IMG/VR virus record: IMGVR_UViG_3300033571_014509
Location: 1 to 40,503 of that record
DNA from: a virus
Length of the DNA stretch: 40,503 nt
Direction: 5' to 3' (one strand)
Part shown: one piece after another, positions 1-40,503 of the stretch
Layout of the letters: each line of letters begins with the position of its first letter
How positions within the stretch are numbered: position 1 is the stretch's first letter
The notes under the pieces: generated by a model
Told to the model about the DNA's origin: nothing
Databases searched by the model: none
What the model saw: the letters and a program-made list of their open reading frames with translations, nothing else
Program-made: the position numbers and the translations under genes

Positions 1-3000
1 TCCGTTGAGAGAGGGGATGCGGTGCCTGCCCTCTGGCGGGTCAACACTCCGCTTGATCAATTAAGGATCGGCAGCAGGTCCGCTAAATTGAATAGACCAG
101 ATCCATCCGGTCTTCGCAAGGGGGATTCTGAACGTGGCGAACCCGTTCAGGTCACACACGCGGAGGATGTACTCCAGCGGATCGTCAAAGACCCTAGCAA
201 CGACTCGATGTCCATCCTTGTTGCCCAGCACCTTCTCGACAAATTCGGAACGTCGGGCCGACTCCGCAGTATCCCCGTGGACGTCTATGAGAGCCTAGAG
301 GCTGGTATCCTTGGAGAATACAACACGGCTACCAAGCGCATTGGACTTGAGTCGTCGAGCGATGCGGAGACTTCTCTCGAAGAAGTTCTCCACTCACTCA
401 CGGCAGACCGGAAGCTGCCCGCTGGGGTTCAGGACCTTTTCAAAAGGATTCGCACTGAGGCAGTCCGCAAAGGGCTAACCTCCAAGGACCAGTGGACTCG
501 GGCCGCAGATCCCTCAATACTCAACAAGGAAGAGGGTGATGCTTTCCACTACGCATTCTCCGACCCACACGAGTTGCTTGCCGCTGCGCTAAAGAACCGC
601 TCAGTACGCGACGCACTCAACAACCTTGAAGTTCGTGACTCGATCACCGGAAAGCTGGTCAACGCCTGGAAGAAACTCAGGGATACATTCAAAAAGATGC
701 TCGGGTTCCAGGTCCGGGATAACTCGGCTCTCGACCAGTATCTTAACAGGATGTTCGACCACATGATTCGACCTGAGGATACGAATCCGCTTGACTCGGA
801 GGGGGGTAATGGTATATTATACGCACATGGCGAAAAATCAAAAATCTCAGAAGATCCATCAGTCGGATTCATCTACCCTTCCGGGTCCAATCGAGAAAAC
901 AATTATCGCAAACCGGAAAGCCTCGGAGCACTTGCGAAACAGACCCAAGATGTCGTTTCAGGAAGTAATGGCAATGGCCGCACGCAACGCTCCCTCTCAG
1001 ATTCCTTCGGATTACTAAGGGAGATTGTCGACAAAGAGGGACTCAACATTGTCCCCGCATTCTTCAAGCGCATCTGCAATGAGCGCACGATGCTGCGCGA
1101 TTCAAAGGGAGAATCAATCTCCGGAGCAGAACATACGCCTTATTATGATGGAACCTCAGGCCGAATTATTAAAATTGCCCACGCCGACGATTTTGGTAGC
1201 GGAGCGATTGGGAATAAAGGGACTCCCGATTATTTCACAGGTCTACACCTCAATAACCTTTTGTTTGATACTACCACTCGGTTTGAGGGGTTGATCAACA
1301 CCGGAGAGGGAGAGCTTCCGCAAGTAGTCACCTCACAGCCGTTCTTCGATGGTCGCCCGGCCACAACGAAAGAGATCGCAAAAGATCTGATTGCAAGAGG
1401 GTTCACCCGCATTGGAGGAAAAGACTCTAACCTCTGGGAACACAAGGAGCTGGGCGTCAAACTCCACGATAACGTACCCAAGAATGTGATGCGGCTTCCT
1501 GATGGGAGCCTACGCTATTTCGACGTAGACGTTTCCCTCTCCGAGGGGAATACCGTTGAAAACGTCGAGCGCATACTTAACCAGGAAAACCAAAGGCTCA
1601 ACGCGATCCGGACGAATAAGGCAGGAAATCCCCTCTTCGGAGGTTCAAAAGAAAAAACTACCGCGCTGGACGAGCCGGAAAAGACTCTATCCCCGGAACT
1701 TCAGAAAGCTCTCGGCGACACATCCTACGTCCCGTTCAAATGGAAAGAAGATGCTGGCCAGGTCAGTAAATGGCTTAACGACGCGGCCTCGGCTGACGGG
1801 GCAACCTGGGAAAAGATCGCTATGGACCTCATGTCCGAAGAGCCAGTCTCAGGGATCTCAGAGCGACAGAAGTTGGTAGGAAAGTTCATGCTCACCAAGT
1901 CGCTCGACAACGCGGCGTCAGATCTCCGCAAAGCCGGTAAGGTGTACGAAGCAGCTCGGTACAACAAGCTCGCCAAGACCCTTTACAAAACCGCAAAGCT
2001 GGACGCTAGTGCCTATGGACAGGGGCTGAATACGGTGAAGATGCTTACTGAGCTGGTCAGCGGTAACACCGCGCTCTCGGAATACGTTGATCCAATTTCC
2101 AAAGTTCATTACGAGAAACTTGCCGGGCGTGGAGAAGTAGCCGACCTCCTAGGAACCCTCAAGGGGAGTATGGAGGCCGGGGCCGACACAACGGTGGCTA
2201 AGTCAACCCCCCTGCTCGAAAAATTGGTTGAGGGTAAGAGCACCTCAGAATTGGGGCGCATCGTTAAAGAAGCCCTACTCAACCCCGATTCAACCCCCGA
2301 GTCTTTGGCCGGAGAAATTGCGGAAGCCGCAGGAGTTACCCCTGAGAAAGCTGCTCCCGCAGCGGAAGCAATTCGGAAAGTGTTTACACTCGAAGCCCGC
2401 AAATCTGCCAAGGCCAATCTGGATAGATTGGTCAAGAACGCCGAGTCCCAGGAGCAGAGAGCAAAACTCAAAAAGATCGTGGAGTCTGATTCCGATAAAC
2501 TAATGGGGCTCATTGGTCTGGGAGCGATGTCGGAAGAGAAATACTACAACGCGATCTCCAAGACCTACGGCCTCCCGAGCTGGGACCCGACGTTTGCCAA
2601 GTTCATTGAGAAAGAGGGCGAGAAGATTGCCGCACTGCCCCAGTCGATGAAGGACTACCGCCAGCAGAAAACCCAGCGACTCATGGGTGAGATCGCCAAG
2701 AAAGTCCGTACCGAAAAACTCAACAACAAGGACGCCGGAGAGATTGCAGATCTACTTACGACGTTCTGGCAACTGGGCGTTCTGAGTGGGCCTCCTACCC
2801 AGGTTGTCAACGCGATTGCTTCCGGGGCCAGTGTTGCAGGGGAATCTTTGGTGGAGGGCTTCGGGGCCGCTCTGAAAACCGGAGACTCCAAGCACATTGC
2901 TGAAGTATTCTCTGGATTCCTCCAAGCTATTTCAGGGAAAGGCGGGGCTAAGGGTCTGGCTGGCCAAGAGTTTTCAAGGGCCTTTAAGGAAGGGACCAGC

Positions 3001-4734
3001 AAATACAAGAACTCTAAGGGCGAAACCCTTTCCTCCATGGAGACACTACCTGATGCCGAAGACCTTCAGGGCGTCATGAAATTTTTCTCCGCCTACGGGA
3101 ACAAGCTCAAGTATGTGGGTCGATCTATGGCGGCGTTTGACTCCGCAAACATGGCTATGGCTGAACTGGCCGCAGAGCGCAGAGCGGCCCGCTACTTCCT
3201 CCAGTCCGAGAAGGGACTTAAAGGTGAGGCGCTGGAGTCCGGAATGAAGGATCTCTTCGATCCGGAAAGCGGAACGGTCGAAAAGCTCCGTGCTCAGGCT
3301 GAGCAAGAAGTTAAGGACGGGAACTACGCTGACGAAACCCCGGCAGACCAAAACCGCTGGGTGGAGCGTCGTGTCAACGAGCTTCTCTCCCAACGTCGCG
3401 ACGAACTGGCCGGAGGAGGCATCTCAGAAGCCGCTATCCAAGCCGCTGAAAGGTTCACCTACAACGACGACGCCCGTGGAATCCTAGGTCAGTTTGCCGG
3501 GTTCATGAACCAGATCAACCAAGAGACCAAGGTCTCGAAGTTCGTGATCTCGTTTATGAAAACCATGATGAATTTGGTCAACCAGACGGTTGATTGGTCT
3601 CCCTACGGCTACCTGCGGGGCGCTAACAAATCATTCAGCCAGACCCGTTTCAAAGAAGGCTCCAGGTTTGACCCTTACCGCTACACGGAGGGAAGCACGG
3701 AGCAGTACGCTCAGTACGCTCGGGCGACTATTGGAACACTGGCTTGGGCTGGGCTTGCTTACCTGGCCTACAAGGGTCTCGAAGAGGAGAAAGAGGGCAA
3801 CCCCCCAGTATTCTCGATCCATGGGGCGGGGCCTTCCAACAGCTACGACAAGCAGCAGCTACTTGCCACCCGCAACTGGCAGCCCAACTCCATCAGGATA
3901 GGTGGTCACTGGCTCAGGTACACGGATTGGCCGATACTCGGAATGGCTCTGGGTGGAATGGGCTCGTTCTTTGATTCCATGCGCTACGCCAAGGACGAAA
4001 GCACGACTTCAGAAAAGCTCTTTGCGGGCGCGATGGCCACCGCCTCCACGGTACTGGACAAGAATATGCTCCAAGGCGTATCCAACTTGTTCGAGGGCAT
4101 CCGCCAGTCCAGCAATTCTACCCAACAGGCCAATGCGCTGAAGCGTCTCATCTCTGGGGCAGTCGGAGGGTTCACTAATCCTGGTATGGCTAAGTGGGCC
4201 CGCAACTCGTTCTACGCAGATAAGGACGGCATGGTGAACCGACTCGATCAAAGCACCTTAGAGGGCTGGGCCTACTCCATGGTCCCGTTCTCAATGGGGT
4301 ACAATACCCCGGCTCTCAACACTCTTGGCGAACCCCTTCAACAGCCTTGGTACTCCGCCACCATGTGGAGGTTTGCCGATGTCAGCGGGGTGCCCCCTCA
4401 CCCCATCATCACGCCTCTGGTGAAGTCCGGATTGATGCTCCCTAACCCGAGCAAAAACACGGAGTTCCGCTATCTCGACAAGACCGGGGCGATGCAAAAA
4501 ACCAAGGTCGGAAAGTACCCCGAAATTAACAGGCGCTTTGTCGAGCTGCGAGGCCAGGCAATGAAAGAGATGCTGACTCCTGAGATAGTAGAAGACCTTA
4601 GCCGGATGGCTAAGCAGGAGAACCTCAACGAGGTACAGTCATATCTGGATTCCAAGGTCGGGGGCGCGGCGAGAAAATACGCCATCGCCCAGATCGAGCA
4701 GGAGATCCAAGACGGGAAACTACGACTTGATTAA
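1..4734 (+). CDS. Giant phage polyvalent protein (5'-partial): degenerate metallopeptidase-like, kinase-like and LPD-type helical regions
   Basis: The frame is open to the left edge, so the GTG at 22 may not be the true start; residues below count from it. Residues 95-230 resemble the metallopeptidase-like domain of phage polyvalent proteins: a helix with EEVLH (120-124) where HExxH is expected, then a downstream DPHELLAAAL (181-190) carrying the usual third-ligand Glu. The first His is Glu here, so zinc binding is doubtful. Residues 330-510 resemble the polyvalent protein-kinase domain: IIKI (candidate ATP-binding Lys), LHDNVPKNVM (481-490, catalytic-loop-like D...N) and FDVD (500-503). The rest is mostly helical; GPPTQVVNAIASG and RSMAAFDSANMA recall large-polyvalent-protein-associated (LPD) regions. 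Such proteins are thought to enter the host with the phage DNA. The end overlaps the next gene convergently. Domain calls are from memory of the families. Confidence 0.8.
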   Translation, partial: SVERGDAVPALWRVNTPLDQLRIGSRSAKLNRPDPSGLRKGDSERGEPVQVTHAEDVLQRIVKDPSNDSMSILVAQHLLDKFGTSGRLRSIPVDVYESLEAGILGEYNTATKRIGLESSSDAETSLEEVLHSLTADRKLPAGVQDLFKRIRTEAVRKGLTSKDQWTRAADPSILNKEEGDAFHYAFSDPHELLAAALKNRSVRDALNNLEVRDSITGKLVNAWKKLRDTFKKMLGFQVRDNSALDQYLNRMFDHMIRPEDTNPLDSEGGNGILYAHGEKSKISEDPSVGFIYPSGSNRENNYRKPESLGALAKQTQDVVSGSNGNGRTQRSLSDSFGLLREIVDKEGLNIVPAFFKRICNERTMLRDSKGESISGAEHTPYYDGTSGRIIKIAHADDFGSGAIGNKGTPDYFTGLHLNNLLFDTTTRFEGLINTGEGELPQVVTSQPFFDGRPATTKEIAKDLIARGFTRIGGKDSNLWEHKELGVKLHDNVPKNVMRLPDGSLRYFDVDVSLSEGNTVENVERILNQENQRLNAIRTNKAGNPLFGGSKEKTTALDEPEKTLSPELQKALGDTSYVPFKWKEDAGQVSKWLNDAASADGATWEKIAMDLMSEEPVSGISERQKLVGKFMLTKSLDNAASDLRKAGKVYEAARYNKLAKTLYKTAKLDASAYGQGLNTVKMLTELVSGNTALSEYVDPISKVHYEKLAGRGEVADLLGTLKGSMEAGADTTVAKSTPLLEKLVEGKSTSELGRIVKEALLNPDSTPESLAGEIAEAAGVTPEKAAPAAEAIRKVFTLEARKSAKANLDRLVKNAESQEQRAKLKKIVESDSDKLMGLIGLGAMSEEKYYNAISKTYGLPSWDPTFAKFIEKEGEKIAALPQSMKDYRQQKTQRLMGEIAKKVRTEKLNNKDAGEIADLLTTFWQLGVLSGPPTQVVNAIASGASVAGESLVEGFGAALKTGDSKHIAEVFSGFLQAISGKGGAKGLAGQEFSRAFKEGTSKYKNSKGETLSSMETLPDAEDLQGVMKFFSAYGNKLKYVGRSMAAFDSANMAMAELAAERRAARYFLQSEKGLKGEALESGMKDLFDPESGTVEKLRAQAEQEVKDGNYADETPADQNRWVERRVNELLSQRRDELAGGGISEAAIQAAERFTYNDDARGILGQFAGFMNQINQETKVSKFVISFMKTMMNLVNQTVDWSPYGYLRGANKSFSQTRFKEGSRFDPYRYTEGSTEQYAQYARATIGTLAWAGLAYLAYKGLEEEKEGNPPVFSIHGAGPSNSYDKQQLLATRNWQPNSIRIGGHWLRYTDWPILGMALGGMGSFFDSMRYAKDESTTSEKLFAGAMATASTVLDKNMLQGVSNLFEGIRQSSNSTQQANALKRLISGAVGGFTNPGMAKWARNSFYADKDGMVNRLDQSTLEGWAYSMVPFSMGYNTPALNTLGEPLQQPWYSATMWRFADVSGVPPHPIITPLVKSGLMLPNPSKNTEFRYLDKTGAMQKTKVGKYPEINRRFVELRGQAMKEMLTPEIVEDLSRMAKQENLNEVQSYLDSKVGGAARKYAIAQIEQEIQDGKLRLD
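827..1018 (+). CDS. Possible nested small gene (63 aa) inside the polyvalent protein gene
   Basis: This 63-residue frame lies at +1 relative to the long frame, in the low-complexity linker between the metallopeptidase-like and kinase-like domains. It starts MAKNQKSQKI and ends QIPSDY. Its ATG follows a TATATTATACGCAC segment that resembles both a -10 box and the GGTATATT half of the motif recurring upstream of other genes here. Its composition is plausible for a real basic protein, while the long frame is Ser/Asn/Gly-rich at this point. It may be a true overlapping gene, a remnant of a gene captured by the fusion, or chance. Confidence 0.28.
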   Translation: MAKNQKSQKIHQSDSSTLPGPIEKTIIANRKASEHLRNRPKMSFQEVMAMAARNAPSQIPSDY

Positions 4735-4938
4735 AGGCAACACCTTGAAGATCCCCACAATGGCCCAAGCCACAAGAAACCATACTCCCACCAACCCGCC
4801 GACAAGCAGGAGCGGCCCGAGGATGATGCCTATAGCAGCAATCAAAAGCCTCTTCCTCCATACGTCGGGGGTCTCATGTACTGCGTGGTTGAGGGGCATG
4901 TTCGGCGTCTGACTATTTTTAGGTCTATACGTGCTCAT
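4720..4938 (-). CDS. Small membrane protein, two predicted TM segments (72 aa)
   Basis: The chosen start is the ATG at 4938 (MSTYRPKNSQ); a longer in-frame extension upstream would run into the opposite-strand gene. After a polar N-terminus, RKRLLIAAIGIILGP and VGGLVGVWFLVAWAIVG form one long or two closely spaced membrane helices, ending with a Lys. The stop overlaps the end of the polyvalent gene by 15 bp (convergent). A small two-TM phage protein in this position could be holin-like, but no lysis enzyme is visible nearby, so the role is open. Confidence 0.6.
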   Translation of the reverse strand: MSTYRPKNSQTPNMPLNHAVHETPDVWRKRLLIAAIGIILGPLLLVGGLVGVWFLVAWAIVGIFKVLPLIKS

Positions 4939-4941
4939 AAA

Positions 4942-5172
4942 ATGAAACGATTGAACGATGTGATGGTTGATCCGCCGGGAGGCTGGCGCTGGACGTGTGC
5001 CCAGCATGGAACCAGACTCCAAGCGGAGAATTTCGGCCTACTCTTGGCCAGAGTGAACGGGTACTTTAGAGCCAATGGCATCGAGGTACCTGGCGACAGG
5101 GTCGCATGGTTGCAGAACGATCTCTGTATCCAGCATGGATGGGGACCGGAGGTCTGTCATTCACTTGAGTAG
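4942..5172 (+). CDS. Small Cys/His-containing phage protein (76 aa)
   Basis: Starts MKRLNDVMVD; the body has the pattern WTCAQHG ... NGYFRANG ... W ... LCIQHGWG ... VCHSLE. The spaced W-x-C, NG and C-x-x-H elements match a small protein type I recall from many phages, function unknown. It starts 3 bp past the divergent gene ending its 5' end at 4938 and ends convergently over the next minus-strand gene by 12 bp. No Shine-Dalgarno is seen. Confidence 0.55.
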   Translation: MKRLNDVMVDPPGGWRWTCAQHGTRLQAENFGLLLARVNGYFRANGIEVPGDRVAWLQNDLCIQHGWGPEVCHSLE

Positions 5173-5364
5173 CTTCCAAGTGGCTTTGGCCACTTCGATC
5201 CCCGACTCTGTGGCGACCGCGACTAACTGCTCGGCAGTAGCTTGATCCATATTCCCTCTGATTAGGAAATCATATGGCGAAGGATCAAACACAGAGTAAT
5301 TACCTTGGTTGCGCCAATAATACCCACGAACCGGAGTGTGCATGATAGCGTAGCTTTCTTTCAT
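5161..5364 (-). CDS. Hypothetical protein, 67 aa
   Basis: Starts MKESYAIMHTPVRGYYWRNQ and ends KATWKLLK. Aromatic-rich N-terminus followed by a short predicted helix (DQATAEQLVAVATESG). Nothing recognisable. It heads the distal end of a minus-strand string of small genes and overlaps the plus-strand gene ending at 5172. Confidence 0.5.
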   Translation of the reverse strand: MKESYAIMHTPVRGYYWRNQGNYSVFDPSPYDFLIRGNMDQATAEQLVAVATESGIEVAKATWKLLK

Positions 5365-5370
5365 CGGGGC

Positions 5371-5670
5371 CTAGTAACTAGAGGGCCCGAAGATCACAGC
5401 GTTCCCGTTACGGACTCGGGTGACGGTCACGGAGCCACCATCAGGCCAGGAGATGATGCTTCCGTTGCCCTTCTCGTCGATGCGTGAGTGGTAGTTGCCT
5501 GTCTGCCTGGTGCCGTCCCTTAATGTAACGTCATAGACGGTTCCGGAGATAGTCCCAGAGATGATCTGGGAAGGACTGACGGGTAGCCCTATCGGTTGGG
5601 CACTGAGTTGCAGGGTTGCAGGGCTACAGGATAGGAGCACCGCAGGGATGATGTGTTTCAGTAGGTTCAT
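5371..5670 (-). CDS. Exported small protein with signal peptide (99 aa)
   Basis: The N-terminus MNLLKHIIPAVLLSC is a typical signal sequence. LLSC could be a weak lipobox, or cleavage could follow LSA before QPIG. The mature part is Gly/Ser/Thr-rich with a short beta pattern (GTVYDVTLRDGTRQTGNY). The hydrophobic stretch SCSPATLQLS is encoded by a degenerate copy of the 8-bp GCAGGGTT repeat found across the window, so part of the signal region may have been built by repeat insertion. It overlaps the upstream gene by 47 bp. Confidence 0.6.
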   Translation of the reverse strand: MNLLKHIIPAVLLSCSPATLQLSAQPIGLPVSPSQIISGTISGTVYDVTLRDGTRQTGNYHSRIDEKGNGSIISWPDGGSVTVTRVRNGNAVIFGPSSY

Positions 5671-5851
5671 AGGATTTTAGGTGGTTGATGTAGTCGATGA
5701 AGTCTTGCTTGGTGAATTCGTCACCTTGCCAAGTGTTAGGGTCTGCGGCGGCTGCGTGGAGCCAGATGCCGTACTCGACTCCTGGGTTGCTGGTTGCAGT
5801 GATGTTGGCACCAGGGTCCCAGTGATCTGGGATGGAGCGTTTGATTTTCAT
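5624..5851 (-). CDS. Hypothetical protein, 75 aa
   Basis: Starts MKIKRSIPDHWDPGANITAT. Contains YGIWLHAAAADPNTW and TKQDFIDYINHLKSYEP. No domain recognised. The gene overlaps its upstream neighbour by an ATGA (5848-5851), which supports both starts, and overlaps the exported-protein gene downstream. Confidence 0.55.
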   Translation of the reverse strand: MKIKRSIPDHWDPGANITATSNPGVEYGIWLHAAAADPNTWQGDEFTKQDFIDYINHLKSYEPTETHHPCGAPIL

Positions 5852-6045
5852 TTGATTTTCTCTTTTGATTTCAAAGTTGCTTTAGCCTGAATTATTTTTT
5901 CGTAAGCGCGGATATAAGAGTTGTGCTGAATACCAGTGTTAGGCTGAGCCTTGTCTGTATATATTTCACCCGCTCCGTAGCCTTGACTAAGGACGTAGGT
6001 AAGCTCGTTTAACTCCGCAAGAGTAAACTCGATGGTAGTTTTCAT
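5848..6045 (-). CDS. Hypothetical helical protein, 65 aa
   Basis: Starts MKTTIEFTLAELNELTYVLSQ and ends KATLKSKEKIK. The predicted fold is two helices with a basic tail, of the kind often seen in small phage regulators, but no family is recognised. ATGA overlaps on both sides (6042-6045 and 5848-5851) place it in a translationally coupled run. Confidence 0.6.
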   Translation of the reverse strand: MKTTIEFTLAELNELTYVLSQGYGAGEIYTDKAQPNTGIQHNSYIRAYEKIIQAKATLKSKEKIK

Positions 6046-6245
6046 AATGGTTTAGGGATAAAAGCAAATGCTAAATCAGAGGTATCTTTGTGCCGCTGTA
6101 CTAACTCGCTGGTCAGGGACCTGATTACGTCAGAAGGGGTTAGGCCGACCTTACCTGCAATGTGGACGATACCTTCCCACGTGGAATCTAGTTCGAGGTA
6201 GGCCACTCGGCGTTTGCCGGGGGCTATTCTACTTTTCTTGGTCAT
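6042..6245 (-). CDS. Ribbon-helix-helix-like DNA-binding protein (67 aa)
   Basis: Basic start MTKKSRIAPGKRRVAYLELD, then HIAGKVGLTPSDVIRSLTSELV. The pattern is a short strand followed by two helices with an S/T-P-S turn, as in Arc/MetJ-type ribbon-helix-helix proteins. It shares the frame RRV-Y-[IL]-E ... IA-K-GL-PS--IR with the gene at 38782-38976, so the two look like paralogues at opposite ends of the gene cluster. Either could bind one of the repeated operator-like motifs; that is inference. Confidence 0.6.
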   Translation of the reverse strand: MTKKSRIAPGKRRVAYLELDSTWEGIVHIAGKVGLTPSDVIRSLTSELVQRHKDTSDLAFAFIPKPL

Positions 6246-6325
6246 AATGTTTTTAGGGGTTGTGCTCGTCTCTCCGAGCGGTCACGCCGTGCTTCCCAGG
6301 CGTTCGGTATTTGGAGGGAAATGTA

Positions 6326-6649
6326 CTACGCTGCGGGCGCGTTGGCAAACACCCGCACTTGGAAGAAGCCACGGTCCGGCTTGGTGGCGATCGGAGACAT
6401 GGAGTCTTCCTTATAGGAGACTTGGAATCCGAGCACCCCGAGAGCCGAGGCCAAGTGGTTCAACTGGTTGGTGAGTGCCTTGGCATAGACCTCTCCCCCG
6501 CCGGTCGGCAGGAAAGTATGGCACTTGAAGACAGGAGCCTCCTGTCCCATCAAGTTACCGGATTCTTCGGCCTTGGTGATGGCTTCGGCGACCGAGTGCT
6601 GGACTTCGAGGTCCAGTGTGTCGTGCTCTTCGTGGTTAATATCAGTCAT
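6326..6649 (-). CDS. Hypothetical protein, 107 aa
   Basis: Acidic, His-containing N-terminus (MTDINHEEHDTLDLE), a helical middle (VYAKALTNQLNHLASALGVLG) and a beta-like end (GFFQVRVFANAPAA). No family recognised. Overlaps the upstream gene by 8 bp. The 80 bp between it and the next gene downstream show nothing distinctive. Confidence 0.55.
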   Translation of the reverse strand: MTDINHEEHDTLDLEVQHSVAEAITKAEESGNLMGQEAPVFKCHTFLPTGGGEVYAKALTNQLNHLASALGVLGFQVSYKEDSMSPIATKPDRGFFQVRVFANAPAA

Positions 6650-6830
6650 TGGTCAGGGCGTGGAGGTCGGCGAGGGCTGCCTCTTCGGTGTCGTAGTGGT
6701 AGGTGACGAAGACGGGCTCTTCGGCCTTGCTGTAGGCGAGATCCACGACCAGGGTCTTGCCCTCGTTACGGAGGGAAACCAGACTAACGTGGTCGCGGTT
6801 GATGTAGGTGTCTTTGACTTTAACGAACAT
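6642..6830 (-). CDS. Hypothetical all-beta small protein, 62 aa
   Basis: Starts MFVKVKDTYINRDHVSLVSL. It consists of alternating hydrophobic strands (KTLVVDLAY, PVFVTYHY) and a short C-terminal helix (EEAALADLHALTND). This resembles small phage proteins that follow a YINxDHI/V-type strand opening, but no function is assigned. Confidence 0.6.
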   Translation of the reverse strand: MFVKVKDTYINRDHVSLVSLRNEGKTLVVDLAYSKAEEPVFVTYHYDTEEAALADLHALTND

Positions 6831-6850
6831 GGTGTTGTGTGGTTGGAGGT

Positions 6851-7093
6851 TTACTTCATGGACTTGCTACCCCGGCACCGCCACTTGCGGCGGCTCAGGT
6901 TATTGGGACTGTTGGGATCTTTACGCCAGTCACCTTTGATGGCGTTGCTACGGGCGCAGTAACTATCCCCGCGCTTAGATCCTGGAGCAACATTGGCTCC
7001 TTTTTGACCATATGAAACCTTTCGGGTTCCTCCGGTCTTTGGATTTGTTACTAATTTAACTGACGCTTTTCCGGCTGCTGGTTTAGGTTTCAT
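6851..7093 (-). CDS. DUF6321-type basic phage protein (80 aa)
   Basis: Very basic, with a conserved-looking core: NPKTGGTRKVSYGQKGANV, GSKRGDSYCARS and DPNSPNNLSRRKWRCRGSKS. I recognise the GDxYCARS ... SPNxLSRxKWxCRGxKS pattern as the DUF6321 phage family, function unknown. Its ATG directly abuts the TAA of the homing-endonuclease gene upstream (stop at 7094-7096), consistent with insertion of that gene immediately before it. Confidence 0.7.
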   Translation of the reverse strand: MKPKPAAGKASVKLVTNPKTGGTRKVSYGQKGANVAPGSKRGDSYCARSNAIKGDWRKDPNSPNNLSRRKWRCRGSKSMK

Positions 7094-7735
7094 TTATTTT
7101 TTTTTTTCTCTGTAGTATTGAGTTTTACTTGTTGCTCCAAAAATCTCCCAAGGTGCTTTTTTATATGCAAAAGGTAACAGACTAACATTACTGTCTCCGA
7201 TCTTCTCAGCTTTTATTACTCCGTTAGATCGTAGAGTACCGTGTACTCTCCCTAGGTTTTTTCTTTTGAACCATTTGGAAACAACTGAACCTTTGACTCT
7301 GAAGTTATCTCCTGCCAATCTCAGGCTATTAAACGACTCTATTTTGCCAGAATTATAGTAGAAAATATATTGATTTCTGGTTTGTGACTCAGACATTTTC
7401 TTCTTGTGTCCTTCCGAAAATTTAATTCTCGCCATTGGCGCGGTTGCGCTTTTGCAAAAGTTTAAGCAGTTATCGTTTCCGACATTTTCGTCTAGGTATT
7501 TCTGTTCTTCCTCCAGAATGCTATCCTCGTCACACAGAATAAGTATCTTAAAAAAGATGGCGTCCTCACCATACTTATCGAAACATCTTTGAAGTCGTTG
7601 ATTCCGATGATTCCCGGAACGCAACTTTGAAATATGGTTTTTCTTGCGGGCATCGACATTCACGCTGCTGCCGTAATACTTATGTCCAGCAATCTCTATT
7701 TCATATACTCCCGATCTTTTTTTCAGCGTAGCCAT
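7094..7735 (-). CDS. GIY-YIG homing endonuclease (213 aa)
   Basis: Start taken at the ATG 7735 (MATLKKRSGVYEIE); an in-frame ATG at 7777 would add 14 residues that do not fit the fold. GVYEIEI ... KYYGSS is the GIY-YIG core, followed by DARKKNH (catalytic Arg region) and LEEEQKYLDE (catalytic Glu region). HKKKMSESQ and the segment near FNSLRLAGDNFRVKG resemble the NUMOD/IENR1-like DNA-binding modules of intron-encoded and free-standing homing enzymes. The gene is clearly more AT-rich than its neighbours and ends in a homopolymeric T tract (plus strand 7097-7107). Both suggest independent mobility. Confidence 0.85.
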   Translation of the reverse strand: MATLKKRSGVYEIEIAGHKYYGSSVNVDARKKNHISKLRSGNHRNQRLQRCFDKYGEDAIFFKILILCDEDSILEEEQKYLDENVGNDNCLNFCKSATAPMARIKFSEGHKKKMSESQTRNQYIFYYNSGKIESFNSLRLAGDNFRVKGSVVSKWFKRKNLGRVHGTLRSNGVIKAEKIGDSNVSLLPFAYKKAPWEIFGATSKTQYYREKKK

Positions 7736-7761
7736 AGTATTTATCGGGCTGTGGTATAGGT

Positions 7762-7848
7762 TCAGTTCCAAGGCCACTGGGTGTTACGGATGCCCACGAT
7801 AACGAGGAGCAGTCCGACACTAAGGGCGAGGAAACCGATGAGATTCAT
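7762..7848 (-). CDS. Tiny single-TM membrane peptide (28 aa)
   Basis: ATG at 7848 to TGA at 7762-7764 encodes MNLIGFLALSVGLLLVIVGI plus a polar tail RNTQWPWN. This is a clean transmembrane helix followed by charged and aromatic residues. It fits exactly between two genes (stop of the neighbour upstream at 7851). Two more tiny membrane genes of similar size occur in this window. Confidence 0.5.
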   Translation of the reverse strand: MNLIGFLALSVGLLLVIVGIRNTQWPWN

Positions 7849-7850
7849 GA

Positions 7851-8111
7851 CTATCGTCCGCGCCGGACCATTGACTTGTCGGCGCGATTGGAGGAGGCGG
7901 ACCGAAGCCGCCAGTTGGAGGGCTTGTTACTGCCGCCCTTGTTGAGGGCTACCTTGTGATCGACGTCCTTGCCCTTGAGAGCTGCTGCACCCAGCCGCTT
8001 CTTCATATGGGCTCGGGCAAGGTTGCGTTCCTCCCGTCGTTCGACTTGCTCGGGACGGGCTTGATAAGCGCGGTCATAGGCGCTGTAGACTCTGACTCTT
8101 TTCTTCTCCAT
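7851..8111 (-). CDS. HNH-like basic phage protein (86 aa)
   Basis: A basic N-terminal helix (RREERNLARAHMKKRLG) leads into ALKGKDVDHKVALNKGGSN and SNWRLRSASSNRADKS. The GKDVDHxxxLxxGGSNxxSNWR block is the beta-beta-alpha HNH-type core seen in short phage proteins. The DH pair and the following Asn are present; a final catalytic His is not obvious. It may be a reduced HNH nuclease or a packaging or structural relative. Confidence 0.65.
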   Translation of the reverse strand: MEKKRVRVYSAYDRAYQARPEQVERREERNLARAHMKKRLGAAALKGKDVDHKVALNKGGSNKPSNWRLRSASSNRADKSMVRRGR

Positions 8112-8114
8112 GGG

Positions 8115-8453
8115 TTACTGGGTGGGTTGGTGTTCGGACTGACAGGTGCAGGTGTTAATCGAGCAATCGACATCGCGGGTTCCCTGGGCGTAGATGATGT
8201 CCGGCATGGCCATCACCTTCTCATCGTCCCCGACAACATGAACAATTCCCCCGCTAGTGGTTCTGTAGACCCCGTGCCGGAGCTTTCCCTCGATTCCTCG
8301 GCGCATGAAGCCGAGGATTTCGTCTTCATCGGTGAGGGCTCCGCAGTCACCATCCAAGAAGGCGGTGACACAGGACGCGATCTCCTCCATGTCCGACCCG
8401 TAGTCTTGGAAGATGGTGTGAATAACAATCTCTGGTTCTTTAAGTGCGGACAT
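8115..8453 (-). CDS. Hypothetical protein, 112 aa
   Basis: Starts MSALKEPEIVIHTIFQDYGS. Acidic, with a Cys-rich end (VDCSINTCTCQSEHQ). A GGT...ACC motif and a 28-nt leader precede it. Longer frames on the opposite strand here are shadows. No domain recognised. Confidence 0.55.
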   Translation of the reverse strand: MSALKEPEIVIHTIFQDYGSDMEEIASCVTAFLDGDCGALTDEDEILGFMRRGIEGKLRHGVYRTTSGGIVHVVGDDEKVMAMPDIIYAQGTRDVDCSINTCTCQSEHQPTQ

Positions 8454-8481
8454 AATGGTGCGAATGGTTCAAATGTGTCGT

Positions 8482-8494
8482 GGTTTATGATACC
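8482..8494 (-). promoter_or_regulatory. GGTATCATAAACC motif upstream of 8115-8453
   Basis: The 13-bp motif reads GGTATCATAAACC on the minus strand, 28 nt before the ATG at 8453. It contains TATCAT as a possible -10. Confidence 0.4.
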
Positions 8495-8503
8495 CGTCAA
8501 GCC

Positions 8504-8752
8504 CTATCCCTCGAAGCCGGTACGGGGGAAGGAGGACAAGAGGGTTTTCCCGCGAGTCGGGTGGCGCTTGACCTTGGCTGCCAGCAAGCGTTCTACCTCC
8601 TCAGTAAACTCGTCGAGGAAGCAACTACCCACTCGGGCAAAGCGTCCTGGGTGGGTACGATTAGCGGCCTGTAGGGCGAACTCCTTGGCGTAGGCTCGGT
8701 TGATGAGGGTGCTGGTGCGGTTGCGTGTGGGTTTGATGTTTTCTGTGGTCAT
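8504..8752 (-). CDS. Small basic phage protein, weak histone-fold-like resemblance (82 aa)
   Basis: Starts MTTENIKPTRNRTSTLINRA. The segment AKEFALQAANRTHP, then GRFARVGSCFLDEFTEEVER and HPTRGKTL follow the order helix / RV-x2-FLD helix / GKTL. That order recalls small phage and bacterial single-histone-fold proteins (RVxxxFLD...; GRKTLxPxD). The final helix is missing, so this is only a suggestion. Its start leader is duplicated at the next gene upstream (8975-8997). Confidence 0.5.
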   Translation of the reverse strand: MTTENIKPTRNRTSTLINRAYAKEFALQAANRTHPGRFARVGSCFLDEFTEEVERLLAAKVKRHPTRGKTLLSSFPRTGFEG

Positions 8753-8778
8753 GGTGTGTAGGTGCTTTATTTGACTTT

Positions 8779-8985
8779 CTATATCTTTTCTCGGACGGAA
8801 GGGCGTCTTCGATTCCAGCGGATAAGAGCCGATCGGAGGCTATCTCCGAAGGGGCCATTCGCCTCGCATTTGTAGCAGACAACCCAGGTGGTATTTCCAC
8901 CGGGCGTCCGGTTATACGCCATCTTTGTGTACCCGCAGAACGGGCACGGCTTAGCTCTGGGTACGAAGATCGTATCTGTGGTCAT
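8779..8985 (-). CDS. Lar-family-like restriction alleviation / zinc-ribbon protein (68 aa)
   Basis: Start at ATG 8985 (MTTDTIFVPR); a longer frame upstream is not needed. KPCPFCGYTKM ... WVVCYKCEANGP ... ALIRWNRR is the Lar-type arrangement: a CPFCG knuckle, a second CxxC, and a WN-R-R end. Lar/Ral-like proteins modulate host type I restriction-modification; the same zinc ribbon also occurs in phage proteins of unknown role. The two-CxxC zinc site is clear, the antirestriction role is inferred. Confidence 0.7.
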   Translation of the reverse strand: MTTDTIFVPRAKPCPFCGYTKMAYNRTPGGNTTWVVCYKCEANGPFGDSLRSALIRWNRRRPSVREKI

Positions 8986-9123
8986 GGTGTGTAGGTGGTT
9001 AGGGGTTAAAAAAAGGAACCGCTTTGTCGATTGGCGACTGGCTGCGGCGTACCAGTGAAAGGAGTTAGCCCTCGATGAACGAAAGGACATTCCCGCCGGG
9101 GCTCTGACAACTTACCCGATTGG

Positions 9124-9264
9124 TTACTTAGGCCGGACTTGGGCCAGCTTCTCCCTAAGTGCGGTGGTGTAGAGTGGGCCTTTGTTGGTGGGCCGGATGG
9201 TCTTGCTCGACTTAGCCCGAACTAGGTAAGCCGAGAGCGGTTTGCGGTTAGTATGTTGCTTCAT
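9124..9264 (-). CDS. Small basic protein (46 aa)
   Basis: ATG at 9264 to TAA at 9124. It starts MKQHTNRKPLSAYLVRAKSS and contains KTIRPTNKGPLYTTALREKL. Strongly basic. It fills the space between the Lar-like gene and the hairpin at 9282-9311. ATG follows directly on a GGTATATG segment. No family recognised. Confidence 0.45.
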   Translation of the reverse strand: MKQHTNRKPLSAYLVRAKSSKTIRPTNKGPLYTTALREKLAQVRPK

Positions 9265-9281
9265 ATACCTTTGAAAGGGAA

Positions 9282-9311
9282 AGCCGCTCCCCAGTTTCCC
9301 AAGGAGCGGCT
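9282..9311 (-). terminator. Hairpin terminator after 9319-9579
   Basis: AGCCGCTCC (9282-9290) pairs with GGAGCGGCT (9303-9311), a 9-bp perfect stem with a 12-nt loop. In the minus direction it lies 8 nt past the stop at 9319 and is followed by TTTCCCTTTC. This makes it a fair intrinsic terminator. Confidence 0.6.
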
Positions 9312-9318
9312 CCGTTGA

Positions 9319-9579
9319 CTACTTGTTGGCCTCGTGCTGGATCTCCGAGAGGATCTGCTCAGCAATCTGAGCCTCCTTCTCGGGGTCGCTATCGATCTCC
9401 TCCTCCAGAGCGGTCAAGCTGTCGTCGATGAACTCGAAGAGCAGTTGTCCTGGGTCGGCGGGGGTTTCGTGGGCGGCAGCCACCTTCTGCAACCGGGCAG
9501 AGAGGGCGGCGAGTGTCGGTTTATCCAACAGGCTGATCAGGTCGGCAATGTCGATTGTCGAAGTGGTCGTCGAGGTCAT
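9319..9579 (-). CDS. Acidic helical protein (86 aa)
   Basis: Thr/Ser-rich start (MTSTTTSTIDIADLIS), then predicted helices (PTLAALSARLQKVAAAHE; DDSLTALEEEIDSDPEKEAQ). Net strongly acidic. It is the promoter-proximal gene of the minus-strand run reading left from the divergent region at 9580-9763. No domain recognised. Confidence 0.6.
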   Translation of the reverse strand: MTSTTTSTIDIADLISLLDKPTLAALSARLQKVAAAHETPADPGQLLFEFIDDSLTALEEEIDSDPEKEAQIAEQILSEIQHEANK

Positions 9580-9763
9580 AGGTAGTGTGTTTTACTGCAT
9601 TTTTTTGGTTGTTCTGAAACCCCCGGCAGACGTCTTATAGTCTGATCGCAACGACCCCCACGCGTGGGGAACAAGAGTGATGGTCACTGCGAAGCTGTTT
9701 TCAAGGATTTCGGAAAGTGTATAGAGTGTTGCTGGTCTAGTCAACAAGTATGCTCTGGTTGTT
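9580..9763. promoter_or_regulatory. Divergent intergenic region with perfect palindrome
   Basis: This separates the minus gene starting at 9579 from the plus HNH gene. CCCCACGCGTGGGG (9656-9669) is a perfect 14-bp palindrome, and CAGAC...GTCTG (9627-9644) is a smaller dyad beside it. No strong -35/-10 pair was identified. It likely holds the divergent promoters with an operator. Confidence 0.4.
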
Positions 9764-10264
9764 GTGCGGCACGCTTGCTGTATGTCAGTTAGTTATATTG
9801 GGTATATTATTTTACTTGCTGACAAGAGGTCTAAACAGTATTGGTTCAAGGATTTGAGTATCTTAGGAGACACCATTCATGAACTTAGGAGGCAAGGTAT
9901 GTCCTACAAGGGCATTGCCAAGACAATTCCGTGTTCTTTAGGGACGGTGGGCTACTTTTTGTCCGCAGGGCAGAAGGAGAAAACTGTGGCTCGCAACCGC
10001 AAGCGTCGTAGGGTGATCTCGGCGAGGCTGAAAGAAGAGTACGGCGGCTCCTGTGCCGCGTGTGGATACGACAAGTGCATCAGCGCCCTGGAGTTCGATC
10101 ACCTTGATCCCAAGCAGAAGAGTTTCGCGATCTCCAGCGGCAGGAACCATATGCCATCTGCCCTGAAGGAGGCTGAGAAATGCCTCCTCTTGTGCTGCCG
10201 GTGCCATCGAGAACGTCATGCAGGGCTGCTGGACATCGGTCAATTCTTAGCCCCAGACCTATGA
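9764..10264 (+). CDS. HNH endonuclease with N-terminal HTH (up to 166 aa)
   Basis: A helix-turn-helix (RRQGMSYKGIAKTI ... SLGTVGYFLS) is followed by a basic helix and a zinc-ribbon HNH core: CAACGY-x2-C, ALEFDHLDP, then CLLLCCRCHRERH. This matches a widespread phage HNH family with a resolvase-like HTH. The start is uncertain: GTG 9764, ATG 9782 or a later codon. The ATG at 9899 has a good GGAGG-like sequence but would cut the HTH. The stop overlaps the next ATG by 4 bp (ATGA), so the pair is coupled. Confidence 0.75.
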   Translation: MRHACCMSVSYIGYIILLADKRSKQYWFKDLSILGDTIHELRRQGMSYKGIAKTIPCSLGTVGYFLSAGQKEKTVARNRKRRRVISARLKEEYGGSCAACGYDKCISALEFDHLDPKQKSFAISSGRNHMPSALKEAEKCLLLCCRCHRERHAGLLDIGQFLAPDL

Positions 10265-10647
10265 GCCCCAAGACTAAGCCCACTCCAGTCCGTACCAAGG
10301 CCCTTCCAATCGAGATCTACAATGATCAGATCGTGCTGGTCTGGCCGGTATCCCCCGAGAGAGCGAAGCAGTGGTGCAAGAAACGAGGGCTTGAACTAAC
10401 GCCGATGGAAGCGGGCGACGACGCCGCCACGTATCGTACAGAGCATGGCTCGGTGCTCATGCTGTCGAGCTGGGACACCGACATACACCATCTTTCCATA
10501 CTAGCCCACGAGGCCGTGCATATTGCGTCGGACATTCTCCGAGAGAAAGGCGTGAAGGAAGTGGAGGGTGAGGAAGAAGCCCTAGCCTACTTGATCGGGT
10601 TGATCATGCGCTCGTTGCTTAAAGCTCTCACAGGGCTCAAGCGGTGA
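10261..10647 (+). CDS. Putative HExxH zinc metallopeptidase-like phage protein (128 aa)
   Basis: Start at ATG 10261 overlapping the HNH stop. After a beta-rich N-terminal half, residues around 83-90 read LAHEAVHIAS, a perfect HExxH. It is followed by GVKEVEGEEEALAYLIGLIM, whose Glu pair before AYL is placed to provide a third zinc ligand. Small phage proteins with HE-x-x-H and a downstream E-E-x2-AYL are common, and their substrate is unknown. A strong hairpin follows the stop. Confidence 0.65.
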   Translation: MSPKTKPTPVRTKALPIEIYNDQIVLVWPVSPERAKQWCKKRGLELTPMEAGDDAATYRTEHGSVLMLSSWDTDIHHLSILAHEAVHIASDILREKGVKEVEGEEEALAYLIGLIMRSLLKALTGLKR

Positions 10648-10655
10648 GGAGGAAA

Positions 10656-10684
10656 CTCCCCGGCATCATAGGATGCCGGAGAGC
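10656..10684 (+). terminator. Rho-independent terminator after 10261-10647
   Basis: CCGGCATC (10660-10667) pairs with GATGCCGG (10672-10679), and flanking CTC/GAG adds to the stem. It is followed by CCCTTTTCCTT. It lies just past the TGA at 10647. Confidence 0.65.
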
Positions 10685-10768
10685 CCTTTTCCTTAAAACC
10701 CCAATGAGCGGCACAAGGCGACTCGTTGGTGTTTAGGTTCGTACCATACGCTTGGTATGTTACGCCTG

Positions 10769-11104
10769 TCAAGGGTTGCTATAGAGTGGGTGTGCATGAC
10801 TGTGATTTACGGTTTGGCCCATAAGGCGCAGGGTCGCTTCGATTGAGTCGATGTACTTATCGCCATACTTTTTGTAGTGCAGATGGACGAGAGGGTGGAC
10901 TTCAAGGGTGCAACCGCTTGCGGGTAACTGAGAGTCAAGCTCATCCCAGAAGCTGAGTCGCGAGTATCCCAACGGCTGGAGTATGGCGTGTAATCTGGAG
11001 TAGTTTTCGTCGAATACGGTATTCGTCCGGAACAGGGGGACGAACGCCGGATGATCCAACGCCTTAGTCGCGGTCTCGTGGACCGCTTCGTGTAACGATT
11101 TCAT
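10769..11104 (-). CDS. Hypothetical protein, 111 aa
   Basis: Starts MKSLHEAVHETATKALDHPA; the segment SRLSFWDELDSQLPASG and the His-rich end HLHYKKYG ... HSHAHPLYSNP stand out. HEAVH is an HExxH pattern at the N-terminus, but there is no matching third-ligand helix, so I do not call a peptidase. Overlaps the upstream gene by ATGA (11101-11104). Confidence 0.5.
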   Translation of the reverse strand: MKSLHEAVHETATKALDHPAFVPLFRTNTVFDENYSRLHAILQPLGYSRLSFWDELDSQLPASGCTLEVHPLVHLHYKKYGDKYIDSIEATLRLMGQTVNHSHAHPLYSNP

Positions 11105-11670
11105 TGGCGTAGTCGGGCTTTGGCAATGGCCACCTGTTGCTTTGATTCTTGGTCCTCGGTAAGAGAGAGGCCGAACTGGTGGAGATAGTGGCGGTGTGCT
11201 TCCCAGTCTAAATCGTTGACCGAACCCCTTGAGAATCGGCTGATCAACTTCTTGACGTGCCGGTCACTGGTTTCAAGGATGCAGGATTGCAGGGTCACAA
11301 GGTTGCAGAATGCAAGGTCAGGGGTGATGCGATCCACGGCGGCAACCTTCCACTTTACCGCAGCAGGCGTCTTCACTTGATCCCATCCTAGCTCAGCTCG
11401 GACATAGGAGATCCTAGGCTGTTGTGCCAAGGAAACTTCGTCCAGAACTCTGGCCACTGAGGGAGCGAGGCCCGAGCCAGTCACTACGAGGATACAGCCC
11501 AGAGAGCGATTTTTGATGGCCAGTAGGGAAGCCTTGTATCCATTCCAGATATGGTCTCGGTCGTAGGTAAGCACGTAGTCATTGAGGCGATGCTTCCCTG
11601 GAGTGTGGAATAAATCGTCGATCCAGTCGCGGGCGAGTTGAGTGTGTTTGCAATCGTTAGTATCGGTCAT
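11101..11670 (-). CDS. Phage protein, distant relative of the 17979-18647 gene (189 aa)
   Basis: Begins MTDTNDCKHTQLARDWIDDL. The LARDW start, the middle FCNLVTLQSCILETSDRHVK and the general length match the protein at 17979-18647 (LARDW; WYLVTLRSFSPTTRRHI), so I read the two as diverged paralogues. The NLVTLQS stretch is encoded by a degenerate run of the 8-bp repeat (11273-11320), which also produces part of the similarity. Function unknown. Confidence 0.55.
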   Translation of the reverse strand: MTDTNDCKHTQLARDWIDDLFHTPGKHRLNDYVLTYDRDHIWNGYKASLLAIKNRSLGCILVVTGSGLAPSVARVLDEVSLAQQPRISYVRAELGWDQVKTPAAVKWKVAAVDRITPDLAFCNLVTLQSCILETSDRHVKKLISRFSRGSVNDLDWEAHRHYLHQFGLSLTEDQESKQQVAIAKARLRQ

Positions 11671-11674
11671 AGGT

Positions 11675-11947
11675 TTAAGGGGTTGGGTTGAGGCGCAGGT
11701 AAGCTAGAGCAAAGTTCCAGACTTGCTGCTCCAGCGGGGGCATGGTCCCCCAGCTCGTGCGGTAGCCGTGGTGGTCGCAGAAGTAGTACCGAGGCTCGTA
11801 CCCGCCTTGGATATTATCTTCTCCAAAGATGTCGGTACCGTCGCAGATGCGGAAGATTCGGCGTCCGGCTTTGAGGACTAGCACAACGTAGTTGTCGTAC
11901 CCGTCCCGTCCCAGCCGGTGGTCGTCTTGTAGAATGTTAATCTTCAT
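11675..11947 (-). CDS. Hypothetical protein, 90 aa
   Basis: Start at ATG 11947 (MKINILQDDHRLGRDGYDNY), which overlaps the upstream gene by 11 bp. Mixed alpha/beta with aromatic clusters (EPRYYFCDHHGYRTSWG) and a C-terminal helix EQQVWNFALAYLRL. No family recognised. Confidence 0.55.
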   Translation of the reverse strand: MKINILQDDHRLGRDGYDNYVVLVLKAGRRIFRICDGTDIFGEDNIQGGYEPRYYFCDHHGYRTSWGTMPPLEQQVWNFALAYLRLNPTP

Positions 11948-12200
11948 GGGAGTACCCGTTAAGCATCCGGACAAAGTCCAGTGCTCCTGCTTCGGTCTGA
12001 CGGTCTAGGATATGGATAGCCTCTCCGTCTTTCTCGAAGAGGCGACCATAGACTCCCCAGAACTCCGGGTTGTCTTGGTCGGTCCAAACCTCGCGGATAT
12101 TCTCCGCATTGCTCTCGGGGTCCTGTCTCTTCGGGCTCACCTCGAAGTGAGAGAACTCGGAGTGAGGATTGGTATTGGGGATGAAGTGTATTTTGTTCAT
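11937..12200 (-). CDS. Hypothetical protein, 87 aa
   Basis: Starts MNKIHFIPNTNPHSEFSHFE; NPEFWGVYGRLFEKDGEAIH and AGALDFVRMLNGY follow. The FWGVYGRL ... G-A--I ... A--FV-ML order resembles small phage proteins carried in operons of this sort, but no role is known. Confidence 0.55.
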   Translation of the reverse strand: MNKIHFIPNTNPHSEFSHFEVSPKRQDPESNAENIREVWTDQDNPEFWGVYGRLFEKDGEAIHILDRQTEAGALDFVRMLNGYSHED

Positions 12201-12204
12201 AGGA

Positions 12205-12612
<408 letters not shown>

Positions 12613-12616
12613 AAGG

Positions 12617-13807
12617 TTACTTGATGTTGACCGTGTCGCCAAAGGGGGCGACTCCGGTAGGGTTGTTGTAGGCGCACCAGATGGTCGGGAACGGCCACTC
12701 GTGCGGGGGGAAGGTGCCGTAAAGATCTGTCAGATAGATCAGAACTCGGGGCGTGATGTTGTGCTGGCGAATCCAGTCGCCGACGGGACGGAAGTCTGTG
12801 CCACCGCCACCCTTGGGGGTTAGCTTGATGGTGTCACTGGGGCCGTACTCTTCGGTGGCAGCGATCGCCGCGTCGCAGTAGAGCACCGTCAACTTGCTGG
12901 GCTGGCAACGCTGCACGAGAGAGTTGATCTCGGCCTCGAAGCTGGCCAGCGTGTCGGAGCACCCATAGATACTGCCGGAGGTATCCACGGCTACGACAAT
13001 CTCACCGAGGGTCTCGTCGTGGAGGTCGGGGATGATGATGTCGTGAGGAAGGAATCGGCGGTCAGGCTTGGCCCACGAGTAGTCGTTGGCCGAGGTCTGA
13101 TCGACAAAGCGTTCGAGGATCTGTTGCCAAGGAACCTCGGGATTGACCAGCTTGTCGATGAGTGCCTCGACGCAACCTGGCAACTTACCCTGCATCTTGG
13201 CGGCGGTCGCGGCTTGGATGAGGCGGCGCTCCCACTCGCTCTTCATGTCCTCGGCACTGGTCTCGCCATCCTGAGATGCGGCAGGCTCCTCGAACTCACC
13301 CCAGCCGCCCTCGTCCTTGGTGCGCTGCTTGGACTTGCCGCCCTCGCCCTTGTCCGGTCCGGACTGGGGCTCAGGCTCGGGCTCGGGGGGCTGGTTCTTG
13401 CGAAGGTCAGCGAGCACCTGCTCGGCACTCATGCCGTCATACTTGTGGTCGAGCAACCCGCCTTCGGGCAACTCCAGCCTACGGACTCCGGCGGACTTGT
13501 TGTAGTTATCGAGGAAGTTGTTGATGCAGTAGTCACCTGCGATATTACCCTCCTTGTTCTTGGGGAGGCGGTGCAGGTGGCCGAGTGCAGGGTGAAGAAC
13601 CTCGTGGACAAGAAGACCCGCCACTTGCGATGCAGTTAGCGACTCGATGAAGTCAGGGTTGTACTTGATCACGACGCCATTGGTGCAGGCTGTCGGGATG
13701 GAAGGGTCCTCGACGCGAGGCATCTGTAGCAGAAGCGTTGCGAAGAAGGGGTGATCGAGAACGATCGTTGTGGTTGCGGATGCAATGAGTTCAGATGCTT
13801 TGGACAT
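12617..13807 (-). CDS. DUF2201-like metallopeptidase / VWA protein (396 aa)
   Basis: The N-terminal domain carries HEVLHPALGH (68-77), an HExxH with further His, as in the putative metallopeptidase half of DUF2201. A Pro/Glu/Gly/Lys-rich linker (140-185) follows. The C-terminal domain is VWA-like with an intact MIDAS: DTSGS (275-279), Thr in GGGGTDF (333-339) and Asp in YLTDLYG (358-364). MoxR ATPases and VWA proteins work in pairs, and here the ATPase (14650-15666) and a DUF3150 protein lie just upstream in the same operon. A chaperone or remodelling module is inferred; the target is unknown. Part of the linker is encoded by a degenerate copy of the TTGTCC dyad (13350-13366). Confidence 0.85.
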   Translation of the reverse strand: MSKASELIASATTTIVLDHPFFATLLLQMPRVEDPSIPTACTNGVVIKYNPDFIESLTASQVAGLLVHEVLHPALGHLHRLPKNKEGNIAGDYCINNFLDNYNKSAGVRRLELPEGGLLDHKYDGMSAEQVLADLRKNQPPEPEPEPQSGPDKGEGGKSKQRTKDEGGWGEFEEPAASQDGETSAEDMKSEWERRLIQAATAAKMQGKLPGCVEALIDKLVNPEVPWQQILERFVDQTSANDYSWAKPDRRFLPHDIIIPDLHDETLGEIVVAVDTSGSIYGCSDTLASFEAEINSLVQRCQPSKLTVLYCDAAIAATEEYGPSDTIKLTPKGGGGTDFRPVGDWIRQHNITPRVLIYLTDLYGTFPPHEWPFPTIWCAYNNPTGVAPFGDTVNIK

Positions 13808-14039
13808 AGTAGTTAGGTGGTTGAGGTAGCTCGGTGGTGAATGAGTTGGGGCTGGTAATTAGTCTCCTATGAATTTGCTTAACGCTCAGTGCGGGCGAGT
13901 AACTATCTAGGGGGTAACCATAAAGTTCGCCCGGTTCCAAGTGACTCCCACTTACAAGCCAGGCATGGCTGGAGTAACGGGAAATGTAATAGACATTCAT
14001 CCCTAATCTTCTAGCCGCCTTAATAGAGTCTTTAGTCAA
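13791..14039 (-). CDS. Tandem small protein, copy 3 (82 aa)
   Basis: Starts MTKDSIKAARRLGMNVYYIS and has SSHAWLVSGS, then SPNSFTTE near the end. It aligns by eye with the two genes just upstream (M-T-x2-x-I-x-A-x-RLG-x-x-V-[YF]; Trp-hydrophobic; a P-[HN]-[NS]-F-[TS] end) and is the most diverged copy. Overlaps copy 2 by ATGA (14036-14039) and the VWA gene by 17 bp. Function unknown. Confidence 0.6.
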   Translation of the reverse strand: MTKDSIKAARRLGMNVYYISRYSSHAWLVSGSHLEPGELYGYPLDSYSPALSVKQIHRRLITSPNSFTTELPQPPNYYVQSI

Positions 14040-14266
14040 CGGGTGCGGGGGGTTAGGGTGAAGTTGTGTGGGTAGCGTTTGATATGTTTCCGAACAGCTC
14101 TGGGTAGGATGTAAGACTGACTAGTCAGGGCTCGCACAGAGGGGTGAGTGGGTGATCCAACAAGATCCTCGGAATCAATCTTCCAACCGCCAGCGTGAGA
14201 GCCGTTAGGGTATAGGTAGACAGGGATGCCCAGTCGCAGGGTCGCACGGATCTGTTGCTCGGTCAT
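14036..14266 (-). CDS. Tandem small protein, copy 2 (76 aa)
   Basis: Starts MTEQQIRATLRLGIPVYLYP; HAGGWKIDSEDL and YPHNFTLTPRTR follow. It shares MTEQQIRA-x2-RLG with copy 1 both in protein and in DNA around the start codon (GATCTGTTGCTCGGTCAT repeated at 14249-14266 and 14460-14477), so this duplication is recent. RATLRLG overlaps a degenerate 8-bp repeat copy. Confidence 0.65.
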   Translation of the reverse strand: MTEQQIRATLRLGIPVYLYPNGSHAGGWKIDSEDLVGSPTHPSVRALTSQSYILPRAVRKHIKRYPHNFTLTPRTR

Positions 14267-14477
14267 AAGTAGTCGAGAAGTTGTGGGGTTTGTTTTGTAG
14301 GTGCCATTCGACTTGGCGGTGTGTCAGAGTTCCTCCGCACTTGTCTGTGGGGTTCCCCCAGTGACGGTCGGAGGGAGCGAGGCACGGTTTGATTTCCCAG
14401 ACGCGGCCTGTCCGCTCGGAGCGCAAGAAGACTTGCACCCCGAGACGGAAGCAGGCGCGGATCTGTTGCTCGGTCAT
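14205..14477 (-). CDS. Tandem small protein, copy 1, with out-of-frame 3' extension (90 aa)
   Basis: Starts MTEQQIRACFRLGVQVFLRS, with GRVWEIKPC and KPHNFSTT. The family end PHNF lies just before the ATG of copy 2. This copy has lost a stop there and reads on for about 20 residues out of frame over copy 2, to 14205. Overlaps the upstream gene by ATGA. Function unknown. Confidence 0.6.
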   Translation of the reverse strand: MTEQQIRACFRLGVQVFLRSERTGRVWEIKPCLAPSDRHWGNPTDKCGGTLTHRQVEWHLQNKPHNFSTTYDRATDPCDPATGHPCLPIP

Positions 14478-14650
14478 GGGTGCATACGTTGAACGGCTGC
14501 GTTTAGCTGATTGCAGCGTTTGGCCGCGTCGTACTCGGACTCGTAATTGGCTACTAACTTTTTCGCACCTTCGTCTCCGATGGCGTAGACTCGGTAAACA
14601 AGTCTGTAGTGATTGTTGGAGTCCACACACTTGAAGTAGTCGTACCGCAT
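14474..14650 (-). CDS. Hypothetical protein, 58 aa
   Basis: Start at ATG 14650 (MRYDYFKCVDSNNHYRLVYR), overlapping the last base of the MoxR-like stop. A longer frame upstream only shadows the ATPase gene. A short beta segment is followed by a helix (ESEYDAAKRCNQLNAAVQRM). No family recognised. Confidence 0.55.
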   Translation of the reverse strand: MRYDYFKCVDSNNHYRLVYRVYAIGDEGAKKLVANYESEYDAAKRCNQLNAAVQRMHP

Positions 14651-15666
14651 TAGGCGAATACCTCCTGATTCTCCGTGACCCACGTGGTGAACGCGGGGGT
14701 AGCGCACAGAGAGGTGTTGAGGTTGACGGCAGTCTTCAGTGCAAAGACTGAGAACTCCTTGGGGAAGCGATCGACGTAGGTCAGGAAGTTGGCCATCGTC
14801 TTGGGCTTCACCTTCTTGGCGAGTCCGGCGCACGTGGCGTAGATCACACTGGGATCGGTCGGCACGTCGGCCTTCTCGGGGTTGAGCAGGACGGCGTCGA
14901 GGTCGGGCAGCTTCTCGTAGACTCCGAGGAAGCCGAGGAACTCAGCCGAGGCACCGGAACCAAGCACACCCTCCAGCAGTGCGTGGCGCACGTGGCGGTC
15001 GGTGCAGGTGGCCGTGACTGTAGCGGCTTTCTCCCAAGTACGGGGCGAAGCAAAGTTGCTCACGCCGTCCCACTGGGCACCATTGAAGGTGGAGAGGAGG
15101 TCGGGGCGGAAGCGGATGAACGCGATGACCAAGGGGTCAACGCCATTCTTCTGAGCCCACCTGATCCAGCTATCCAGATCGAGGCGCACCTTGATGTTGA
15201 CGATGCGGTTCACGACTGCCGAGCTGAGCTTCTCGATGTTGACTCGATCCTCGGCGCGGTTGCCAAGCAGGCAGACGAACGAGTTCTCAGGCAACACGTG
15301 CTCCCCTACCCTGCGGTCGTTGAGTAGTTGCAGGGCTACGTTCTGCACCGCTCTCGTAGCGCAGTTGAACTCCTCTAGCCCGATGACAGGGTTAGCGGTC
15401 TTCGGCCAAAAGGAAGGCTTGGAGAAGCGCATGGTCTTGTGACCCGACTCGTCGGTGTCCAAGTACGGGAAGCCCTGCACATCCTGCGGGGCGTAGTAGG
15501 CAAGGCGGGCGTCGATGAACTCAGCACCGATCTCTCGGGCATACTCGGCGACGACAGCGGACTTACCGACTCCTGGCTGTCCTTGGATGAAGGGGTTGAG
15601 CTTGGCGGCGTGGCAGTCTTTGAGGACTTGTTTGAGCTGTGACGTTGTTACCTCGATGGTGGTCAT
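14650..15666 (-). CDS. MoxR-like AAA+ ATPase (338 aa)
   Basis: Walker A is GQPGVGKS (29-36), then DARLAYYAPQDVQGFP. The Walker B region is VIGLEEFNCA, with LEEF rather than DEE; sensor 1 is CLLGNR, followed by LSSAVVNRI, as in MoxR-type AAA+ ATPases. Known MoxR proteins act as chaperones for VWA partners, for example in inserting cofactors or activating enzymes. The VWA/metallopeptidase gene lies 0.8 kb downstream and the DUF3150 gene just upstream, a set I recall from other phages. The start leader is a 29-bp duplicate of the next gene's leader. Confidence 0.85.
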   Translation of the reverse strand: MTTIEVTTSQLKQVLKDCHAAKLNPFIQGQPGVGKSAVVAEYAREIGAEFIDARLAYYAPQDVQGFPYLDTDESGHKTMRFSKPSFWPKTANPVIGLEEFNCATRAVQNVALQLLNDRRVGEHVLPENSFVCLLGNRAEDRVNIEKLSSAVVNRIVNIKVRLDLDSWIRWAQKNGVDPLVIAFIRFRPDLLSTFNGAQWDGVSNFASPRTWEKAATVTATCTDRHVRHALLEGVLGSGASAEFLGFLGVYEKLPDLDAVLLNPEKADVPTDPSVIYATCAGLAKKVKPKTMANFLTYVDRFPKEFSVFALKTAVNLNTSLCATPAFTTWVTENQEVFA

Positions 15667-15690
15667 ATTGTTATTAGGGTTAGGGTTGTT
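15662..15690 (-). repeat. Duplicated start-codon leader, copy A
   Basis: Twenty-nine bases spanning the MoxR-like start codon and its leader are identical to 15966-15994 at the next gene's start. Both contain TTAGGGTTAGGG on the plus strand. Confidence 0.9.
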
Positions 15691-15697
15691 GAATCGA

Positions 15698-15970
15698 CTA
15701 GCAGTAGACCGAGTCGGTCTTGAACGGGGGTAGGAAGCCCCCGATCTCGTTGAGGTTGTTCTTCAGGGTGATGCCGCAATCCAACGGGTTCGCCCGAGCT
15801 TCATCCCATCGGTAGCTGTACTGACCGATCTCCTCGCCGTGTACGCAGATGCCACGGCGGCGGTGGATGAACAGCACGACGCCCCCATCGGGGAACTTTC
15901 CAAGGTAGGGATACTTACGAGGCTTGGGCTCAGTCGCTGAGGTTAGGTTGGGTTCGAGGATGGAAGTCAT
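15698..15970 (-). CDS. Small conserved-looking phage protein (90 aa)
   Basis: A low-complexity start (MTSILEPNLTSATEPKPRKY) is followed by PYLGKFPDGGVVLFIHRRRG, SYRWDEARANPLDCGITLKN and GFLPP. The YLG...VVLF ... G ... W-E ... G-ITLKN pattern is shared by small phage proteins of unknown function. It sits between the DUF3150 and MoxR-like genes. Confidence 0.6.
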   Translation of the reverse strand: MTSILEPNLTSATEPKPRKYPYLGKFPDGGVVLFIHRRRGICVHGEEIGQYSYRWDEARANPLDCGITLKNNLNEIGGFLPPFKTDSVYC

Positions 15971-15994
15971 ATTGTTATTAGGGTTAGGGTTGTT
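15966..15994 (-). repeat. Duplicated start-codon leader, copy B
   Basis: Identical over 29 bp to 15662-15690. It carries the ATG of 15698-15970. Confidence 0.9.
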
Positions 15995-16004
15995 TCAGGG
16001 TTGT

Positions 16005-16017
16005 GGTTTGTGATACC
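16005..16017 (-). promoter_or_regulatory. GGTATCACAAACC motif upstream of 15698-15970
   Basis: Minus-strand GGTATCACAAACC, 34 nt before the ATG at 15970. It abuts the TAG stop of the DUF3150 gene. Confidence 0.4.
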
Positions 16018-17105
16018 TACCAGCCAAGTTTGGCTAGGAGGGCGGCTGAATCGTTGTCCGGTCCGGACTCGGTAGCTACCGAATCAAGAGCCTCGGTGAG
16101 CGGGGTCTCCTCACTCACCGATTCCTCGGTCCATTTCTTTATGGGGGCGGTGTAGGCGGGATCGCCAACCTTGGCGTTGAGTTTAAGCGTTTTAGTCCGT
16201 GGCTTGCGGGGTGCTACTACCTTGGGTGCAGGGATGGTGCCACCGAGCGACTCGATGATCGGGGCGGCATTGCTCACGGCGTCCGAGCGGTAAACCTTGT
16301 CGTCGCGAAGGCGATCGGGGTTGCAGGTCAACCGCTGGCGGATCGCGTAGACCGCGTTAACGATCTCGTCATCCTCCAAGATGTTGAGGGTCTCGGCGCG
16401 GTCACTTGCTTTCCGAAGATTCTCGACAAGGCTATCCTTGAACGTGGCTTCAGGGTTCTGCAACGTCTCGGAGAACTTGATGAGTGGGGCGAGCAACACC
16501 TCGCGGATGTAGGGGGCAACACTCTCGGCCTTCTCCTTGAACGTCTCGGCCACCGCCTCGTTGATGGAGTCAGCGATCTCGCTAAGCACGTTGAGCTTGG
16601 CGTCACGCGGGTCAGCGATCGGGAACACGTCCAGCTTGTGATGGAAGCGGGAGACAACCTCAGTGACAGCGGGGTAGTCGCTATCCTTGAAGGTTCCGTT
16701 AAGCAGACGCTTCGCGCCTTCGAGGTAGATAATGTAGTCGTCGGCCAACTTCTTTACCAAGATTTCTCGGTCGTCGAGCAGTGGGTTCAGCGCGGCACGG
16801 AGTTCGAGGAACTTGGTAGCGGGTAGTAGTCCTACGCCTCGGGCGTATGGCGCACAGAACTTGTCGAAGGTCGAGCGGAGCTTGTTGTCGAGCTTCTCAA
16901 TCTTCTCCAGCACGTCGGCAGTAGGCAGGGTATTCTTGCGAACACTCAGCACGTTGTCGTCGGAGCGGATGTTATGGGCAGAGCGTACCTTGATACTCTC
17001 GGCCTTGTCTGTCTTGACGGGGTCGTAGCGTCCGAGGTGCAGGGCAACTAGGAGCGCGGAGCTTTTGATTTTGTCGGTGATCTGGTCGTGGGTAATAGCG
17101 GTCAT
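16017..17105 (-). CDS. DUF3150-type phage protein (362 aa)
   Basis: Mostly helical, starting MTAITHDQITDKIKSSALLV. Features include NTLPTADVLEKIEKLDNKLR, YARGVGLLPATKFLELRAAL and FHHKLDVFP. The opening K-SSALLVAL, the repeated helices and the position next to MoxR and VWA genes match DUF3150. The C-terminal 70 residues are low-complexity and Lys/Thr/Ser-rich. DUF3150 has no known biochemical role; partnership with the ATPase is inferred from gene order. Its leader shares 18 bp with the gene starting at 19416. Confidence 0.75.
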   Translation of the reverse strand: MTAITHDQITDKIKSSALLVALHLGRYDPVKTDKAESIKVRSAHNIRSDDNVLSVRKNTLPTADVLEKIEKLDNKLRSTFDKFCAPYARGVGLLPATKFLELRAALNPLLDDREILVKKLADDYIIYLEGAKRLLNGTFKDSDYPAVTEVVSRFHHKLDVFPIADPRDAKLNVLSEIADSINEAVAETFKEKAESVAPYIREVLLAPLIKFSETLQNPEATFKDSLVENLRKASDRAETLNILEDDEIVNAVYAIRQRLTCNPDRLRDDKVYRSDAVSNAAPIIESLGGTIPAPKVVAPRKPRTKTLKLNAKVGDPAYTAPIKKWTEESVSEETPLTEALDSVATESGPDNDSAALLAKLGW

Positions 17106-17150
17106 TTTGTTTTAGGGTTTGCTTGTCCGGTCTGGACAAGGGTTAAGGGA

Positions 17151-17357
17151 TCAAAGGTTGAGGGTTAGTTGATGGAGGTTAGTGTGAGGTAAGTTGATGC
17201 AGTTGCGTGGTAGTTGAATATACCCGCCGACTTTCCAATGGCGGTCGATGCGAGCGATCCATGCCCGGCAATGGTTCTGACAGCGGTATGCTTGGTCATC
17301 CCATCGCCGGAGCTGGTTGATCGCGCTCAACTGCTTCGCTTTACGCAGGGCGCTCAT
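17151..17357 (-). CDS. Small basic protein (68 aa)
   Basis: Starts MSALRKAKQLSAINQLRRWD. Rich in Arg, Trp, Cys and His (YRCQNHCRAWIARIDRHW), ending LHQLTLNL. It overlaps the upstream gene by 17 bp and is followed by a TTGTCC dyad. No family recognised; the C-terminal part looks low in complexity. Confidence 0.5.
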   Translation of the reverse strand: MSALRKAKQLSAINQLRRWDDQAYRCQNHCRAWIARIDRHWKVGGYIQLPRNCINLPHTNLHQLTLNL

Positions 17358-17727
17358 CCTTGGTTGAGGTTGCGGTTGCCTTGGCGATTGCGGCTTGTGC
17401 CTTTAGGTAGATTCGATCAAGAAGGTTTGGGGCATCGGATTCGTCGCTCTCTGCGAGTTCTTTCATAGACTGCAAAGCGGCCAGCAGATCTTTAGTAGCC
17501 TCCTCGACCGCTTTGTTGATGGCATCGTTGATGGCCGAGTCGAGATCCTCGATGTAGTCGGCGACTTCGGAGGTTTCCATCCTCTCGAAGGGTTCCCAGA
17601 TAAGGATGTCTTTGTGATCCTCGGAGACCTTTTCGAGTATGGTCTCGAAGTCGTTTTTCTTTGGGTAATCCGACAGGATAAACTCAATCGCGATCTTCTC
17701 GGAGGGTAGTAGTTTGGGATTATTCAT
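17341..17727 (-). CDS. Acidic helical protein (128 aa)
   Basis: Starts MNNPKLLPSEKIAIEFILSD. Long predicted helices (VADYIEDLDSAINDAINKAV; TKDLLAALQSMKELAES) with a net acidic charge suggest a coiled-coil or dimer. No domain recognised. Confidence 0.6.
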   Translation of the reverse strand: MNNPKLLPSEKIAIEFILSDYPKKNDFETILEKVSEDHKDILIWEPFERMETSEVADYIEDLDSAINDAINKAVEEATKDLLAALQSMKELAESDESDAPNLLDRIYLKAQAAIAKATATSTKDERPA

Positions 17728-17732
17728 AGGTG

Positions 17733-17891
17733 TTAGGAGTTAAGGACAAAGGCCAAGGTCAGACCGAACGCGGTTGCAAGGATGCAGAAGAACAGGAGAG
17801 CCAAGATGGAGTAGCTCCATTCGATCTCTCGCTTGGTCTGCTGTCGCAGGAGGTAGGGTCGGACTAGGGTGTCGAGTTCTTGTGTGGTCAT
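17733..17891 (-). CDS. Small single-TM protein (52 aa)
   Basis: ATG 17891 to TAA 17733. The polar N-terminal helix (MTTQELDTLVRPYLLRQQ) leads into WSYSILALLFFCILATAFGL, a clear membrane helix with a short tail. A longer frame on the same strand overlaps it but has no sensible composition. A start with the standard CCTAAAAC-type leader supports this frame. Confidence 0.6.
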   Translation of the reverse strand: MTTQELDTLVRPYLLRQQTKREIEWSYSILALLFFCILATAFGLTLAFVLNS

Positions 17892-17910
17892 AAACTTGTT
17901 TTAGGTTCAC

Positions 17911-17947
17911 AACTTGTTGCATGGTATATGCAACCATGCAACAAGTT
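17911..17947. promoter_or_regulatory. Perfect 14-bp inverted repeat enclosing a GGTATATGCAACC motif
   Basis: AACTTGTTGCATGG (17911-17924) and CCATGCAACAAGTT (17934-17947) are exact complements around a 9-nt spacer. The centre contains the GGT...ACC motif (17923-17935). It sits 20-56 nt before the ATG at 17891. An operator or promoter-overlapping site is likely; as RNA it would be a very stable hairpin. Confidence 0.65.
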
Positions 17948-17978
17948 TGTGGGTCATAGGGTTGTTGTCCGGACTGGA

Positions 17979-18647
17979 CTAGGCGGCAAGTAGTCGGCGG
18001 CGTGCAGGTAACGTGCTGGCAAGCACCGCGTTACGAGCGGCACGGGCATGACTGTGAGCGTGGCATTGATCTTTAGCCGCCTCGAATCGGGCGGGCAGAG
18101 TCAGGCCGAAACGCTGTATCGAGACAGCAGCTTTGTGGCACCATTCGAGGACAAACTCGAAGGGATACGGGACGCGGCTTCGCAGATACGAGGCAACATA
18201 CTCATCCAGCCACTTGATCTCGTGGTAGAACACTAGGGCACCGAGGTCGGCCTCGGTCACGCTATCGAGCAAGAGGTTTGCGCTGTAGTCCTTCACCAGT
18301 CGATAGATCTCGGAGATGCCCTGTGCGGGGAGGTCATCCACTTGAGGCAGATAGACCAGACCATCGGAAGGAATGGCTCCTCGTACCGCCTCGATATGCC
18401 GCCTTGTCGTCGGGCTGAAGGATCGCAGGGTTACAAGGTACCAGAGCTTTCCGGTGTCAGGTGCCTTCCACTTCCGAGCAATGCAGAAGTGCTGGCCGTA
18501 GGAGTAGATGCTACCGGTGACGGGGTGCCGATCGCAGGATGACCCGTAGGCAATCATCCGGTTCTTGTCGGTGTTGGCACGCTCGGTGATGGTGCCGCTC
18601 ACCCAGTCTCGGGCAAGCTCGTCGTTGTTCTTGTAGTATGTTTTCAT
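17979..18647 (-). CDS. SYGxHF-type phage protein (222 aa)
   Basis: Starts MKTYYKNNDELARDWVSGTI; the diagnostic stretch is IYSYGQHFCIARKW followed by WYLVTLRSFSPTTRRHIEAV. I recognise the iYSYGxHFxIA...T-x-SxTTxxH pattern from a large family of small phage proteins without known function. The C-terminal half (LVFYHEIKWLDEYVASYLRS and an Ala/Arg-rich tail) is not part of that motif. The stop codon is formed by the right arm of a TTGTCC dyad. Confidence 0.7.
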   Translation of the reverse strand: MKTYYKNNDELARDWVSGTITERANTDKNRMIAYGSSCDRHPVTGSIYSYGQHFCIARKWKAPDTGKLWYLVTLRSFSPTTRRHIEAVRGAIPSDGLVYLPQVDDLPAQGISEIYRLVKDYSANLLLDSVTEADLGALVFYHEIKWLDEYVASYLRSRVPYPFEFVLEWCHKAAVSIQRFGLTLPARFEAAKDQCHAHSHARAARNAVLASTLPARRRLLAA

Positions 18648-18674
18648 GGTAGGTTCGTTTCGTTATTGGGTTGC

Positions 18675-18687
18675 GGTTAATGATACC
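18675..18687 (-). promoter_or_regulatory. GGTATCATTAACC motif upstream of 17979-18647
   Basis: Minus-strand GGTATCATTAACC, 27 nt before the ATG at 18647 and immediately beside a TTGTCC dyad (18688-18704). Confidence 0.4.
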
Positions 18688-18711
18688 TTGTCCGGACAGG
18701 ACAAAGCGGGG

Positions 18712-19416
18712 TTAGATGTTGGCGCATAGCTCGATTGCGAGCTTGTCTTGGTGTTTAAGGTGGCTGTCGATGATGTACCTGGCTTCCTCGATGACATAAT
18801 CGAAGTTGCCTTTTTCGTCGGGGAAGTAGCCCCAGCAGGAGTCGATCTCCTCGCCTTCCTCGTCCTCGACGATGCGGCCAACGACATCCCCTCGCATGAA
18901 GGCGTCGTACTCGCTCACCTCTGCCTTGAGGCAACGGGTAGCCCGCTCGATGGACTCCTCCAGCGTGTCGCTGGGCCATTCCTTACGGGCTTGCTCGAAG
19001 CTGATGTAGATGTAGCCGACTTGTCCGCTGTCCCAAGGGCACGAGAACTTTCCCGTACTCATTGACAGACCGCCGTGGTCATAGAGATAGAGCGGCAGGA
19101 TGACATAATTCTTATCAACATACTCGCGGGCTTGCTTGAAGGATTCCTCATCCAACAGGCTGAGCGGGTCAAGGTAGTCGTCGTAATCGTCCGTCTCGAT
19201 ACCGAGCAACCTAGCCTTGGCTTCAAAGTAAGGTGCGGCGAGTTGCAGGATGAAATCGGTAGGCGAAGCATAGTCATGCTTCTCTCCGAGGTTATAGCGG
19301 TTGTGCCAGCAAACCATCTTGCCAGCCGGATCGCAGTCTTCGCGGGGATTCCAAGGGTCTTCGTCTTGTTCGAGTCGGATGGTGCATCCTTTGTAGGTTT
19401 CTTCGTGGTAGCTCAT
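18712..19416 (-). CDS. Conserved phage protein with LPLYLYDH and CPWDSGQVG motifs (234 aa)
   Basis: Acidic. Motifs in order: DEDPWNPREDCDPAGKMVCW near the N-terminus; YVILPLYLYDHGGLSMS; FSCPWDSGQVGYIYIS; EVSEYDAFMRGDVVG; EEIDSCWGYFPDE. I recall this exact motif order (DPWNPRE, LPLYLYDHxG, CPWDSGQVGxIY, YDxxxxGDVxG, DSCWG) from many phage genomes. It is always uncharacterised, sometimes near antirestriction genes. Complete length for the family. Confidence 0.75.
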   Translation of the reverse strand: MSYHEETYKGCTIRLEQDEDPWNPREDCDPAGKMVCWHNRYNLGEKHDYASPTDFILQLAAPYFEAKARLLGIETDDYDDYLDPLSLLDEESFKQAREYVDKNYVILPLYLYDHGGLSMSTGKFSCPWDSGQVGYIYISFEQARKEWPSDTLEESIERATRCLKAEVSEYDAFMRGDVVGRIVEDEEGEEIDSCWGYFPDEKGNFDYVIEEARYIIDSHLKHQDKLAIELCANI

Positions 19417-19468
19417 TTTGTTTTAGGGTTGAAGGGTTGCTTTGTCGCTTGTCCGGTCTGGACAAGGG

Positions 19469-19822
19469 TTAGGCATCCCAAGGCACAAGACCTTTGCGCC
19501 ATGAGACTTCGAGGGTAATCTTGCAATCATCCCATTGACTGACGGGGGAGATCTCCCACTTATCCCACTTGATGTCGCCGTCCTCGGTCTCATCAGTCCC
19601 GACATAGAGGCGGGTCTTCATGAGGCGGGCAGGTCGTGTTCCGTCCTTAGTCGTGAGGGTATGAGTGGCACCACGATCGCGTGACCAAGCGCAGGGGGCG
19701 CAATGGAACACCTCATGGGTGTGGCCGTACTCTTTCTCACGGACGATGGAGAGGGTGAAATACCCCGTTTGCGATAGCAAAGGTACTTCGCGATTGACGA
19801 AGGGATTTAAGGTCATGGGCAT
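19469..19822 (-). CDS. Hypothetical protein, 117 aa
   Basis: Starts MPMTLNPFVNREVPLLSQTG (an alternative ATG lies two codons in). Contains EVFHCAPCAWSRDRG, a CxxC-type knuckle, and a beta-rich C-terminus with IKWDKWEISP. No family recognised. A TTGTCC dyad follows the stop by 3 nt. Confidence 0.55.
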   Translation of the reverse strand: MPMTLNPFVNREVPLLSQTGYFTLSIVREKEYGHTHEVFHCAPCAWSRDRGATHTLTTKDGTRPARLMKTRLYVGTDETEDGDIKWDKWEISPVSQWDDCKITLEVSWRKGLVPWDA

Positions 19823-19853
19823 GAGTGTAATTTTGATGCTTGTCCGGTCTGGA

Positions 19854-20141
19854 CTAGTGAATCACGGGAACAGGGTTGCTAGGGAATAGGCGCTTCAGGG
19901 AAGGGCGGTCACACTTGAGGACAAACGCTTGTCCCGTACCCTTCGGGTGTCCCCACGGATTCTCCATGCGGGACACCGCTTCCTCGTCGCTATCTGCAAC
20001 AAAGCCGCCGCCACATCCGTTACCTCTGTAGCTGTATGAGTAGCGGCCTTGATCGGGGGCGTAATTGTTCTCGTCACGATACAGCTCCAGCCAGTCGTGA
20101 CCTTTAGTTTGCCAGCGGGCAATCGCAGTGGTTGAGTCCAT
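19854..20141 (-). CDS. Hypothetical protein, 95 aa
   Basis: Start at ATG 20141 (MDSTTAIARWQTKGHDWLEL); the frame stays open upstream through the 8-bp repeat array, but that extension is repeat-encoded. Contains GRYSYSYRGNGCGGGFVADS and GQAFVLKCDRP. The TAG stop lies in the right arm of a TTGTCC dyad. Confidence 0.6.
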   Translation of the reverse strand: MDSTTAIARWQTKGHDWLELYRDENNYAPDQGRYSYSYRGNGCGGGFVADSDEEAVSRMENPWGHPKGTGQAFVLKCDRPSLKRLFPSNPVPVIH

Positions 20142-20386
20142 AGGATTAGTGGATAAGAGGTGCAGGGTTGCAGGATTGCAGGATTGCAGGATTGCAGGAT
20201 TGCAGGGTCGCAAGGTTGCAGGGTCGCAAGGTTGCAGAGTAGGGAGTCCGTTTCGGAATCAAGGGGGCTACCCTCAGCAATGGATTGCGCTAGTTTTTCG
20301 GCTCGCTCCAAGCGTTCGGAGCGTGAGGTGGACGGCACCCAGCAAAAGCTGAAGTCGTCGGGATTGTGGTCGTTGTAGGTTGGCAT
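19895..20386 (-). CDS. Small protein with repeat-driven read-through (164 aa as read; about 50 aa native)
   Basis: Start at ATG 20386 (MPTYNDHNPDDFSFCWVPST). The native part is about 50 residues to SETDSLLC. From there the frame runs through the 8-bp repeat array (NLATLQPCDPAILQSCN...) and then out of frame over the 5' half of the downstream gene to 19895. The tail is almost certainly an artefact of repeat expansion that removed the original stop. Its leader shares 18 bp with that of the gene at 38782-38976. Confidence 0.5.
   Translation of the reverse strand: MPTYNDHNPDDFSFCWVPSTSRSERLERAEKLAQSIAEGSPLDSETDSLLCNLATLQPCDPAILQSCNPAILQPCTSYPLILWTQPLRLPAGKLKVTTGWSCIVTRTITPPIKAATHTATEVTDVAAALLQIATRKRCPAWRIRGDTRRVRDKRLSSSVTALP
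20160..20240. repeat. Ten-unit array of an 8-bp repeat, GCAGGRTY
   Basis: Consecutive units read GCAGGGTT, GCAGGATT (four times), then alternating GCAGGGTC and GCAAGGTT, ending GCAGAGTA. Single or double degenerate units occur near 5605-5630, 11273-11320, 14235, 15325, 18420, 21029, 24522, 25125-25150, 25240 and 25465-25495. Confidence 0.9.
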
Positions 20387-20403
20387 GGTCGTGTTTTGCG
20401 CCA

Positions 20404-20680
20404 AAGGCGCAGGTTCATTTTTATAGGGTTGCCCCGCACTTGCTGGCGGCAGGGCTTAGCCGTTGGAATCTGATGGATCGACTTGCTGGCGTTGATCTGG
20501 CCATTAGCTTTTAGCTCCCGACTGGCTGGCTAGGGTGTTGGCCGTAACTCGTATGAGTTTGAGTCCCACTTTCCTTCCAACTCTGGACACCATTCGAGAC
20601 CGCTGGGGTCATGGGGTCGGGGCTAAAGATGATGTAAAAGTGTCGCGGTTAATGATACCGAGCCGCTTGTCCGGACTGGA
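20404..20680. other. Gap of about 280 bp with a small hairpin and no gene
   Basis: GCGCC-AAA-GGCGC (20398-20410) is a short hairpin near the start of 19895-20386, and a GGT...ACC motif lies at 20647-20659 with no obvious gene for 260 bp downstream. No tRNA folds well here. A short untranslated RNA from that motif is possible. Confidence 0.3.
20647..20659 (-). promoter_or_regulatory. GGTATCATTAACC motif, gene target unclear
   Basis: Identical to the copy at 18675-18687 and, like it, located just downstream of a TTGTCC dyad. The next minus-strand ATG (20386) is 260 nt away. Confidence 0.35.
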
Positions 20681-20764
20681 CTAGGCGAAGAGGCAGAAGA
20701 TGATGAAGGCGCAAAAGGCTGAGTAGAGAGCGAAGCCAAGCGCGTTGAGTAGGATCGGGGTCAT
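20681..20764 (-). CDS. Tiny hydrophobic membrane peptide (27 aa)
   Basis: ATG 20764 to TAG 20681 gives MTPILLNALGFALYSAFCAF followed by IIFCLFA, almost entirely hydrophobic. The TAG is the right arm of the dyad at 20667-20683, as in three larger genes, and a GGT...ACC motif lies 22 nt upstream. The gene architecture therefore supports it despite its size. Confidence 0.55.
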   Translation of the reverse strand: MTPILLNALGFALYSAFCAFIIFCLFA

Positions 20765-20786
20765 AATTTGTTTAAGGTTGAATTGT

Positions 20787-20799
20787 GGTTGCATATACC
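20787..20799. promoter_or_regulatory. GGTTGCATATACC motif between divergent genes
   Basis: Lies 22 nt before the minus ATG at 20764 and 32 nt before the plus ATG at 20832, so it could serve either or both. Confidence 0.4.
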
Positions 20800-20831
20800 G
20801 GCAGAAAGTGATAAGGCAAGTGGTTTCGTAT

Positions 20832-21533
20832 ATGAATCAACTAAACGTGCCTTGGGATAAGATTAAAGACGCGGTAGAATCTGGGATGCCCATGCGCCAA
20901 GTTGGAGAGTTGTTTGCCATCAAACTACCTACGATCAAGGCGAGGAGCTTGAGGGAAAAGTGGTCTACGCCGAAACGCCGTTCGGATGCATTGAAAAAAG
21001 AGTTATCGGAGAAGGGTAACAGAGTAGCAGGGGTGCAGGATCGCATGGTTGCAATCAACAATTCCTTGGAAGAACAGATGAAGGACGCGGAAGATGGTCA
21101 AATATCTACAGCGAGATCGAAAGTGGTTGATTTTGACCAAGCGACTAAGGATTACCGGAGCAAAGGCGTTCTCAAGATGGCAAAGCTACTCGATCAAACG
21201 ATTATTGCGCCCCCTCGCACTTGGAAAGACTACGACATTGCTGACAAGATGATGAGGAGACTGCTAGGCATTGACGACAACGAAGGGAAATCCAACACGA
21301 TTGTTAGTCTACAACTAGTCAACGATCGCTTGGCCGCAGGGCGGCAGGATGACATCGTAGAGGGCGATTTCATCGAGGAAAGTGTCCCCGAGGCGTCATT
21401 TTCTGACCCTCTACAGAGTAAATTGACGGGTGCCAAGTCCGCTCCCCCTTCCGGTGAAGTACCGGAAGAGGGTCAGGGCTTGTCCGGACTGGACTATTCT
21501 GCCGACTCGCCAGCCTCGAGGGCGGCAGAGTAG
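20832..21533 (+). CDS. HTH protein, terminase-small-subunit-like or regulator (233 aa)
   Basis: Start at ATG 20832 (MNQLNVPWDKIKDAVESGMP). An N-terminal helix-turn-helix (MRQVGELFAIKLPTIKARSL), then REKWSTPKRR, resembles the DNA-binding end of phage terminase small subunits and relatives (VxxGMSxRxxAExFGVxxxTxxxRxxREKW). The middle is helical (GVLKMAKLLDQTI; DIADKMMRRLLG), and the tail is Pro/Ser/Gly-rich. It is a lone plus-strand gene inside a minus-strand block, and its last 40 bp overlap the 3' end of 21494-21886. A transcriptional or packaging role is possible. Confidence 0.6.
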   Translation: MNQLNVPWDKIKDAVESGMPMRQVGELFAIKLPTIKARSLREKWSTPKRRSDALKKELSEKGNRVAGVQDRMVAINNSLEEQMKDAEDGQISTARSKVVDFDQATKDYRSKGVLKMAKLLDQTIIAPPRTWKDYDIADKMMRRLLGIDDNEGKSNTIVSLQLVNDRLAAGRQDDIVEGDFIEESVPEASFSDPLQSKLTGAKSAPPSGEVPEEGQGLSGLDYSADSPASRAAE

Positions 21534-21886
21534 GCGCGGCGTAGAGCTACGTTTGCGTTGTCGGCGGCCAGCTCTACAGCCAACTCAACGAGTTGGGCAA
21601 TGATCGCCTCGTCTATGACGATCTTATTCTTCACAGTGGCGGCACGTTCGCGGATTCCAAGGGCGAGGAAGATCTCGGAAACCCTCTGCTTGGGAACCTT
21701 GTGAGCCGTGACCAGCTCCTTGCGAAGAGCCTTCAAAAGCTCCTTCTTGTTGTCCTTGTCAGATTCAACAAGAGCCTTGACGGCTTTCTTGGCGGCTTCA
21801 AGGGCTTTGTCGTAACCAAGGTGAATCTTGGCAAATTCGGCGACGATGACGGCGGTGGACTCGATGGTGATGTTATTGTTGTTCAT
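21494..21886 (-). CDS. Helical protein (130 aa)
   Basis: Start at ATG 21886, after the normal leader type; an upstream in-frame ATG (21953-21955) would add 23 residues encoded partly by a TTGTCC dyad and is less likely. Asn-rich start, then long helices (YDKALEAAKKAVKALVESDK; NKKELLKALRKELVTAHKVP). KVPKQRVSEIFLALGIRER looks HTH-like. The TAG is formed by the dyad at 21480-21496. Confidence 0.6.
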   Translation of the reverse strand: MNNNNITIESTAVIVAEFAKIHLGYDKALEAAKKAVKALVESDKDNKKELLKALRKELVTAHKVPKQRVSEIFLALGIRERAATVKNKIVIDEAIIAQLVELAVELAADNANVALRRAYSAALEAGESAE

Positions 21887-21961
21887 TTCAGTAGTGTTGT
21901 TGGATGTTTTAGGTTGAGCTTGTCCGGACTGGACAAGCGGTTTCTCTGTAGTCATTTGACT

Positions 21962-22012
21962 CCAGAAGTCTGCCCCCTATGTTATTTAGTAACAAAGGGG
22001 CAGGGTTTCTGG
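21962..22012. ncRNA. Three-segment 51-nt hairpin
   Basis: CCAGAA (21962-21967), TGCCCC (21971-21976) and GTTA (21981-21984) pair in order with TAAC (21990-21993), GGGGCA (21997-22002) and TTCTGG (22007-22012). The loop is TTTAG and the internal loops are small. Sixteen base pairs in register are unlikely by chance. Direction unknown. Confidence 0.5.
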
Positions 22013-22031
22013 TTTCAATAAATCGAGTTCA

Positions 22032-22067
22032 CAAGGGGAAGGTAAAGCTATTTACTCCCCCGCCTTG
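22032..22067. ncRNA. Second hairpin, 36 nt
   Basis: CAAGG (22032-22036) pairs with CCTTG (22063-22067) and GTAAA (22042-22046) with TTTAC (22051-22055) around a GCTA loop. G-rich and C-rich tracts between them can extend the stem. It lies 20 nt after the first hairpin. Confidence 0.4.
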
Positions 22068-22332
22068 CTACTTGCGTCGAGCGCCCTGCCGCCTTTTCAT
22101 CACTGACGAGGAGGCAACCTACTGGACTGATCCAGTGCCTTTCCCCGTGATGTTGGATTGATCATTCACAGGACTAACGCTTTGACGGCTTAGCTTGAAG
22201 GGCTTCCACTCCACCCTTCCGCTTGCGGCCTATGTTTCCACCGCCTTTCCCCCTTCCATGCGTACCTCGTTCCCAAGGGGTGCGAAGCAAGTTTCAGAGT
22301 TCAAGAGCGGCCTAGCCGACTGCCGTTTTTAG

Positions 22333-22382
22333 ACTGTTGCGGGTGATGTTCTGAAGGCAGCACCCGCTCCACCTTCAACAGT
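22333..22382. ncRNA. Third hairpin, 50 nt with two stacked stems
   Basis: ACTGTTG (22333-22339) pairs with CAACAGT (22376-22382), and directly stacked CGGGTG (22340-22345) with CACCCG (22361-22366). A 15-nt loop and a 9-nt bulge on one side remain. Thirteen pairs in total. Confidence 0.5.
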
Positions 22383-22557
22383 TAATGTCCACCCCACCCA
22401 TTTCCGGCTTGTCCGGTCGGGACAAAGGGGCCTCACGCGCGCGTCGCGTTCGTTAGAGGCAGACCTACCGGGGGTGGGGTGGGGAGTGGGGTAGGCCGCT
22501 CAGCTTCAAGACGTTACATATATACGCTTGCAAAAAAAAAGTTTCAAAACTTGCTCA

Positions 22558-22590
22558 TAGACAAACTCGAATTAAAAGGTATCATACACC
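22558..22590 (+). promoter_or_regulatory. Promoter of the HNH gene overlapping a GGTATCATACACC motif
   Basis: TAGACA (22558-22563), 16 bp, then TATCAT (22580-22585), the latter inside GGTATCATACACC (22578-22590). The ATG is 6 nt past the motif, so the transcript leader would be very short. Confidence 0.5.
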
Positions 22591-22596
22591 GCGCAT

Positions 22597-23700
22597 ATGA
22601 AAACTAAACTGAAACGCGGATGTGTTAGGGAAGACGGACTGGCATTTAACGTCAGGATAAACGGAGAAGACCAGTGGGTTTCCCCGGAAGAATTACAGGT
22701 AATTCGAGATGAGGAGCGAAAGTACTACCTAAAAAACAAAGCTAAAATCAAAGAACGGACAAGAGAATGGCAAAAGGCCAACCCAGACAGGTATCGGGAG
22801 CTAACCAAGAATTGGACGCAGAATAATCAGGATAGAATCGAGGCGTACAAGGCTAAGGCTAAAGAGGGGCGGAAACTGAAATCTGAAGAATACTGGAAGC
22901 AGTTCAACCAGGCTGTTCAAGAGAGGAGAAAAGCAAAAGCCGCCAGGATGGAGGTGGAAAAAGAATTGAGGCGTAAAGATAGGGAGGCTAAGCGCGAAGA
23001 GGCCGCTAAGAACCGGGCCGCGATTAAACGAGAAACGCGGGAGAAACACAGCGCGGAACGGAGGGAAGCCAAACTACTAGAGCAGAGGGAAGCCAAACTC
23101 CAGGGGAGAGGCTACAGGAGGAAAGACGGAAAGATTCTTTGGAAGCCAACGGGGAATAACCCAAGGAAGTGGGTGTGGGTTAGCCCGGAAACATTTGAAG
23201 GGCGAAGGCGGAAACTTCAAGAATACTGGATACAACGGGAAAAACAAAAAGCCATGAGCGAGGAAACGAGAAAAGCCCAGCTTCGGCGGAGGAGACAGAG
23301 GCAAAAAGAAAAATATCGAAGCAACCCAGAACTAAAAAGAGAATACAATCGGAAACAGAGGGCGCAGGAAAAGAGGAGGAATCCTGAAAAATATAAAGCC
23401 AGGAAAGCGGCGCAGAGGAAAGCTCGGGAAATCAAGGCGAAGGTTAAGCTGACTGACAGAGAGCGGGCACTTACCACGGAGATATACTTGCAGGCAGCTC
23501 GCGTTTCCAACTGCCTAGGAATACCCTTCCACGTGGATCATATATTGCCGATTATGCTCGGCGGACTTCACCACCCAACGAATCTTCGAGCCATCCCTGG
23601 AAATATCAACCTCAGCAAAAGCCATTTAATCACACCCGAAGTGGAAACCTGGCTGCTGGGCAGACCAGTATCGGAATTAAACCTCCAAAAAGCCGCTTAA
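22597..23700 (+). CDS. Coiled-coil HNH endonuclease-like protein (367 aa)
   Basis: About 280 residues of Lys/Arg/Glu-rich, probably coiled-coil sequence contain tandem-like units (KNKAKIKERTREWQKANPDR; RSNPELKREYNRKQRAQEKR). They end in an HNH core: IPFHVDHILPIMLGGLHHPT, then NLRAIPGNINLSKS. The D-H pair, the following L-G-G-L-H-H-P-T-N-L and N-x2-K-S match HNH nucleases with long charged N-termini found in phages. The plus-strand lone position suggests a mobile or moron gene. The IxPIML codons contain a TTGCCGATTATG word (23545-23556) that recurs as an iteron downstream. Confidence 0.75.
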   Translation: MKTKLKRGCVREDGLAFNVRINGEDQWVSPEELQVIRDEERKYYLKNKAKIKERTREWQKANPDRYRELTKNWTQNNQDRIEAYKAKAKEGRKLKSEEYWKQFNQAVQERRKAKAARMEVEKELRRKDREAKREEAAKNRAAIKRETREKHSAERREAKLLEQREAKLQGRGYRRKDGKILWKPTGNNPRKWVWVSPETFEGRRRKLQEYWIQREKQKAMSEETRKAQLRRRRQRQKEKYRSNPELKREYNRKQRAQEKRRNPEKYKARKAAQRKAREIKAKVKLTDRERALTTEIYLQAARVSNCLGIPFHVDHILPIMLGGLHHPTNLRAIPGNINLSKSHLITPEVETWLLGRPVSELNLQKAA

Positions 23701-23814
23701 AACCGTTTTCCGCTCCCACGACCCACAAAAACCCGAAAAACTCGCTGGCGGGGCGGCTAGGTGGCAAGAATCAGGGCTTCTGGGCGAGGTGGTGCAGGGC
23801 TTTTTCTAAACCCA

Positions 23815-23844
23815 TCGAATTCGAGAGGTTTAGAAATCGAGTTG
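23815..23844. repeat. Hairpin with 8-bp perfect arms
   Basis: TCTAAACC (23815-23822) and GGTTTAGA (23837-23844) enclose the palindrome TCGAATTCGA. No T run follows on either strand, so a terminator is uncertain. Confidence 0.6.
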
Positions 23845-23927
23845 CCGAGCGTTGACTTGCCGATTATGTTGCCGATCATCAACAACAAGTAAATGTTGCA
23901 TATATGCGACATAATTGCCGATTATGT
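23842..23927. repeat. TTGCCGA(TTATGT) iterons with central 20-bp palindrome
   Basis: TTGCCGATTATGT occurs at 23857-23869 and 23915-23927, with shorter TTGCCGA at 23842 and 23869. Between them ATGTTGCATATATGCGACAT (23893-23912) is palindromic except for one mismatched pair. Confidence 0.7.
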
Positions 23928-24139
23928 AGCGTAAAGTTGACATTGCACACTACACTTCCCGTGTGTATCGTGCACAATTTGTGTACCATTCCTAGACAGA
24001 TATGGACAAATGTAGGGGTTTTGTAAGAAAAACTGCCCACTTTTTCCTACAAGAGTTACCATTCAAAGATAGTATAAGCCGTTTACTACCAATAAGTAGT
24101 ACGCAAACAAGAGTATTCGAGGGTTCGCATTCAATAGGA

Positions 24140-24218
24140 ACTGGGTCGGTACTGGGTCGGTATCTGTCCCCCCGAAAAGGACAACTGGGTCGATTCCTGT
24201 CCTTGCAACAGGGACAGA
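24140..24218. repeat. ACTGGGTCGRT direct repeats with long-range dyad
   Basis: ACTGGGTCGGT is tandemly repeated (24140-24150, 24151-24161), with a third copy ACTGGGTCGAT (24184-24194). TCTGTCCC (24163-24170) is complementary to GGGACAGA (24211-24218) across the third copy. Confidence 0.75.
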
Positions 24219-24290
24219 TTCCCGAGCAGCCGCATTTATACGGCCTGCCCGTAATAATGCCCGAATATACCCGATAGGGAATAAAATGCC

Positions 24291-24340
24291 CTATATGTCA
24301 AAAAACAGGCCCTTTCGGGTATAAGCTGATCTATATGTCA
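24291..24340. repeat. CTATATGTCA pair with inverted GGGTATA words
   Basis: CTATATGTCA is exact at 24291-24300 and 24331-24340. Around them TATACCCG, CGGGTATA and GGGTATAC alternate in orientation. Confidence 0.65.
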
Positions 24341-24428
24341 TCTTTTTAGGGTATACTCGGCATCTTTGGCGAGTTACCGCATCTTCAAAAGGGCGCTATC
24401 GTCGTTTCTGGCGAGTTATTTGCCAAGA

Positions 24429-24500
24429 TCGACGGAATTCTGTCGAAAAGTCGCTTTAAGCCGAGGCTAACGCACGATTTTGAAACAGAATGTGCGTTAG
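24429..24500. repeat. Two dyads, TCGAC/GTCGA and CTAACGCAC/GTGCGTTAG
   Basis: 24429-24446 is an 18-bp palindrome with one wobble pair around GAATTC. 24467-24475 and 24492-24500 form a 9-bp perfect stem with a 16-nt loop. Confidence 0.6.
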
Positions 24501-24895
24501 GAGGCGCTTTCTGTAACGGATTCAGGGTTACAAGGTGCCAGGGCAAAACAAATCATTGCATCATTTGAAAGGATGTGTAGAGTCAGCAACGGAATCAGGC
24601 GAAGCCCGTAACACGGACAAGCATGGTTCCTCATCTCGCCAGTTCGTTTCGACGGCTGGCTGCGGGAGTCGGTGCCGTATGGCATTCCTATCCCTGCATA
24701 AATCGGGGGAGGCATCGAGGGCGGTTGAGGGGTTAACCCACAGCCGAGCGACCTGGACCTCCTCCGACCTTTTTGTTGGAGGCAACAATATGGTTTAGCC
24801 CCTGCATCAAGATTCCCCCATGAGGGGATTATCTCAGCGTCTGGTAATCAACCTATGATTCATTTCAACGAGTTACGATAATCAAGCAGCCTCCG

Positions 24896-25196
24896 GTTAG
24901 GGCAATCTGTTAGGGTTCTACAGAGGCTGTTAGGGTTTGCGTTGTAAGACCCTAACAACGCAAGTCGTTGATTTCCAGTTGGTAGTGAGAGATTGTTAGG
25001 GTAGTTAGGGTATAAAGTTAAAAATAGAAGGGGAACACTATCTCCTACCTACTGCCCCGCCGCCGCCGCCCGCCGCCCCGTCAATTCCAAAACCACCCTA
25101 ACTGCCCTAACTGCCCTAACAGCGTCCTTGTAACCCCCTGCCCTGCAACCCTTTAACTCTGTTAGGGTTTTCTGTTAGGGCAAGCGTTTGTTAGGG
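24896..25196. repeat. Twelve GTTAGGG / CCCTAAC motifs in 300 bp
   Basis: GTTAGGG at 24896, 24909, 24929, 24995, 25004, 25161, 25174 and 25190; CCCTAAC at 24950, 25096, 25105 and 25114. The last three are tandem with a 9-bp period (CCCTAACTG). Forward-reverse-forward clustering allows large stems. Confidence 0.9.
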
Positions 25197-25404
25197 CAGT
25201 ACCCCGGAACCCTACGTTAAGTGACATTAAACACCACCACTCTGCTACCCTGCAACCCTGATACCTATCTATCCGATATAACTTCTACAAACATCTCAAA
25301 AATATATTATACCTGCATACTACCCCATACCTACCCGATCTCTAACATACGATATAACATATCTAACACCAAAACAAATATATTAAATCCTTAAGACAAC
25401 AAGA

Positions 25405-25474
25405 AGCCCTGCATCACTAACACCAGATATAACGTACTCCCGAACATTATATTAGGGTTAAGTGATGCAGGGCT
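25405..25474. repeat. 14-bp perfect inverted repeat across the AT-rich segment
   Basis: AGCCCTGCATCACT (25405-25418) and AGTGATGCAGGGCT (25461-25474), with a 42-nt loop. It borders the AT-rich stretch and the 3' end of the minus-strand operon at 25521, so an origin stem or a terminator-like element are both possible. Confidence 0.6.
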
Positions 25475-25520
25475 ACAGGGTTGCAGGACTGCACTTAACA
25501 GGTTACTTAATTATTGGCAG

Positions 25521-25715
25521 TCACGGATTCAAATGGTTCGAGTCGGTTTGAAGCACCGGAAGGGACTCCAAAAGCTCTACAGCATCGCTGTGGAAACGGT
25601 ACTTTTGCCTTGCGACAAAGTCCCCCGGAGCGCCCCCGCCCCACCCTACCGCCGGACCTTTGGCTATGATTGCCTGAGTCCGGTGGTATTCAATGAGTTC
25701 GTTTATGGTAACCAT
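25521..25715 (-). CDS. Small phage protein (64 aa)
   Basis: Starts MVTINELIEYHRTQAIIAKG, with AVELLESLPVLQTDS at the end. The ITINELIxYHRxxA ... FHxxAVxxLExLP order is seen in small phage genes near replication modules; function unknown. Overlaps the upstream gene by 13 bp. This is the last gene of the run before the non-coding block. Confidence 0.6.
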   Translation of the reverse strand: MVTINELIEYHRTQAIIAKGPAVGWGGGAPGDFVARQKYRFHSDAVELLESLPVLQTDSNHLNP

Positions 25716-25873
25716 TGTTGGATGACGGTTTTCCAGAGGGAGGTCAGGGCTAGGAAGGCGGTCACGATCAGCCAGAAGCGATCGACCACCCTCCCCTCTT
25801 CCACTTGGGTGAGTTGTTCCTTCAGCTCGGAGATCGCCTTACGGAGTCCGAGGATCTTCTCGTTGGGGCTCAT
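25703..25873 (-). CDS. Small coiled-coil plus TM protein (56 aa)
   Basis: ATG 25873 to TAA 25703. The helix MSPNEKILGLRKAISELKEQ, then VVDRFWLIVTAFLALTSLWK, gives a soluble coiled coil followed by one membrane helix. Its start forms an ATGA overlap with the gene upstream and its end overlaps the next gene, so it belongs to a coupled trio. Similar topology to its upstream neighbour suggests a membrane-associated pair. Confidence 0.6.
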   Translation of the reverse strand: MSPNEKILGLRKAISELKEQLTQVEEGRVVDRFWLIVTAFLALTSLWKTVIQQWLP

Positions 25874-26262
25874 GCGATGAAGAGCTTGATCAGGATAATC
25901 ACCTGGATAACCCCGAGAGCCCAGATGGAGTAGCGGTTGTACATGTTAGACTCCTCCAGCTCTGCGTCCTGGTTGTTCATGACCTGACAGATTGCCAGGT
26001 CTGCCTGAGCCAGATCGAGGAGGCGCTCATGGGTTTGCTCGGACATGGCGTTGAGTTCAGAGGCGACCTCGTTGATCTTGTTCCGGTGGGTGTCGAACTT
26101 CTCCTTGTGGAAGCCGAGTTCCTCTTGGAGTACCGGCAGATCGTTGTGCCGCATTTCCATGACTGTGCCATTCAGGAACTGGAGGTACTCTTGATTGATC
26201 TCGCGGTCCTTCTGGACGGGGTTCTTGTTGACGGGTTTGGTTGCTGTGTTTTTGTTTTTCAT
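25870..26262 (-). CDS. Coiled-coil protein with C-terminal TM anchor (130 aa)
   Basis: Lys/Asn-rich start, a long helical middle (NKINEVASELNAMSEQTHER) and a terminal hydrophobic anchor YSIWALGVIQVIILIKLFIA. This is a tail-anchored topology. It could tether replication proteins to the membrane or act in lysis; no direct evidence for either. Confidence 0.6.
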   Translation of the reverse strand: MKNKNTATKPVNKNPVQKDREINQEYLQFLNGTVMEMRHNDLPVLQEELGFHKEKFDTHRNKINEVASELNAMSEQTHERLLDLAQADLAICQVMNNQDAELEESNMYNRYSIWALGVIQVIILIKLFIA

Positions 26263-26278
26263 GTGTGTTTTGGGTTGT

Positions 26279-26291
26279 GGTATGTGCTACC
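26279..26291 (-). promoter_or_regulatory. GGTAGCACATACC motif upstream of 25870-26262
   Basis: Palindromic GGTA...TACC with a 5-nt centre, 16 nt before the ATG at 26262 and 3 nt past the stop of the helicase gene. Confidence 0.4.
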
Positions 26292-26293
26292 GG

Positions 26294-28441
26294 CTAAACT
26301 TGTTCCATGGGACCCACCTCGAAGACGAAGGTGGACTTGTTGGCTGGGTAGTAGTGCTTCTTGAGTCGGGGGACCATGCCTTGGGAGAAGAGTTTCTTCA
26401 GATAGCTGCCGACCGCGTTTGCCTTGTAGGGGAAGCCTTGGTGGATGGCGCAGAGTTCCTGATGGAGTTCTGTTGCCGAGACCCTCACCTTGGTCGGCTC
26501 CGTCACTCCGGTGGCCTTGGCTGCGAGCCATCCGTCGAGATACTCAACGAAGATGCTCTCTGGGGACTCTGCCTGGGCTTGGTGAACTAGCTCCGGATGG
26601 TGAAAGCTCTTGATCTCAAACCGCTTGTAGACCGGATCGATGATCTCAGCCGGGGGCACGTAGTCGTCCATGAGCCAGCGAAGGAAGAAAGGCAGCTCCC
26701 TGAGGGCCCTCTCCTCGTTCTTGTAGTTGGAGTCGTAGAACTCCGGCTGATAGCCGTCCTTGATCTTGAAGAGCATGATCTTGTCCTTGATCGTGCCGTC
26801 GAGTGTCGGCAGCGCCCTCAGTGATTCCGGATCGGTGTTGCAGGTGACGACGACACGGCCCTTGAATGGGATCTCGATGGAGTCGAAACCCTTGGGGTGG
26901 TACTTCTGTGTCGGGTTCGCCGCCATGGCCTTGAGCGACTTGGCAAAGAGCTGGCGTGTCTGCCAGTCCCCGTCACTCGCCGCATCGTCGCAACGCCACA
27001 AAGCGACTTGCGCCCCCTGCTTATTGAAGTCGGTCTTCCTCATGATGAGGTTCTCCGCATCGACGGAACCCCCGAGGATCTGGCCAAAGATGCACTTGTT
27101 CAGAAAGGTCTTGCCGGTATGAGCGGCACCGCAGATGACGAGCACCTGGCCTGGGCTGGGCTTGCCGTTGAGTGCCGACACATAGGCTCGGCGCAACCAG
27201 CTCAGCACGAAGTGCTTGGCCTCCACGCCGTTCTGGTCTCCATCGAACGCATTGTTGAAATACTCATGGAGCCAGGGCCAGTCCTTGGGATCTCCAGTTT
27301 CTGCTGGCTGCATGGGCTTGATGGTCGAGGTGTTGAGGTAGCAGTTGCCATTGATCCAGACCATCTCATCAGGGACGAAGACGATGGGCACTGCCGCATC
27401 GACTCGGCGCTGGCTCTGAAGGTGGATCATCACCTTGTCGAGGTCCGAGATATGCTGACCCTTGCGGATCTTGTCACTGCAACCCACTCCCTTGAGGTGT
27501 ACCCGAGCATCCTCCTTCTGAAGGAAGACCCACTTGTCTGAGTGCGAGTAGGTCCAGTAGACCCTGCCGTCGAAGTAGAACATCTCGGCAGCCTTTCCGG
27601 TCAGCTCGCGCTCATACTCCTCGACGAACTTGCGCCCAAGGACTGCCCACCAGGGCATGAAGTTGGATGGGGCTCGGTCTGAGTAGCAGATCATGCCGTT
27701 CTCAGCCACCGCGCAGCCGACTCGGTCGATGCCGTCGTTGATCCAGAAGAGAGGCCCACGGGCACCTTCTTGGAAGGTTCCTTTCCAGCGTCCTGGGAAT
27801 TGCCTCTCCACCTCCGCCGCGATGACATCCATCGGGATCACCGGAGAGTCGTCCACCTGGATCTTCGCCTTGATTCCACCCGCCATGAGGCACTGGGCCA
27901 GCATCGCCTTAGGGATAGGAGTCGCTCCTTGAACTAGATTCCATCGGGTTCCAAGCTCGAAGGTCTGGGAATCCTTCCAGCTAGATTCGTCGAATCCAGG
28001 GAGCGCGTCGGAGATCTTCAGCGTCGAGTTGAGTTCCTTGAGGAACGCCTCGGTCACCTTTGGATTGGAGACGTTTACGGGCTTCTCGAATGGCCAGACG
28101 AGTCGAATCTTGCCCGGTGAGAAGGTCTCGACTGCCCATGTAGGGAGGTGGGCGGTACTGGTCGGGAGACTCTGGAGCTTTGATGCCGCTGATGCCGAGT
28201 CGTAGTCCGCAATGATACCATGCAACATTTTGGGGGGATTCCCTGAATTGATGCGGGTATAGGGATTGATTCCTTCCCACGCGGAGATGAAGTTCCCCTG
28301 CGTGGTGGATTCAGTACACCATTTGCGAAAGTCCTCCTTGGACATTCCGGCTGGGCGCGAGTTGATGGTATTGCCCATCGTGACGTCATCGGTCGCGGTG
28401 ACGGCTTGGGCAACGAGGTTCGGGAGTGTGTGCAGTTTCAT
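26294..28441 (-). CDS. Phage primase-helicase (AEP-like / SF3-type) (715 aa)
   Basis: The N-terminal third has a primase-polymerase-like pattern: HGIIADYDS (74-82, acidic pair) and GKIRLVWPFEKPV (110-122). The C-terminal helicase has Walker A GAAHTGKT (438-445), a Walker B-like ALWRCDDAASD and RVVVTCNTD as sensor, as in D5/SF3-type phage helicases. It is followed by a winged-helix-like tail (VSATELHQELCAIHQ). It would prime and unwind phage DNA. It lies 5 bp downstream of the polymerase gene, clearly in the same operon. The AEP assignment is tentative, the SF3-type ATPase firm. Confidence 0.8.
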   Translation of the reverse strand: MKLHTLPNLVAQAVTATDDVTMGNTINSRPAGMSKEDFRKWCTESTTQGNFISAWEGINPYTRINSGNPPKMLHGIIADYDSASAASKLQSLPTSTAHLPTWAVETFSPGKIRLVWPFEKPVNVSNPKVTEAFLKELNSTLKISDALPGFDESSWKDSQTFELGTRWNLVQGATPIPKAMLAQCLMAGGIKAKIQVDDSPVIPMDVIAAEVERQFPGRWKGTFQEGARGPLFWINDGIDRVGCAVAENGMICYSDRAPSNFMPWWAVLGRKFVEEYERELTGKAAEMFYFDGRVYWTYSHSDKWVFLQKEDARVHLKGVGCSDKIRKGQHISDLDKVMIHLQSQRRVDAAVPIVFVPDEMVWINGNCYLNTSTIKPMQPAETGDPKDWPWLHEYFNNAFDGDQNGVEAKHFVLSWLRRAYVSALNGKPSPGQVLVICGAAHTGKTFLNKCIFGQILGGSVDAENLIMRKTDFNKQGAQVALWRCDDAASDGDWQTRQLFAKSLKAMAANPTQKYHPKGFDSIEIPFKGRVVVTCNTDPESLRALPTLDGTIKDKIMLFKIKDGYQPEFYDSNYKNEERALRELPFFLRWLMDDYVPPAEIIDPVYKRFEIKSFHHPELVHQAQAESPESIFVEYLDGWLAAKATGVTEPTKVRVSATELHQELCAIHQGFPYKANAVGSYLKKLFSQGMVPRLKKHYYPANKSTFVFEVGPMEQV

Positions 28442-28446
28442 TGGGA

Positions 28447-30216
28447 TTACTTCTTATAGACTTTGGAAAGGGAGCCTTCGGCGGAGAGCGGGAGGCCGGA
28501 AGCCCACTCGGGCTCTGAGGACATGATGGCGATGATCTGTTCCAGCTTCTCCTGGGCGGAGTCTTCCGGAACGAGGCAGACGACTTCGTCGTGGACGTGC
28601 ATGACGACGGGGATTCCCGCCTTCTCGATCTCCACGCAGTGGTGCATGAAGACATCGCGTGCCACGCCCTGCACCAGATTTTCCGTGCAGACGCCTCCCC
28701 ATAGGCCAAGGCGCATGAGCTTGCCTTGTCTTGGTATGAGTGAGGTGAGTCCGCCGTTATCGACGGAAACCTTCCGATACTTCAGCTCCCGGCCCGACGG
28801 GAACTTCATGGAAGCGTCCTCCTCTGGGTTCTTCGCCGTGTCGCGTAGGTTCTGCTCCAGATCGCGCCAGAGTGCGGTGATCTTCGGGTTCTTTCTGCGG
28901 TAGAGTCGGGTGAGTCTGTCCGCCTCAATGGAATCCACTCCAGCCACAGTGGCAAATTTCTTGGAGCCCATTCCATAACCGAGGCCGAGCGCCAACTGTT
29001 TCATCATGTGACGTACCTTGGGGGCTTGCTCCTTCATGCTCCCCTCCCCGTTCCAGATGCCCCAGGCTCGGGCCTGTGCCTCATAGAGATCGGGAATCTG
29101 GCGGATATAGCGCAGGGTTGCTTTGTCTTCCGCAAGCCAGTGCAGGCATCGCGGTTCAATCTGCGAGAGATCAACAATCGCAAATGTATAGCCCTCGGGT
29201 GCCTTGACCTTGGAGCGCACATCGACGCCGCTGACCAAGCCCTTGGGGAGGTTGTGCATATTGAGACCGCTGTCACCCGAGAACCTTCCGGTGTGTGCCC
29301 CGAAATAGCGGATTCCGTAACTCATCCACCCGTCCGGCCTTGCTCGCTTGAGCATGGTCTCCAGGGTCGAGAGGTGCTTGGAGGATTTGCGGTATTCGCG
29401 CACCGCTTGGAGCCAAGGATGGTTTTTGCCGTGCTCCTCGAAGAATTGCTCAGCCTCAGGGTCGGCCTGAGCGAAGCTCTTAGGTGCGGTGAGGCCGTGC
29501 TTGGCGCACTCCTCGCGCAGGGCGATGGGAGAGAGCAAAGCGGCGTCGTCTTTCCACGGGATCGACTGCTTGTATTCCCAGAGGGAGGTCTTGAGCAACT
29601 CGATGTCGGCTTCGAGACCCGGAATATCGAGGGGAACTCCTCTCAGGGCCATGGAACGGGTCATCTGACTGATCTCCCGCTCCCTTTCCGGCCATTTGTG
29701 GCCGTGTTGAAGCCAGATTTCCAAGCAGTAAACCGCGTCATCAAGGGCGTATTTGCACACCTCTTCCTTGAATTCCGGCGTCATTTCGGCCCAACGCTGG
29801 CCTTTCATCTTGTCGCGGACGTCCTTGGACAGCTTGACCCCCAGGAGAAGGTTTGCAGCCTCCTTCAAAGACCTGGGGAAGCCAAGGAACGCGGTCAGAT
29901 CCGCTGTGTCGTGCCACGCATTGATCGCTAGGTGCTGGGGTACGTTCGGGAGGTTTTTCTCCTCCGCGATTTCTTGAATCCGTTGAAAAACTGGGAGGTC
30001 GAATTGAGCATTGTGGCTAAGCCAAGTGCAGTCAGGGCCAGATATAGAACTCCAATCGAAAGCGAGGGGATCGCCCACGTATCGAATGCCCGAGTCAGTT
30101 GCAATGCTGACCATGTAAAGATCCGCCTGGGGGTGGCGGAGGTAGTGGTAGATGCCAAGCTCCGTAATGGTAACGTCCTTGTCATAGTAGGTCTCGAAGT
30201 CGATCGCGCAGATCAT
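28447..30216 (-). CDS. Family A DNA polymerase with 3'-5' exonuclease (589 aa)
   Basis: Start at ATG 30216 (MICAIDFETYYDKD); a longer frame upstream only translates the structured leader. Exonuclease motifs: DFE (6-8), SHNAQFD (67-73) and YALDDAVYC (156-164). Polymerase motif A is VDLSQIEPR (348-356), motif B R402/K406 through GYGMG (413-417), motif C HDE (542-544). TGRFSGDSGLNMHNLPKG (309-326) is the usual phage PolA signature. All catalytic residues are intact. Short form with no 5' nuclease domain, as in T7-like and many temperate phages. Confidence 0.93.
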   Translation of the reverse strand: MICAIDFETYYDKDVTITELGIYHYLRHPQADLYMVSIATDSGIRYVGDPLAFDWSSISGPDCTWLSHNAQFDLPVFQRIQEIAEEKNLPNVPQHLAINAWHDTADLTAFLGFPRSLKEAANLLLGVKLSKDVRDKMKGQRWAEMTPEFKEEVCKYALDDAVYCLEIWLQHGHKWPEREREISQMTRSMALRGVPLDIPGLEADIELLKTSLWEYKQSIPWKDDAALLSPIALREECAKHGLTAPKSFAQADPEAEQFFEEHGKNHPWLQAVREYRKSSKHLSTLETMLKRARPDGWMSYGIRYFGAHTGRFSGDSGLNMHNLPKGLVSGVDVRSKVKAPEGYTFAIVDLSQIEPRCLHWLAEDKATLRYIRQIPDLYEAQARAWGIWNGEGSMKEQAPKVRHMMKQLALGLGYGMGSKKFATVAGVDSIEADRLTRLYRRKNPKITALWRDLEQNLRDTAKNPEEDASMKFPSGRELKYRKVSVDNGGLTSLIPRQGKLMRLGLWGGVCTENLVQGVARDVFMHHCVEIEKAGIPVVMHVHDEVVCLVPEDSAQEKLEQIIAIMSSEPEWASGLPLSAEGSLSKVYKK

Positions 30217-30234
30217 GTTTTTAAGGAAAGGGGA

Positions 30235-30346
30235 GTAGCCCGCCGCCGCTGTTCGCCTATGGGTCCCGACCACCCACGGGGTGTGACCTGTCGGGGTATG
30301 CCAGATCCGGAGATCTCCTCCGGCTTCTAGGGCGGCGGCGAGCTAC
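30235..30346 (-). ncRNA. Structured RNA element, three-way junction, in the DNA polymerase leader
   Basis: The whole gap before the polymerase gene folds. Plus-strand arms 30235-30249 and 30332-30346 are 15 bp with one C-A mismatch; on the minus strand that position becomes a U-G wobble, so the stem is complete in the gene-sense RNA. Inside are P2, CCGGAG/CTCCGG (30307-30323, 5-nt loop), and P3, CCCGAC/GTCGGG (30265-30270 and 30290-30295) enclosing CACCC-ACG-GGGTG (30271-30283). It ends 18 nt before the ATG. Could be a cis-regulator, processing site, ribozyme or trans-acting RNA. I do not recognise the class. Confidence 0.65.
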
Positions 30347-30354
30347 AAACTCAA

Positions 30355-31107
30355 TTAGATGTTCGCCAGACTTGCGAAGAACTCAGCCTTCTCGGCGCTG
30401 TGCTTACCGGCGAACTTGCCGACTGGCACATACCAGGAGTTGGAGGCGTTCTTGCGGATCTCGGAGCTGATCTCGTACTGACCGAGATGGAGTCCGCCCT
30501 TGAGGAGGAACGTCGCATCGGTGAGGAGACGCTTGCCGAGTGAGGTGTATGCGCTGGCAGCGATCGTGTAGATGGCCAGGGCGTAGTCGTTCTCTCCGTC
30601 GTTGTAGGCGAAGAAATCCTTGGCGTCCTCGTCGAGATCAGCAGGTGCCTTCACTGCAAGCATGATGTCGGCCACTTCTTGGAAGTACCTTTCATGCCCG
30701 TAAATGAGGGAGCCCCCGAGTGCTCGGACTTCCTCGGCGGTGTTAGCCTTAATAGGCATCTCCTCCGATTTCCCGAACTCGACCTTCTCCTGATAGTATT
30801 TCTTCAGGCGAAGCGCGGTTGCCACGAAGGACTCGCCGGGCTTAGCCAGCACGATTTCCTTCTCGAACAAGAAGGACCCCGGAGCGAACCGATCGCAGAG
30901 CTGTCCGGATTTCTGGACGAGGTTGACGCGGGGGACCCGAAGGTCATCCGAGGTGATCTCGCCGGAGATTCCGCTTGCGTTGTGTGCAGGAGCAACCGCG
31001 AGCGGCTTAGGCTCGATGACTGCAACTGCGGTTTCAGTGACGACCGGAGCGGGCGCAGCGGTCGGGAGTTGTGTGTCGCCTTTGGGGGCGAAGGTTATGG
31101 TAGCCAT
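30355..31107 (-). CDS. Probable phage ssDNA-binding protein (250 aa)
   Basis: Starts with a Pro/Ala/Val-rich flexible stretch of about 45 residues, then ISGEITSDDLRVPRVNLVQK, FAPGSFLFEKEIVL and FVATALRLKKYYQEKVEFG, ending GKFAGKHSAEKAEFFASL. The I-x-x-DDxxxPRxNLVQKxG opening is typical of a phage protein encoded between helicase and polymerase genes. I take it as a single-strand-binding or recombination-mediator analogue by position; no OB-fold signature is provable by eye. Confidence 0.6.
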   Translation of the reverse strand: MATITFAPKGDTQLPTAAPAPVVTETAVAVIEPKPLAVAPAHNASGISGEITSDDLRVPRVNLVQKSGQLCDRFAPGSFLFEKEIVLAKPGESFVATALRLKKYYQEKVEFGKSEEMPIKANTAEEVRALGGSLIYGHERYFQEVADIMLAVKAPADLDEDAKDFFAYNDGENDYALAIYTIAASAYTSLGKRLLTDATFLLKGGLHLGQYEISSEIRKNASNSWYVPVGKFAGKHSAEKAEFFASLANI

Positions 31108-31152
31108 GGTATTGGGTTTTGGTGTTTGTTGTGTTTTGTGTGTTTGATGCGC

Positions 31153-31164
31153 GGTATATTAACC
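31153..31164 (-). promoter_or_regulatory. GGTTAATATACC motif upstream of 30355-31107
   Basis: A 12-bp variant, 45 nt before the ATG at 31107, with an A/C-rich leader between. Confidence 0.4.
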
Positions 31165-31167
31165 CCC

Positions 31168-33669
31168 TCAAGCCTTGAGAGCTTTGAGGACGTGAATAAC
31201 CCCTTCCTCGCGGAGGGCACCTTTGTCTCGTAACGCATCCTCCAACGTCTGCTTGACTTCCGCCTTTTTGCCCTTGGGGGCACGTTCCGAGACAAACCGT
31301 TCAAGACTGGGCACCGACACACGGGTGCAGGCCAGTAGATATTCTTCCAGGGAGACGAGGTGCTTGACCGCCTCGTAGCCCATGAGGGGCTCCTCAATGG
31401 AGCGGGGGAGACGGCGCTGATCCAACCGGAAGCCGGGGATCTCTGCGCCCTCTTCGAGTGCTTGGCGAAGGATTTCTTTCTTGGTGCTCTCGCACCACCC
31501 CTGGAGGAGGGTGGCTAGTTTGAGCAACTTCGCACGATCCGCCGGGGTCCCGTCCAACGATACGGACTGAGGGACGTCAAAGCCGGATTTCTGACCGATG
31601 ACAAGGGCCTTCTCTGCCAGAGCTTTGCACGACCCCTGCTTCGAGCAGTAGTCGCAGACTCCTTCGGTCGGATTAAATTCCTGAGCCAGCTTAGCACGGG
31701 CGATGATGGTCGAAAGCCTGAGCTTTATCCGATCAACGTCCGATCGCTTGAACGTAGCGTAGGAGATTTCCTGTCTACGTGGGAGGACCAGGTAGAAAGC
31801 CAGCTCAGTGACGTCGGGGAACTTTTGGAAGACTCCGAGGGTGTAGGCCCAGACTTGGGTGTTGACCTCAGCGTCTTCAACAGCGCCGAAACCAGTTTTC
31901 CAGTCGTACATGACCGCAGTTTTCTCTCCAGTTGCTCGGTCTTGATACACGTCCAGAAGATCACTCGTTCCAAAAGTGCCGTTATCGCCAAGTCGCATTT
32001 CAAGAAAGATCTCCTGATGAGAAGCCACGAGATCTGCGGAAGCAGCTTTATCTCCTCGGGACTGAGCAAGAAATTGGAGGCACCAGATGGCGAGCTGCTG
32101 CTCGGTTTCGTCGGTGAGGAGTGAAGGGTCTTCTTTTTCGACCGCCTCGTGAATGCGGGTGCCTGCTTCCGCGATCGGATTGGTTCCGCCCCGGCTTCGG
32201 TAGGACGGACACGCTTCAAAGTTTTTGAGGCCGGAGGGTGAGAATTCTGCATGGGGGCGGGTTTCGGGGTTGGTGTGCTGAACGACGGAAGAGGTCTGCT
32301 TGGTCATGGGAATTTTAAGGTTTTCCGCTTGGTGCGGTTGATTTGTGGTATGTGATACCCTTAGATCGGAATAAGCACAAGTACTATTTTCATTCAAAAG
32401 TTTCAGGTTCTCGATTTTCTTGCGGACGCTCTTTTCCACCTTCTCTTCGACAGTTCCGGCGGCGAATAAAATGCGTTGCATCGATGGCGTCTTACCACCG
32501 GCGCGATGAACGCGCCCGATGACCTGGACAAGATTCTTCTCGTTCCAATCCGGCGAAATGATCGCGGCCCTGGGATGCTTGCCCGTGACATCGTGCAAAC
32601 TGACGCCCACGCCTCCTGCTGCCGTGTTGCATAGTATCACACGCGACTCGTCCGATTGAAAAAGTTCGATGGCTTTCTGTCTTTCTTCAGCGGTTTGATC
32701 CCCATGGATCAAGGATAGTCCAGCTTTCGGCCACAGCTTTGGTACGAGGGCTTTGAGAGTCGCATCGAAGTTGACGAAGATCGCGACACTCTTGCCTTCC
32801 GCAAGCAGATCCTCAGCCATCTCGACGATCACCGGAACCTTGAGCAGTTCGACACGCTGGCGAGCGCGAAGCTGAGCCACAAGAGCCTCGGCTGCGGAGT
32901 TCTTTTTGTCGGTCTTGCTGGCTTTCTCAAGCTCCAGAAGTTCGGCTTCCATCTCGTCGTAGATCTCTCCGATCTCGTCGCCAAAGTCCAAGGGTTCCGT
33001 GATGACCTGGGTCTCTGTGAAGTGATCCCCGAGTTCCTTGACGGTCATGCGCGAGCACCGATGAGCGATCTGCTCGGCAATGTTCTTGATGTGCTTCGGG
33101 TCGCCCATGAAATCGATTCCGTTCCATCGGTTCTTCGAGCAACCGTTCTTCAGGCACCACTGCCAGAAGTTGCCCAGCCCGTGGGCTCCCAGCAGATAGC
33201 CAGCGGCACGCATCTGCGTGGGGGAACTAGCCAGGGTGGCCGAGAGCATAAGCACGTGGTAGCGATCCTTCGCCTCGATCAGCATCTTTGCGTTCTTGGT
33301 GTCGATACCGGCGCATCGGTGTGCCTCGTCGAAGATAATCAAGGAGTGGTCTCCCAAGTCCCATACCCACTTGCGCTTCTCCCAGTGGCCGTACTGGGTT
33401 TTTCCCCCGCGTAATTTATCATAATTGATAACGTGGGCGGGTGAGATCCCTCGGTCTTCGAGTTCGCGCTTCCATGCCGGGATGACGGCCTTCGGGCAGA
33501 CGACCAGGACAGGCATGAGATCCGTCTTATTAGCTCTGCGGGCGATTTCAGCCCCAACGATAGTCTTCCCAGTTCCGGTTTCGGAGCTGTCTAAAGCGGA
33601 TTTGTGATCTCGGAGGATACTCATGAGCTTTGTCATGTGCTCCTCCTGGCGTGGGTAGAGAGTTTTCAT
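31168..33669 (-). CDS. SNF2-type helicase fused to Cas4/RecB-like nuclease (833 aa)
   Basis: Residues 1-430 are an SF2 helicase: ETGTGKT (30-36), IIFDEAHR (about 111-118), MLSATL, LIHGDQT and VIGRVHRAGG (motif VI). Residues 455-833 are a PD-(D/E)XK nuclease: FSPSGLKNFEACPSYRSRGG, GTSDLLDVY (catalytic Asp), AVMYDWKTG (D-x-K) and QVWAYTLGVF. CDYCSKQGSC, with an upstream Cys, resembles the Cas4/AddB iron-sulfur site. The junction (about 430-455) is translated from DNA that looks intergenic, with a perfect GGTATGTGATACC palindrome (32347-32359) and a Met455 (32307) that would be a normal start. Likely a fusion by stop loss, or two genes. A DNA-end-processing or recombination role is inferred. Confidence 0.85.
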   Translation of the reverse strand: MKTLYPRQEEHMTKLMSILRDHKSALDSSETGTGKTIVGAEIARRANKTDLMPVLVVCPKAVIPAWKRELEDRGISPAHVINYDKLRGGKTQYGHWEKRKWVWDLGDHSLIIFDEAHRCAGIDTKNAKMLIEAKDRYHVLMLSATLASSPTQMRAAGYLLGAHGLGNFWQWCLKNGCSKNRWNGIDFMGDPKHIKNIAEQIAHRCSRMTVKELGDHFTETQVITEPLDFGDEIGEIYDEMEAELLELEKASKTDKKNSAAEALVAQLRARQRVELLKVPVIVEMAEDLLAEGKSVAIFVNFDATLKALVPKLWPKAGLSLIHGDQTAEERQKAIELFQSDESRVILCNTAAGGVGVSLHDVTGKHPRAAIISPDWNEKNLVQVIGRVHRAGGKTPSMQRILFAAGTVEEKVEKSVRKKIENLKLLNENSTCAYSDLRVSHTTNQPHQAENLKIPMTKQTSSVVQHTNPETRPHAEFSPSGLKNFEACPSYRSRGGTNPIAEAGTRIHEAVEKEDPSLLTDETEQQLAIWCLQFLAQSRGDKAASADLVASHQEIFLEMRLGDNGTFGTSDLLDVYQDRATGEKTAVMYDWKTGFGAVEDAEVNTQVWAYTLGVFQKFPDVTELAFYLVLPRRQEISYATFKRSDVDRIKLRLSTIIARAKLAQEFNPTEGVCDYCSKQGSCKALAEKALVIGQKSGFDVPQSVSLDGTPADRAKLLKLATLLQGWCESTKKEILRQALEEGAEIPGFRLDQRRLPRSIEEPLMGYEAVKHLVSLEEYLLACTRVSVPSLERFVSERAPKGKKAEVKQTLEDALRDKGALREEGVIHVLKALKA
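32347..32359 (-). promoter_or_regulatory. GGTATCACATACC palindrome inside the helicase-nuclease frame
   Basis: Perfect 5-bp arms around GTG, 39 nt before the internal ATG at 32307. It matches the intergenic motif used elsewhere. Confidence 0.4.
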
Positions 33670-33693
33670 TTCAATTCATTAACGCGGATTATT

Positions 33694-33903
33694 TTATTTT
33701 TTCTCCGTTAGTTTATTCAAAAGATTGGCTTCTCGTTTTTCGTCCAGCCACTCAAAGACGCGCTCCCTGCATTGCTCTATCGTGTCCCCGCGAGCGATCA
33801 GTTCTCCTCCCTCCTCCCGAGGCTCCAAGGTGTTCACGCGGTAGGCCCAGTAGCTTCCGTTCCACGGTCTGTAGTTAATGATTGTTGCTGAAGTCTTTTT
33901 CAT
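33694..33903 (-). CDS. Hypothetical protein, 69 aa
   Basis: Starts MKKTSATIINYRPWNGSYWA; EPREEGGELIARGDTIEQCR follows and a basic helix ends it (LDEKREANLLNKLTEKK). ATGA overlap with the upstream gene. No family recognised. Confidence 0.6.
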   Translation of the reverse strand: MKKTSATIINYRPWNGSYWAYRVNTLEPREEGGELIARGDTIEQCRERVFEWLDEKREANLLNKLTEKK

Positions 33904-34109
33904 TCTTCGATTCGGTATAGGTAGATTCTTAGTGCTTTGGGCTCATCGGGCTTTTCCATGAAGTATACTTCGGCATTCTCTAAACCGAGTCCGGCATCCA
34001 GTAGGAAGGTCTTTAACTCGCGAGCCAGTTGCATCCCTTGGTCAATCTTGATGTCGTCCCCGGTTAGAATGTCTCGTGCAAATTTACGCAGTTTGGGATT
34101 GATGTTCAT
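33900..34109 (-). CDS. Hypothetical protein, 69 aa
   Basis: Starts MNINPKLRKFARDILTGDDI; QARELKTFLLDAGLGLENAE-like helices then RIYLYRIEE. ATGA overlaps on both sides. No family recognised. Confidence 0.6.
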   Translation of the reverse strand: MNINPKLRKFARDILTGDDIKIDQGMQLARELKTFLLDAGLGLENAEVYFMEKPDEPKALRIYLYRIEE

Positions 34110-34324
34110 TCTGAGAAGAGTCCGTGATCGGTGATGATTTCATGGAGACGCTTGCGGAAATGATCCACTGCTTCGTCGGCGTCCTTGAACGTGTGACCAT
34201 AACGCTGTGCGTTACGAAGCTCCTGATCCAGGTCGCCAAGGCAGAGCTTCCAGTCCATGCCATGCAGGGCGTCGTGGTGCTCCACTGTTTCTTCCGGTAG
34301 ATTGAATTCAAGTATCGCTTTCAT
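34106..34324 (-). CDS. Hypothetical protein, 72 aa
   Basis: Starts MKAILEFNLPEETVEHHDAL, then HGMDWKLCLGDLDQELRN and FRKRLHEIITDHG. The MKAILEFNLPEExxExxxAxxG-xWK--L--LD--LR pattern is common in small phage proteins. ATGA overlaps on both sides. Confidence 0.65.
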   Translation of the reverse strand: MKAILEFNLPEETVEHHDALHGMDWKLCLGDLDQELRNAQRYGHTFKDADEAVDHFRKRLHEIITDHGLFSE

Positions 34325-34593
34325 TTGGATTTACAGTTGTTGATAATTTCTTCGGCTTGGTCTTCAGGCCATTCGGAACGCACCCATTCCCGAAGCCTTT
34401 CGACCTCGGCCTTAGAGTCTTTGAGTTTAAGCTGAGTGTCGAAAAGCTCGTCCGAGATAGCGTTCCCATCTAGGCAACATTTTTTTCGGTTGGCGATTTC
34501 TGCGTAAAGCTCTCGCTCAAGCATCATGGCTATCGTGTAATGCACCCAGTCGTCTTTTTTAGCGGCATCTGTTCGTGGTGTGTCGGTTGTCAT
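34321..34593 (-). CDS. TPRTDA-type phage protein, copy 1 (90 aa)
   Basis: Starts MTTDTPRTDAAKKDDW, the same opening as 35378-35692 and nearly that of 35103-35381; the remainder is a coiled coil (LKDSKAEVERLREWVRSEW). Such TPRTDA starts are common on short phage coiled-coil proteins of unknown role. Its start codon lies in a 66-bp direct repeat shared with 35661-35726. Confidence 0.65.
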   Translation of the reverse strand: MTTDTPRTDAAKKDDWVHYTIAMMLERELYAEIANRKKCCLDGNAISDELFDTQLKLKDSKAEVERLREWVRSEWPEDQAEEIINNCKSK

Positions 34594-34627
34594 TTTTGGT
34601 TTTTCTTGAGTGCTTCGATCTCGTCGC
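34562..34627. repeat. 66-bp gene-junction direct repeat, copy 1
   Basis: 63 of 66 bases match 35661-35726. It spans the start of a TPRTDA gene and the last codons (IEALKKNQK) of its upstream neighbour. Confidence 0.95.
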
Positions 34628-35084
34628 TGTAAAAGTCGGTTGCGATTTCAGGCCACCCGACAAGCCTTGAAGGAATATCGCTTCCCCATATCCATACCTC
34701 TTGCCACTCGGGATCAGGTTCCGTGCTTTCGATCTTGGAGAGGCCTCCGTACCACTCGCTCATGGTTGCCCCGTCTTGGGTTTCCTCTGGCGCGGGAGCG
34801 GGTTCCTTGCAATCGCAATGGCTGAACTTGTGCGTGGTGTTAGAACAAGTCGGGTTAGCGGGTTCCTCTGGCCAATGACCAAACTTCTCACACCCATCAG
34901 CGACGAACTGGTTATCGACGGGTGGCTGGCCTCCGTTATATGCGTCACAGATTAGCTTCAGGTCGTGGCAGGAAACTTTCTTCTGCAAGTGCTTGGGCAT
35001 GGATTGATACAGCCGCTTCAGGTCGAGCGTTACATTTCCTATGCACTTGTCAGGATGTGTTGAGGTTTTGTCGTGTGGGTTCAT
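34590..35084 (-). CDS. Hypothetical Cys-rich protein (164 aa)
   Basis: Start at ATG 35084 (MNPHDKTSTHPDK); another in-frame ATG at 35099 would add five residues. It has LKRLYQSMPKHLQKKVSCHD, SHCDCKEPAPAPEET, then WQEVWIWGSDIPSRLVGWPE and the tail EIEALKKNQK. That tail is identical to the end of 35689-36267, showing shared 3' modules. No enzyme motif. Confidence 0.6.
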   Translation of the reverse strand: MNPHDKTSTHPDKCIGNVTLDLKRLYQSMPKHLQKKVSCHDLKLICDAYNGGQPPVDNQFVADGCEKFGHWPEEPANPTCSNTTHKFSHCDCKEPAPAPEETQDGATMSEWYGGLSKIESTEPDPEWQEVWIWGSDIPSRLVGWPEIATDFYSDEIEALKKNQK

Positions 35085-35102
35085 TTGGGTTCCTATCATT
35101 GT

Positions 35103-35381
35103 TCATCGCTGTCTTTTGATGGTATCAAGTTCCATTCGCAGATCGTCGCAGTGGTAGCAACGGCATCCAGTACACATCTCTTCTTGGATCTCAATCGCTC
35201 GGTTCAGAAGCTCCCTGAGCCTTGCGACCTCGTTGGTTGTGTCGGAGAGTTCGCGTTCGATTTGAGCGCAAACCTCTGCATGGACGTAGTTTTCATAGAC
35301 GGGGCAATCTTTCTCCGAAAGATCGTAGTTTTGCTTGAGCGACATAGCGGAAACAGTTCGGGGTGTGTCGGTTGTTGTCAT
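35103..35381 (-). CDS. TPRTDA-like phage protein, copy 2 (92 aa)
   Basis: Starts MTTTDTPRTVSAMSLK; a coiled coil (ERELSDTTNEVARLRELLNR) is followed by MCTGCRCYHCDD, a CxxCxCxxC cluster that could bind zinc. Overlaps copy 3 by ATGA. Confidence 0.65.
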   Translation of the reverse strand: MTTTDTPRTVSAMSLKQNYDLSEKDCPVYENYVHAEVCAQIERELSDTTNEVARLRELLNRAIEIQEEMCTGCRCYHCDDLRMELDTIKRQR

Positions 35382-35692
35382 TTTTCGGTTGGTTTGAGGG
35401 CTTTTCTAGCAAGATCAAACGCCTCTTGCAGTGCGTCCCTGTTTCCTGCGATAGGCGTTAATCCGATGACTGCGGTCAGGGTATCTAACGCCTCCGTCAG
35501 CCTCTCGACCTCGGCCTGTGATGCGGCGAGTTCTCGTTCCCTCTCGTTTAGGAGATCAACGAGACATTCGGCCTCATCATGTGAAGCACAATGAATCTCA
35601 TTGCAAGTCTCCCCATCATGCTCAAGCAGGGCAGATGAGAATGTAGTCAACCTCCAGATAGCGGCATCGGTGCGTGGTGTGTCGGTTGTCAT
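35378..35692 (-). CDS. TPRTDA-type phage protein, copy 3 (104 aa)
   Basis: Starts MTTDTPRTDAAIWRLT; Cys/His-rich HDGETCNEIHCASHDEAECL precedes a coiled coil (ERERELAASQAEVERLTEAL). Its start lies in the 66-bp direct repeat. ATGA overlaps on both sides. Confidence 0.65.
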   Translation of the reverse strand: MTTDTPRTDAAIWRLTTFSSALLEHDGETCNEIHCASHDEAECLVDLLNERERELAASQAEVERLTEALDTLTAVIGLTPIAGNRDALQEAFDLARKALKPTEK

Positions 35693-35726
35693 TTTTGGTT
35701 TTTCTTGAGTGCTTCGATCTTGTCGC
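35661..35726. repeat. 66-bp gene-junction direct repeat, copy 2
   Basis: Pairs with 34562-34627 (63/66 identical), 1.1 kb apart in the same orientation. A shorter, diverged piece of the same leader occurs near 35357-35390. Confidence 0.95.
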
Positions 35727-36267
35727 GAAGGTTGCGGATTTCTCCTGCAACTTCGCGGTTAATCTCCTCTTGAAGTAACATCCATGCGGTTAAATCTGTG
35801 GCTGTGTTGAGATCCTCATTTAGATCCCCACTTTTTACGGGTTGCTTCTCTGTAGCTTCTCTGTCCAAAAGATTTTCACTTTTTGGCAACGGGCGGCGGG
35901 TGCGGTATCTGTACGCCTGATGATCTCTAGGCGTTGATCCTAACTCAAATGGTAAAGCATTGATCCAGACTCCATGAACCCTATCGTGATGCTTGGCTTG
36001 GACTTGATCTCCCGTGTGGATCACCTCGTCAGGGCCAAGCTCTCGCCATTCGGGAGCGGGTTCAACTGTTGCAGATTTTGCAATAGTTGGTTCCTCTGGC
36101 GTGGGGGCGAGTGCGTCACGGAGTCGATAAATTACAGATGCCGTTGGTTCTGCGTCTTTCCAAAGGGGCGTTTCCCATCGGTCAACGACTGCTTGCGCGG
36201 CGTGTTTTAGCCCCTGAAGCTCATTACGGAGCCTTGCGACTTCGTTGGTTTGTGTATGTGGTTTCAT
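35689..36267 (-). CDS. Coiled-coil phage protein (192 aa)
   Basis: Starts MKPHTQTNEVARLRNELQGL. The segment EWRELGPDEVIHTGDQVQAK and RYRTRRPLP form a small beta module often found in phage proteins (WRxLxxxExIxxGDExxxxxxxxW...YRRxxP), flanked by coiled coils; it ends DKIEALKKNQK. Mosaic architecture. Function unknown. Confidence 0.65.
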   Translation of the reverse strand: MKPHTQTNEVARLRNELQGLKHAAQAVVDRWETPLWKDAEPTASVIYRLRDALAPTPEEPTIAKSATVEPAPEWRELGPDEVIHTGDQVQAKHHDRVHGVWINALPFELGSTPRDHQAYRYRTRRPLPKSENLLDREATEKQPVKSGDLNEDLNTATDLTAWMLLQEEINREVAGEIRNLRDKIEALKKNQK

Positions 36268-36292
36268 TTGTTAAGAATATAAGTGCGTTTTA

Positions 36293-36598
36293 TTAACACT
36301 CGGTCGGTGTCGCCAGGTACTTCACCCCCGCTGAAAACAACGCCAACTGGCACGCTTTGCAGTAGTGGTGGTGTCCGATCAAGTAGGCAGTTGCGCCTTC
36401 AGCGTCCCGTTTAGCCGCTTTTATGGCGTTAATCTCGGCATGACCTGACTGTTTGCAGATGGACTGGCACTTCTCGTACCCCTCCCCCGGCTCACGTGGG
36501 CAGACCTCCTGCGGGTTGGCGCACCAGTTTTCACCGATGTATGCCCTCCCGTCTTCGGACACGATGACGCAACGAACTACTTTTTTTGCACAGGTCAT
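36293..36598 (-). CDS. dCMP/cytidine deaminase-like protein (101 aa)
   Basis: Start at ATG 36598 (MTCAKKVVRC), in ATGA overlap with the gene upstream. HAEINAIKAA carries the H-A-E catalytic motif, and HHYCKACQLALFSAGVKYL the C-x-x-C zinc pair, Tyr replacing the usual Pro. Extra Cys between (CANPQEVCPREP ... CQSIC) match dCMP-deaminase-type loops. Would deaminate dCMP or a related nucleotide in phage DNA precursor metabolism. Confidence 0.8.
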   Translation of the reverse strand: MTCAKKVVRCVIVSEDGRAYIGENWCANPQEVCPREPGEGYEKCQSICKQSGHAEINAIKAAKRDAEGATAYLIGHHHYCKACQLALFSAGVKYLATPTEC

Positions 36599-36900
36599 GG
36601 CTCGAATTTTGAGATTTGAGAGCAGCACTTGGCGTACCCCGCGATGTCCACGTAGCTATCCCGAGTGGGGGTGTAGCAAGCTCGTGCTACCTTGAGCAGG
36701 ATCATCATCGTCGCCACGTCGAGGGCGCTGAGGATGCCGTTGGGGTTTTTCCTGGCGAGCAGGTAGGTATTCCAGAACGCGGCGATGCGCTCATGGTTGG
36801 GGGTTGCCGAGTCATAATCTCGGCGGCGGTCACCGGAGGTAACTCGTATGGCTTCTTCAAGCACGCTTTCGGACTGGGTTGGTGTTTCGGCTGGGTTCAT
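36595..36900 (-). CDS. DUF6378-type phage protein (101 aa)
   Basis: A helical protein with VLEEAIRVTSGDRRRDYDSA, HERIAAFWNTYL and DVATMMILLKVARAC ... VDIAGYAKC. The SGDRxxDYGxAxxNxxRIAxxWxxYL ... DVAxMMxLLKxAR ... DIAGYAxC pattern is the DUF6378 family, common in tailed phages and usually next to nucleotide-metabolism genes. Function unknown. Confidence 0.8.
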   Translation of the reverse strand: MNPAETPTQSESVLEEAIRVTSGDRRRDYDSATPNHERIAAFWNTYLLARKNPNGILSALDVATMMILLKVARACYTPTRDSYVDIAGYAKCCSQISKFEP

Positions 36901-37169
36901 GGTTTTACTGGGGTTGGGGTTTGCTCCTCTAGGAATGCCTTGAGGAAATACTCGACATTGACGGGCCCGGAGACCTTGTTCTCTTTGATCTCTTGGACAG
37001 CGCGTTCGATGCGCTCGATCTTTTTGGTGTGCCTCTTGATCACCAAGCTCGCTCCAATCTCAAGGCCGGAGAGGAACGCGAAGCGTGCGGCTCCTTCAGC
37101 CCCATTCGGGTCGAAGTGACGGCACCCGTAAGCGTCCCACCACTCGGTAAACATTTGCTCGAAGTTCAT
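36897..37169 (-). CDS. Hypothetical protein, 90 aa
   Basis: Starts MNFEQMFTEWWDAYGCRHFD; RFAFLSGLEIGASLVIKRHT then a helix (KIERIERAVQEIKENK). ATGA overlaps on both sides. No family recognised. Confidence 0.6.
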   Translation of the reverse strand: MNFEQMFTEWWDAYGCRHFDPNGAEGAARFAFLSGLEIGASLVIKRHTKKIERIERAVQEIKENKVSGPVNVEYFLKAFLEEQTPTPVKP

Positions 37170-37351
37170 TTGATTCCGTACATTGCAAACCCGAGCTTCC
37201 CGAGTTCTTTGGTTGAGATTTGCTTCGGCTTGGTGGCTTTCTTGCGAAAGATCGAATCGTAATTAGCCCGGTAAGCCTTGCTTGACGGGCGGGTTCTGCT
37301 TTCGCTGGCCGCGTTGGCCCTCTTCCAGTTGCGTTCTAGTCGGTTACTCAT
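37166..37351 (-). CDS. Small basic protein (61 aa)
   Basis: Starts MSNRLERNWKRANAASESRT and is Arg/Lys/Ser-rich throughout. No family recognised; possibly nucleic-acid binding. ATGA overlap with the gene downstream. Confidence 0.55.
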   Translation of the reverse strand: MSNRLERNWKRANAASESRTRPSSKAYRANYDSIFRKKATKPKQISTKELGKLGFAMYGIK

Positions 37352-37676
37352 TTTCTTCTGTGGTGAAATGCTCCAGGACGAACTTCAGCTCTAGGTTTTC
37401 CCAAGGGCCTTTCTCGTCGGTTCCGCCGAAATGCGCTGCGTAGATACCCCCCGAGAAGAAAGCCTTCTGCCAGTCGCTCCGTTTGTTTGGGTTTTTGTTG
37501 TTTTCGCAGATCAGTTCTTGGAGCCGCATTCGGGCTTTCTTGCGGATCTCCGCCTCGCAGGGAACCCCTACGCCGACCCATTTCCATTTCAGGAACTCCA
37601 TCACCTTGGCGACCTTGCCAAAGTTGAACTCGTCCATGATCTCATCGAGCTTTTGCTGCTGTTTTTCTGTGATCAT
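37344..37676 (-). CDS. Hypothetical protein, 110 aa
   Basis: MITEKQQQKLDEIMDEFNFG and VMEFLKWKWVGVGVPCEAEI, then RMRLQELICENN and FFSGGIYAAHFGG. The FxFxKVxxxMxxLxWxWxxxGVP ... SGGxxAxxF pattern is known from small phage proteins. Function unknown. Confidence 0.65.
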   Translation of the reverse strand: MITEKQQQKLDEIMDEFNFGKVAKVMEFLKWKWVGVGVPCEAEIRKKARMRLQELICENNKNPNKRSDWQKAFFSGGIYAAHFGGTDEKGPWENLELKFVLEHFTTEENE

Positions 37677-37918
37677 ATTCTGTGAATAAATACGGGGGTC
37701 CCTTCCCCCACGTAGGCCCCTGAGATGTTGAAATAGAAGTGTTCGACCGCCTCGTCCTCGGTCATCCCTTGCTTGACGAGCTTCTTGAAGATTTTCTTGG
37801 CGTCGTAGGCCAGGACGTTGTTTGATCCACAGCGTTCGGCTAGTCCGATGATGCAGTCGTCAAATCCGTCTGCTATCATCATGTCGGGTTCGAGGTGTTC
37901 TTGTATGGCGGCTCTCAT
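37673..37918 (-). CDS. Phage protein (81 aa)
   Basis: Contains DGFDDCIIGLAERCG, VLAYDAKKIFKKLVKQGMTE and EAVEHFYFNISGAYVGEGTP. The GFDxxIxG ... VxYD ... MTxxEAxEYFxxNIxGAYVGExTP layout is a widespread small phage family. Function unknown. Confidence 0.7.
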   Translation of the reverse strand: MRAAIQEHLEPDMMIADGFDDCIIGLAERCGSNNVLAYDAKKIFKKLVKQGMTEDEAVEHFYFNISGAYVGEGTPVFIHRI

Positions 37919-37925
37919 GTGTTTT

Positions 37926-38390
37926 CTATGGTTGTGGTTTCATATACCTATCGAGGTAAATGTGGAGTAGGTGCAGTGCATCAGCCTCGTTGTCGTCTTT
38001 CGGCGCATAACCCCGCGACCTTGCGGCCTGGATCATCTGCTCCTTGGACGCGGCTCCGTTCTTAGTCGCGGCTTTCTTGATCGTGCCAACGTGAACCCCT
38101 TCATAGGGAATCTCCTTGGCCTCGCACTCGGTTTGCAGTATAGCCAGCAATCCGCAGTAGCATTTCGCCGCCGCACCACTTGACCACCGCATGACCTCCT
38201 CGAAAACAATGAGTTCGGGTTTGATTACCTCGATCTGATCGCGCAACCAACTGCGGAATTTGAGGAACCGGACGCCCGGTCCGTCCTGCTTCTTGAGCTT
38301 GAATCCCTCGCTACCAGACGTGACAAGGCCGGACGAGCTGTGCGCCCATCCGGTTTGCGTGGCTAGATCTAGTGCGAGGATTGCTTTCAT
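37926..38390 (-). CDS. RuvC-like Holliday junction resolvase (154 aa)
   Basis: RNase H-fold motifs: ILALDLATQTGWA (first Asp, residue 8), ELIVFEEVM (Glu) and KDDNEADALHLLHIYL (last acidic pair). Length and order match phage RuvC-like crossover-junction endonucleases. It would resolve recombination or replication branches. ATGA overlap with the excisionase-like gene upstream. Confidence 0.85.
   Translation of the reverse strand: MKAILALDLATQTGWAHSSSGLVTSGSEGFKLKKQDGPGVRFLKFRSWLRDQIEVIKPELIVFEEVMRWSSGAAAKCYCGLLAILQTECEAKEIPYEGVHVGTIKKAATKNGAASKEQMIQAARSRGYAPKDDNEADALHLLHIYLDRYMKPQP
37936..37948 (-). promoter_or_regulatory. GGTATATGAAACC motif upstream of 37673-37918
   Basis: Lies in the last codons of the RuvC-like gene, 17 nt before the ATG at 37918. 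Confidence 0.35.
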
Positions 38391-38716
38391 CCCAGTCGTG
38401 CTTTGACCCGCTTCGCGGCGGGTGATTTGCCTTCCTCAATCCAGGCGATAACGTCGCTCTCAAGGAATCTCGCCCTCCCCATAGCGATCGAGTAGGGCAA
38501 AGGATTCCGAGCTTGGCGGATGTAGTTATCAATACTCCGCTTCCCGACCCCAAGTCGTCTGGCCACACCTCCCTTGTCGTAGACGGTGCTAGGAGCAGCC
38601 GGTTCGAGGCCGTTGGTGTCCACGTCTTCGAGTTCGATCCTCACTCTCCCGTTGGGGAGAGAGATCACTCGGAAGCTGTGAGCTGCCTCTAAAGTTATTG
38701 CAGATGTTCGTCGCAT
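38387..38716 (-). CDS. AlpA/excisionase-like helix-turn-helix protein (109 aa)
   Basis: The C-terminal half VYDKGGVARRLGVGKRSIDN, then YSIAMGRARFLESDVIAWIE, is a MerR-type winged HTH of the AlpA/HTH_17 class (x-K-x-VA-x-x-L-G-V ... RFxxxDVxxWI). The N-terminal half is unrelated and beta-like. In this position, close to the integrase, an excisionase or early regulator is likely. Confidence 0.75.
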   Translation of the reverse strand: MRRTSAITLEAAHSFRVISLPNGRVRIELEDVDTNGLEPAAPSTVYDKGGVARRLGVGKRSIDNYIRQARNPLPYSIAMGRARFLESDVIAWIEEGKSPAAKRVKARLG

Positions 38717-38722
38717 AGGCTT

Positions 38723-38734
38723 GGTATATTCACC
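38723..38734 (-). promoter_or_regulatory. GGTGAATATACC motif upstream of 38387-38716
   Basis: A 12-bp variant only 6 nt before the ATG at 38716. A -10 here would give a nearly leaderless transcript. Confidence 0.4.
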
Positions 38735-38743
38735 CCTACGCCG

Positions 38744-38764
38744 CTAAAGCCTTTTGGGCTTTAG
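38744..38764 (-). terminator. Hairpin after 38782-38976
   Basis: CTAAAGCC (38744-38751) pairs with GGCTTTAG (38757-38764). It lies 17 nt past the stop at 38782. No U run follows in the minus direction, so termination is unproven. Confidence 0.35.
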
Positions 38765-38781
38765 GGAGCTGGGGTTAAAGG

Positions 38782-38976
38782 TTACTCGAATATGGGTTGG
38801 ATGAAGCGAGTGTTGGGATTGTCCCTGAGTTTTTCCGCAAGCGCAAATGTCGCGGCTCGGATGAGGGCAGAGGGTTGCAGTCCATTCTTCCGGGCGATTT
38901 CTTTGAAAAGATCCCAGATTTCCTTTTCCTCGATATACACCACCCTACGGCGGTGGTCGGCTATTTTGTTTGGCAT
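38782..38976 (-). CDS. Ribbon-helix-helix-like DNA-binding protein (64 aa)
   Basis: MPNKIADHRRRVVYIEEKEI, then FKEIARKNGLQPSALIRAAT, repeats the pattern of 6042-6245 (RRV-YIE ... IA-K-GL-PS--IR). A candidate repressor or copy-control protein given its position between integrase and early genes; target unknown. Confidence 0.65.
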   Translation of the reverse strand: MPNKIADHRRRVVYIEEKEIWDLFKEIARKNGLQPSALIRAATFALAEKLRDNPNTRFIQPIFE

Positions 38977-38987
38977 GGTCGTGTTTT
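38970..38987 (-). repeat. Start leader identical to 20380-20397
   Basis: Eighteen bases around the ATG (TTGGCATGGTCGTGTTTT on the plus strand) are shared with the unrelated gene starting at 20386. Confidence 0.85.
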
Positions 38988-39060
38988 ATTTTAGGTAGGC
39001 GTGATTGCCTATGTGAAAGTAGTAATGCAAATGCGCGGTATATGCAAGTAGTTAAAACGC

Positions 39061-40239
39061 TTATTCAACAGATACCCCTTTTGGGGTGATACCGAACCAC
39101 TTTTCGGCGTAGTCGGGCAGTACCAAGCCCCGGTAATTGCTCTTGATCATCTCAGGGCTGTTTCCGCATTCCTCTGCGACGACTCCGGGACTGGCGTCCG
39201 TCTGAGCCATCCGAGCTGAAATGTAGCCTTTACGCAGGGCATTATCTTTCCACTGCACCCCTGCGGCCTTGGCGATGTCCGGAGTGAATTTGTGGATTTG
39301 ATCCTCGGGGTATGGGGAGACCATGCCTTTTTTCTCCCCCTTATGGTTCTTGAGCCAAGCGATGAGGTTGTCAGGCATGATAGCAAGCCGTCCGCTTTCG
39401 GTCTTCGTGATCTCGGGGCCGAGGCGGATGCGTTTTTGATCCATGTGGATGTCCTCCCACGTGAGTCGGCAGGTTTCCGAAATACGCACCCCAGCAAAAG
39501 CACCGATGGCCAGTAAAGGCACGAACCGGGGTTCTGCGTGGGTCAGCAGCTTCTCCATCTCCTCGGGGGTGTAGAGGACGATTTTTTTCTTTTTCTCGGG
39601 GTAGCTTTTGATCTTGGTGATCTCCAGATCGCCTTTTGGCAGATACTCGCCGTATTCCTGAGCCCAGGTGAAAAATGTACGTACATAGCTCAAGTGGTTG
39701 TTGCGAGTCTTCCCCTCCTCGGAGAGACCCCTGAAATACCCGTCCAGTTCTTTGACGGTGATTTTGTCGAGCGTCTTGTTGAAGGCCCTGCCGAACTTGA
39801 AGAGGATCGACTTCGCAGTCCGGTAGTGGCGGCTCTTGGTGTCCGTGAATTTTTTCAGGTACTCGGTGACCGCATCGAGCGCCGAGATCTGCTTGCTGGC
39901 TTGCTTGGCTTTATGGGCGAGGAAGTACCGGACGGCATCCCCAATCGTGGTTCCATGCTCGGCGAGCAGCTTCTCGTACTCCGCGAGCAGGACGGCTTTC
40001 TCCGAGGAGATGTCTTGTCGCAAGACCAGCCCACGCTTGAGGTCGTCGAGGATCTCTTCGGCTCGCTGGTGTGCCTGAGTCTCGTCGGCAAAGCCTTTTC
40101 GCTGGCGTCCATTCTCATTGACCCAGGCCACCACGTACCTCTCCCCGTCTGGGGTTTTGTTGCGGTAGATCTTTACGCTTCCGAAGCGGGTCTTCTGGAC
40201 AAACGGATACTCAATAATAGTGCGTTTTTTCGTGGTCAT
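39061..40239 (-). CDS. int: Tyrosine recombinase / phage integrase (392 aa)
   Basis: An N-terminal arm-binding and core-binding region (TDTKSRHYRTAKSILFKFGR-type helices) is followed by the catalytic domain: RISETCRLTW (Arg I), KTESGR (Lys), NALRKGYIS (Arg II; the usual preceding His is Asn), ECGNSPEMIKSNYRGLV (the usual His is Asn; Tyr nucleophile). The C-terminal form GNSPxMIxxxYRxLV recalls integrases from Verrucomicrobiota-like hosts. Catalytic Arg-Lys-Arg-Tyr are all present. It reads away from a possible attP at 40417. Confidence 0.93.
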   Translation of the reverse strand: MTTKKRTIIEYPFVQKTRFGSVKIYRNKTPDGERYVVAWVNENGRQRKGFADETQAHQRAEEILDDLKRGLVLRQDISSEKAVLLAEYEKLLAEHGTTIGDAVRYFLAHKAKQASKQISALDAVTEYLKKFTDTKSRHYRTAKSILFKFGRAFNKTLDKITVKELDGYFRGLSEEGKTRNNHLSYVRTFFTWAQEYGEYLPKGDLEITKIKSYPEKKKKIVLYTPEEMEKLLTHAEPRFVPLLAIGAFAGVRISETCRLTWEDIHMDQKRIRLGPEITKTESGRLAIMPDNLIAWLKNHKGEKKGMVSPYPEDQIHKFTPDIAKAAGVQWKDNALRKGYISARMAQTDASPGVVAEECGNSPEMIKSNYRGLVLPDYAEKWFGITPKGVSVE

Positions 40240-40283
40240 ATTTGTGTTTTAGGTGCCTAGACCATGGGACACTTGGGGACACT

Positions 40284-40309
40284 TGTCAACCCCAAAGGTG
40301 GAATATACC
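40284..40309 (-). promoter_or_regulatory. int: Integrase promoter region
   Basis: Minus-strand TTGACA lies at 40289-40284, just after a GGTATATTCCACC motif (40309-40297), 45-70 nt before the integrase ATG. GGGACACTT is directly repeated nearby (40265-40284). Which element is the true -10 cannot be decided by eye. Confidence 0.4.
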
Positions 40310-40416
40310 TGACATATTTTGTGGTATTGTGCTACGAACCCGCTTGACGATTTACTCTGTTACGGCATAATATACCCTGATGAACAACTATGGAAGTGGT
40401 ATGGCTGCCCTTGTGA

Positions 40417-40436
40417 TTCGAGCCCCGTCAACTCCG
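40417..40436. other. Candidate attP core resembling a tRNA 3' end
   Basis: TTCGAGCCCCGTCAACTCCG has the layout of a T-loop (TTCGAGC), T-stem 3' arm (CCCGT), acceptor arm (CAACTCC) and discriminator base. The left half of a T-stem is absent, as expected of a phage core rather than a tRNA gene. It lies 180 bp beyond the integrase start. Confidence 0.4.
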
Positions 40437-40503
40437 GATTTTCTACAGAGAAAACGAGGGGAACGAAGGGTTCCGGGGACAGATCGGGGACAAGCACTCT
40501 AAA

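What the first reader, a model, noticed from the sequence alone, without database searches (positions are those of the whole stretch)
8482..40309. Phage-wide quasi-palindrome GGTAT...ACC upstream of a dozen genes
Thirteen sites (8482, 16005, 17923, 18675, 20647, 20787, 22578, 26279, 31153, 32347, 37936, 38723, 40297) share GGT-N6/7-ACC with an AT centre such as TATCAT or TATATG. Eleven lie 6-57 nt before a start codon; 20647 lies 260 nt from the nearest start and 32347 lies inside a frame. Two copies (32347, 26279) are true palindromes. It looks like a phage-specific promoter or operator regulon with no recognised repressor in the window.
Basis: seen in the sequence. Interest (0 to 1): 0.75.

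Follow-up and report, generated by a model that had tools for sequence, protein, structure and literature searches.

The report
Phage-wide 13-bp promoter operator
A short near-palindrome (GGTWTAWTAWACC) sits in front of about fifteen transcription units of this uncultivated phage, often directly after the -35 box of a promoter, and is gained and lost together with a small pair of phage DNA-binding genes, so it is probably the dispersed binding site of the phage's own master regulator.

Summary
The 13 sites are real and not chance. The motif is a 13-bp near-palindrome, consensus GGTWT[A/C]WTAWACC. It recurs upstream of orthologous genes in about a dozen related IMG/VR phages: early, integrase, structural-side and regulator genes alike. 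Noncoding density is 1-7 per kb in most leave-one-genome-out scans. The 13-mer often lies immediately after a TTGACA-like -35 hexamer: the majority hexamer at exactly offset -6 is TTGACA. The best cases have a -10-like hexamer 17 bp further on, so the motif fills the promoter spacer. Its arms do not covary, so it is not a hairpin. Every relative with the motif whose locus is covered carries an adjacent gene pair: a 64-aa RHH-like protein (window 38782-38976) and an HTH protein (38387-38716). G018, apparently complete and nested inside the motif-bearing clade, has lost both genes and the motif at all 9 orthologous loci tested, yet keeps the TTGACA promoter at one of them. Best reading: a dispersed operator regulon of a phage-encoded regulator, RHH most likely, acting at host-type promoters, probably as a repressor. 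Binding, direction of regulation and the RHH fold are inferred, not shown. It resembles SPbeta SPBRE/MrpR and L5 stoperators in layout, without shown membership of either.

The parts
8482..8494 (-). operator GGTATCATAAACC, 28 nt before ATG 8453; preceded by TTGACG (8495-8500), CACATT 17 bp further on (8472-8477)
   Evidence: G001 orthologue has the identical 13-mer
16005..16017 (-). operator GGTATCACAAACC, 34 nt before ATG 15970
17923..17935 (-). operator GGTTGCATATACC, 31 nt before ATG 17891, embedded in a longer inverted repeat
18675..18687 (-). operator GGTATCATTAACC, 27 nt before ATG 18647, abuts palindrome B
20647..20659 (-). operator GGTATCATTAACC, 34 nt before ATG of a 33-codon ORF (20612)
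20787..20799 (+). operator between divergent genes: 27-codon ORF (minus, ATG 20764) and HTH-like 233-aa gene (plus, ATG 20832)
22578..22590 (+). operator GGTATCATACACC, 6 nt before ATG 22597
26279..26291 (-). operator GGTAGCACATACC, 16 nt before ATG 26262; G001 has GGTAGCATACACC
31153..31165 (-). operator GGGTTAATATACC, 45 nt before ATG 31107; orthologous site in nearly all motif-bearing relatives
32347..32359 (-). operator GGTATCACATACC inside the fused helicase-exonuclease ORF, 39 nt before in-frame ATG 32307
37936..37948 (-). operator GGTATATGAAACC, 17 nt before ATG 37918; TTGACG precedes the G001 site
38723..38735 (-). operator GGGTGAATATACC, 6 nt before ATG of the HTH gene 38387-38716
40297..40309 (-). 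operator GGTATATTCCACC, 57 nt before integrase ATG 40239, upstream of the integrase -35 TTGACA (40284-40289)
40364..40376 (+). extra operator-like site GGCATAATATACC (not in the finding)
39037..39048 (-). degenerate operator CTTGCATATACC, 60 nt before the RHH gene; right half conserved in relatives
38782..38976 (-). 64-aa RHH-like protein, best candidate binder; stretch RRRVVY..EE invariant in 11 aligned phages
38387..38716 (-). 109-aa HTH protein (HTH_17; PHROG excisionase and transcriptional regulator), second candidate
40266..40283 (-). direct repeat AGTGTCCCC-AAGTGTCCC in the integrase promoter spacer; possible HTH site
31168..32307 (-). exonuclease that starts behind site 32347 (separate gene in most relatives)

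Best explanation
The motif is a dispersed 13-bp pseudo-palindromic operator (GGTWTAWTAWACC) of a regulator encoded by the phage itself. It lies directly behind the -35 hexamer in the 17-bp spacer of host-type promoters (TTGACA-[13-mer]-RCAA-[-10]), so a bound dimer would occupy the promoter and most simply block RNA polymerase. One regulator thereby controls most transcription units: replication genes, integrase, structural-side genes and its own genes. The regulator is most likely the 64-aa RHH-like protein at 38782-38976, possibly with its neighbour HTH 38387. Shown: the sites, their conservation and position, the non-covarying arms, co-occurrence with the RHH-HTH pair, and their joint absence in one nested relative. 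Inferred: the RHH fold, binding, and repression rather than activation.
For: Consensus from 72 deduplicated upstream sites is symmetric at core positions not imposed by the search (T5 57/72, T8 57/72, A9 49/72). Leave-one-genome-out PWM: 1-7 noncoding hits per kb in most motif-bearing phages, none noncoding in G017 (44.7 kb) and G018 (65.8 kb). The TTGACA match peaks only at offset -6 (z 3.6; 19 of 75 sites with at least 4/6, 2-5 at the other offsets quoted); TTGAC at -9 to -6: 11 of 76 vs 0.56 expected. Examples: G016 TTGACA|GGTATCACATACC|ACTT|CATAAC, G015 TTGACA|GGTATCATACACC|GCAT|CATATT, window TTGACG|GGTATCATAAACC|ACGA|CACATT. RHH and HTH genes are adjacent in all 12 motif-bearing records covering that locus plus four short contigs, and in neither G017 nor G018. 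G018 nests in the motif-bearing clade (support 91/89), has 123-bp terminal repeats, has a methyltransferase-like gene where RHH-HTH should be, and scores -10 to 7.7 bits at 9 of 9 orthologous loci, most relatives 11-21. At one of these it keeps TTGACA-17-CATAAC, the same hexamers and spacing as G016; at another a relic GTTATGTGATACC remains. The RHH gene has its own site.
Against: The co-loss is essentially one event (G018), with G017 as a sister lineage that may never have had the system. About three quarters of sites have no good -35 and most lack a recognisable -10, so promoter function is well supported only for a subset. RHH and HTH always co-occur in the close clade, so co-occurrence cannot separate them. 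The host is unknown. Most sites were selected partly on GG..CC and AT content, so only core symmetry, placement and co-loss are independent tests. A few orthologous sites in motif-bearing phages are also weak or absent.
Confidence: 0.6

Rival explanations
1. The binder is the HTH protein 38387-38716 (HTH_17, excisionase/regulator-like), not the RHH protein.
For: Same co-occurrence and co-loss as RHH; strongly conserved (65-99%); its gene has an operator 4-16 nt upstream in the window, G001, G002 and G003; clear DNA-binding profile hits.
Against: HTH_17/excisionase proteins usually bind direct repeats (general knowledge), and such repeats occur in the integrase promoter spacer of ten motif-bearing phages and are degraded in G018, which gives this protein another target. 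G019 has an RHH homologue and an operator-like site before its exonuclease, but no detectable HTH homologue.
Confidence: 0.2
2. The motif is itself a promoter element (for example GG-TATAAT-AWACC as a -10 box, or the site of a phage-specific sigma factor or polymerase).
For: Positions 3-8 of the consensus read TATAAT; a purine usually follows the 13-mer; at 40364 a TTGACG lies about 18 bp before TAATAT.
Against: The element is symmetric, its halves occur in either order, and the TTGACA-like hexamer abuts it at -6 rather than at about -21. In G018 the TTGACA promoter persists at one locus without it. No single-subunit RNA polymerase was found (but its controls did not ring).
Confidence: 0.15
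3. An RNA or DNA hairpin in the leader (N4-type hairpin promoter or mRNA element).
For: Some copies have perfect 5-bp arms and a 3-nt loop (10 of 47 distinct 13-mers); the ATPase is closest to proteins of N4-like phages.
Against: Arm positions pair no more often than independent (4-10: 14 vs 17.0; 5-9: 29 vs 31.0). The giant protein carries a Kinase-PolyVal domain, with no sign of a virion polymerase. No Rfam match.
Confidence: 0.04
4. The sites are bound by a host regulator; the link with RHH-HTH is incidental.
For: Direct binding evidence is lacking; the co-loss is one event.
Against: The motif is absent from close relatives G017 and G018 while their gene order and leaders are similar; the RHH gene itself carries a site.
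Confidence: 0.1

Closest known systems
SPbeta prophage SPBRE / MrpR master repressor (PMC10516654)
   Same: One short element repeated in many promoter regions of one phage and recognised by one phage-encoded master repressor; the element was found in silico long before its binder.
   Different: MrpR has a tyrosine-recombinase fold and SPBRE is a 15-bp motif; here the element is a 13-bp palindrome and the candidate is a 64-aa RHH-like protein.
Cluster A mycobacteriophage operators/stoperators (L5-type repressor; PMC9283540)
   Same: Many 13-bp sites dispersed over the genome, in promoters and short intergenic gaps.
   Different: L5 sites are asymmetric, bound by a monomer and orientation-dependent; these are palindromic and abut -35 boxes.
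Cluster K mycobacteriophage start-associated sequences SAS/ESAS (PMC3203893)
   Same: 13-bp sequences just upstream of many start codons, conserved across a phage cluster, some with inverted repeats upstream.
   Different: SAS is GGGATAGGAGCCC, asymmetric and essentially in one orientation, with no linked regulator reported there; the present motif is symmetric and tied to a regulator locus.
Small RHH repressors (Arc/CopG type, from general knowledge)
   Same: Small dimeric proteins that bind short pseudo-symmetric operators and often control their own gene.
   Different: Classically one or a few operators; here about 15 across a phage genome; the fold is not proven.

Membership tests
Dispersed phage operator regulon (general kind) | Same site in many promoter regions of one phage, depleted in coding DNA and in relatives without the regulator | tested here: met
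Dispersed phage operator regulon (general kind) | Specific binding by a phage-encoded regulator | not testable with these tools
   only co-occurrence and co-loss with RHH-HTH
L5-type stoperator system | Asymmetric 13-bp site whose orientation follows transcription | tested here: not met
   symmetric consensus
Cluster K SAS | GGGATAGGAGCCC with at most two deviations, one orientation | tested here: not met
   consensus GGTWTAWTAWACC against PMC3203893
SPbeta SPBRE/MrpR | Recombinase-fold repressor binding the repeated element | tested here: inconclusive
   only a tyrosine integrase was recognised; its binding to the motif is untested
N4-type virion RNA polymerase hairpin promoters | Self-complementary hairpin plus a virion T7-like polymerase | tested here: not met
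   no arm covariation; giant protein has Kinase-PolyVal; PF00940 absent but controls silent
Ribbon-helix-helix proteins | Profile match above curated cut-off or predicted RHH fold | tested here: inconclusive
Sigma70-type promoter with operator in the spacer | TTGACA then 16-18 bp then -10 hexamer, operator between them | tested here: inconclusive
   met for a subset: TTGACA-like hexamer at -6 in 19 of 75 sites, -10-like hexamers 17 bp on in the best ones; not met in the majority

The most novel reading that the evidence does not exclude
A two-protein control circuit new to phages: a 64-aa RHH-like protein acts as master regulator of nearly all early and late transcription units through a palindrome in the promoter spacer, while its partner HTH protein controls the integrase through direct repeats in that promoter's spacer. 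One lineage (G018) has discarded the circuit and its operators have decayed.
Probability: 0.3. Interest if true: 0.65.

Novelty: new member of a known kind. Interest (0 to 1): 0.5.

Why it matters
It identifies, in a phage clade for which no named isolate was found here, a complete predicted regulon (operator, target genes, candidate regulator) from sequence alone, supported by a natural loss of regulator and operators together. If confirmed it adds a palindrome-binding, probably RHH-based system to the few known phage-wide operator networks (L5, SPbeta), and gives a handle on how operator sets decay once a phage drops its master regulator.

Tried and rejected
Vegetative promoter of a phage polymerase: the giant protein is a Kinase-PolyVal polyvalent protein and PF00940 gave nothing, but the controls were silent too. 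Hairpin/N4 promoter: no covariation. HTH-like gene 20832-21533 as regulator: present in motif-less G018. Host identification: the genome-contig scan gave only distant hits (best 38%, a short MAG contig). Named phages: only distant polymerase and ATPase matches, no HTH match. Half of the pattern hits (L095, L096, L099) were not pursued and are probably chance. Distant relatives with an RHH homologue (L181-L184 and others) show GGT-N5-ACC sites before the gp34-like gene, too few to judge. Palindrome B (TTGTCC-N5-GGACAA) was considered as a second operator or terminator and not resolved.
Full report
Observation. All thirteen sites exist. Most belong to minus-strand genes, where they read GGTATCATAAACC followed by an A/C-rich leader and ATG. 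GGT-N7-ACC is enriched (19 against 8.6, none of 100 shuffles as high); GGT-N6-ACC alone is not. In seven related phages GGT is the only trimer whose N7 palindrome with AT-rich core is strongly enriched in noncoding DNA (35 hits, next 10). 20647 precedes a 33-codon ORF. 32347 lies where helicase and exonuclease genes have fused: the ORF is single in the window, G001 and G002, but split by a stop codon in eight relatives, with the exonuclease start just behind the site.

Relatives. The helicase-exonuclease ORF finds 10 IMG/VR relatives at 68-91% identity, and a helicase alignment finds a graded series below that. Orthologous upstream regions keep the motif while its letters change: before the gp34-like gene it reads GGGTTAATATACC, GGTATAATATACC, GGTATATTATACC, GGTATATTCAACC, GGTATGTGAAACC, GGTTTAATACACC or GGTGTATTACACC. 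From 72 deduplicated sites the consensus is GGTWT[A/C]WTAWACC. Sites occur before replication genes, the integrase, the ATPase, the regulator genes, and two genes (401 and 751 aa) that lie on the terminase side of G001; these two have no PHROG match, so 'structural-side' is inferred from position.

Statistics. With a matrix trained without the genome scanned, the window has 11 noncoding hits and 9 within 65 nt upstream of a start (2.1 expected if random; 2 hits in the reversed control). Most other motif-bearing records behave alike, although G010 has 10 control hits and G019 no noncoding hit. G017 and G018 have none in noncoding DNA. Limits: gene starts come from simple ATG ORFs, relatives share orthologous sites, and site selection used GG..CC and AT content.

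Promoter context. Across 75 sites the match to TTGACA peaks at a single offset, -6, directly against the first G (z 3.6; 19 sites with 4 or more of 6, against 2-5 at the other offsets quoted); the majority base at each of these six positions spells TTGACA. TTGAC itself occurs at -9 to -6 in 11 of 76 sites (0.56 expected). In the best cases a -10-like hexamer follows 17 bp later: CATAAC, CATATT, CATAAG, CACATT. Most sites lack a good -35 or -10, so the promoter reading is firm only for a subset. Shine-Dalgarno-like motifs are rare (7-17% of genes). The arms do not covary, which speaks against a hairpin and for two protein half-sites.

Candidate regulator. The window gene 38782-38976 encodes a 64-aa protein with an invariant RRRVVY..EE stretch followed by two stretches that look helical, as in RHH proteins (my reading, not a prediction). 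It lies directly upstream of HTH protein 38387 (HTH_17; PHROG excisionase and transcriptional regulator). Both genes are found in every motif-bearing record that covers the locus; neither is in G017 or G018. The RHH gene carries its own operator-like site with a conserved right half in relatives. G019, more distant, has a 33% RHH homologue and an operator-like site before its exonuclease, without a detectable HTH homologue.

Natural loss. In a tree of helicase, exonuclease and polymerase, G018 nests within the motif-bearing clade (91 and 89), while G017 is sister to it (100 and 95). G018 has identical 123-bp ends, as do G014 and G015, so it is probably complete. Between its integrase and glycosyltransferase, where G015 and G016 have RHH-HTH, it has a methyltransferase-like gene (by eye). 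At nine orthologous loci its best site scores -10 to 7.7 bits; most relatives score 11-21, and the 99% point of a shuffled null is 8.5. At the 751-aa gene it nevertheless keeps TTGACA, 17 bp, CATAAC, as in G016. Loss of regulator and operators together, with that promoter retained, is the strongest evidence here, but it is one event.

Explanation. The motif is best read as the dispersed operator of a phage-encoded regulator that occupies the promoter spacer. Repression is the simplest consequence of that position; activation is not excluded. RHH is preferred to HTH because HTH_17 proteins usually bind direct repeats (general knowledge), and just such repeats (for example GTGTCACCAAGTGTCACC) fill the integrase promoter spacer in ten motif-bearing phages and are degraded in G018.

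Known systems. The layout resembles SPbeta SPBRE/MrpR (PMC10516654) and L5-type stoperators (PMC9283540), and superficially cluster K SAS (PMC3203893). It is not a member of the latter two: their sites are asymmetric or of another sequence. Literature searches of an open-access library found no phage-wide RHH operator network, which is weak evidence of novelty.

Noticed in passing
window 13348-22425 (about ten copies, e.g. 17121, 17963, 18686, 19447, 19838, 20665, 21478, 21918, 22407): A second repeat family, palindrome TTGTCC-N5-GGACAA, sits between genes, often overlapping the upstream TAG stop. G010 has TATCCGATATCGGATA about ten times instead, at comparable intergenic positions. Possibly a second, faster-changing operator or an intercistronic signal.
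   Followed up: partly
window 40266-40289, minus strand: Integrase promoter: TTGACA followed by a 10-bp-spaced direct repeat (GTGTCMCC) inside the spacer, conserved in ten motif-bearing phages, degraded in G018.
   Followed up: partly
window 31168-33669: Helicase and exonuclease genes are fused into one ORF in three phages, reading through the operator and leader; split in eight relatives. A sequencing error is unlikely since three records agree.
   Followed up: yes
window 20149-20254, 5605-5646, 25454-25495: 8-bp tandem repeats (GGATTGCA/GGGTTGCA) in several places.
   Followed up: no
window 1-4731: C-terminal part of a giant polyvalent protein with Kinase-PolyVal domain (PF18762); 2700-3050 aa ORFs in complete relatives.
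   Followed up: partly
L181-L184, L187, L198, L201, L202, about 2.4 kb upstream of the helicase: Distant RHH homologues (MPNQLKPGTRRLSYVE...) in relatives with about 33% helicase identity; some carry GGT-N5-ACC before the gp34-like gene.
   Followed up: partly
window 20681-20764, minus strand: A 27-codon ORF (MTPILLNALGFALYSAFCAFIIFCLFA) that looks like a small membrane protein, with its own operator.
   Followed up: no

Follow-up and report, generated by a model that had tools for sequence, protein, structure and literature searches.

What is the function of a short dyad that recurs at the gene junctions of a viral minus-strand cluster? The dyad lies in a 40.5-kb record (40,503 nt), which was analysed at full length and is referred to as the window. 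A preliminary description made from the sequence alone had proposed two possibilities, a mobile or duplicated 3'-end module or the binding site of a regulator.

A directional dyad occurs nine times within 5.3 kb

The nine copies within 5.3 kb that had been described were confirmed: five match TTGTCC-N5-GGACAA exactly, and four carry GGACTA as the right arm. The copies, two genes next to them (one encoding a terminase-small-subunit-like, or TerS-like, protein) and the syntenic dyads of two related phages, G001 and G009, are listed below.

17123-17139, minus strand: dyad 1, TTGTCCAGACCGGACAA on the sense strand; before a 362-aa gene, as is its syntenic counterpart G001:50658
17965-17981, minus strand: dyad 2, TAGTCCAGTCCGGACAA; its TAG is the stop of the ORF 17979-18647
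18688-18704, minus strand: dyad 3, TTGTCCTGTCCGGACAA; abuts the promoter-like element GGTATCATTAACCGC
19449-19465, minus strand: dyad 4, TTGTCCAGACCGGACAA
19840-19856, minus strand: dyad 5, TAGTCCAGACCGGACAA; its TAG is the stop of the ORF 19854-20141
20667-20683, minus strand: dyad 6, TAGTCCAGTCCGGACAA; flanks the TerS-like gene on its 5' side; GGTATCATTAACCGC lies another 7 nt away; syntenic counterparts G001:46630 and G009:1488
20832-21533, plus strand: gene for the TerS-like HTH protein, a conserved landmark flanked by dyads
21480-21496, minus strand: dyad 7, TAGTCCAGTCCGGACAA; inside the 3' end of the TerS-like gene, between the convergent TerS-like and HTH-like genes; its TAG ends the HTH-like gene; syntenic counterparts G001:45791 and G009:2280
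21494-21886, minus strand: HTH-like gene for the candidate dyad-binding protein (130 aa, putative HTH), flanked by dyads
21920-21936, minus strand: dyad 8, TTGTCCAGTCCGGACAA; 33 nt upstream of the ATG of the HTH-like gene; syntenic counterparts G001:45024 and G009:2915
22409-22425, minus strand: dyad 9, TTGTCCCGACCGGACAA; outermost copy, intergenic

With up to one mismatch allowed, exactly these nine matches were obtained, all within 17123-22425 and none elsewhere in the 40.5-kb record. Allowing two mismatches increased the number to 14, compared with 1.65 ± 1.11 expected, and none of 100 shuffles reached 14.

On the sense (minus) strand, the consensus is T[T/A]GTCC-N-G-[A/T]-CCGGACAA, with 14 of 17 positions invariant across the nine copies. 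The arms had been described as invariant and the 5-nt centre as free. The first part holds for all arm positions except the second, which is T or A, while the second part has to be abandoned: the centre reads N-G-W-C-C in all nine copies, so that four of its five positions are constrained, and G never occurs at position 7. An A at arm position 2 creates a TAG, and the exchange at this position breaks a stem pair in four of the nine dyads without compensation. A GC flank follows the sense-strand dyad directly in seven copies.

All nine dyads have the same direction relative to minus-strand transcription, a polarity to be read with the caution that they may be of common descent. Overlapping constraints could also account for part of the asymmetry, as the left arm lies at a coding 3' end in some copies. 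Similarity between the copies stops within a few bases of the dyad, which speaks against a mobile or duplicated 3'-end module.

The dyads mark gene junctions rather than stop codons

The midpoints of eight of the nine dyads are non-coding, compared with 22 % non-coding sequence in the stretch (P about 5e-5). Nearly each junction of the minus-strand cluster contains one copy; the short junctions within the block 17151-17891 have none. Six dyads (17123, 17965, 18688, 19449, 19840 and 21920) precede the next start codon by 17 to 73 nt (distances of 17, 17, 32, 33, 40 and 73 nt), and many copies are equally near to this start and to the preceding stop.

The stop codons pointed out earlier were all found again. 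In the four copies with GGACTA, the CTA provides the TAG stop of a minus-strand ORF (at 17979, 19854, 20681 and 21494), one of which, ending at 20681, is a weak ORF of 27 aa; at 17123, 18688 and 19449, a stop lies 3-11 nt from the dyad. Assignment to gene 3' ends is nevertheless only half correct: stops do lie at or near the copies, but the copies are junction sites that are also close to the next starts, and dyad 22409 adjoins no gene end. Moreover, the syntenic dyad ends the minus-strand HTH-like gene in the window, but in G001 and G009 it ends the TerS-like gene, which is encoded on the other strand. The overlap with stop codons is therefore incidental, a by-product of palindrome ends that contain TTA, TAG or TAA in a tight junction.

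Other repeats were observed in the same region. An inverted repeat with perfectly complementary 15-bp arms, AACTTGTTGCATGGT-N7-ACCATGCAACAAGTT, is located at 17911-17947, between dyad 17965 and the ORF that begins at 17891, and part of it recurs in inverted form at 20786-20799 in the upstream region of the TerS-like gene. About nine tandem 8-bp units GCAGGRTT occupy 20162-20237, in or beside two overlapping minus-strand ORFs whose frames are uncertain.

Related phages carry their own palindromes at syntenic positions

The count of the motif in related phages that had been suggested earlier was carried out. Seven relatives (74-81 % identity) were reached via the AAA ATPase gene 14650-15666 and two more via the TerS-like gene. 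The spelling of the window was absent from all nine, but two of them contain repeated palindromes of their own.

G001 (IMGVR_UViG_3300044631_002111) harbours ten copies of the 18-bp palindrome TTATCCGATATCGGATAA, of which five are exact and five deviate once or twice at their outermost bases, and the core ATCCGATATCGGAT is kept in all ten. They are confined to 45.0-52.9 kb of 57.7 kb, and none was detected elsewhere in G001 even at three mismatches. G009 (IMGVR_UViG_3300006108_000897) contains four copies of TTAGCC-N6-GGCTAA in a 15.5-kb fragment, the count referring to this recorded part. No repeated dyad was found in the seven other records (G002-G008), six of which cover the TerS-like locus, and a search for alternative repeated operators in these dyad-free relatives gave none. 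In one of them, G008, the DNA polymerase and primase proteins nevertheless share 92-97 % identity with those of the window.

Site spelling is thus near-uniform within each of the three dyad phages and different between them, with the half-sites CCGGACAA, TCGGATAA and GCGGCTAA all keeping CGG-N-N-AA. At the same time, three positions are syntenic in all three phages: upstream of the HTH-like gene (dyad 8), between the HTH-like and the convergent TerS-like genes (dyad 7) and 5' of the TerS-like gene (dyad 6). Uniform spelling within a phage and divergent spelling between phages at the same places indicate a sequence-specific, trans-acting partner, and recognition by such a factor rather than stem formation alone. 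The earlier proposal of a regulator binding site gains support from this pattern, and the changes of the half-sites around CGG-N-N-AA are as would be expected of related recognition helices.

In a collection-wide scan, the window pattern was found in 48 stretches with one copy each. The spellings of G001 and G009 gave isolated copies only, apart from two located 56 bp apart in L104, and none of the L104 ORFs matched the candidate HTH-like protein. Searching 84,980 bacterial and archaeal genomes with the TerS-like and ATPase proteins revealed no provirus or host.

The dyads could alternatively act as RNA hairpins, which define the 3' ends of mRNAs or serve in the protection or processing of individual cistrons. 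Indeed, all sites are foldable (about -5 to -10 kcal/mol for the 17-18-mer), and the nine window copies point with transcription and sit between cistrons. We nevertheless regard this explanation as improbable: the stem pair lost in four of the nine window copies is uncompensated, five of the ten G001 copies are changed at the outermost bases, the loop is conserved nearly as much as the stem, and instead of compensated drift from copy to copy, the spelling changes mainly between genomes. Uncompensated mismatches together with a conserved loop favour a dimeric DNA-binding protein over an RNA stem. In addition, G001 and G009 have separate hairpin-plus-T terminators, which precede the dyad located at the 3' end of the TerS-like gene, and none of the Rfam 15 covariance models matched the dyads at gathering score. 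Intrinsic terminators were rejected, as no sense-strand T-run follows any window copy and a terminator scan of the region remained at the shuffled level. With broken stems, missing T-runs and incidental stop codons, the copies do not support a mobile or duplicated 3'-end module.

Repetition before genes in one direction would also suit promoters of a phage RNA polymerase or N4-like hairpin promoters, and the ATPase gene shows 30-33 % identity to its counterparts in N4-like phages such as Littlefix and PA26. This role of the dyads is very improbable: the G001 sites, as near-perfect palindromes, have no intrinsic direction, PHROGs and Pfam gave no RNA polymerase match for a giant protein encoded in these phages, and the dyad-free relatives that encode the giant protein lack the sites. 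Hairpin promoters of an N4-type virion RNA polymerase were rejected, the giant protein matching a Kinase-PolyVal polyvalent protein and no polymerase. Its C-terminal part is encoded at 22-4734 of the window; in G002, G005, G006 and G007 the protein comprises about 2700-3080 aa, and the Kinase-PolyVal domain was identified in the G002 copy.

Finally, short junction palindromes could serve as boundary or recombination sites that let gene cassettes swap. Two small gene modules are arranged differently in the window than in G008/G002, the alignment of the window with G008 breaks near some dyads, and recombination between 17-bp repeats gave deletions in Cluster O phages (PMC4351075). Such shuffling, however, also occurs in relatives without dyads, the G001 homologue of 17979-18647 lies outside the dyad stretch, and dyad spelling goes with the phage instead of with the gene. 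Nor does any recombinase go along with the dyads; the integrase of the window record is likewise present in dyad-free relatives. A role as cassette boundaries is therefore very unlikely.

Among the relatives without dyads, L054 (about 1628-1933) and L056 (about 3271-3723) contain dense short direct and inverted repeats (TACCCTCACT; TCACTCCCCC) on the primase-facing side of the TerS-like gene, possibly their replication origins.

A small HTH-like gene co-occurs with the dyads

The HTH-like gene at 21494-21886 is the only window gene that is present in all dyad phages and in no dyad-free relative. Homologues are located beside the TerS-like 3' end at G009:2424-2825 (minus) and G001:45142-45654 (plus). 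The window and G009 proteins share 38 % identity, and a two-member profile built from them detected the G001 homologue at the syntenic position (E 5e-5); across the whole set, the same profile gave nothing convincing in any dyad-free record. The gene is thus found in three of three dyad phages compared with none of the six dyad-free relatives covering the spot (Fisher P 0.012, a value that ignores the relatedness of the phages). This co-occurrence is a further argument for the binding site of a regulator.

AlphaFold predicts helices at 44-61 and 66-75 of the candidate, with a pLDDT of roughly 70-85 in this part and a mean of 67 overall. QR-x-SE-x(5)-G, common to all three proteins, lies in the second helix of the predicted HTH pair. 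An in-frame upstream ATG at 21955 would lengthen the candidate to 153 aa. Pfam and PHROGs gave no match and no HTH family, a fold search with the weak model (mean pLDDT 67) no structural match, and tblastn against 50,697 phage records no hit. A search for further relatives beyond the three proteins yielded none and no isolate.

At the corresponding spot on the TerS-like 3' side, the dyad-free relatives hold other small genes. G003, G005, G006 and G007 have a family with an RG-[TS]-x-Y-x-F-x(3)-ETP-like stretch, G002 and G008 another one of 102-119 aa.

Binding by a different phage protein, either a repressor encoded outside the fragment or the TerS-like HTH protein, is rather unlikely. The records of the window and G009 are fragments, and the TerS-like gene is flanked by dyads in all three dyad phages, but among the window genes the small HTH-like gene alone tracks the dyads. 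The TerS-like HTH protein was rejected as dyad binder: its gene is equally present in six relatives without a repeated dyad, and because it occurs with or without dyads, its product is an unlikely binder.

A dispersed set of operators and stoperators may control the cluster

We consider it reasonably probable from the sequence comparisons that the dyads are a dispersed operator/stoperator set, which is bound by the HTH-like protein 21494-21886 and controls the minus-strand cluster. A putative HTH protein, most likely this gene product, would bind each 17-bp site as a dimer and thereby control the accessory genes from about 22.4 to 17.1 kb, by repression or by a block of elongation. The copy 33 nt upstream of its own ATG would mediate autoregulation. 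Dyads on or beside the promoter-like element (18688 and 20667) may represent ordinary operators, and the remaining ones, which lie in short junctions in the same direction, could act as stoperators blocking the passing RNA polymerase; no recognisable promoter was found beside most window dyads.

The promoter-like sequence GGTATCATTAACCGC that adjoins these two dyads is common to all ten phages examined. The element GGTATMATNNACCRC is present in all ten related phages and is located in the window at 18673-18687 (minus), 20645-20659 (minus) and 22578-22592 (plus); with one to two mismatches it also occurs at 8480, 16003 and 32345 (all minus). A -35-like TAGACA lies 16 nt upstream of the 22578 copy, and an ATG at 22597 follows just after it.

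More tentatively, the three proteins may constitute a family of small DNA-binding phage proteins, as yet without a name, that read palindromic, polar stoperators at nearly each junction of the cluster, protein and sites having possibly co-diverged into three codes. In this way, a protein family that lacks annotation might also receive a function. The joint switch of recognition code by a regulator and some ten dispersed sites is a question of phage immunity that, to our knowledge, has been studied so far mainly in mycobacteriophages. Here the phages belong to an unrelated group, three codes occupy syntenic positions, and a candidate protein (130-170 aa) can be named, which makes the question directly testable.

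Comparison with known systems

The repressor of phiC31 binds conserved inverted repeats (CIRs), which are intergenic palindromes of about 17 bp in the early region. These sites are similar to the window dyads in being palindromic and intergenic, but phage group and protein are different.

In cluster A mycobacteriophages (L5, Bxb1, Trixie), stoperators are asymmetric 13-bp sites that are bound by a monomer, with 20-30 sites across the genome (PMC6550527, PMC9283540). These repressor sites are dispersed genome-wide and oriented with transcription, one copy upstream of the repressor gene has been proposed to confer autoregulation, and site spelling diverges between related phages together with the repressor (PMC6550527). 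Similarly, the window sites are dispersed in short intergenic intervals and oriented with transcription, with the reservation on shared descent made above; autoregulation is proposed here too, and spelling differs between related phages. In contrast to cluster A, the sites described here are 17-18-bp dyads confined to 5-8 kb, including the near-perfect 18-bp palindrome in G001, and the candidate protein shows no relation to a named repressor family detectable in Pfam, PHROGs or the phage records searched by tblastn.

Cluster O mycobacteriophages (Corndog) contain the 17-bp dyad TGTTCGG-N3-CCGAACA with constant arms, for which the authors propose a dimeric regulator site (PMC4351075). It is present in 34 copies genome-wide, many in short intergenic gaps and about one third inside genes, with little orientation bias and one spelling in all five phages; no single candidate gene is linked to it, and the phages are not obviously temperate (PMC4351075). 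Many copies of a 17-bp palindrome, often in short intergenic gaps, are common to both systems. The window dyads differ in their spelling (T[TA]GTCC-N-G-W-CCGGACAA), their uniform direction, the linked candidate gene and a different spelling per phage. Taken together, the window system would operate in the manner of cluster A stoperators or Cluster O dyads, yet it belongs to neither group.

Follow-up and report, generated by a model that had tools for sequence, protein, structure and literature searches.

An array of ten 8-bp units, which cannot be a product of chance, lies at the junction of two minus-strand genes of an uncultured bacterial virus, and it is probably a non-triplet repeat that grew by slippage at the 3′ end of the small upstream gene, with the read-through tail of that gene incidental and nearly neutral. 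The window, by which we mean the whole stretch of DNA analysed, is one virus record of 40,503 bases.

The octamer array and its flanking genes

The array occupies positions 20162-20241, as determined with a tandem-repeat scan and shuffles, and its unit reads GCAGGRTY on the plus strand and RAYCCTGC on the coding strand. On the plus strand the units run GCAGGGTT, four copies of GCAGGATT, two copies of the pair GCAGGGTC GCAAGGTT, and GCAGAGTA. A prior sequence-only reading had described ten GCAGGRTY units; the count of ten holds for the period-8 array, but the strict consensus is found in seven units only, two being GCAAGGTT and the tenth, GCAGAGTA, being decayed. The units stand head to tail with 85% matches and four consecutive units are identical, as in a VNTR, and the TRF score of 98 is the highest in the window. 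A two-unit pattern, allowing at most one mismatch, has 15 matches in the window versus 0.06 expected, and none of 100 shuffles had as many.

Two blocks within the array have been homogenised, one in 8-bp and the other in 16-bp steps, which points to repeated past slippage in this lineage. The block of four GCAGGATT units (20170-20201, plus strand) is the most slippage-prone part of the array, while the doubled 16-bp dimer (20202-20233, plus strand) is a sign of an earlier duplication in a 16-bp step. The decayed final unit (20234-20241, plus strand) is an array end that is seen again in arrays of marine phages. We also considered secondary structure, but claim none: RNA and DNA folding produced TGCA-based hairpins, but their z-scores are too high, since the repeat is lost on shuffling.

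As the sequence-only reading had it, the array separates two minus-strand genes, the ORF that starts at 20386 and its neighbour at 20141-19854. The part of the upstream gene that precedes the array (20242-20386, minus strand) comprises 48 codons from the ATG at 20386, and the downstream gene (19854-20141, minus strand), which begins 20 bp past the array, encodes 95 residues (MDSTTAIARW...) between an ATG at 20141 and a TAG at 19854. Both are orphans: the upstream gene had no Pfam, PHROG or viral match, the downstream gene had no Pfam or PHROG match and no relative in viral contigs or phage records, and neither gene led to a near sister phage in those two collections. Relatives of the DNA polymerase were found at 80 loci, with at most 43% identity, and the array was absent from the stretches compared; likewise, in two contigs (L173 and L174) with a 48-50% identical relative of gene 18712-19416, no clear homologs of the two flanking genes were found beside it.

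By a codon log-likelihood trained on confident genes of the same phage, the upstream gene before the array scores +0.12 per codon, with its other frames negative, and the downstream gene is coding-like at +0.09 per codon over 82 codons; both scores lie inside the 5-95% range of in-frame segments. The frame of the read-through scores -0.21 per codon, within the out-of-frame range of -0.49 to -0.13. Both flanking genes thus look coding by codon usage and the read-through tail does not. A Shine-Dalgarno-like leader is missing from most minus-strand genes of this region, so that the leaders permit no judgement on translational coupling.

Array length and the ending of the upstream gene

The minus-strand ORF from the ATG at 20386 runs without a stop up to and through the array and terminates at a TGA at 19897-19895, giving a present-state ORF of 163 residues (19895-20386) that reads through the array and overlaps the neighbouring gene out of frame by 247 bp, in close agreement with the roughly 250 bp of the sequence-only reading. 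The octamer unit is free of stops in all six frames, and therefore the array prolongs the upstream ORF at any length and its length modulo 3 alone sets the ending of the gene. When we simulated changes of -8 to +4 units, the present length class returned the 163-residue ORF with its out-of-frame tail; gain of one unit or loss of two led to a TAA (20146-20148, minus strand) about six codons beyond the array; and loss of one or gain of two fused both genes in frame. The claim that each gain or loss of 8 bp shifts the frame is therefore arithmetically right, with three distinct endings, although the in-frame fusion had not been part of it. The related claim that the array abolishes a stop can be kept only in part: the TAA at 20148-20146 does exist in another frame, but that it was the ancestral stop is presumed, not seen.

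Like contingency loci, the array has a unit length that is not a multiple of three and is located at an ORF. What is absent is a coding-like ending in the present state, as the tail falls in the non-coding range and hence is without visible protein-coding selection; the fusion ending would be coding-like, but it is not the present state. The best-fitting sequence of events is that replication slippage grew the array in the gap between the 3′ end of a minus-strand gene and the next gene and that, with 8 being coprime to 3 and the unit being open, its length modulo 3 would then pick a stop some six codons on, a fusion or an out-of-frame run. On this view the tail and its changes would be by-products of little selective consequence, and no switch would have been selected. 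We infer slippage at 20162-20241, as the single record holds no second allele. Should the array slip in the phage population, nature would supply a clear example of one gene whose stop, fusion or overlapping tail is chosen by array length modulo 3.

Octamer arrays in other viruses

Octamer arrays of this kind do slip in viruses. At one locus in near-identical contigs, the array of GCAGGGTT has 12 units in L008, 15 in L011 and 28 in L009; identity between L008 and L011 is 99.8% across 9.6 kb, and L009 equals L008 exactly along the left flank that was compared. In two further contigs from the same virus (L007 and L013) the contig ends within the array. These five contigs would be well suited to a measurement of how such arrays slip in natural populations of a virus. 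Length differences in exact 8-bp steps, as indels, also occur at one junction (J1) of a group of marine phages. Another pair of contigs, L010 and L012, is identical over 2,960 bp and its arrays are identical too.

The marine group emerged from a scan for two units followed by the end GCAGAG, which returned 74 contigs, 68 of which encode a relative of the small terminase subunit, TerS (phrog_51). The TerS relative is usually beside a nuclease-like gene with a best match to phrog_2165, which we take to be VRR-NUC-like. Of the remaining six contigs, two retain a partial nuclease gene where the contig ends and two have other genes in common with the group; in the last two (L230 and L246) the match lies within a helicase ORF. 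Marine octamer-array contigs include L175, L177-L192 and L206-L267, and in many of these contigs the arrays occupy several gene junctions in succession near terS; runs of three to five such junctions, all on one strand, were found, with five in L175 (1626-4428).

The array at the convergent junction supplies the final codons of the nuclease-like gene, so that dozens of contigs encode tails such as SATLRPCDPAVL. In one subgroup all 12 contigs have three units in this array, and tail lengths are similar in the rest. The tail residues alternate between T and A and between D and G as the octamer alternates between GTC and GCC; the amino acids drift while the octamer stays, from which it follows that it is the octamer, and not the peptide, that is kept. 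Furthermore, in L222, L227, L234 and L236 the nuclease gene stops earlier and the array is still present. Taken together, the near-fixed length, the drifting residues and the presence of the array outside the gene argue for a DNA or RNA element of which the C-terminal tail is a by-product. A terminator-like stretch (GC followed by T) just precedes the array in 74 of 97 cases versus 12% at random positions, although the motif is crude and the contigs are related. In L014, whose TerS is only about 35% identical, the array lies between terS and the nuclease gene.

The nearest isolates by TerS are the distantly related Pelagibacter phages HTVC027P and HTVC023P. The octamer is absent from the terS region of both, and other short repeats are found there instead (HTVC027P, L268, 2340-2376 and 3135-3268; HTVC023P, L269, 4568-4664). 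Repeats near terS in the cultured pelagiphages comprise a 7-bp CAAGCNN array overlapping the gp32 end and, directly after terS, about three copies of a 33-bp repeat. We found no function described for octamer arrays adjacent to terS in the literature searched, including PMC9599517. An octamer array kept at gene ends by terS in dozens of uncultured marine phage contigs, without a described function, is of wider interest.

Further scans bear on how special the octamer is. Among 84,980 bacterial and archaeal genomes, 78 stretches turned up across unrelated phyla, a pattern of sporadic origin that singles out no host. A three-unit scan of viral contigs returned 24 contigs and the reversed control octamer 13, which weakens any notion of a special enrichment in viruses.

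How does the array in the window compare with those of the marine group? Both have a GCARGRTY unit (GCARGRYY in its broader form), both are in coding-strand orientation at a gene 3′ end and both close with GCAGAG, and both encode tails of the type TLRPCDPA, LATLQPCDPAIL in the window and SATLRPCDPAVL in the marine contigs. In contrast, the marine arrays mostly have two to four units, conserved in position and length, versus ten in the window; they are often by terminator-like sequence, whereas we found no terminator or promoter context at 20162-20241; and their genes differ from those of the window. A helical, HTH-like protein encoded at 20832-21533 on the plus strand, about 590 bp from the array, is a candidate small terminase subunit, with a match to phrog_509 at E = 0.055 only and no phage match; its structure model is of low confidence (pLDDT 54), too poor for a structure search. 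The window phage otherwise shares with the marine group one gene at 46% identity and a weak helicase match. There is a modest chance that the array is an expanded member of the marine junction element.

Possible explanations for the array

What could have led to an array of this length at this junction? Growth by slippage, with an incidental tail, is favored by the two homogenised blocks, by the 15 dispersed and decayed matches versus 0.06 expected, by a non-coding tail beside coding-like genes and by the length-variable arrays elsewhere. Against it, at most four identical units stand in a row, meaning that the present slippage rate may be low, and the same octamer at gene ends of other phages hints at a function at the level of DNA which a neutral repeat does not need. 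Alternatively, the array may be a cis-acting, iteron-like DNA element such as that beside marine terS, i.e., a site for regulator binding, a terminator-linked site or a packaging site, whose overlap with the gene end is incidental. We regard this idea as somewhat unlikely for the window, even though within the marine group it draws on the TerS relative in 68 of 74 contigs, on arrays at three to five successive junctions, on the preceding terminator-like stretches (74 of 97 versus 12% at random positions), on octamers that stay while residues drift and persist outside the nuclease gene in L222, L227, L234 and L236, and on L014, with the array placed between the nuclease gene and a terS whose product is only about 35% identical. 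The window array itself has the marine unit, ends in GCAGAGTA and is roughly 590 bp from the candidate terS. However, the window phage has little else in common with the marine group beyond the 46% gene and the weak helicase match, its terS is only a candidate, the array has no terminator or promoter context, the orientation of the arrays relative to terS varies among lineages, and by the control scan (13 contigs versus 24) this octamer does not stand out among viruses at large. A broader proposal, that a (GCARGRYY)n-GCAGAG iteron-like family would be kept at gene ends around terS by divergent lineages, would serve packaging or transcription boundaries and would incidentally write C-terminal tails, having here grown to ten units with the gene ending under slippage control, is distinctly doubtful. 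A cis-element common to the window and the marine phages is nonetheless the most interesting open reading.

The suggestion of the sequence-only reading that the array is a slippage switch of the C-terminus has the frame arithmetic on its side. As a selected, phase-variation-like device, array length would toggle the upstream protein among a short version, one joined to the neighbour and one with the out-of-frame tail, or would alter translational coupling. In its favor, length modulo 3 gives three endings, including a clean fusion in frame, and changes in the length of octamer arrays do occur in viruses; octanucleotide SSRs of Haemophilus influenzae (PMC2651432), which have 1 to 15 copies, are putative phase-variation tracts. 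The window array resembles such contingency-locus SSRs in its non-triplet unit, in which a change of copy number shifts frame or spacing, a likeness drawn from sequence alone; it differs in being at the 3′ end of a phage gene, after all 48 codons, where it alters an ending and provides no on/off control of expression. Moreover, the present tail is not coding-like, the comparable C-terminal array of the marine phages hardly varies in length across dozens of contigs, a point against C-terminal switching as a general role, and neither gene matches a known family, so that no surface, tail-fibre or modification role is indicated. Use of the array as a switch is possible but unsupported, and we consider a selected one improbable. 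Least probable is that the array length was misassembled in this metagenomic contig, for although there is a single record and no second assembly, short reads are usually longer than 80 bp and the heterogeneous units anchor the assembly. Growth by slippage is thus the reading that we prefer.

Among repeats known from phages, the microsatellites surveyed in mycobacteriophages, with mono- to hexanucleotide motifs (PMC6426759), likewise consist of short units in tandem and fall mostly in coding DNA, but the unit in the window is 8 bp and has dispersed, decayed copies. Stoperators and other dispersed phage operators (PMC9283540) are also short repeated sites in the gene junctions of one phage; each is a single conserved site to which a known repressor binds, whereas the window array is tandem.

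Other repeats in the window

The octamer recurs in this phage at and within genes, with decayed period-8 copies at 5607, 11273-11320, 18417, 21019-21050, 25246 (minus strand) and 25467. The degenerate array at 11273-11320 (plus strand, about six units) lies within the minus-strand gene 11101-11670 and is open solely in the frame of that gene, and degenerate units at 21019-21050 (plus strand) lie within gene 20832-21533. A short copy of about two units at 5607-5625 (plus strand) is outside any long minus-strand ORF, and the degenerate units at 25467-25493 (plus strand) lie where long ORFs are absent.

The window also holds a near-palindrome, CTTGTCCGGWCTGGACAAG, at ten sites that all fall within 13.3-22.4 kb (13349-22426), several of them at gene ends or starts: 13349, 17122, 17964, 18687, 19448, 19839, 20666, 21479, 21919 and 22408. 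With up to three mismatches it has 18 matches on both strands versus 0.02 expected, and it resembles the dispersed sites of an operator or stoperator. An integrase-like protein is encoded at 39061-40239. Different octamer-like repeats (TTCCCACT and GCCTAACA) are present at gene junctions of L173 (5693-5722 and 3557-3584) and L174 (3874-3903), and the first of these sits between a stop and the next start. Lastly, a perfect (AGT)13 at 12568-12606 encodes 13 threonines just after the start of the minus-strand gene 12609-12205, and the alignment with its 46% identical relative in L175 begins only past the threonine run.

Follow-up and report, generated by a model that had tools for sequence, protein, structure and literature searches.

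The question raised by this locus is what kind of RNA occupies the leader of a viral DNA polymerase gene, and whether it is tied to that gene at all. The window, by which we mean the whole stretch of DNA analysed (40,503 nucleotides, positions 1 to 40,503 of IMG/VR record IMGVR_UViG_3300033571_014509), carries on its minus strand a 112-nt RNA at 30235-30346, the sequence and coordinates of which were confirmed. This RNA fills most of the 138-nt gap between an upstream gene and the polymerase gene, with its 5′ end 8 nt past the upstream stop codon and its 3′ end 18 nt ahead of the polymerase ATG. The minus-strand fold reached -62.5 kcal/mol, whereas shuffles averaged -44.7 (sd 3.84; z -4.64); 0 of 200 shuffles matched its stability, and the plus strand of the same interval gave a z of -3.43. 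Just one other minus-strand stem of 15 pairs spanning 60-160 nt (G-U allowed) was found in the whole window.

The 15-bp closing stem (P1) that had been proposed is present, its one U-G pair lying on the gene-sense strand. Both hairpins claimed within it were also found, namely the 6-bp P2 and a 6-bp CCCGAC/GUCGGG stem with an inner helix, but the latter had been taken for the junction helix P3 and is instead an apical hairpin inside the P3 arm. Comparative data assign P3 to UGG/CCA, 30301-30303 with 30260-30262, adjoining P2, and P2 itself gains two pairs (GA/UC) past an A-G/A internal loop. The parts of the RNA and its flanking genes are as follows (alignments A9 and A11 and model R3 are defined below).

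30355..31107, minus strand: upstream gene, 250 aa, weak Pam3_gp34-like match; synteny conserved, stop 8 nt before the RNA
30235..30346, minus strand: whole three-way-junction RNA, 112 nt; fold z -4.64, matched by R3 at 30239-30342 (56.7 bits, E 2.1e-11)
30332..30346, minus strand: 5′ arm of P1, 15 nt; 11/11 modelled P1 pairs vary on both sides among relatives
30328..30331, minus strand: J1/2, CC and conserved UA; column U14 invariant, A15 invariant in A9 and A11
30326..30327, minus strand: 5′ side of P2b, GA (GG or GC in relatives), pairing with 30304-30305
30324..30325, minus strand: internal loop A-G opposite A at 30306; A invariant, then a purine, in A9 and A11
30307..30323, minus strand: P2 hairpin, 6 bp, pentaloop GAGAU (30313-30317; consensus GANNN); stem covaries, loop GA invariant
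30304..30305, minus strand: 3′ side of P2b, UC; covaries
30301..30303, minus strand: 5′ side of P3, UGG; covaries among members
30265..30295, minus strand: P3b apical hairpin, CCCGAC/GUCGGG, with a 19-nt apical region AGGUCACACCCCGUGGGUG; covaries between the window and relative L109
30260..30262, minus strand: 3′ side of P3, CCA; covaries
30250..30259, minus strand: J3/1, UAGGC and conserved GAACA; G, A, C and A of GA(A/U)CA invariant in A9 and A11
30235..30249, minus strand: 3′ arm of P1; the helix contains the one U-G pair
28447..30216, minus strand: family A DNA polymerase gene downstream of the RNA, Pfam DNA_pol_A 2.5e-28

Elsewhere in the window, no tRNA genes were found. The interval 24000-25500 is intergenic, with GTTAGGG repeats and several long inverted repeats, among them nested stems of 15 pairs at plus-strand positions 24993-25122, and 18 copies of 8-bp repeats of the type TGCAGGGT/TGCAGGAT are scattered over 5609-25497. 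Positions 12617-13807 and 14650-15666 encode a DUF2201 metallopeptidase/VWA-like protein and a phage ATPase (phrog_1297); a similarly annotated ATPase adjoins a putative von Willebrand factor protein in Gordonia phage GMA6.

No isolated phage similar at the DNA level was revealed by nucleotide BLAST with the leader and operon, and a first scan with the polymerase protein gave only relatives of ~40% identity, without an RNA of the window type. Close relatives were recovered through scans with the upstream protein and a primase-like protein (upstream protein identity to the window 86% for L100, 62% for L101 and 51-54% for L102-L104; further L106 and L107, and L109-L131 via an alignment search). 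Most of their polymerase leaders showed the same architecture with a different stem sequence, while a plain hairpin stands in place of the RNA in L104, L113, L114 and L115. In L100 (IMGVR_UViG_3300042290_000428), an ORF with an HNH-like motif (~8890-9580) separates the RNA from the polymerase gene, an insertion that has left the RNA intact.

In an alignment of six polymerase leaders (A6), 99.1% of pair cells held standard pairs and 17/19 pairs had changed on both sides, giving a score of 0.968, whereas shuffles scored 0.307 and slid partners no more than 0.189. Model R1, built from A6, added further polymerase leaders, and 18 of the 19 pairs had changed on both sides in the resulting alignment A7, itself fitted to the model; compensatory variation is seen in each of the 11 modelled P1 pairs. 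In P3b, four of six pairs differ in compensation between the window and L109 around an identical 19-nt apical loop; this hairpin is not kept in short family members. Pairing has thus been kept while sequence changed, the opposite of the outcome (sequence kept, pairing lost) that would have refuted the original prediction. Since shape is kept while letters change, the RNA has a selected job.

The same family was then sought away from the polymerase gene, by scanning 2.9 million viral contigs with unbiased DNA patterns (the P2 region, then P2 linked to GAACAC). Covariance-model searches retained copies in L133, L146/L149, L147, L148/L132, L142, L150, L136, L137, L195, L209, L210/L232 and L212/L241; those in L136 and L137 are additional polymerase-leader copies and the others sit elsewhere. 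Alignment A9 (11 copies, polymerase and non-polymerase) was 98.8% paired with 19/22 pairs changed on both sides, the three-pair P3 included, and A11, made of nine non-polymerase copies only, had 17/22 such pairs. A6, A7, A9 and A11 all beat 500/500 shuffles and every slid control. Model R3, built from A11 alone and hence from no polymerase-leader copy, found the window and the other 17/17 polymerase-leader copies searched at E <=1.2e-5 and at the expected places. E-values of the R models are rough because calibration was shortened.

The consensus runs P1 (5-16 bp, free sequence), nnUA, P2, P3, ~5 nt, GA(A/U)CA and P1′. P2 consists of GN/N′C, an A-R/R internal loop, 6 bp and a GANNN loop, its outer pairs (P2b) covarying as GG/CC, GA/UC and GC/GC; P3 is made of three covarying pairs around a variable arm (GGG/CCC, AGG/CCU, GAG/CUC, UGG/CCA or GCG/CGC). 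The conserved A of J1/2 is replaced by U in L100 and L123-L127. The window fits the family letters (CCUA, AG/A, GAGAU, GAACA), with GA/UC rather than GG/CC as P2b, and meets the family criterion of P1, P2 and P3 covarying in a shared three-way junction. It is near certain that a structured RNA family exists, of which the window RNA is one copy.

The contexts of these copies undo the implied tie to the polymerase gene, the same family occurring in tRNA arrays and after unrelated genes of other viruses. Copies in tRNA arrays are found in actinophage-like contigs: the RNA ends 4 nt (L142) and 12 nt (L150) ahead of a tRNA gene, and in L195 it immediately follows a tRNA-like sequence with a CCA end. 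L142 weakly resembles Gordonia phages and L150 matches a Rhodococcus phage over a short stretch, and hosts are not established. On the L195 minus strand, the 400 nt preceding the RNA contain a tRNA-like sequence with a CCA end that ARAGORN did not call, and the 80 nt following the RNA contain a second long imperfect hairpin, ahead of tRNA-Ile. The copies in L209, L210, L232, L212, L241, L147 and L148 are located after a 78-aa gene, those in L133 and L146 overlap or abut the 3′ end of a 65-73-aa gene, with T-rich sequence and promoter-like motifs coming next (UUUUUU directly after the L133 copy), and some copies occupy 3′ untranslated regions or the space between tRNAs. P1 is only ~5 bp in L212 and L148. 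No virus record has more than one confident copy. The L133, L146 and L149 viruses have polymerase, helicase, upstream and primase genes in common with the window yet hold the RNA elsewhere, so the RNA has either changed place within related genomes or been newly inserted. No single protein cluster extends to all carriers, several of whose records are fragments, and the actinophage-like carriers have one cluster in common with the 78-aa-gene group only.

A further model, R2, gave no match at E<=1 in 57 other loci (875 kb, more distant polymerase relatives included) and none in Gordonia, Rhodococcus, Roseobacter and Vibrio isolate regions. Under strict filters, Verrucomicrobiota (388 genomes) and the phylum of genome G444 (395 genomes) gave no matches, and the phylum of G443 (343 genomes) gave one weak match (G851, E 4e-5, ~140 nt downstream of tRNA-Arg), which is unresolved; given these filters, absence of the RNA there is not proven. 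Two weak R3 matches in L263, the stronger inside an annotated gene, were not accepted, and weak matches in G022 (a stretch judged coding by eye) and in L317/L316 (R3) were set aside as chance.

Ribozymes, packaging RNAs and translational operators are among the small RNAs known from phages, and precedents exist for orphan phage RNAs as such. By the available tests, the RNA described here matches none of those kinds. No Rfam family reached threshold in the window and none was significant for the leader alone, which bears out the prediction that no known class applies. Rfam 15 at gathering threshold gave 0 matches in the window and in L102/L121, searches with single copies gave weak, chance-level matches only, and at E<=0.5 the six loci with other copies yielded only tRNA and sites away from the RNA. 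We consider the RNA class new, with no match in 4227 Rfam families; this concerns the class and not a proven mechanism, and published motif lists outside Rfam were not compared by sequence.

The closest likenesses are to other phage RNAs. ROOL and GOLLD, structured RNAs of phages or prophages without a known function, often lie close to tRNA islands, GOLLD often exceeding 800 nt and ROOL containing multiple pseudoknots (PMC12286853). The present family resembles them as a phage RNA of unidentified function with some copies near tRNAs, but is a three-way junction ~73-141 nt long, and neither of their Rfam models matches it. T4 RNA C and RNA D are likewise small stable RNAs within a phage tRNA cluster; identity with them was rejected, R1 and R2 finding nothing in the T4 tRNA region (L261). 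A likeness to 5S rRNA (UAG ... GAUGGU ... UAGG-GAAC before the closing stem) was dropped, no 5S match having appeared in any scan, and a check by eye for kissing or a pseudoknot linking J3/1 to the P3 loop found a fit in L142 and L195 only.

The explanation we favour, with a probability of roughly 40% and a mechanism that is inferred, is a phage RNA domain carried in transcripts: its junction and P2 loop would bind a host factor, and in the window operon its P1 would double as an intercistronic stem. A compact three-way-junction domain would be transcribed within an operon or tRNA array in double-stranded DNA phages, and the unpaired UA of J1/2, the A-R/R loop, GANNN and GA(A/U)CA may form a docking surface, for which there is no known binding partner. 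The docking factor is presumed to be host-supplied because no protein family is common to all carriers; this absence favours either a host partner or an RNA acting alone. The host partner is argued only from that lack, and several carrier records are fragments. In the window operon, P1 would separate the two cistrons between the upstream stop and the polymerase start and may reduce or stabilise the polymerase mRNA, a task that may fall in some relatives to a plain or terminator-like hairpin. Such a role is a local addition and cannot be general, because P1 is so short in L212 and L148 and some copies are in 3′ UTRs or between tRNAs. That no binding partner, transcript or phenotype is known for the RNA counts against this explanation.

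The RNA could instead be a purely intercistronic element, in which P1 serves to stabilise, process or partly terminate the transcript between the upstream gene and the polymerase, with the interior of lesser importance. This is unlikely, although far from negligible. P1 holds a steady position in 14 close-clade leaders, ending 13-21 nt ahead of the polymerase ATG and beginning ~5-10 nt past the upstream stop, and plain hairpins stand in for the RNA in some relatives. Terminator-like hairpins within 120 nt of the start are strongly enriched ahead of distant polymerase relatives (39/78 leaders vs 2/297 other long ORFs), the Fisher p-value overstating significance because related sequences are not independent. 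Runs of at least five T follow P1 in several leaders but not in the window itself, where P1 is followed by UCCCCUUUCC with a longest T run of 3; the intrinsic-terminator criterion of a GC-rich stem and immediate U run is unmet, and no terminator was called at the site. A simple stem, moreover, has no need of junction and loop letters conserved across very different contexts, and P1 is reduced to ~5 bp in L212 and L148.

Two other structures were seen in leaders. Among distant relatives, the polymerase leaders of L007, L009, L080, L082 and L083 have a different common element, TAATGYGGCGG ... GGTAACCRCATAAAA, between a small ORF and a terminator-like hairpin, which looks like a second candidate structured RNA. 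L008 (near 4890-4980), L020, L075 and L079 have another common structure, CATGAGAGGGATCGCCTAC ... GTAGGCACTCTCATG, with TTTACGTAGTCGTACGTAAA before it.

Rather improbable, with cleavage untested, is an undescribed self-cleaving ribozyme separating cistrons or tRNAs. Its multi-stem junction with conserved unpaired letters, core forms of ~74-95 nt and occurrence at most once per genome near phage tRNAs would suit one, and the HDV-like theta ribozymes of gut phages, small structured RNAs adjoining phage tRNAs, are a precedent (PMC10879173). The RNA resembles these in size and tRNA proximity, but has no HDV-like Rfam match and no evident nested double pseudoknot. None of the known self-cleaving ribozyme models in Rfam (hammerhead, HDV, twister and others) matched it, a P1 of 13-16 bp would keep the cut pieces joined in polymerase leaders, and ten candidate motifs picked on similar grounds failed to cleave in vitro (PMC10085705).

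We hold a translational operator bound by the polymerase or upstream protein to be quite improbable; there are no binding data. The precedent is T4/RB69, T4 gp43 binding a hairpin ~40 nt before its own start (PMC3014915), and both systems place a conserved RNA hairpin and loop in a phage DNA polymerase leader. The T4 gene 43 operator, however, is a hairpin plus sequence overlapping the ribosome site, whereas the present family is a three-way junction that leaves the start region unpaired. It also fails the criterion of confinement to polymerase mRNA leaders: the same core lies in tRNA arrays, after unrelated genes and at other intergenic sites, and L133 and L146 possess a polymerase gene but hold the RNA elsewhere. 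A core common to copies without an adjacent polymerase is not a polymerase-specific operator. A Shine-Dalgarno match was found for 0/29 window genes checked, so its absence before the polymerase is not special, and this points to a host making little use of Shine-Dalgarno sequences. A hidden Shine-Dalgarno in P2 was rejected on the same count, and the P2 sequence is not conserved.

A metabolite riboswitch controlling the polymerase merits little credence: leader position and junction architecture would suit it, but there is no Rfam riboswitch match at the RNA, no alternative expression platform was seen, and the gene context varies to include tRNA arrays and sites followed by promoter-like or terminator-like sequence. 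A DNA-level recombination or replication site folding by chance, suggested by the inverted-repeat arms in a replication operon, can practically be set aside, since the arm sequence is free, the RNA lies on the flanking-gene strand in the contexts examined, and the sense strand tolerates G-U but not A-C (13 vs 0 pair cells in A9, 10 vs 3 in A7 and 8 vs 0 in A10, the sets overlapping). Because G-U occurs and A-C is rare or absent, the RNA is most likely read on the gene-sense strand, an inference from the letters alone; together with the leaders that keep pairing while changing sequence, this wobble bias supports the selection at RNA level that had been proposed.

The consensus is sharp: a covariance model finds the RNA in viruses without any protein cluster spanning all of them. 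The RNA is small enough to be synthesised and probed at once, so its function is directly testable. It is possible, if doubtful, that the RNA represents a new functional class, whether a self-cleaving ribozyme built on a new core or a decoy for a widely conserved host RNA-binding protein. If this were true, it would be an RNA spread among phages of distant hosts and able to sit in any transcript.
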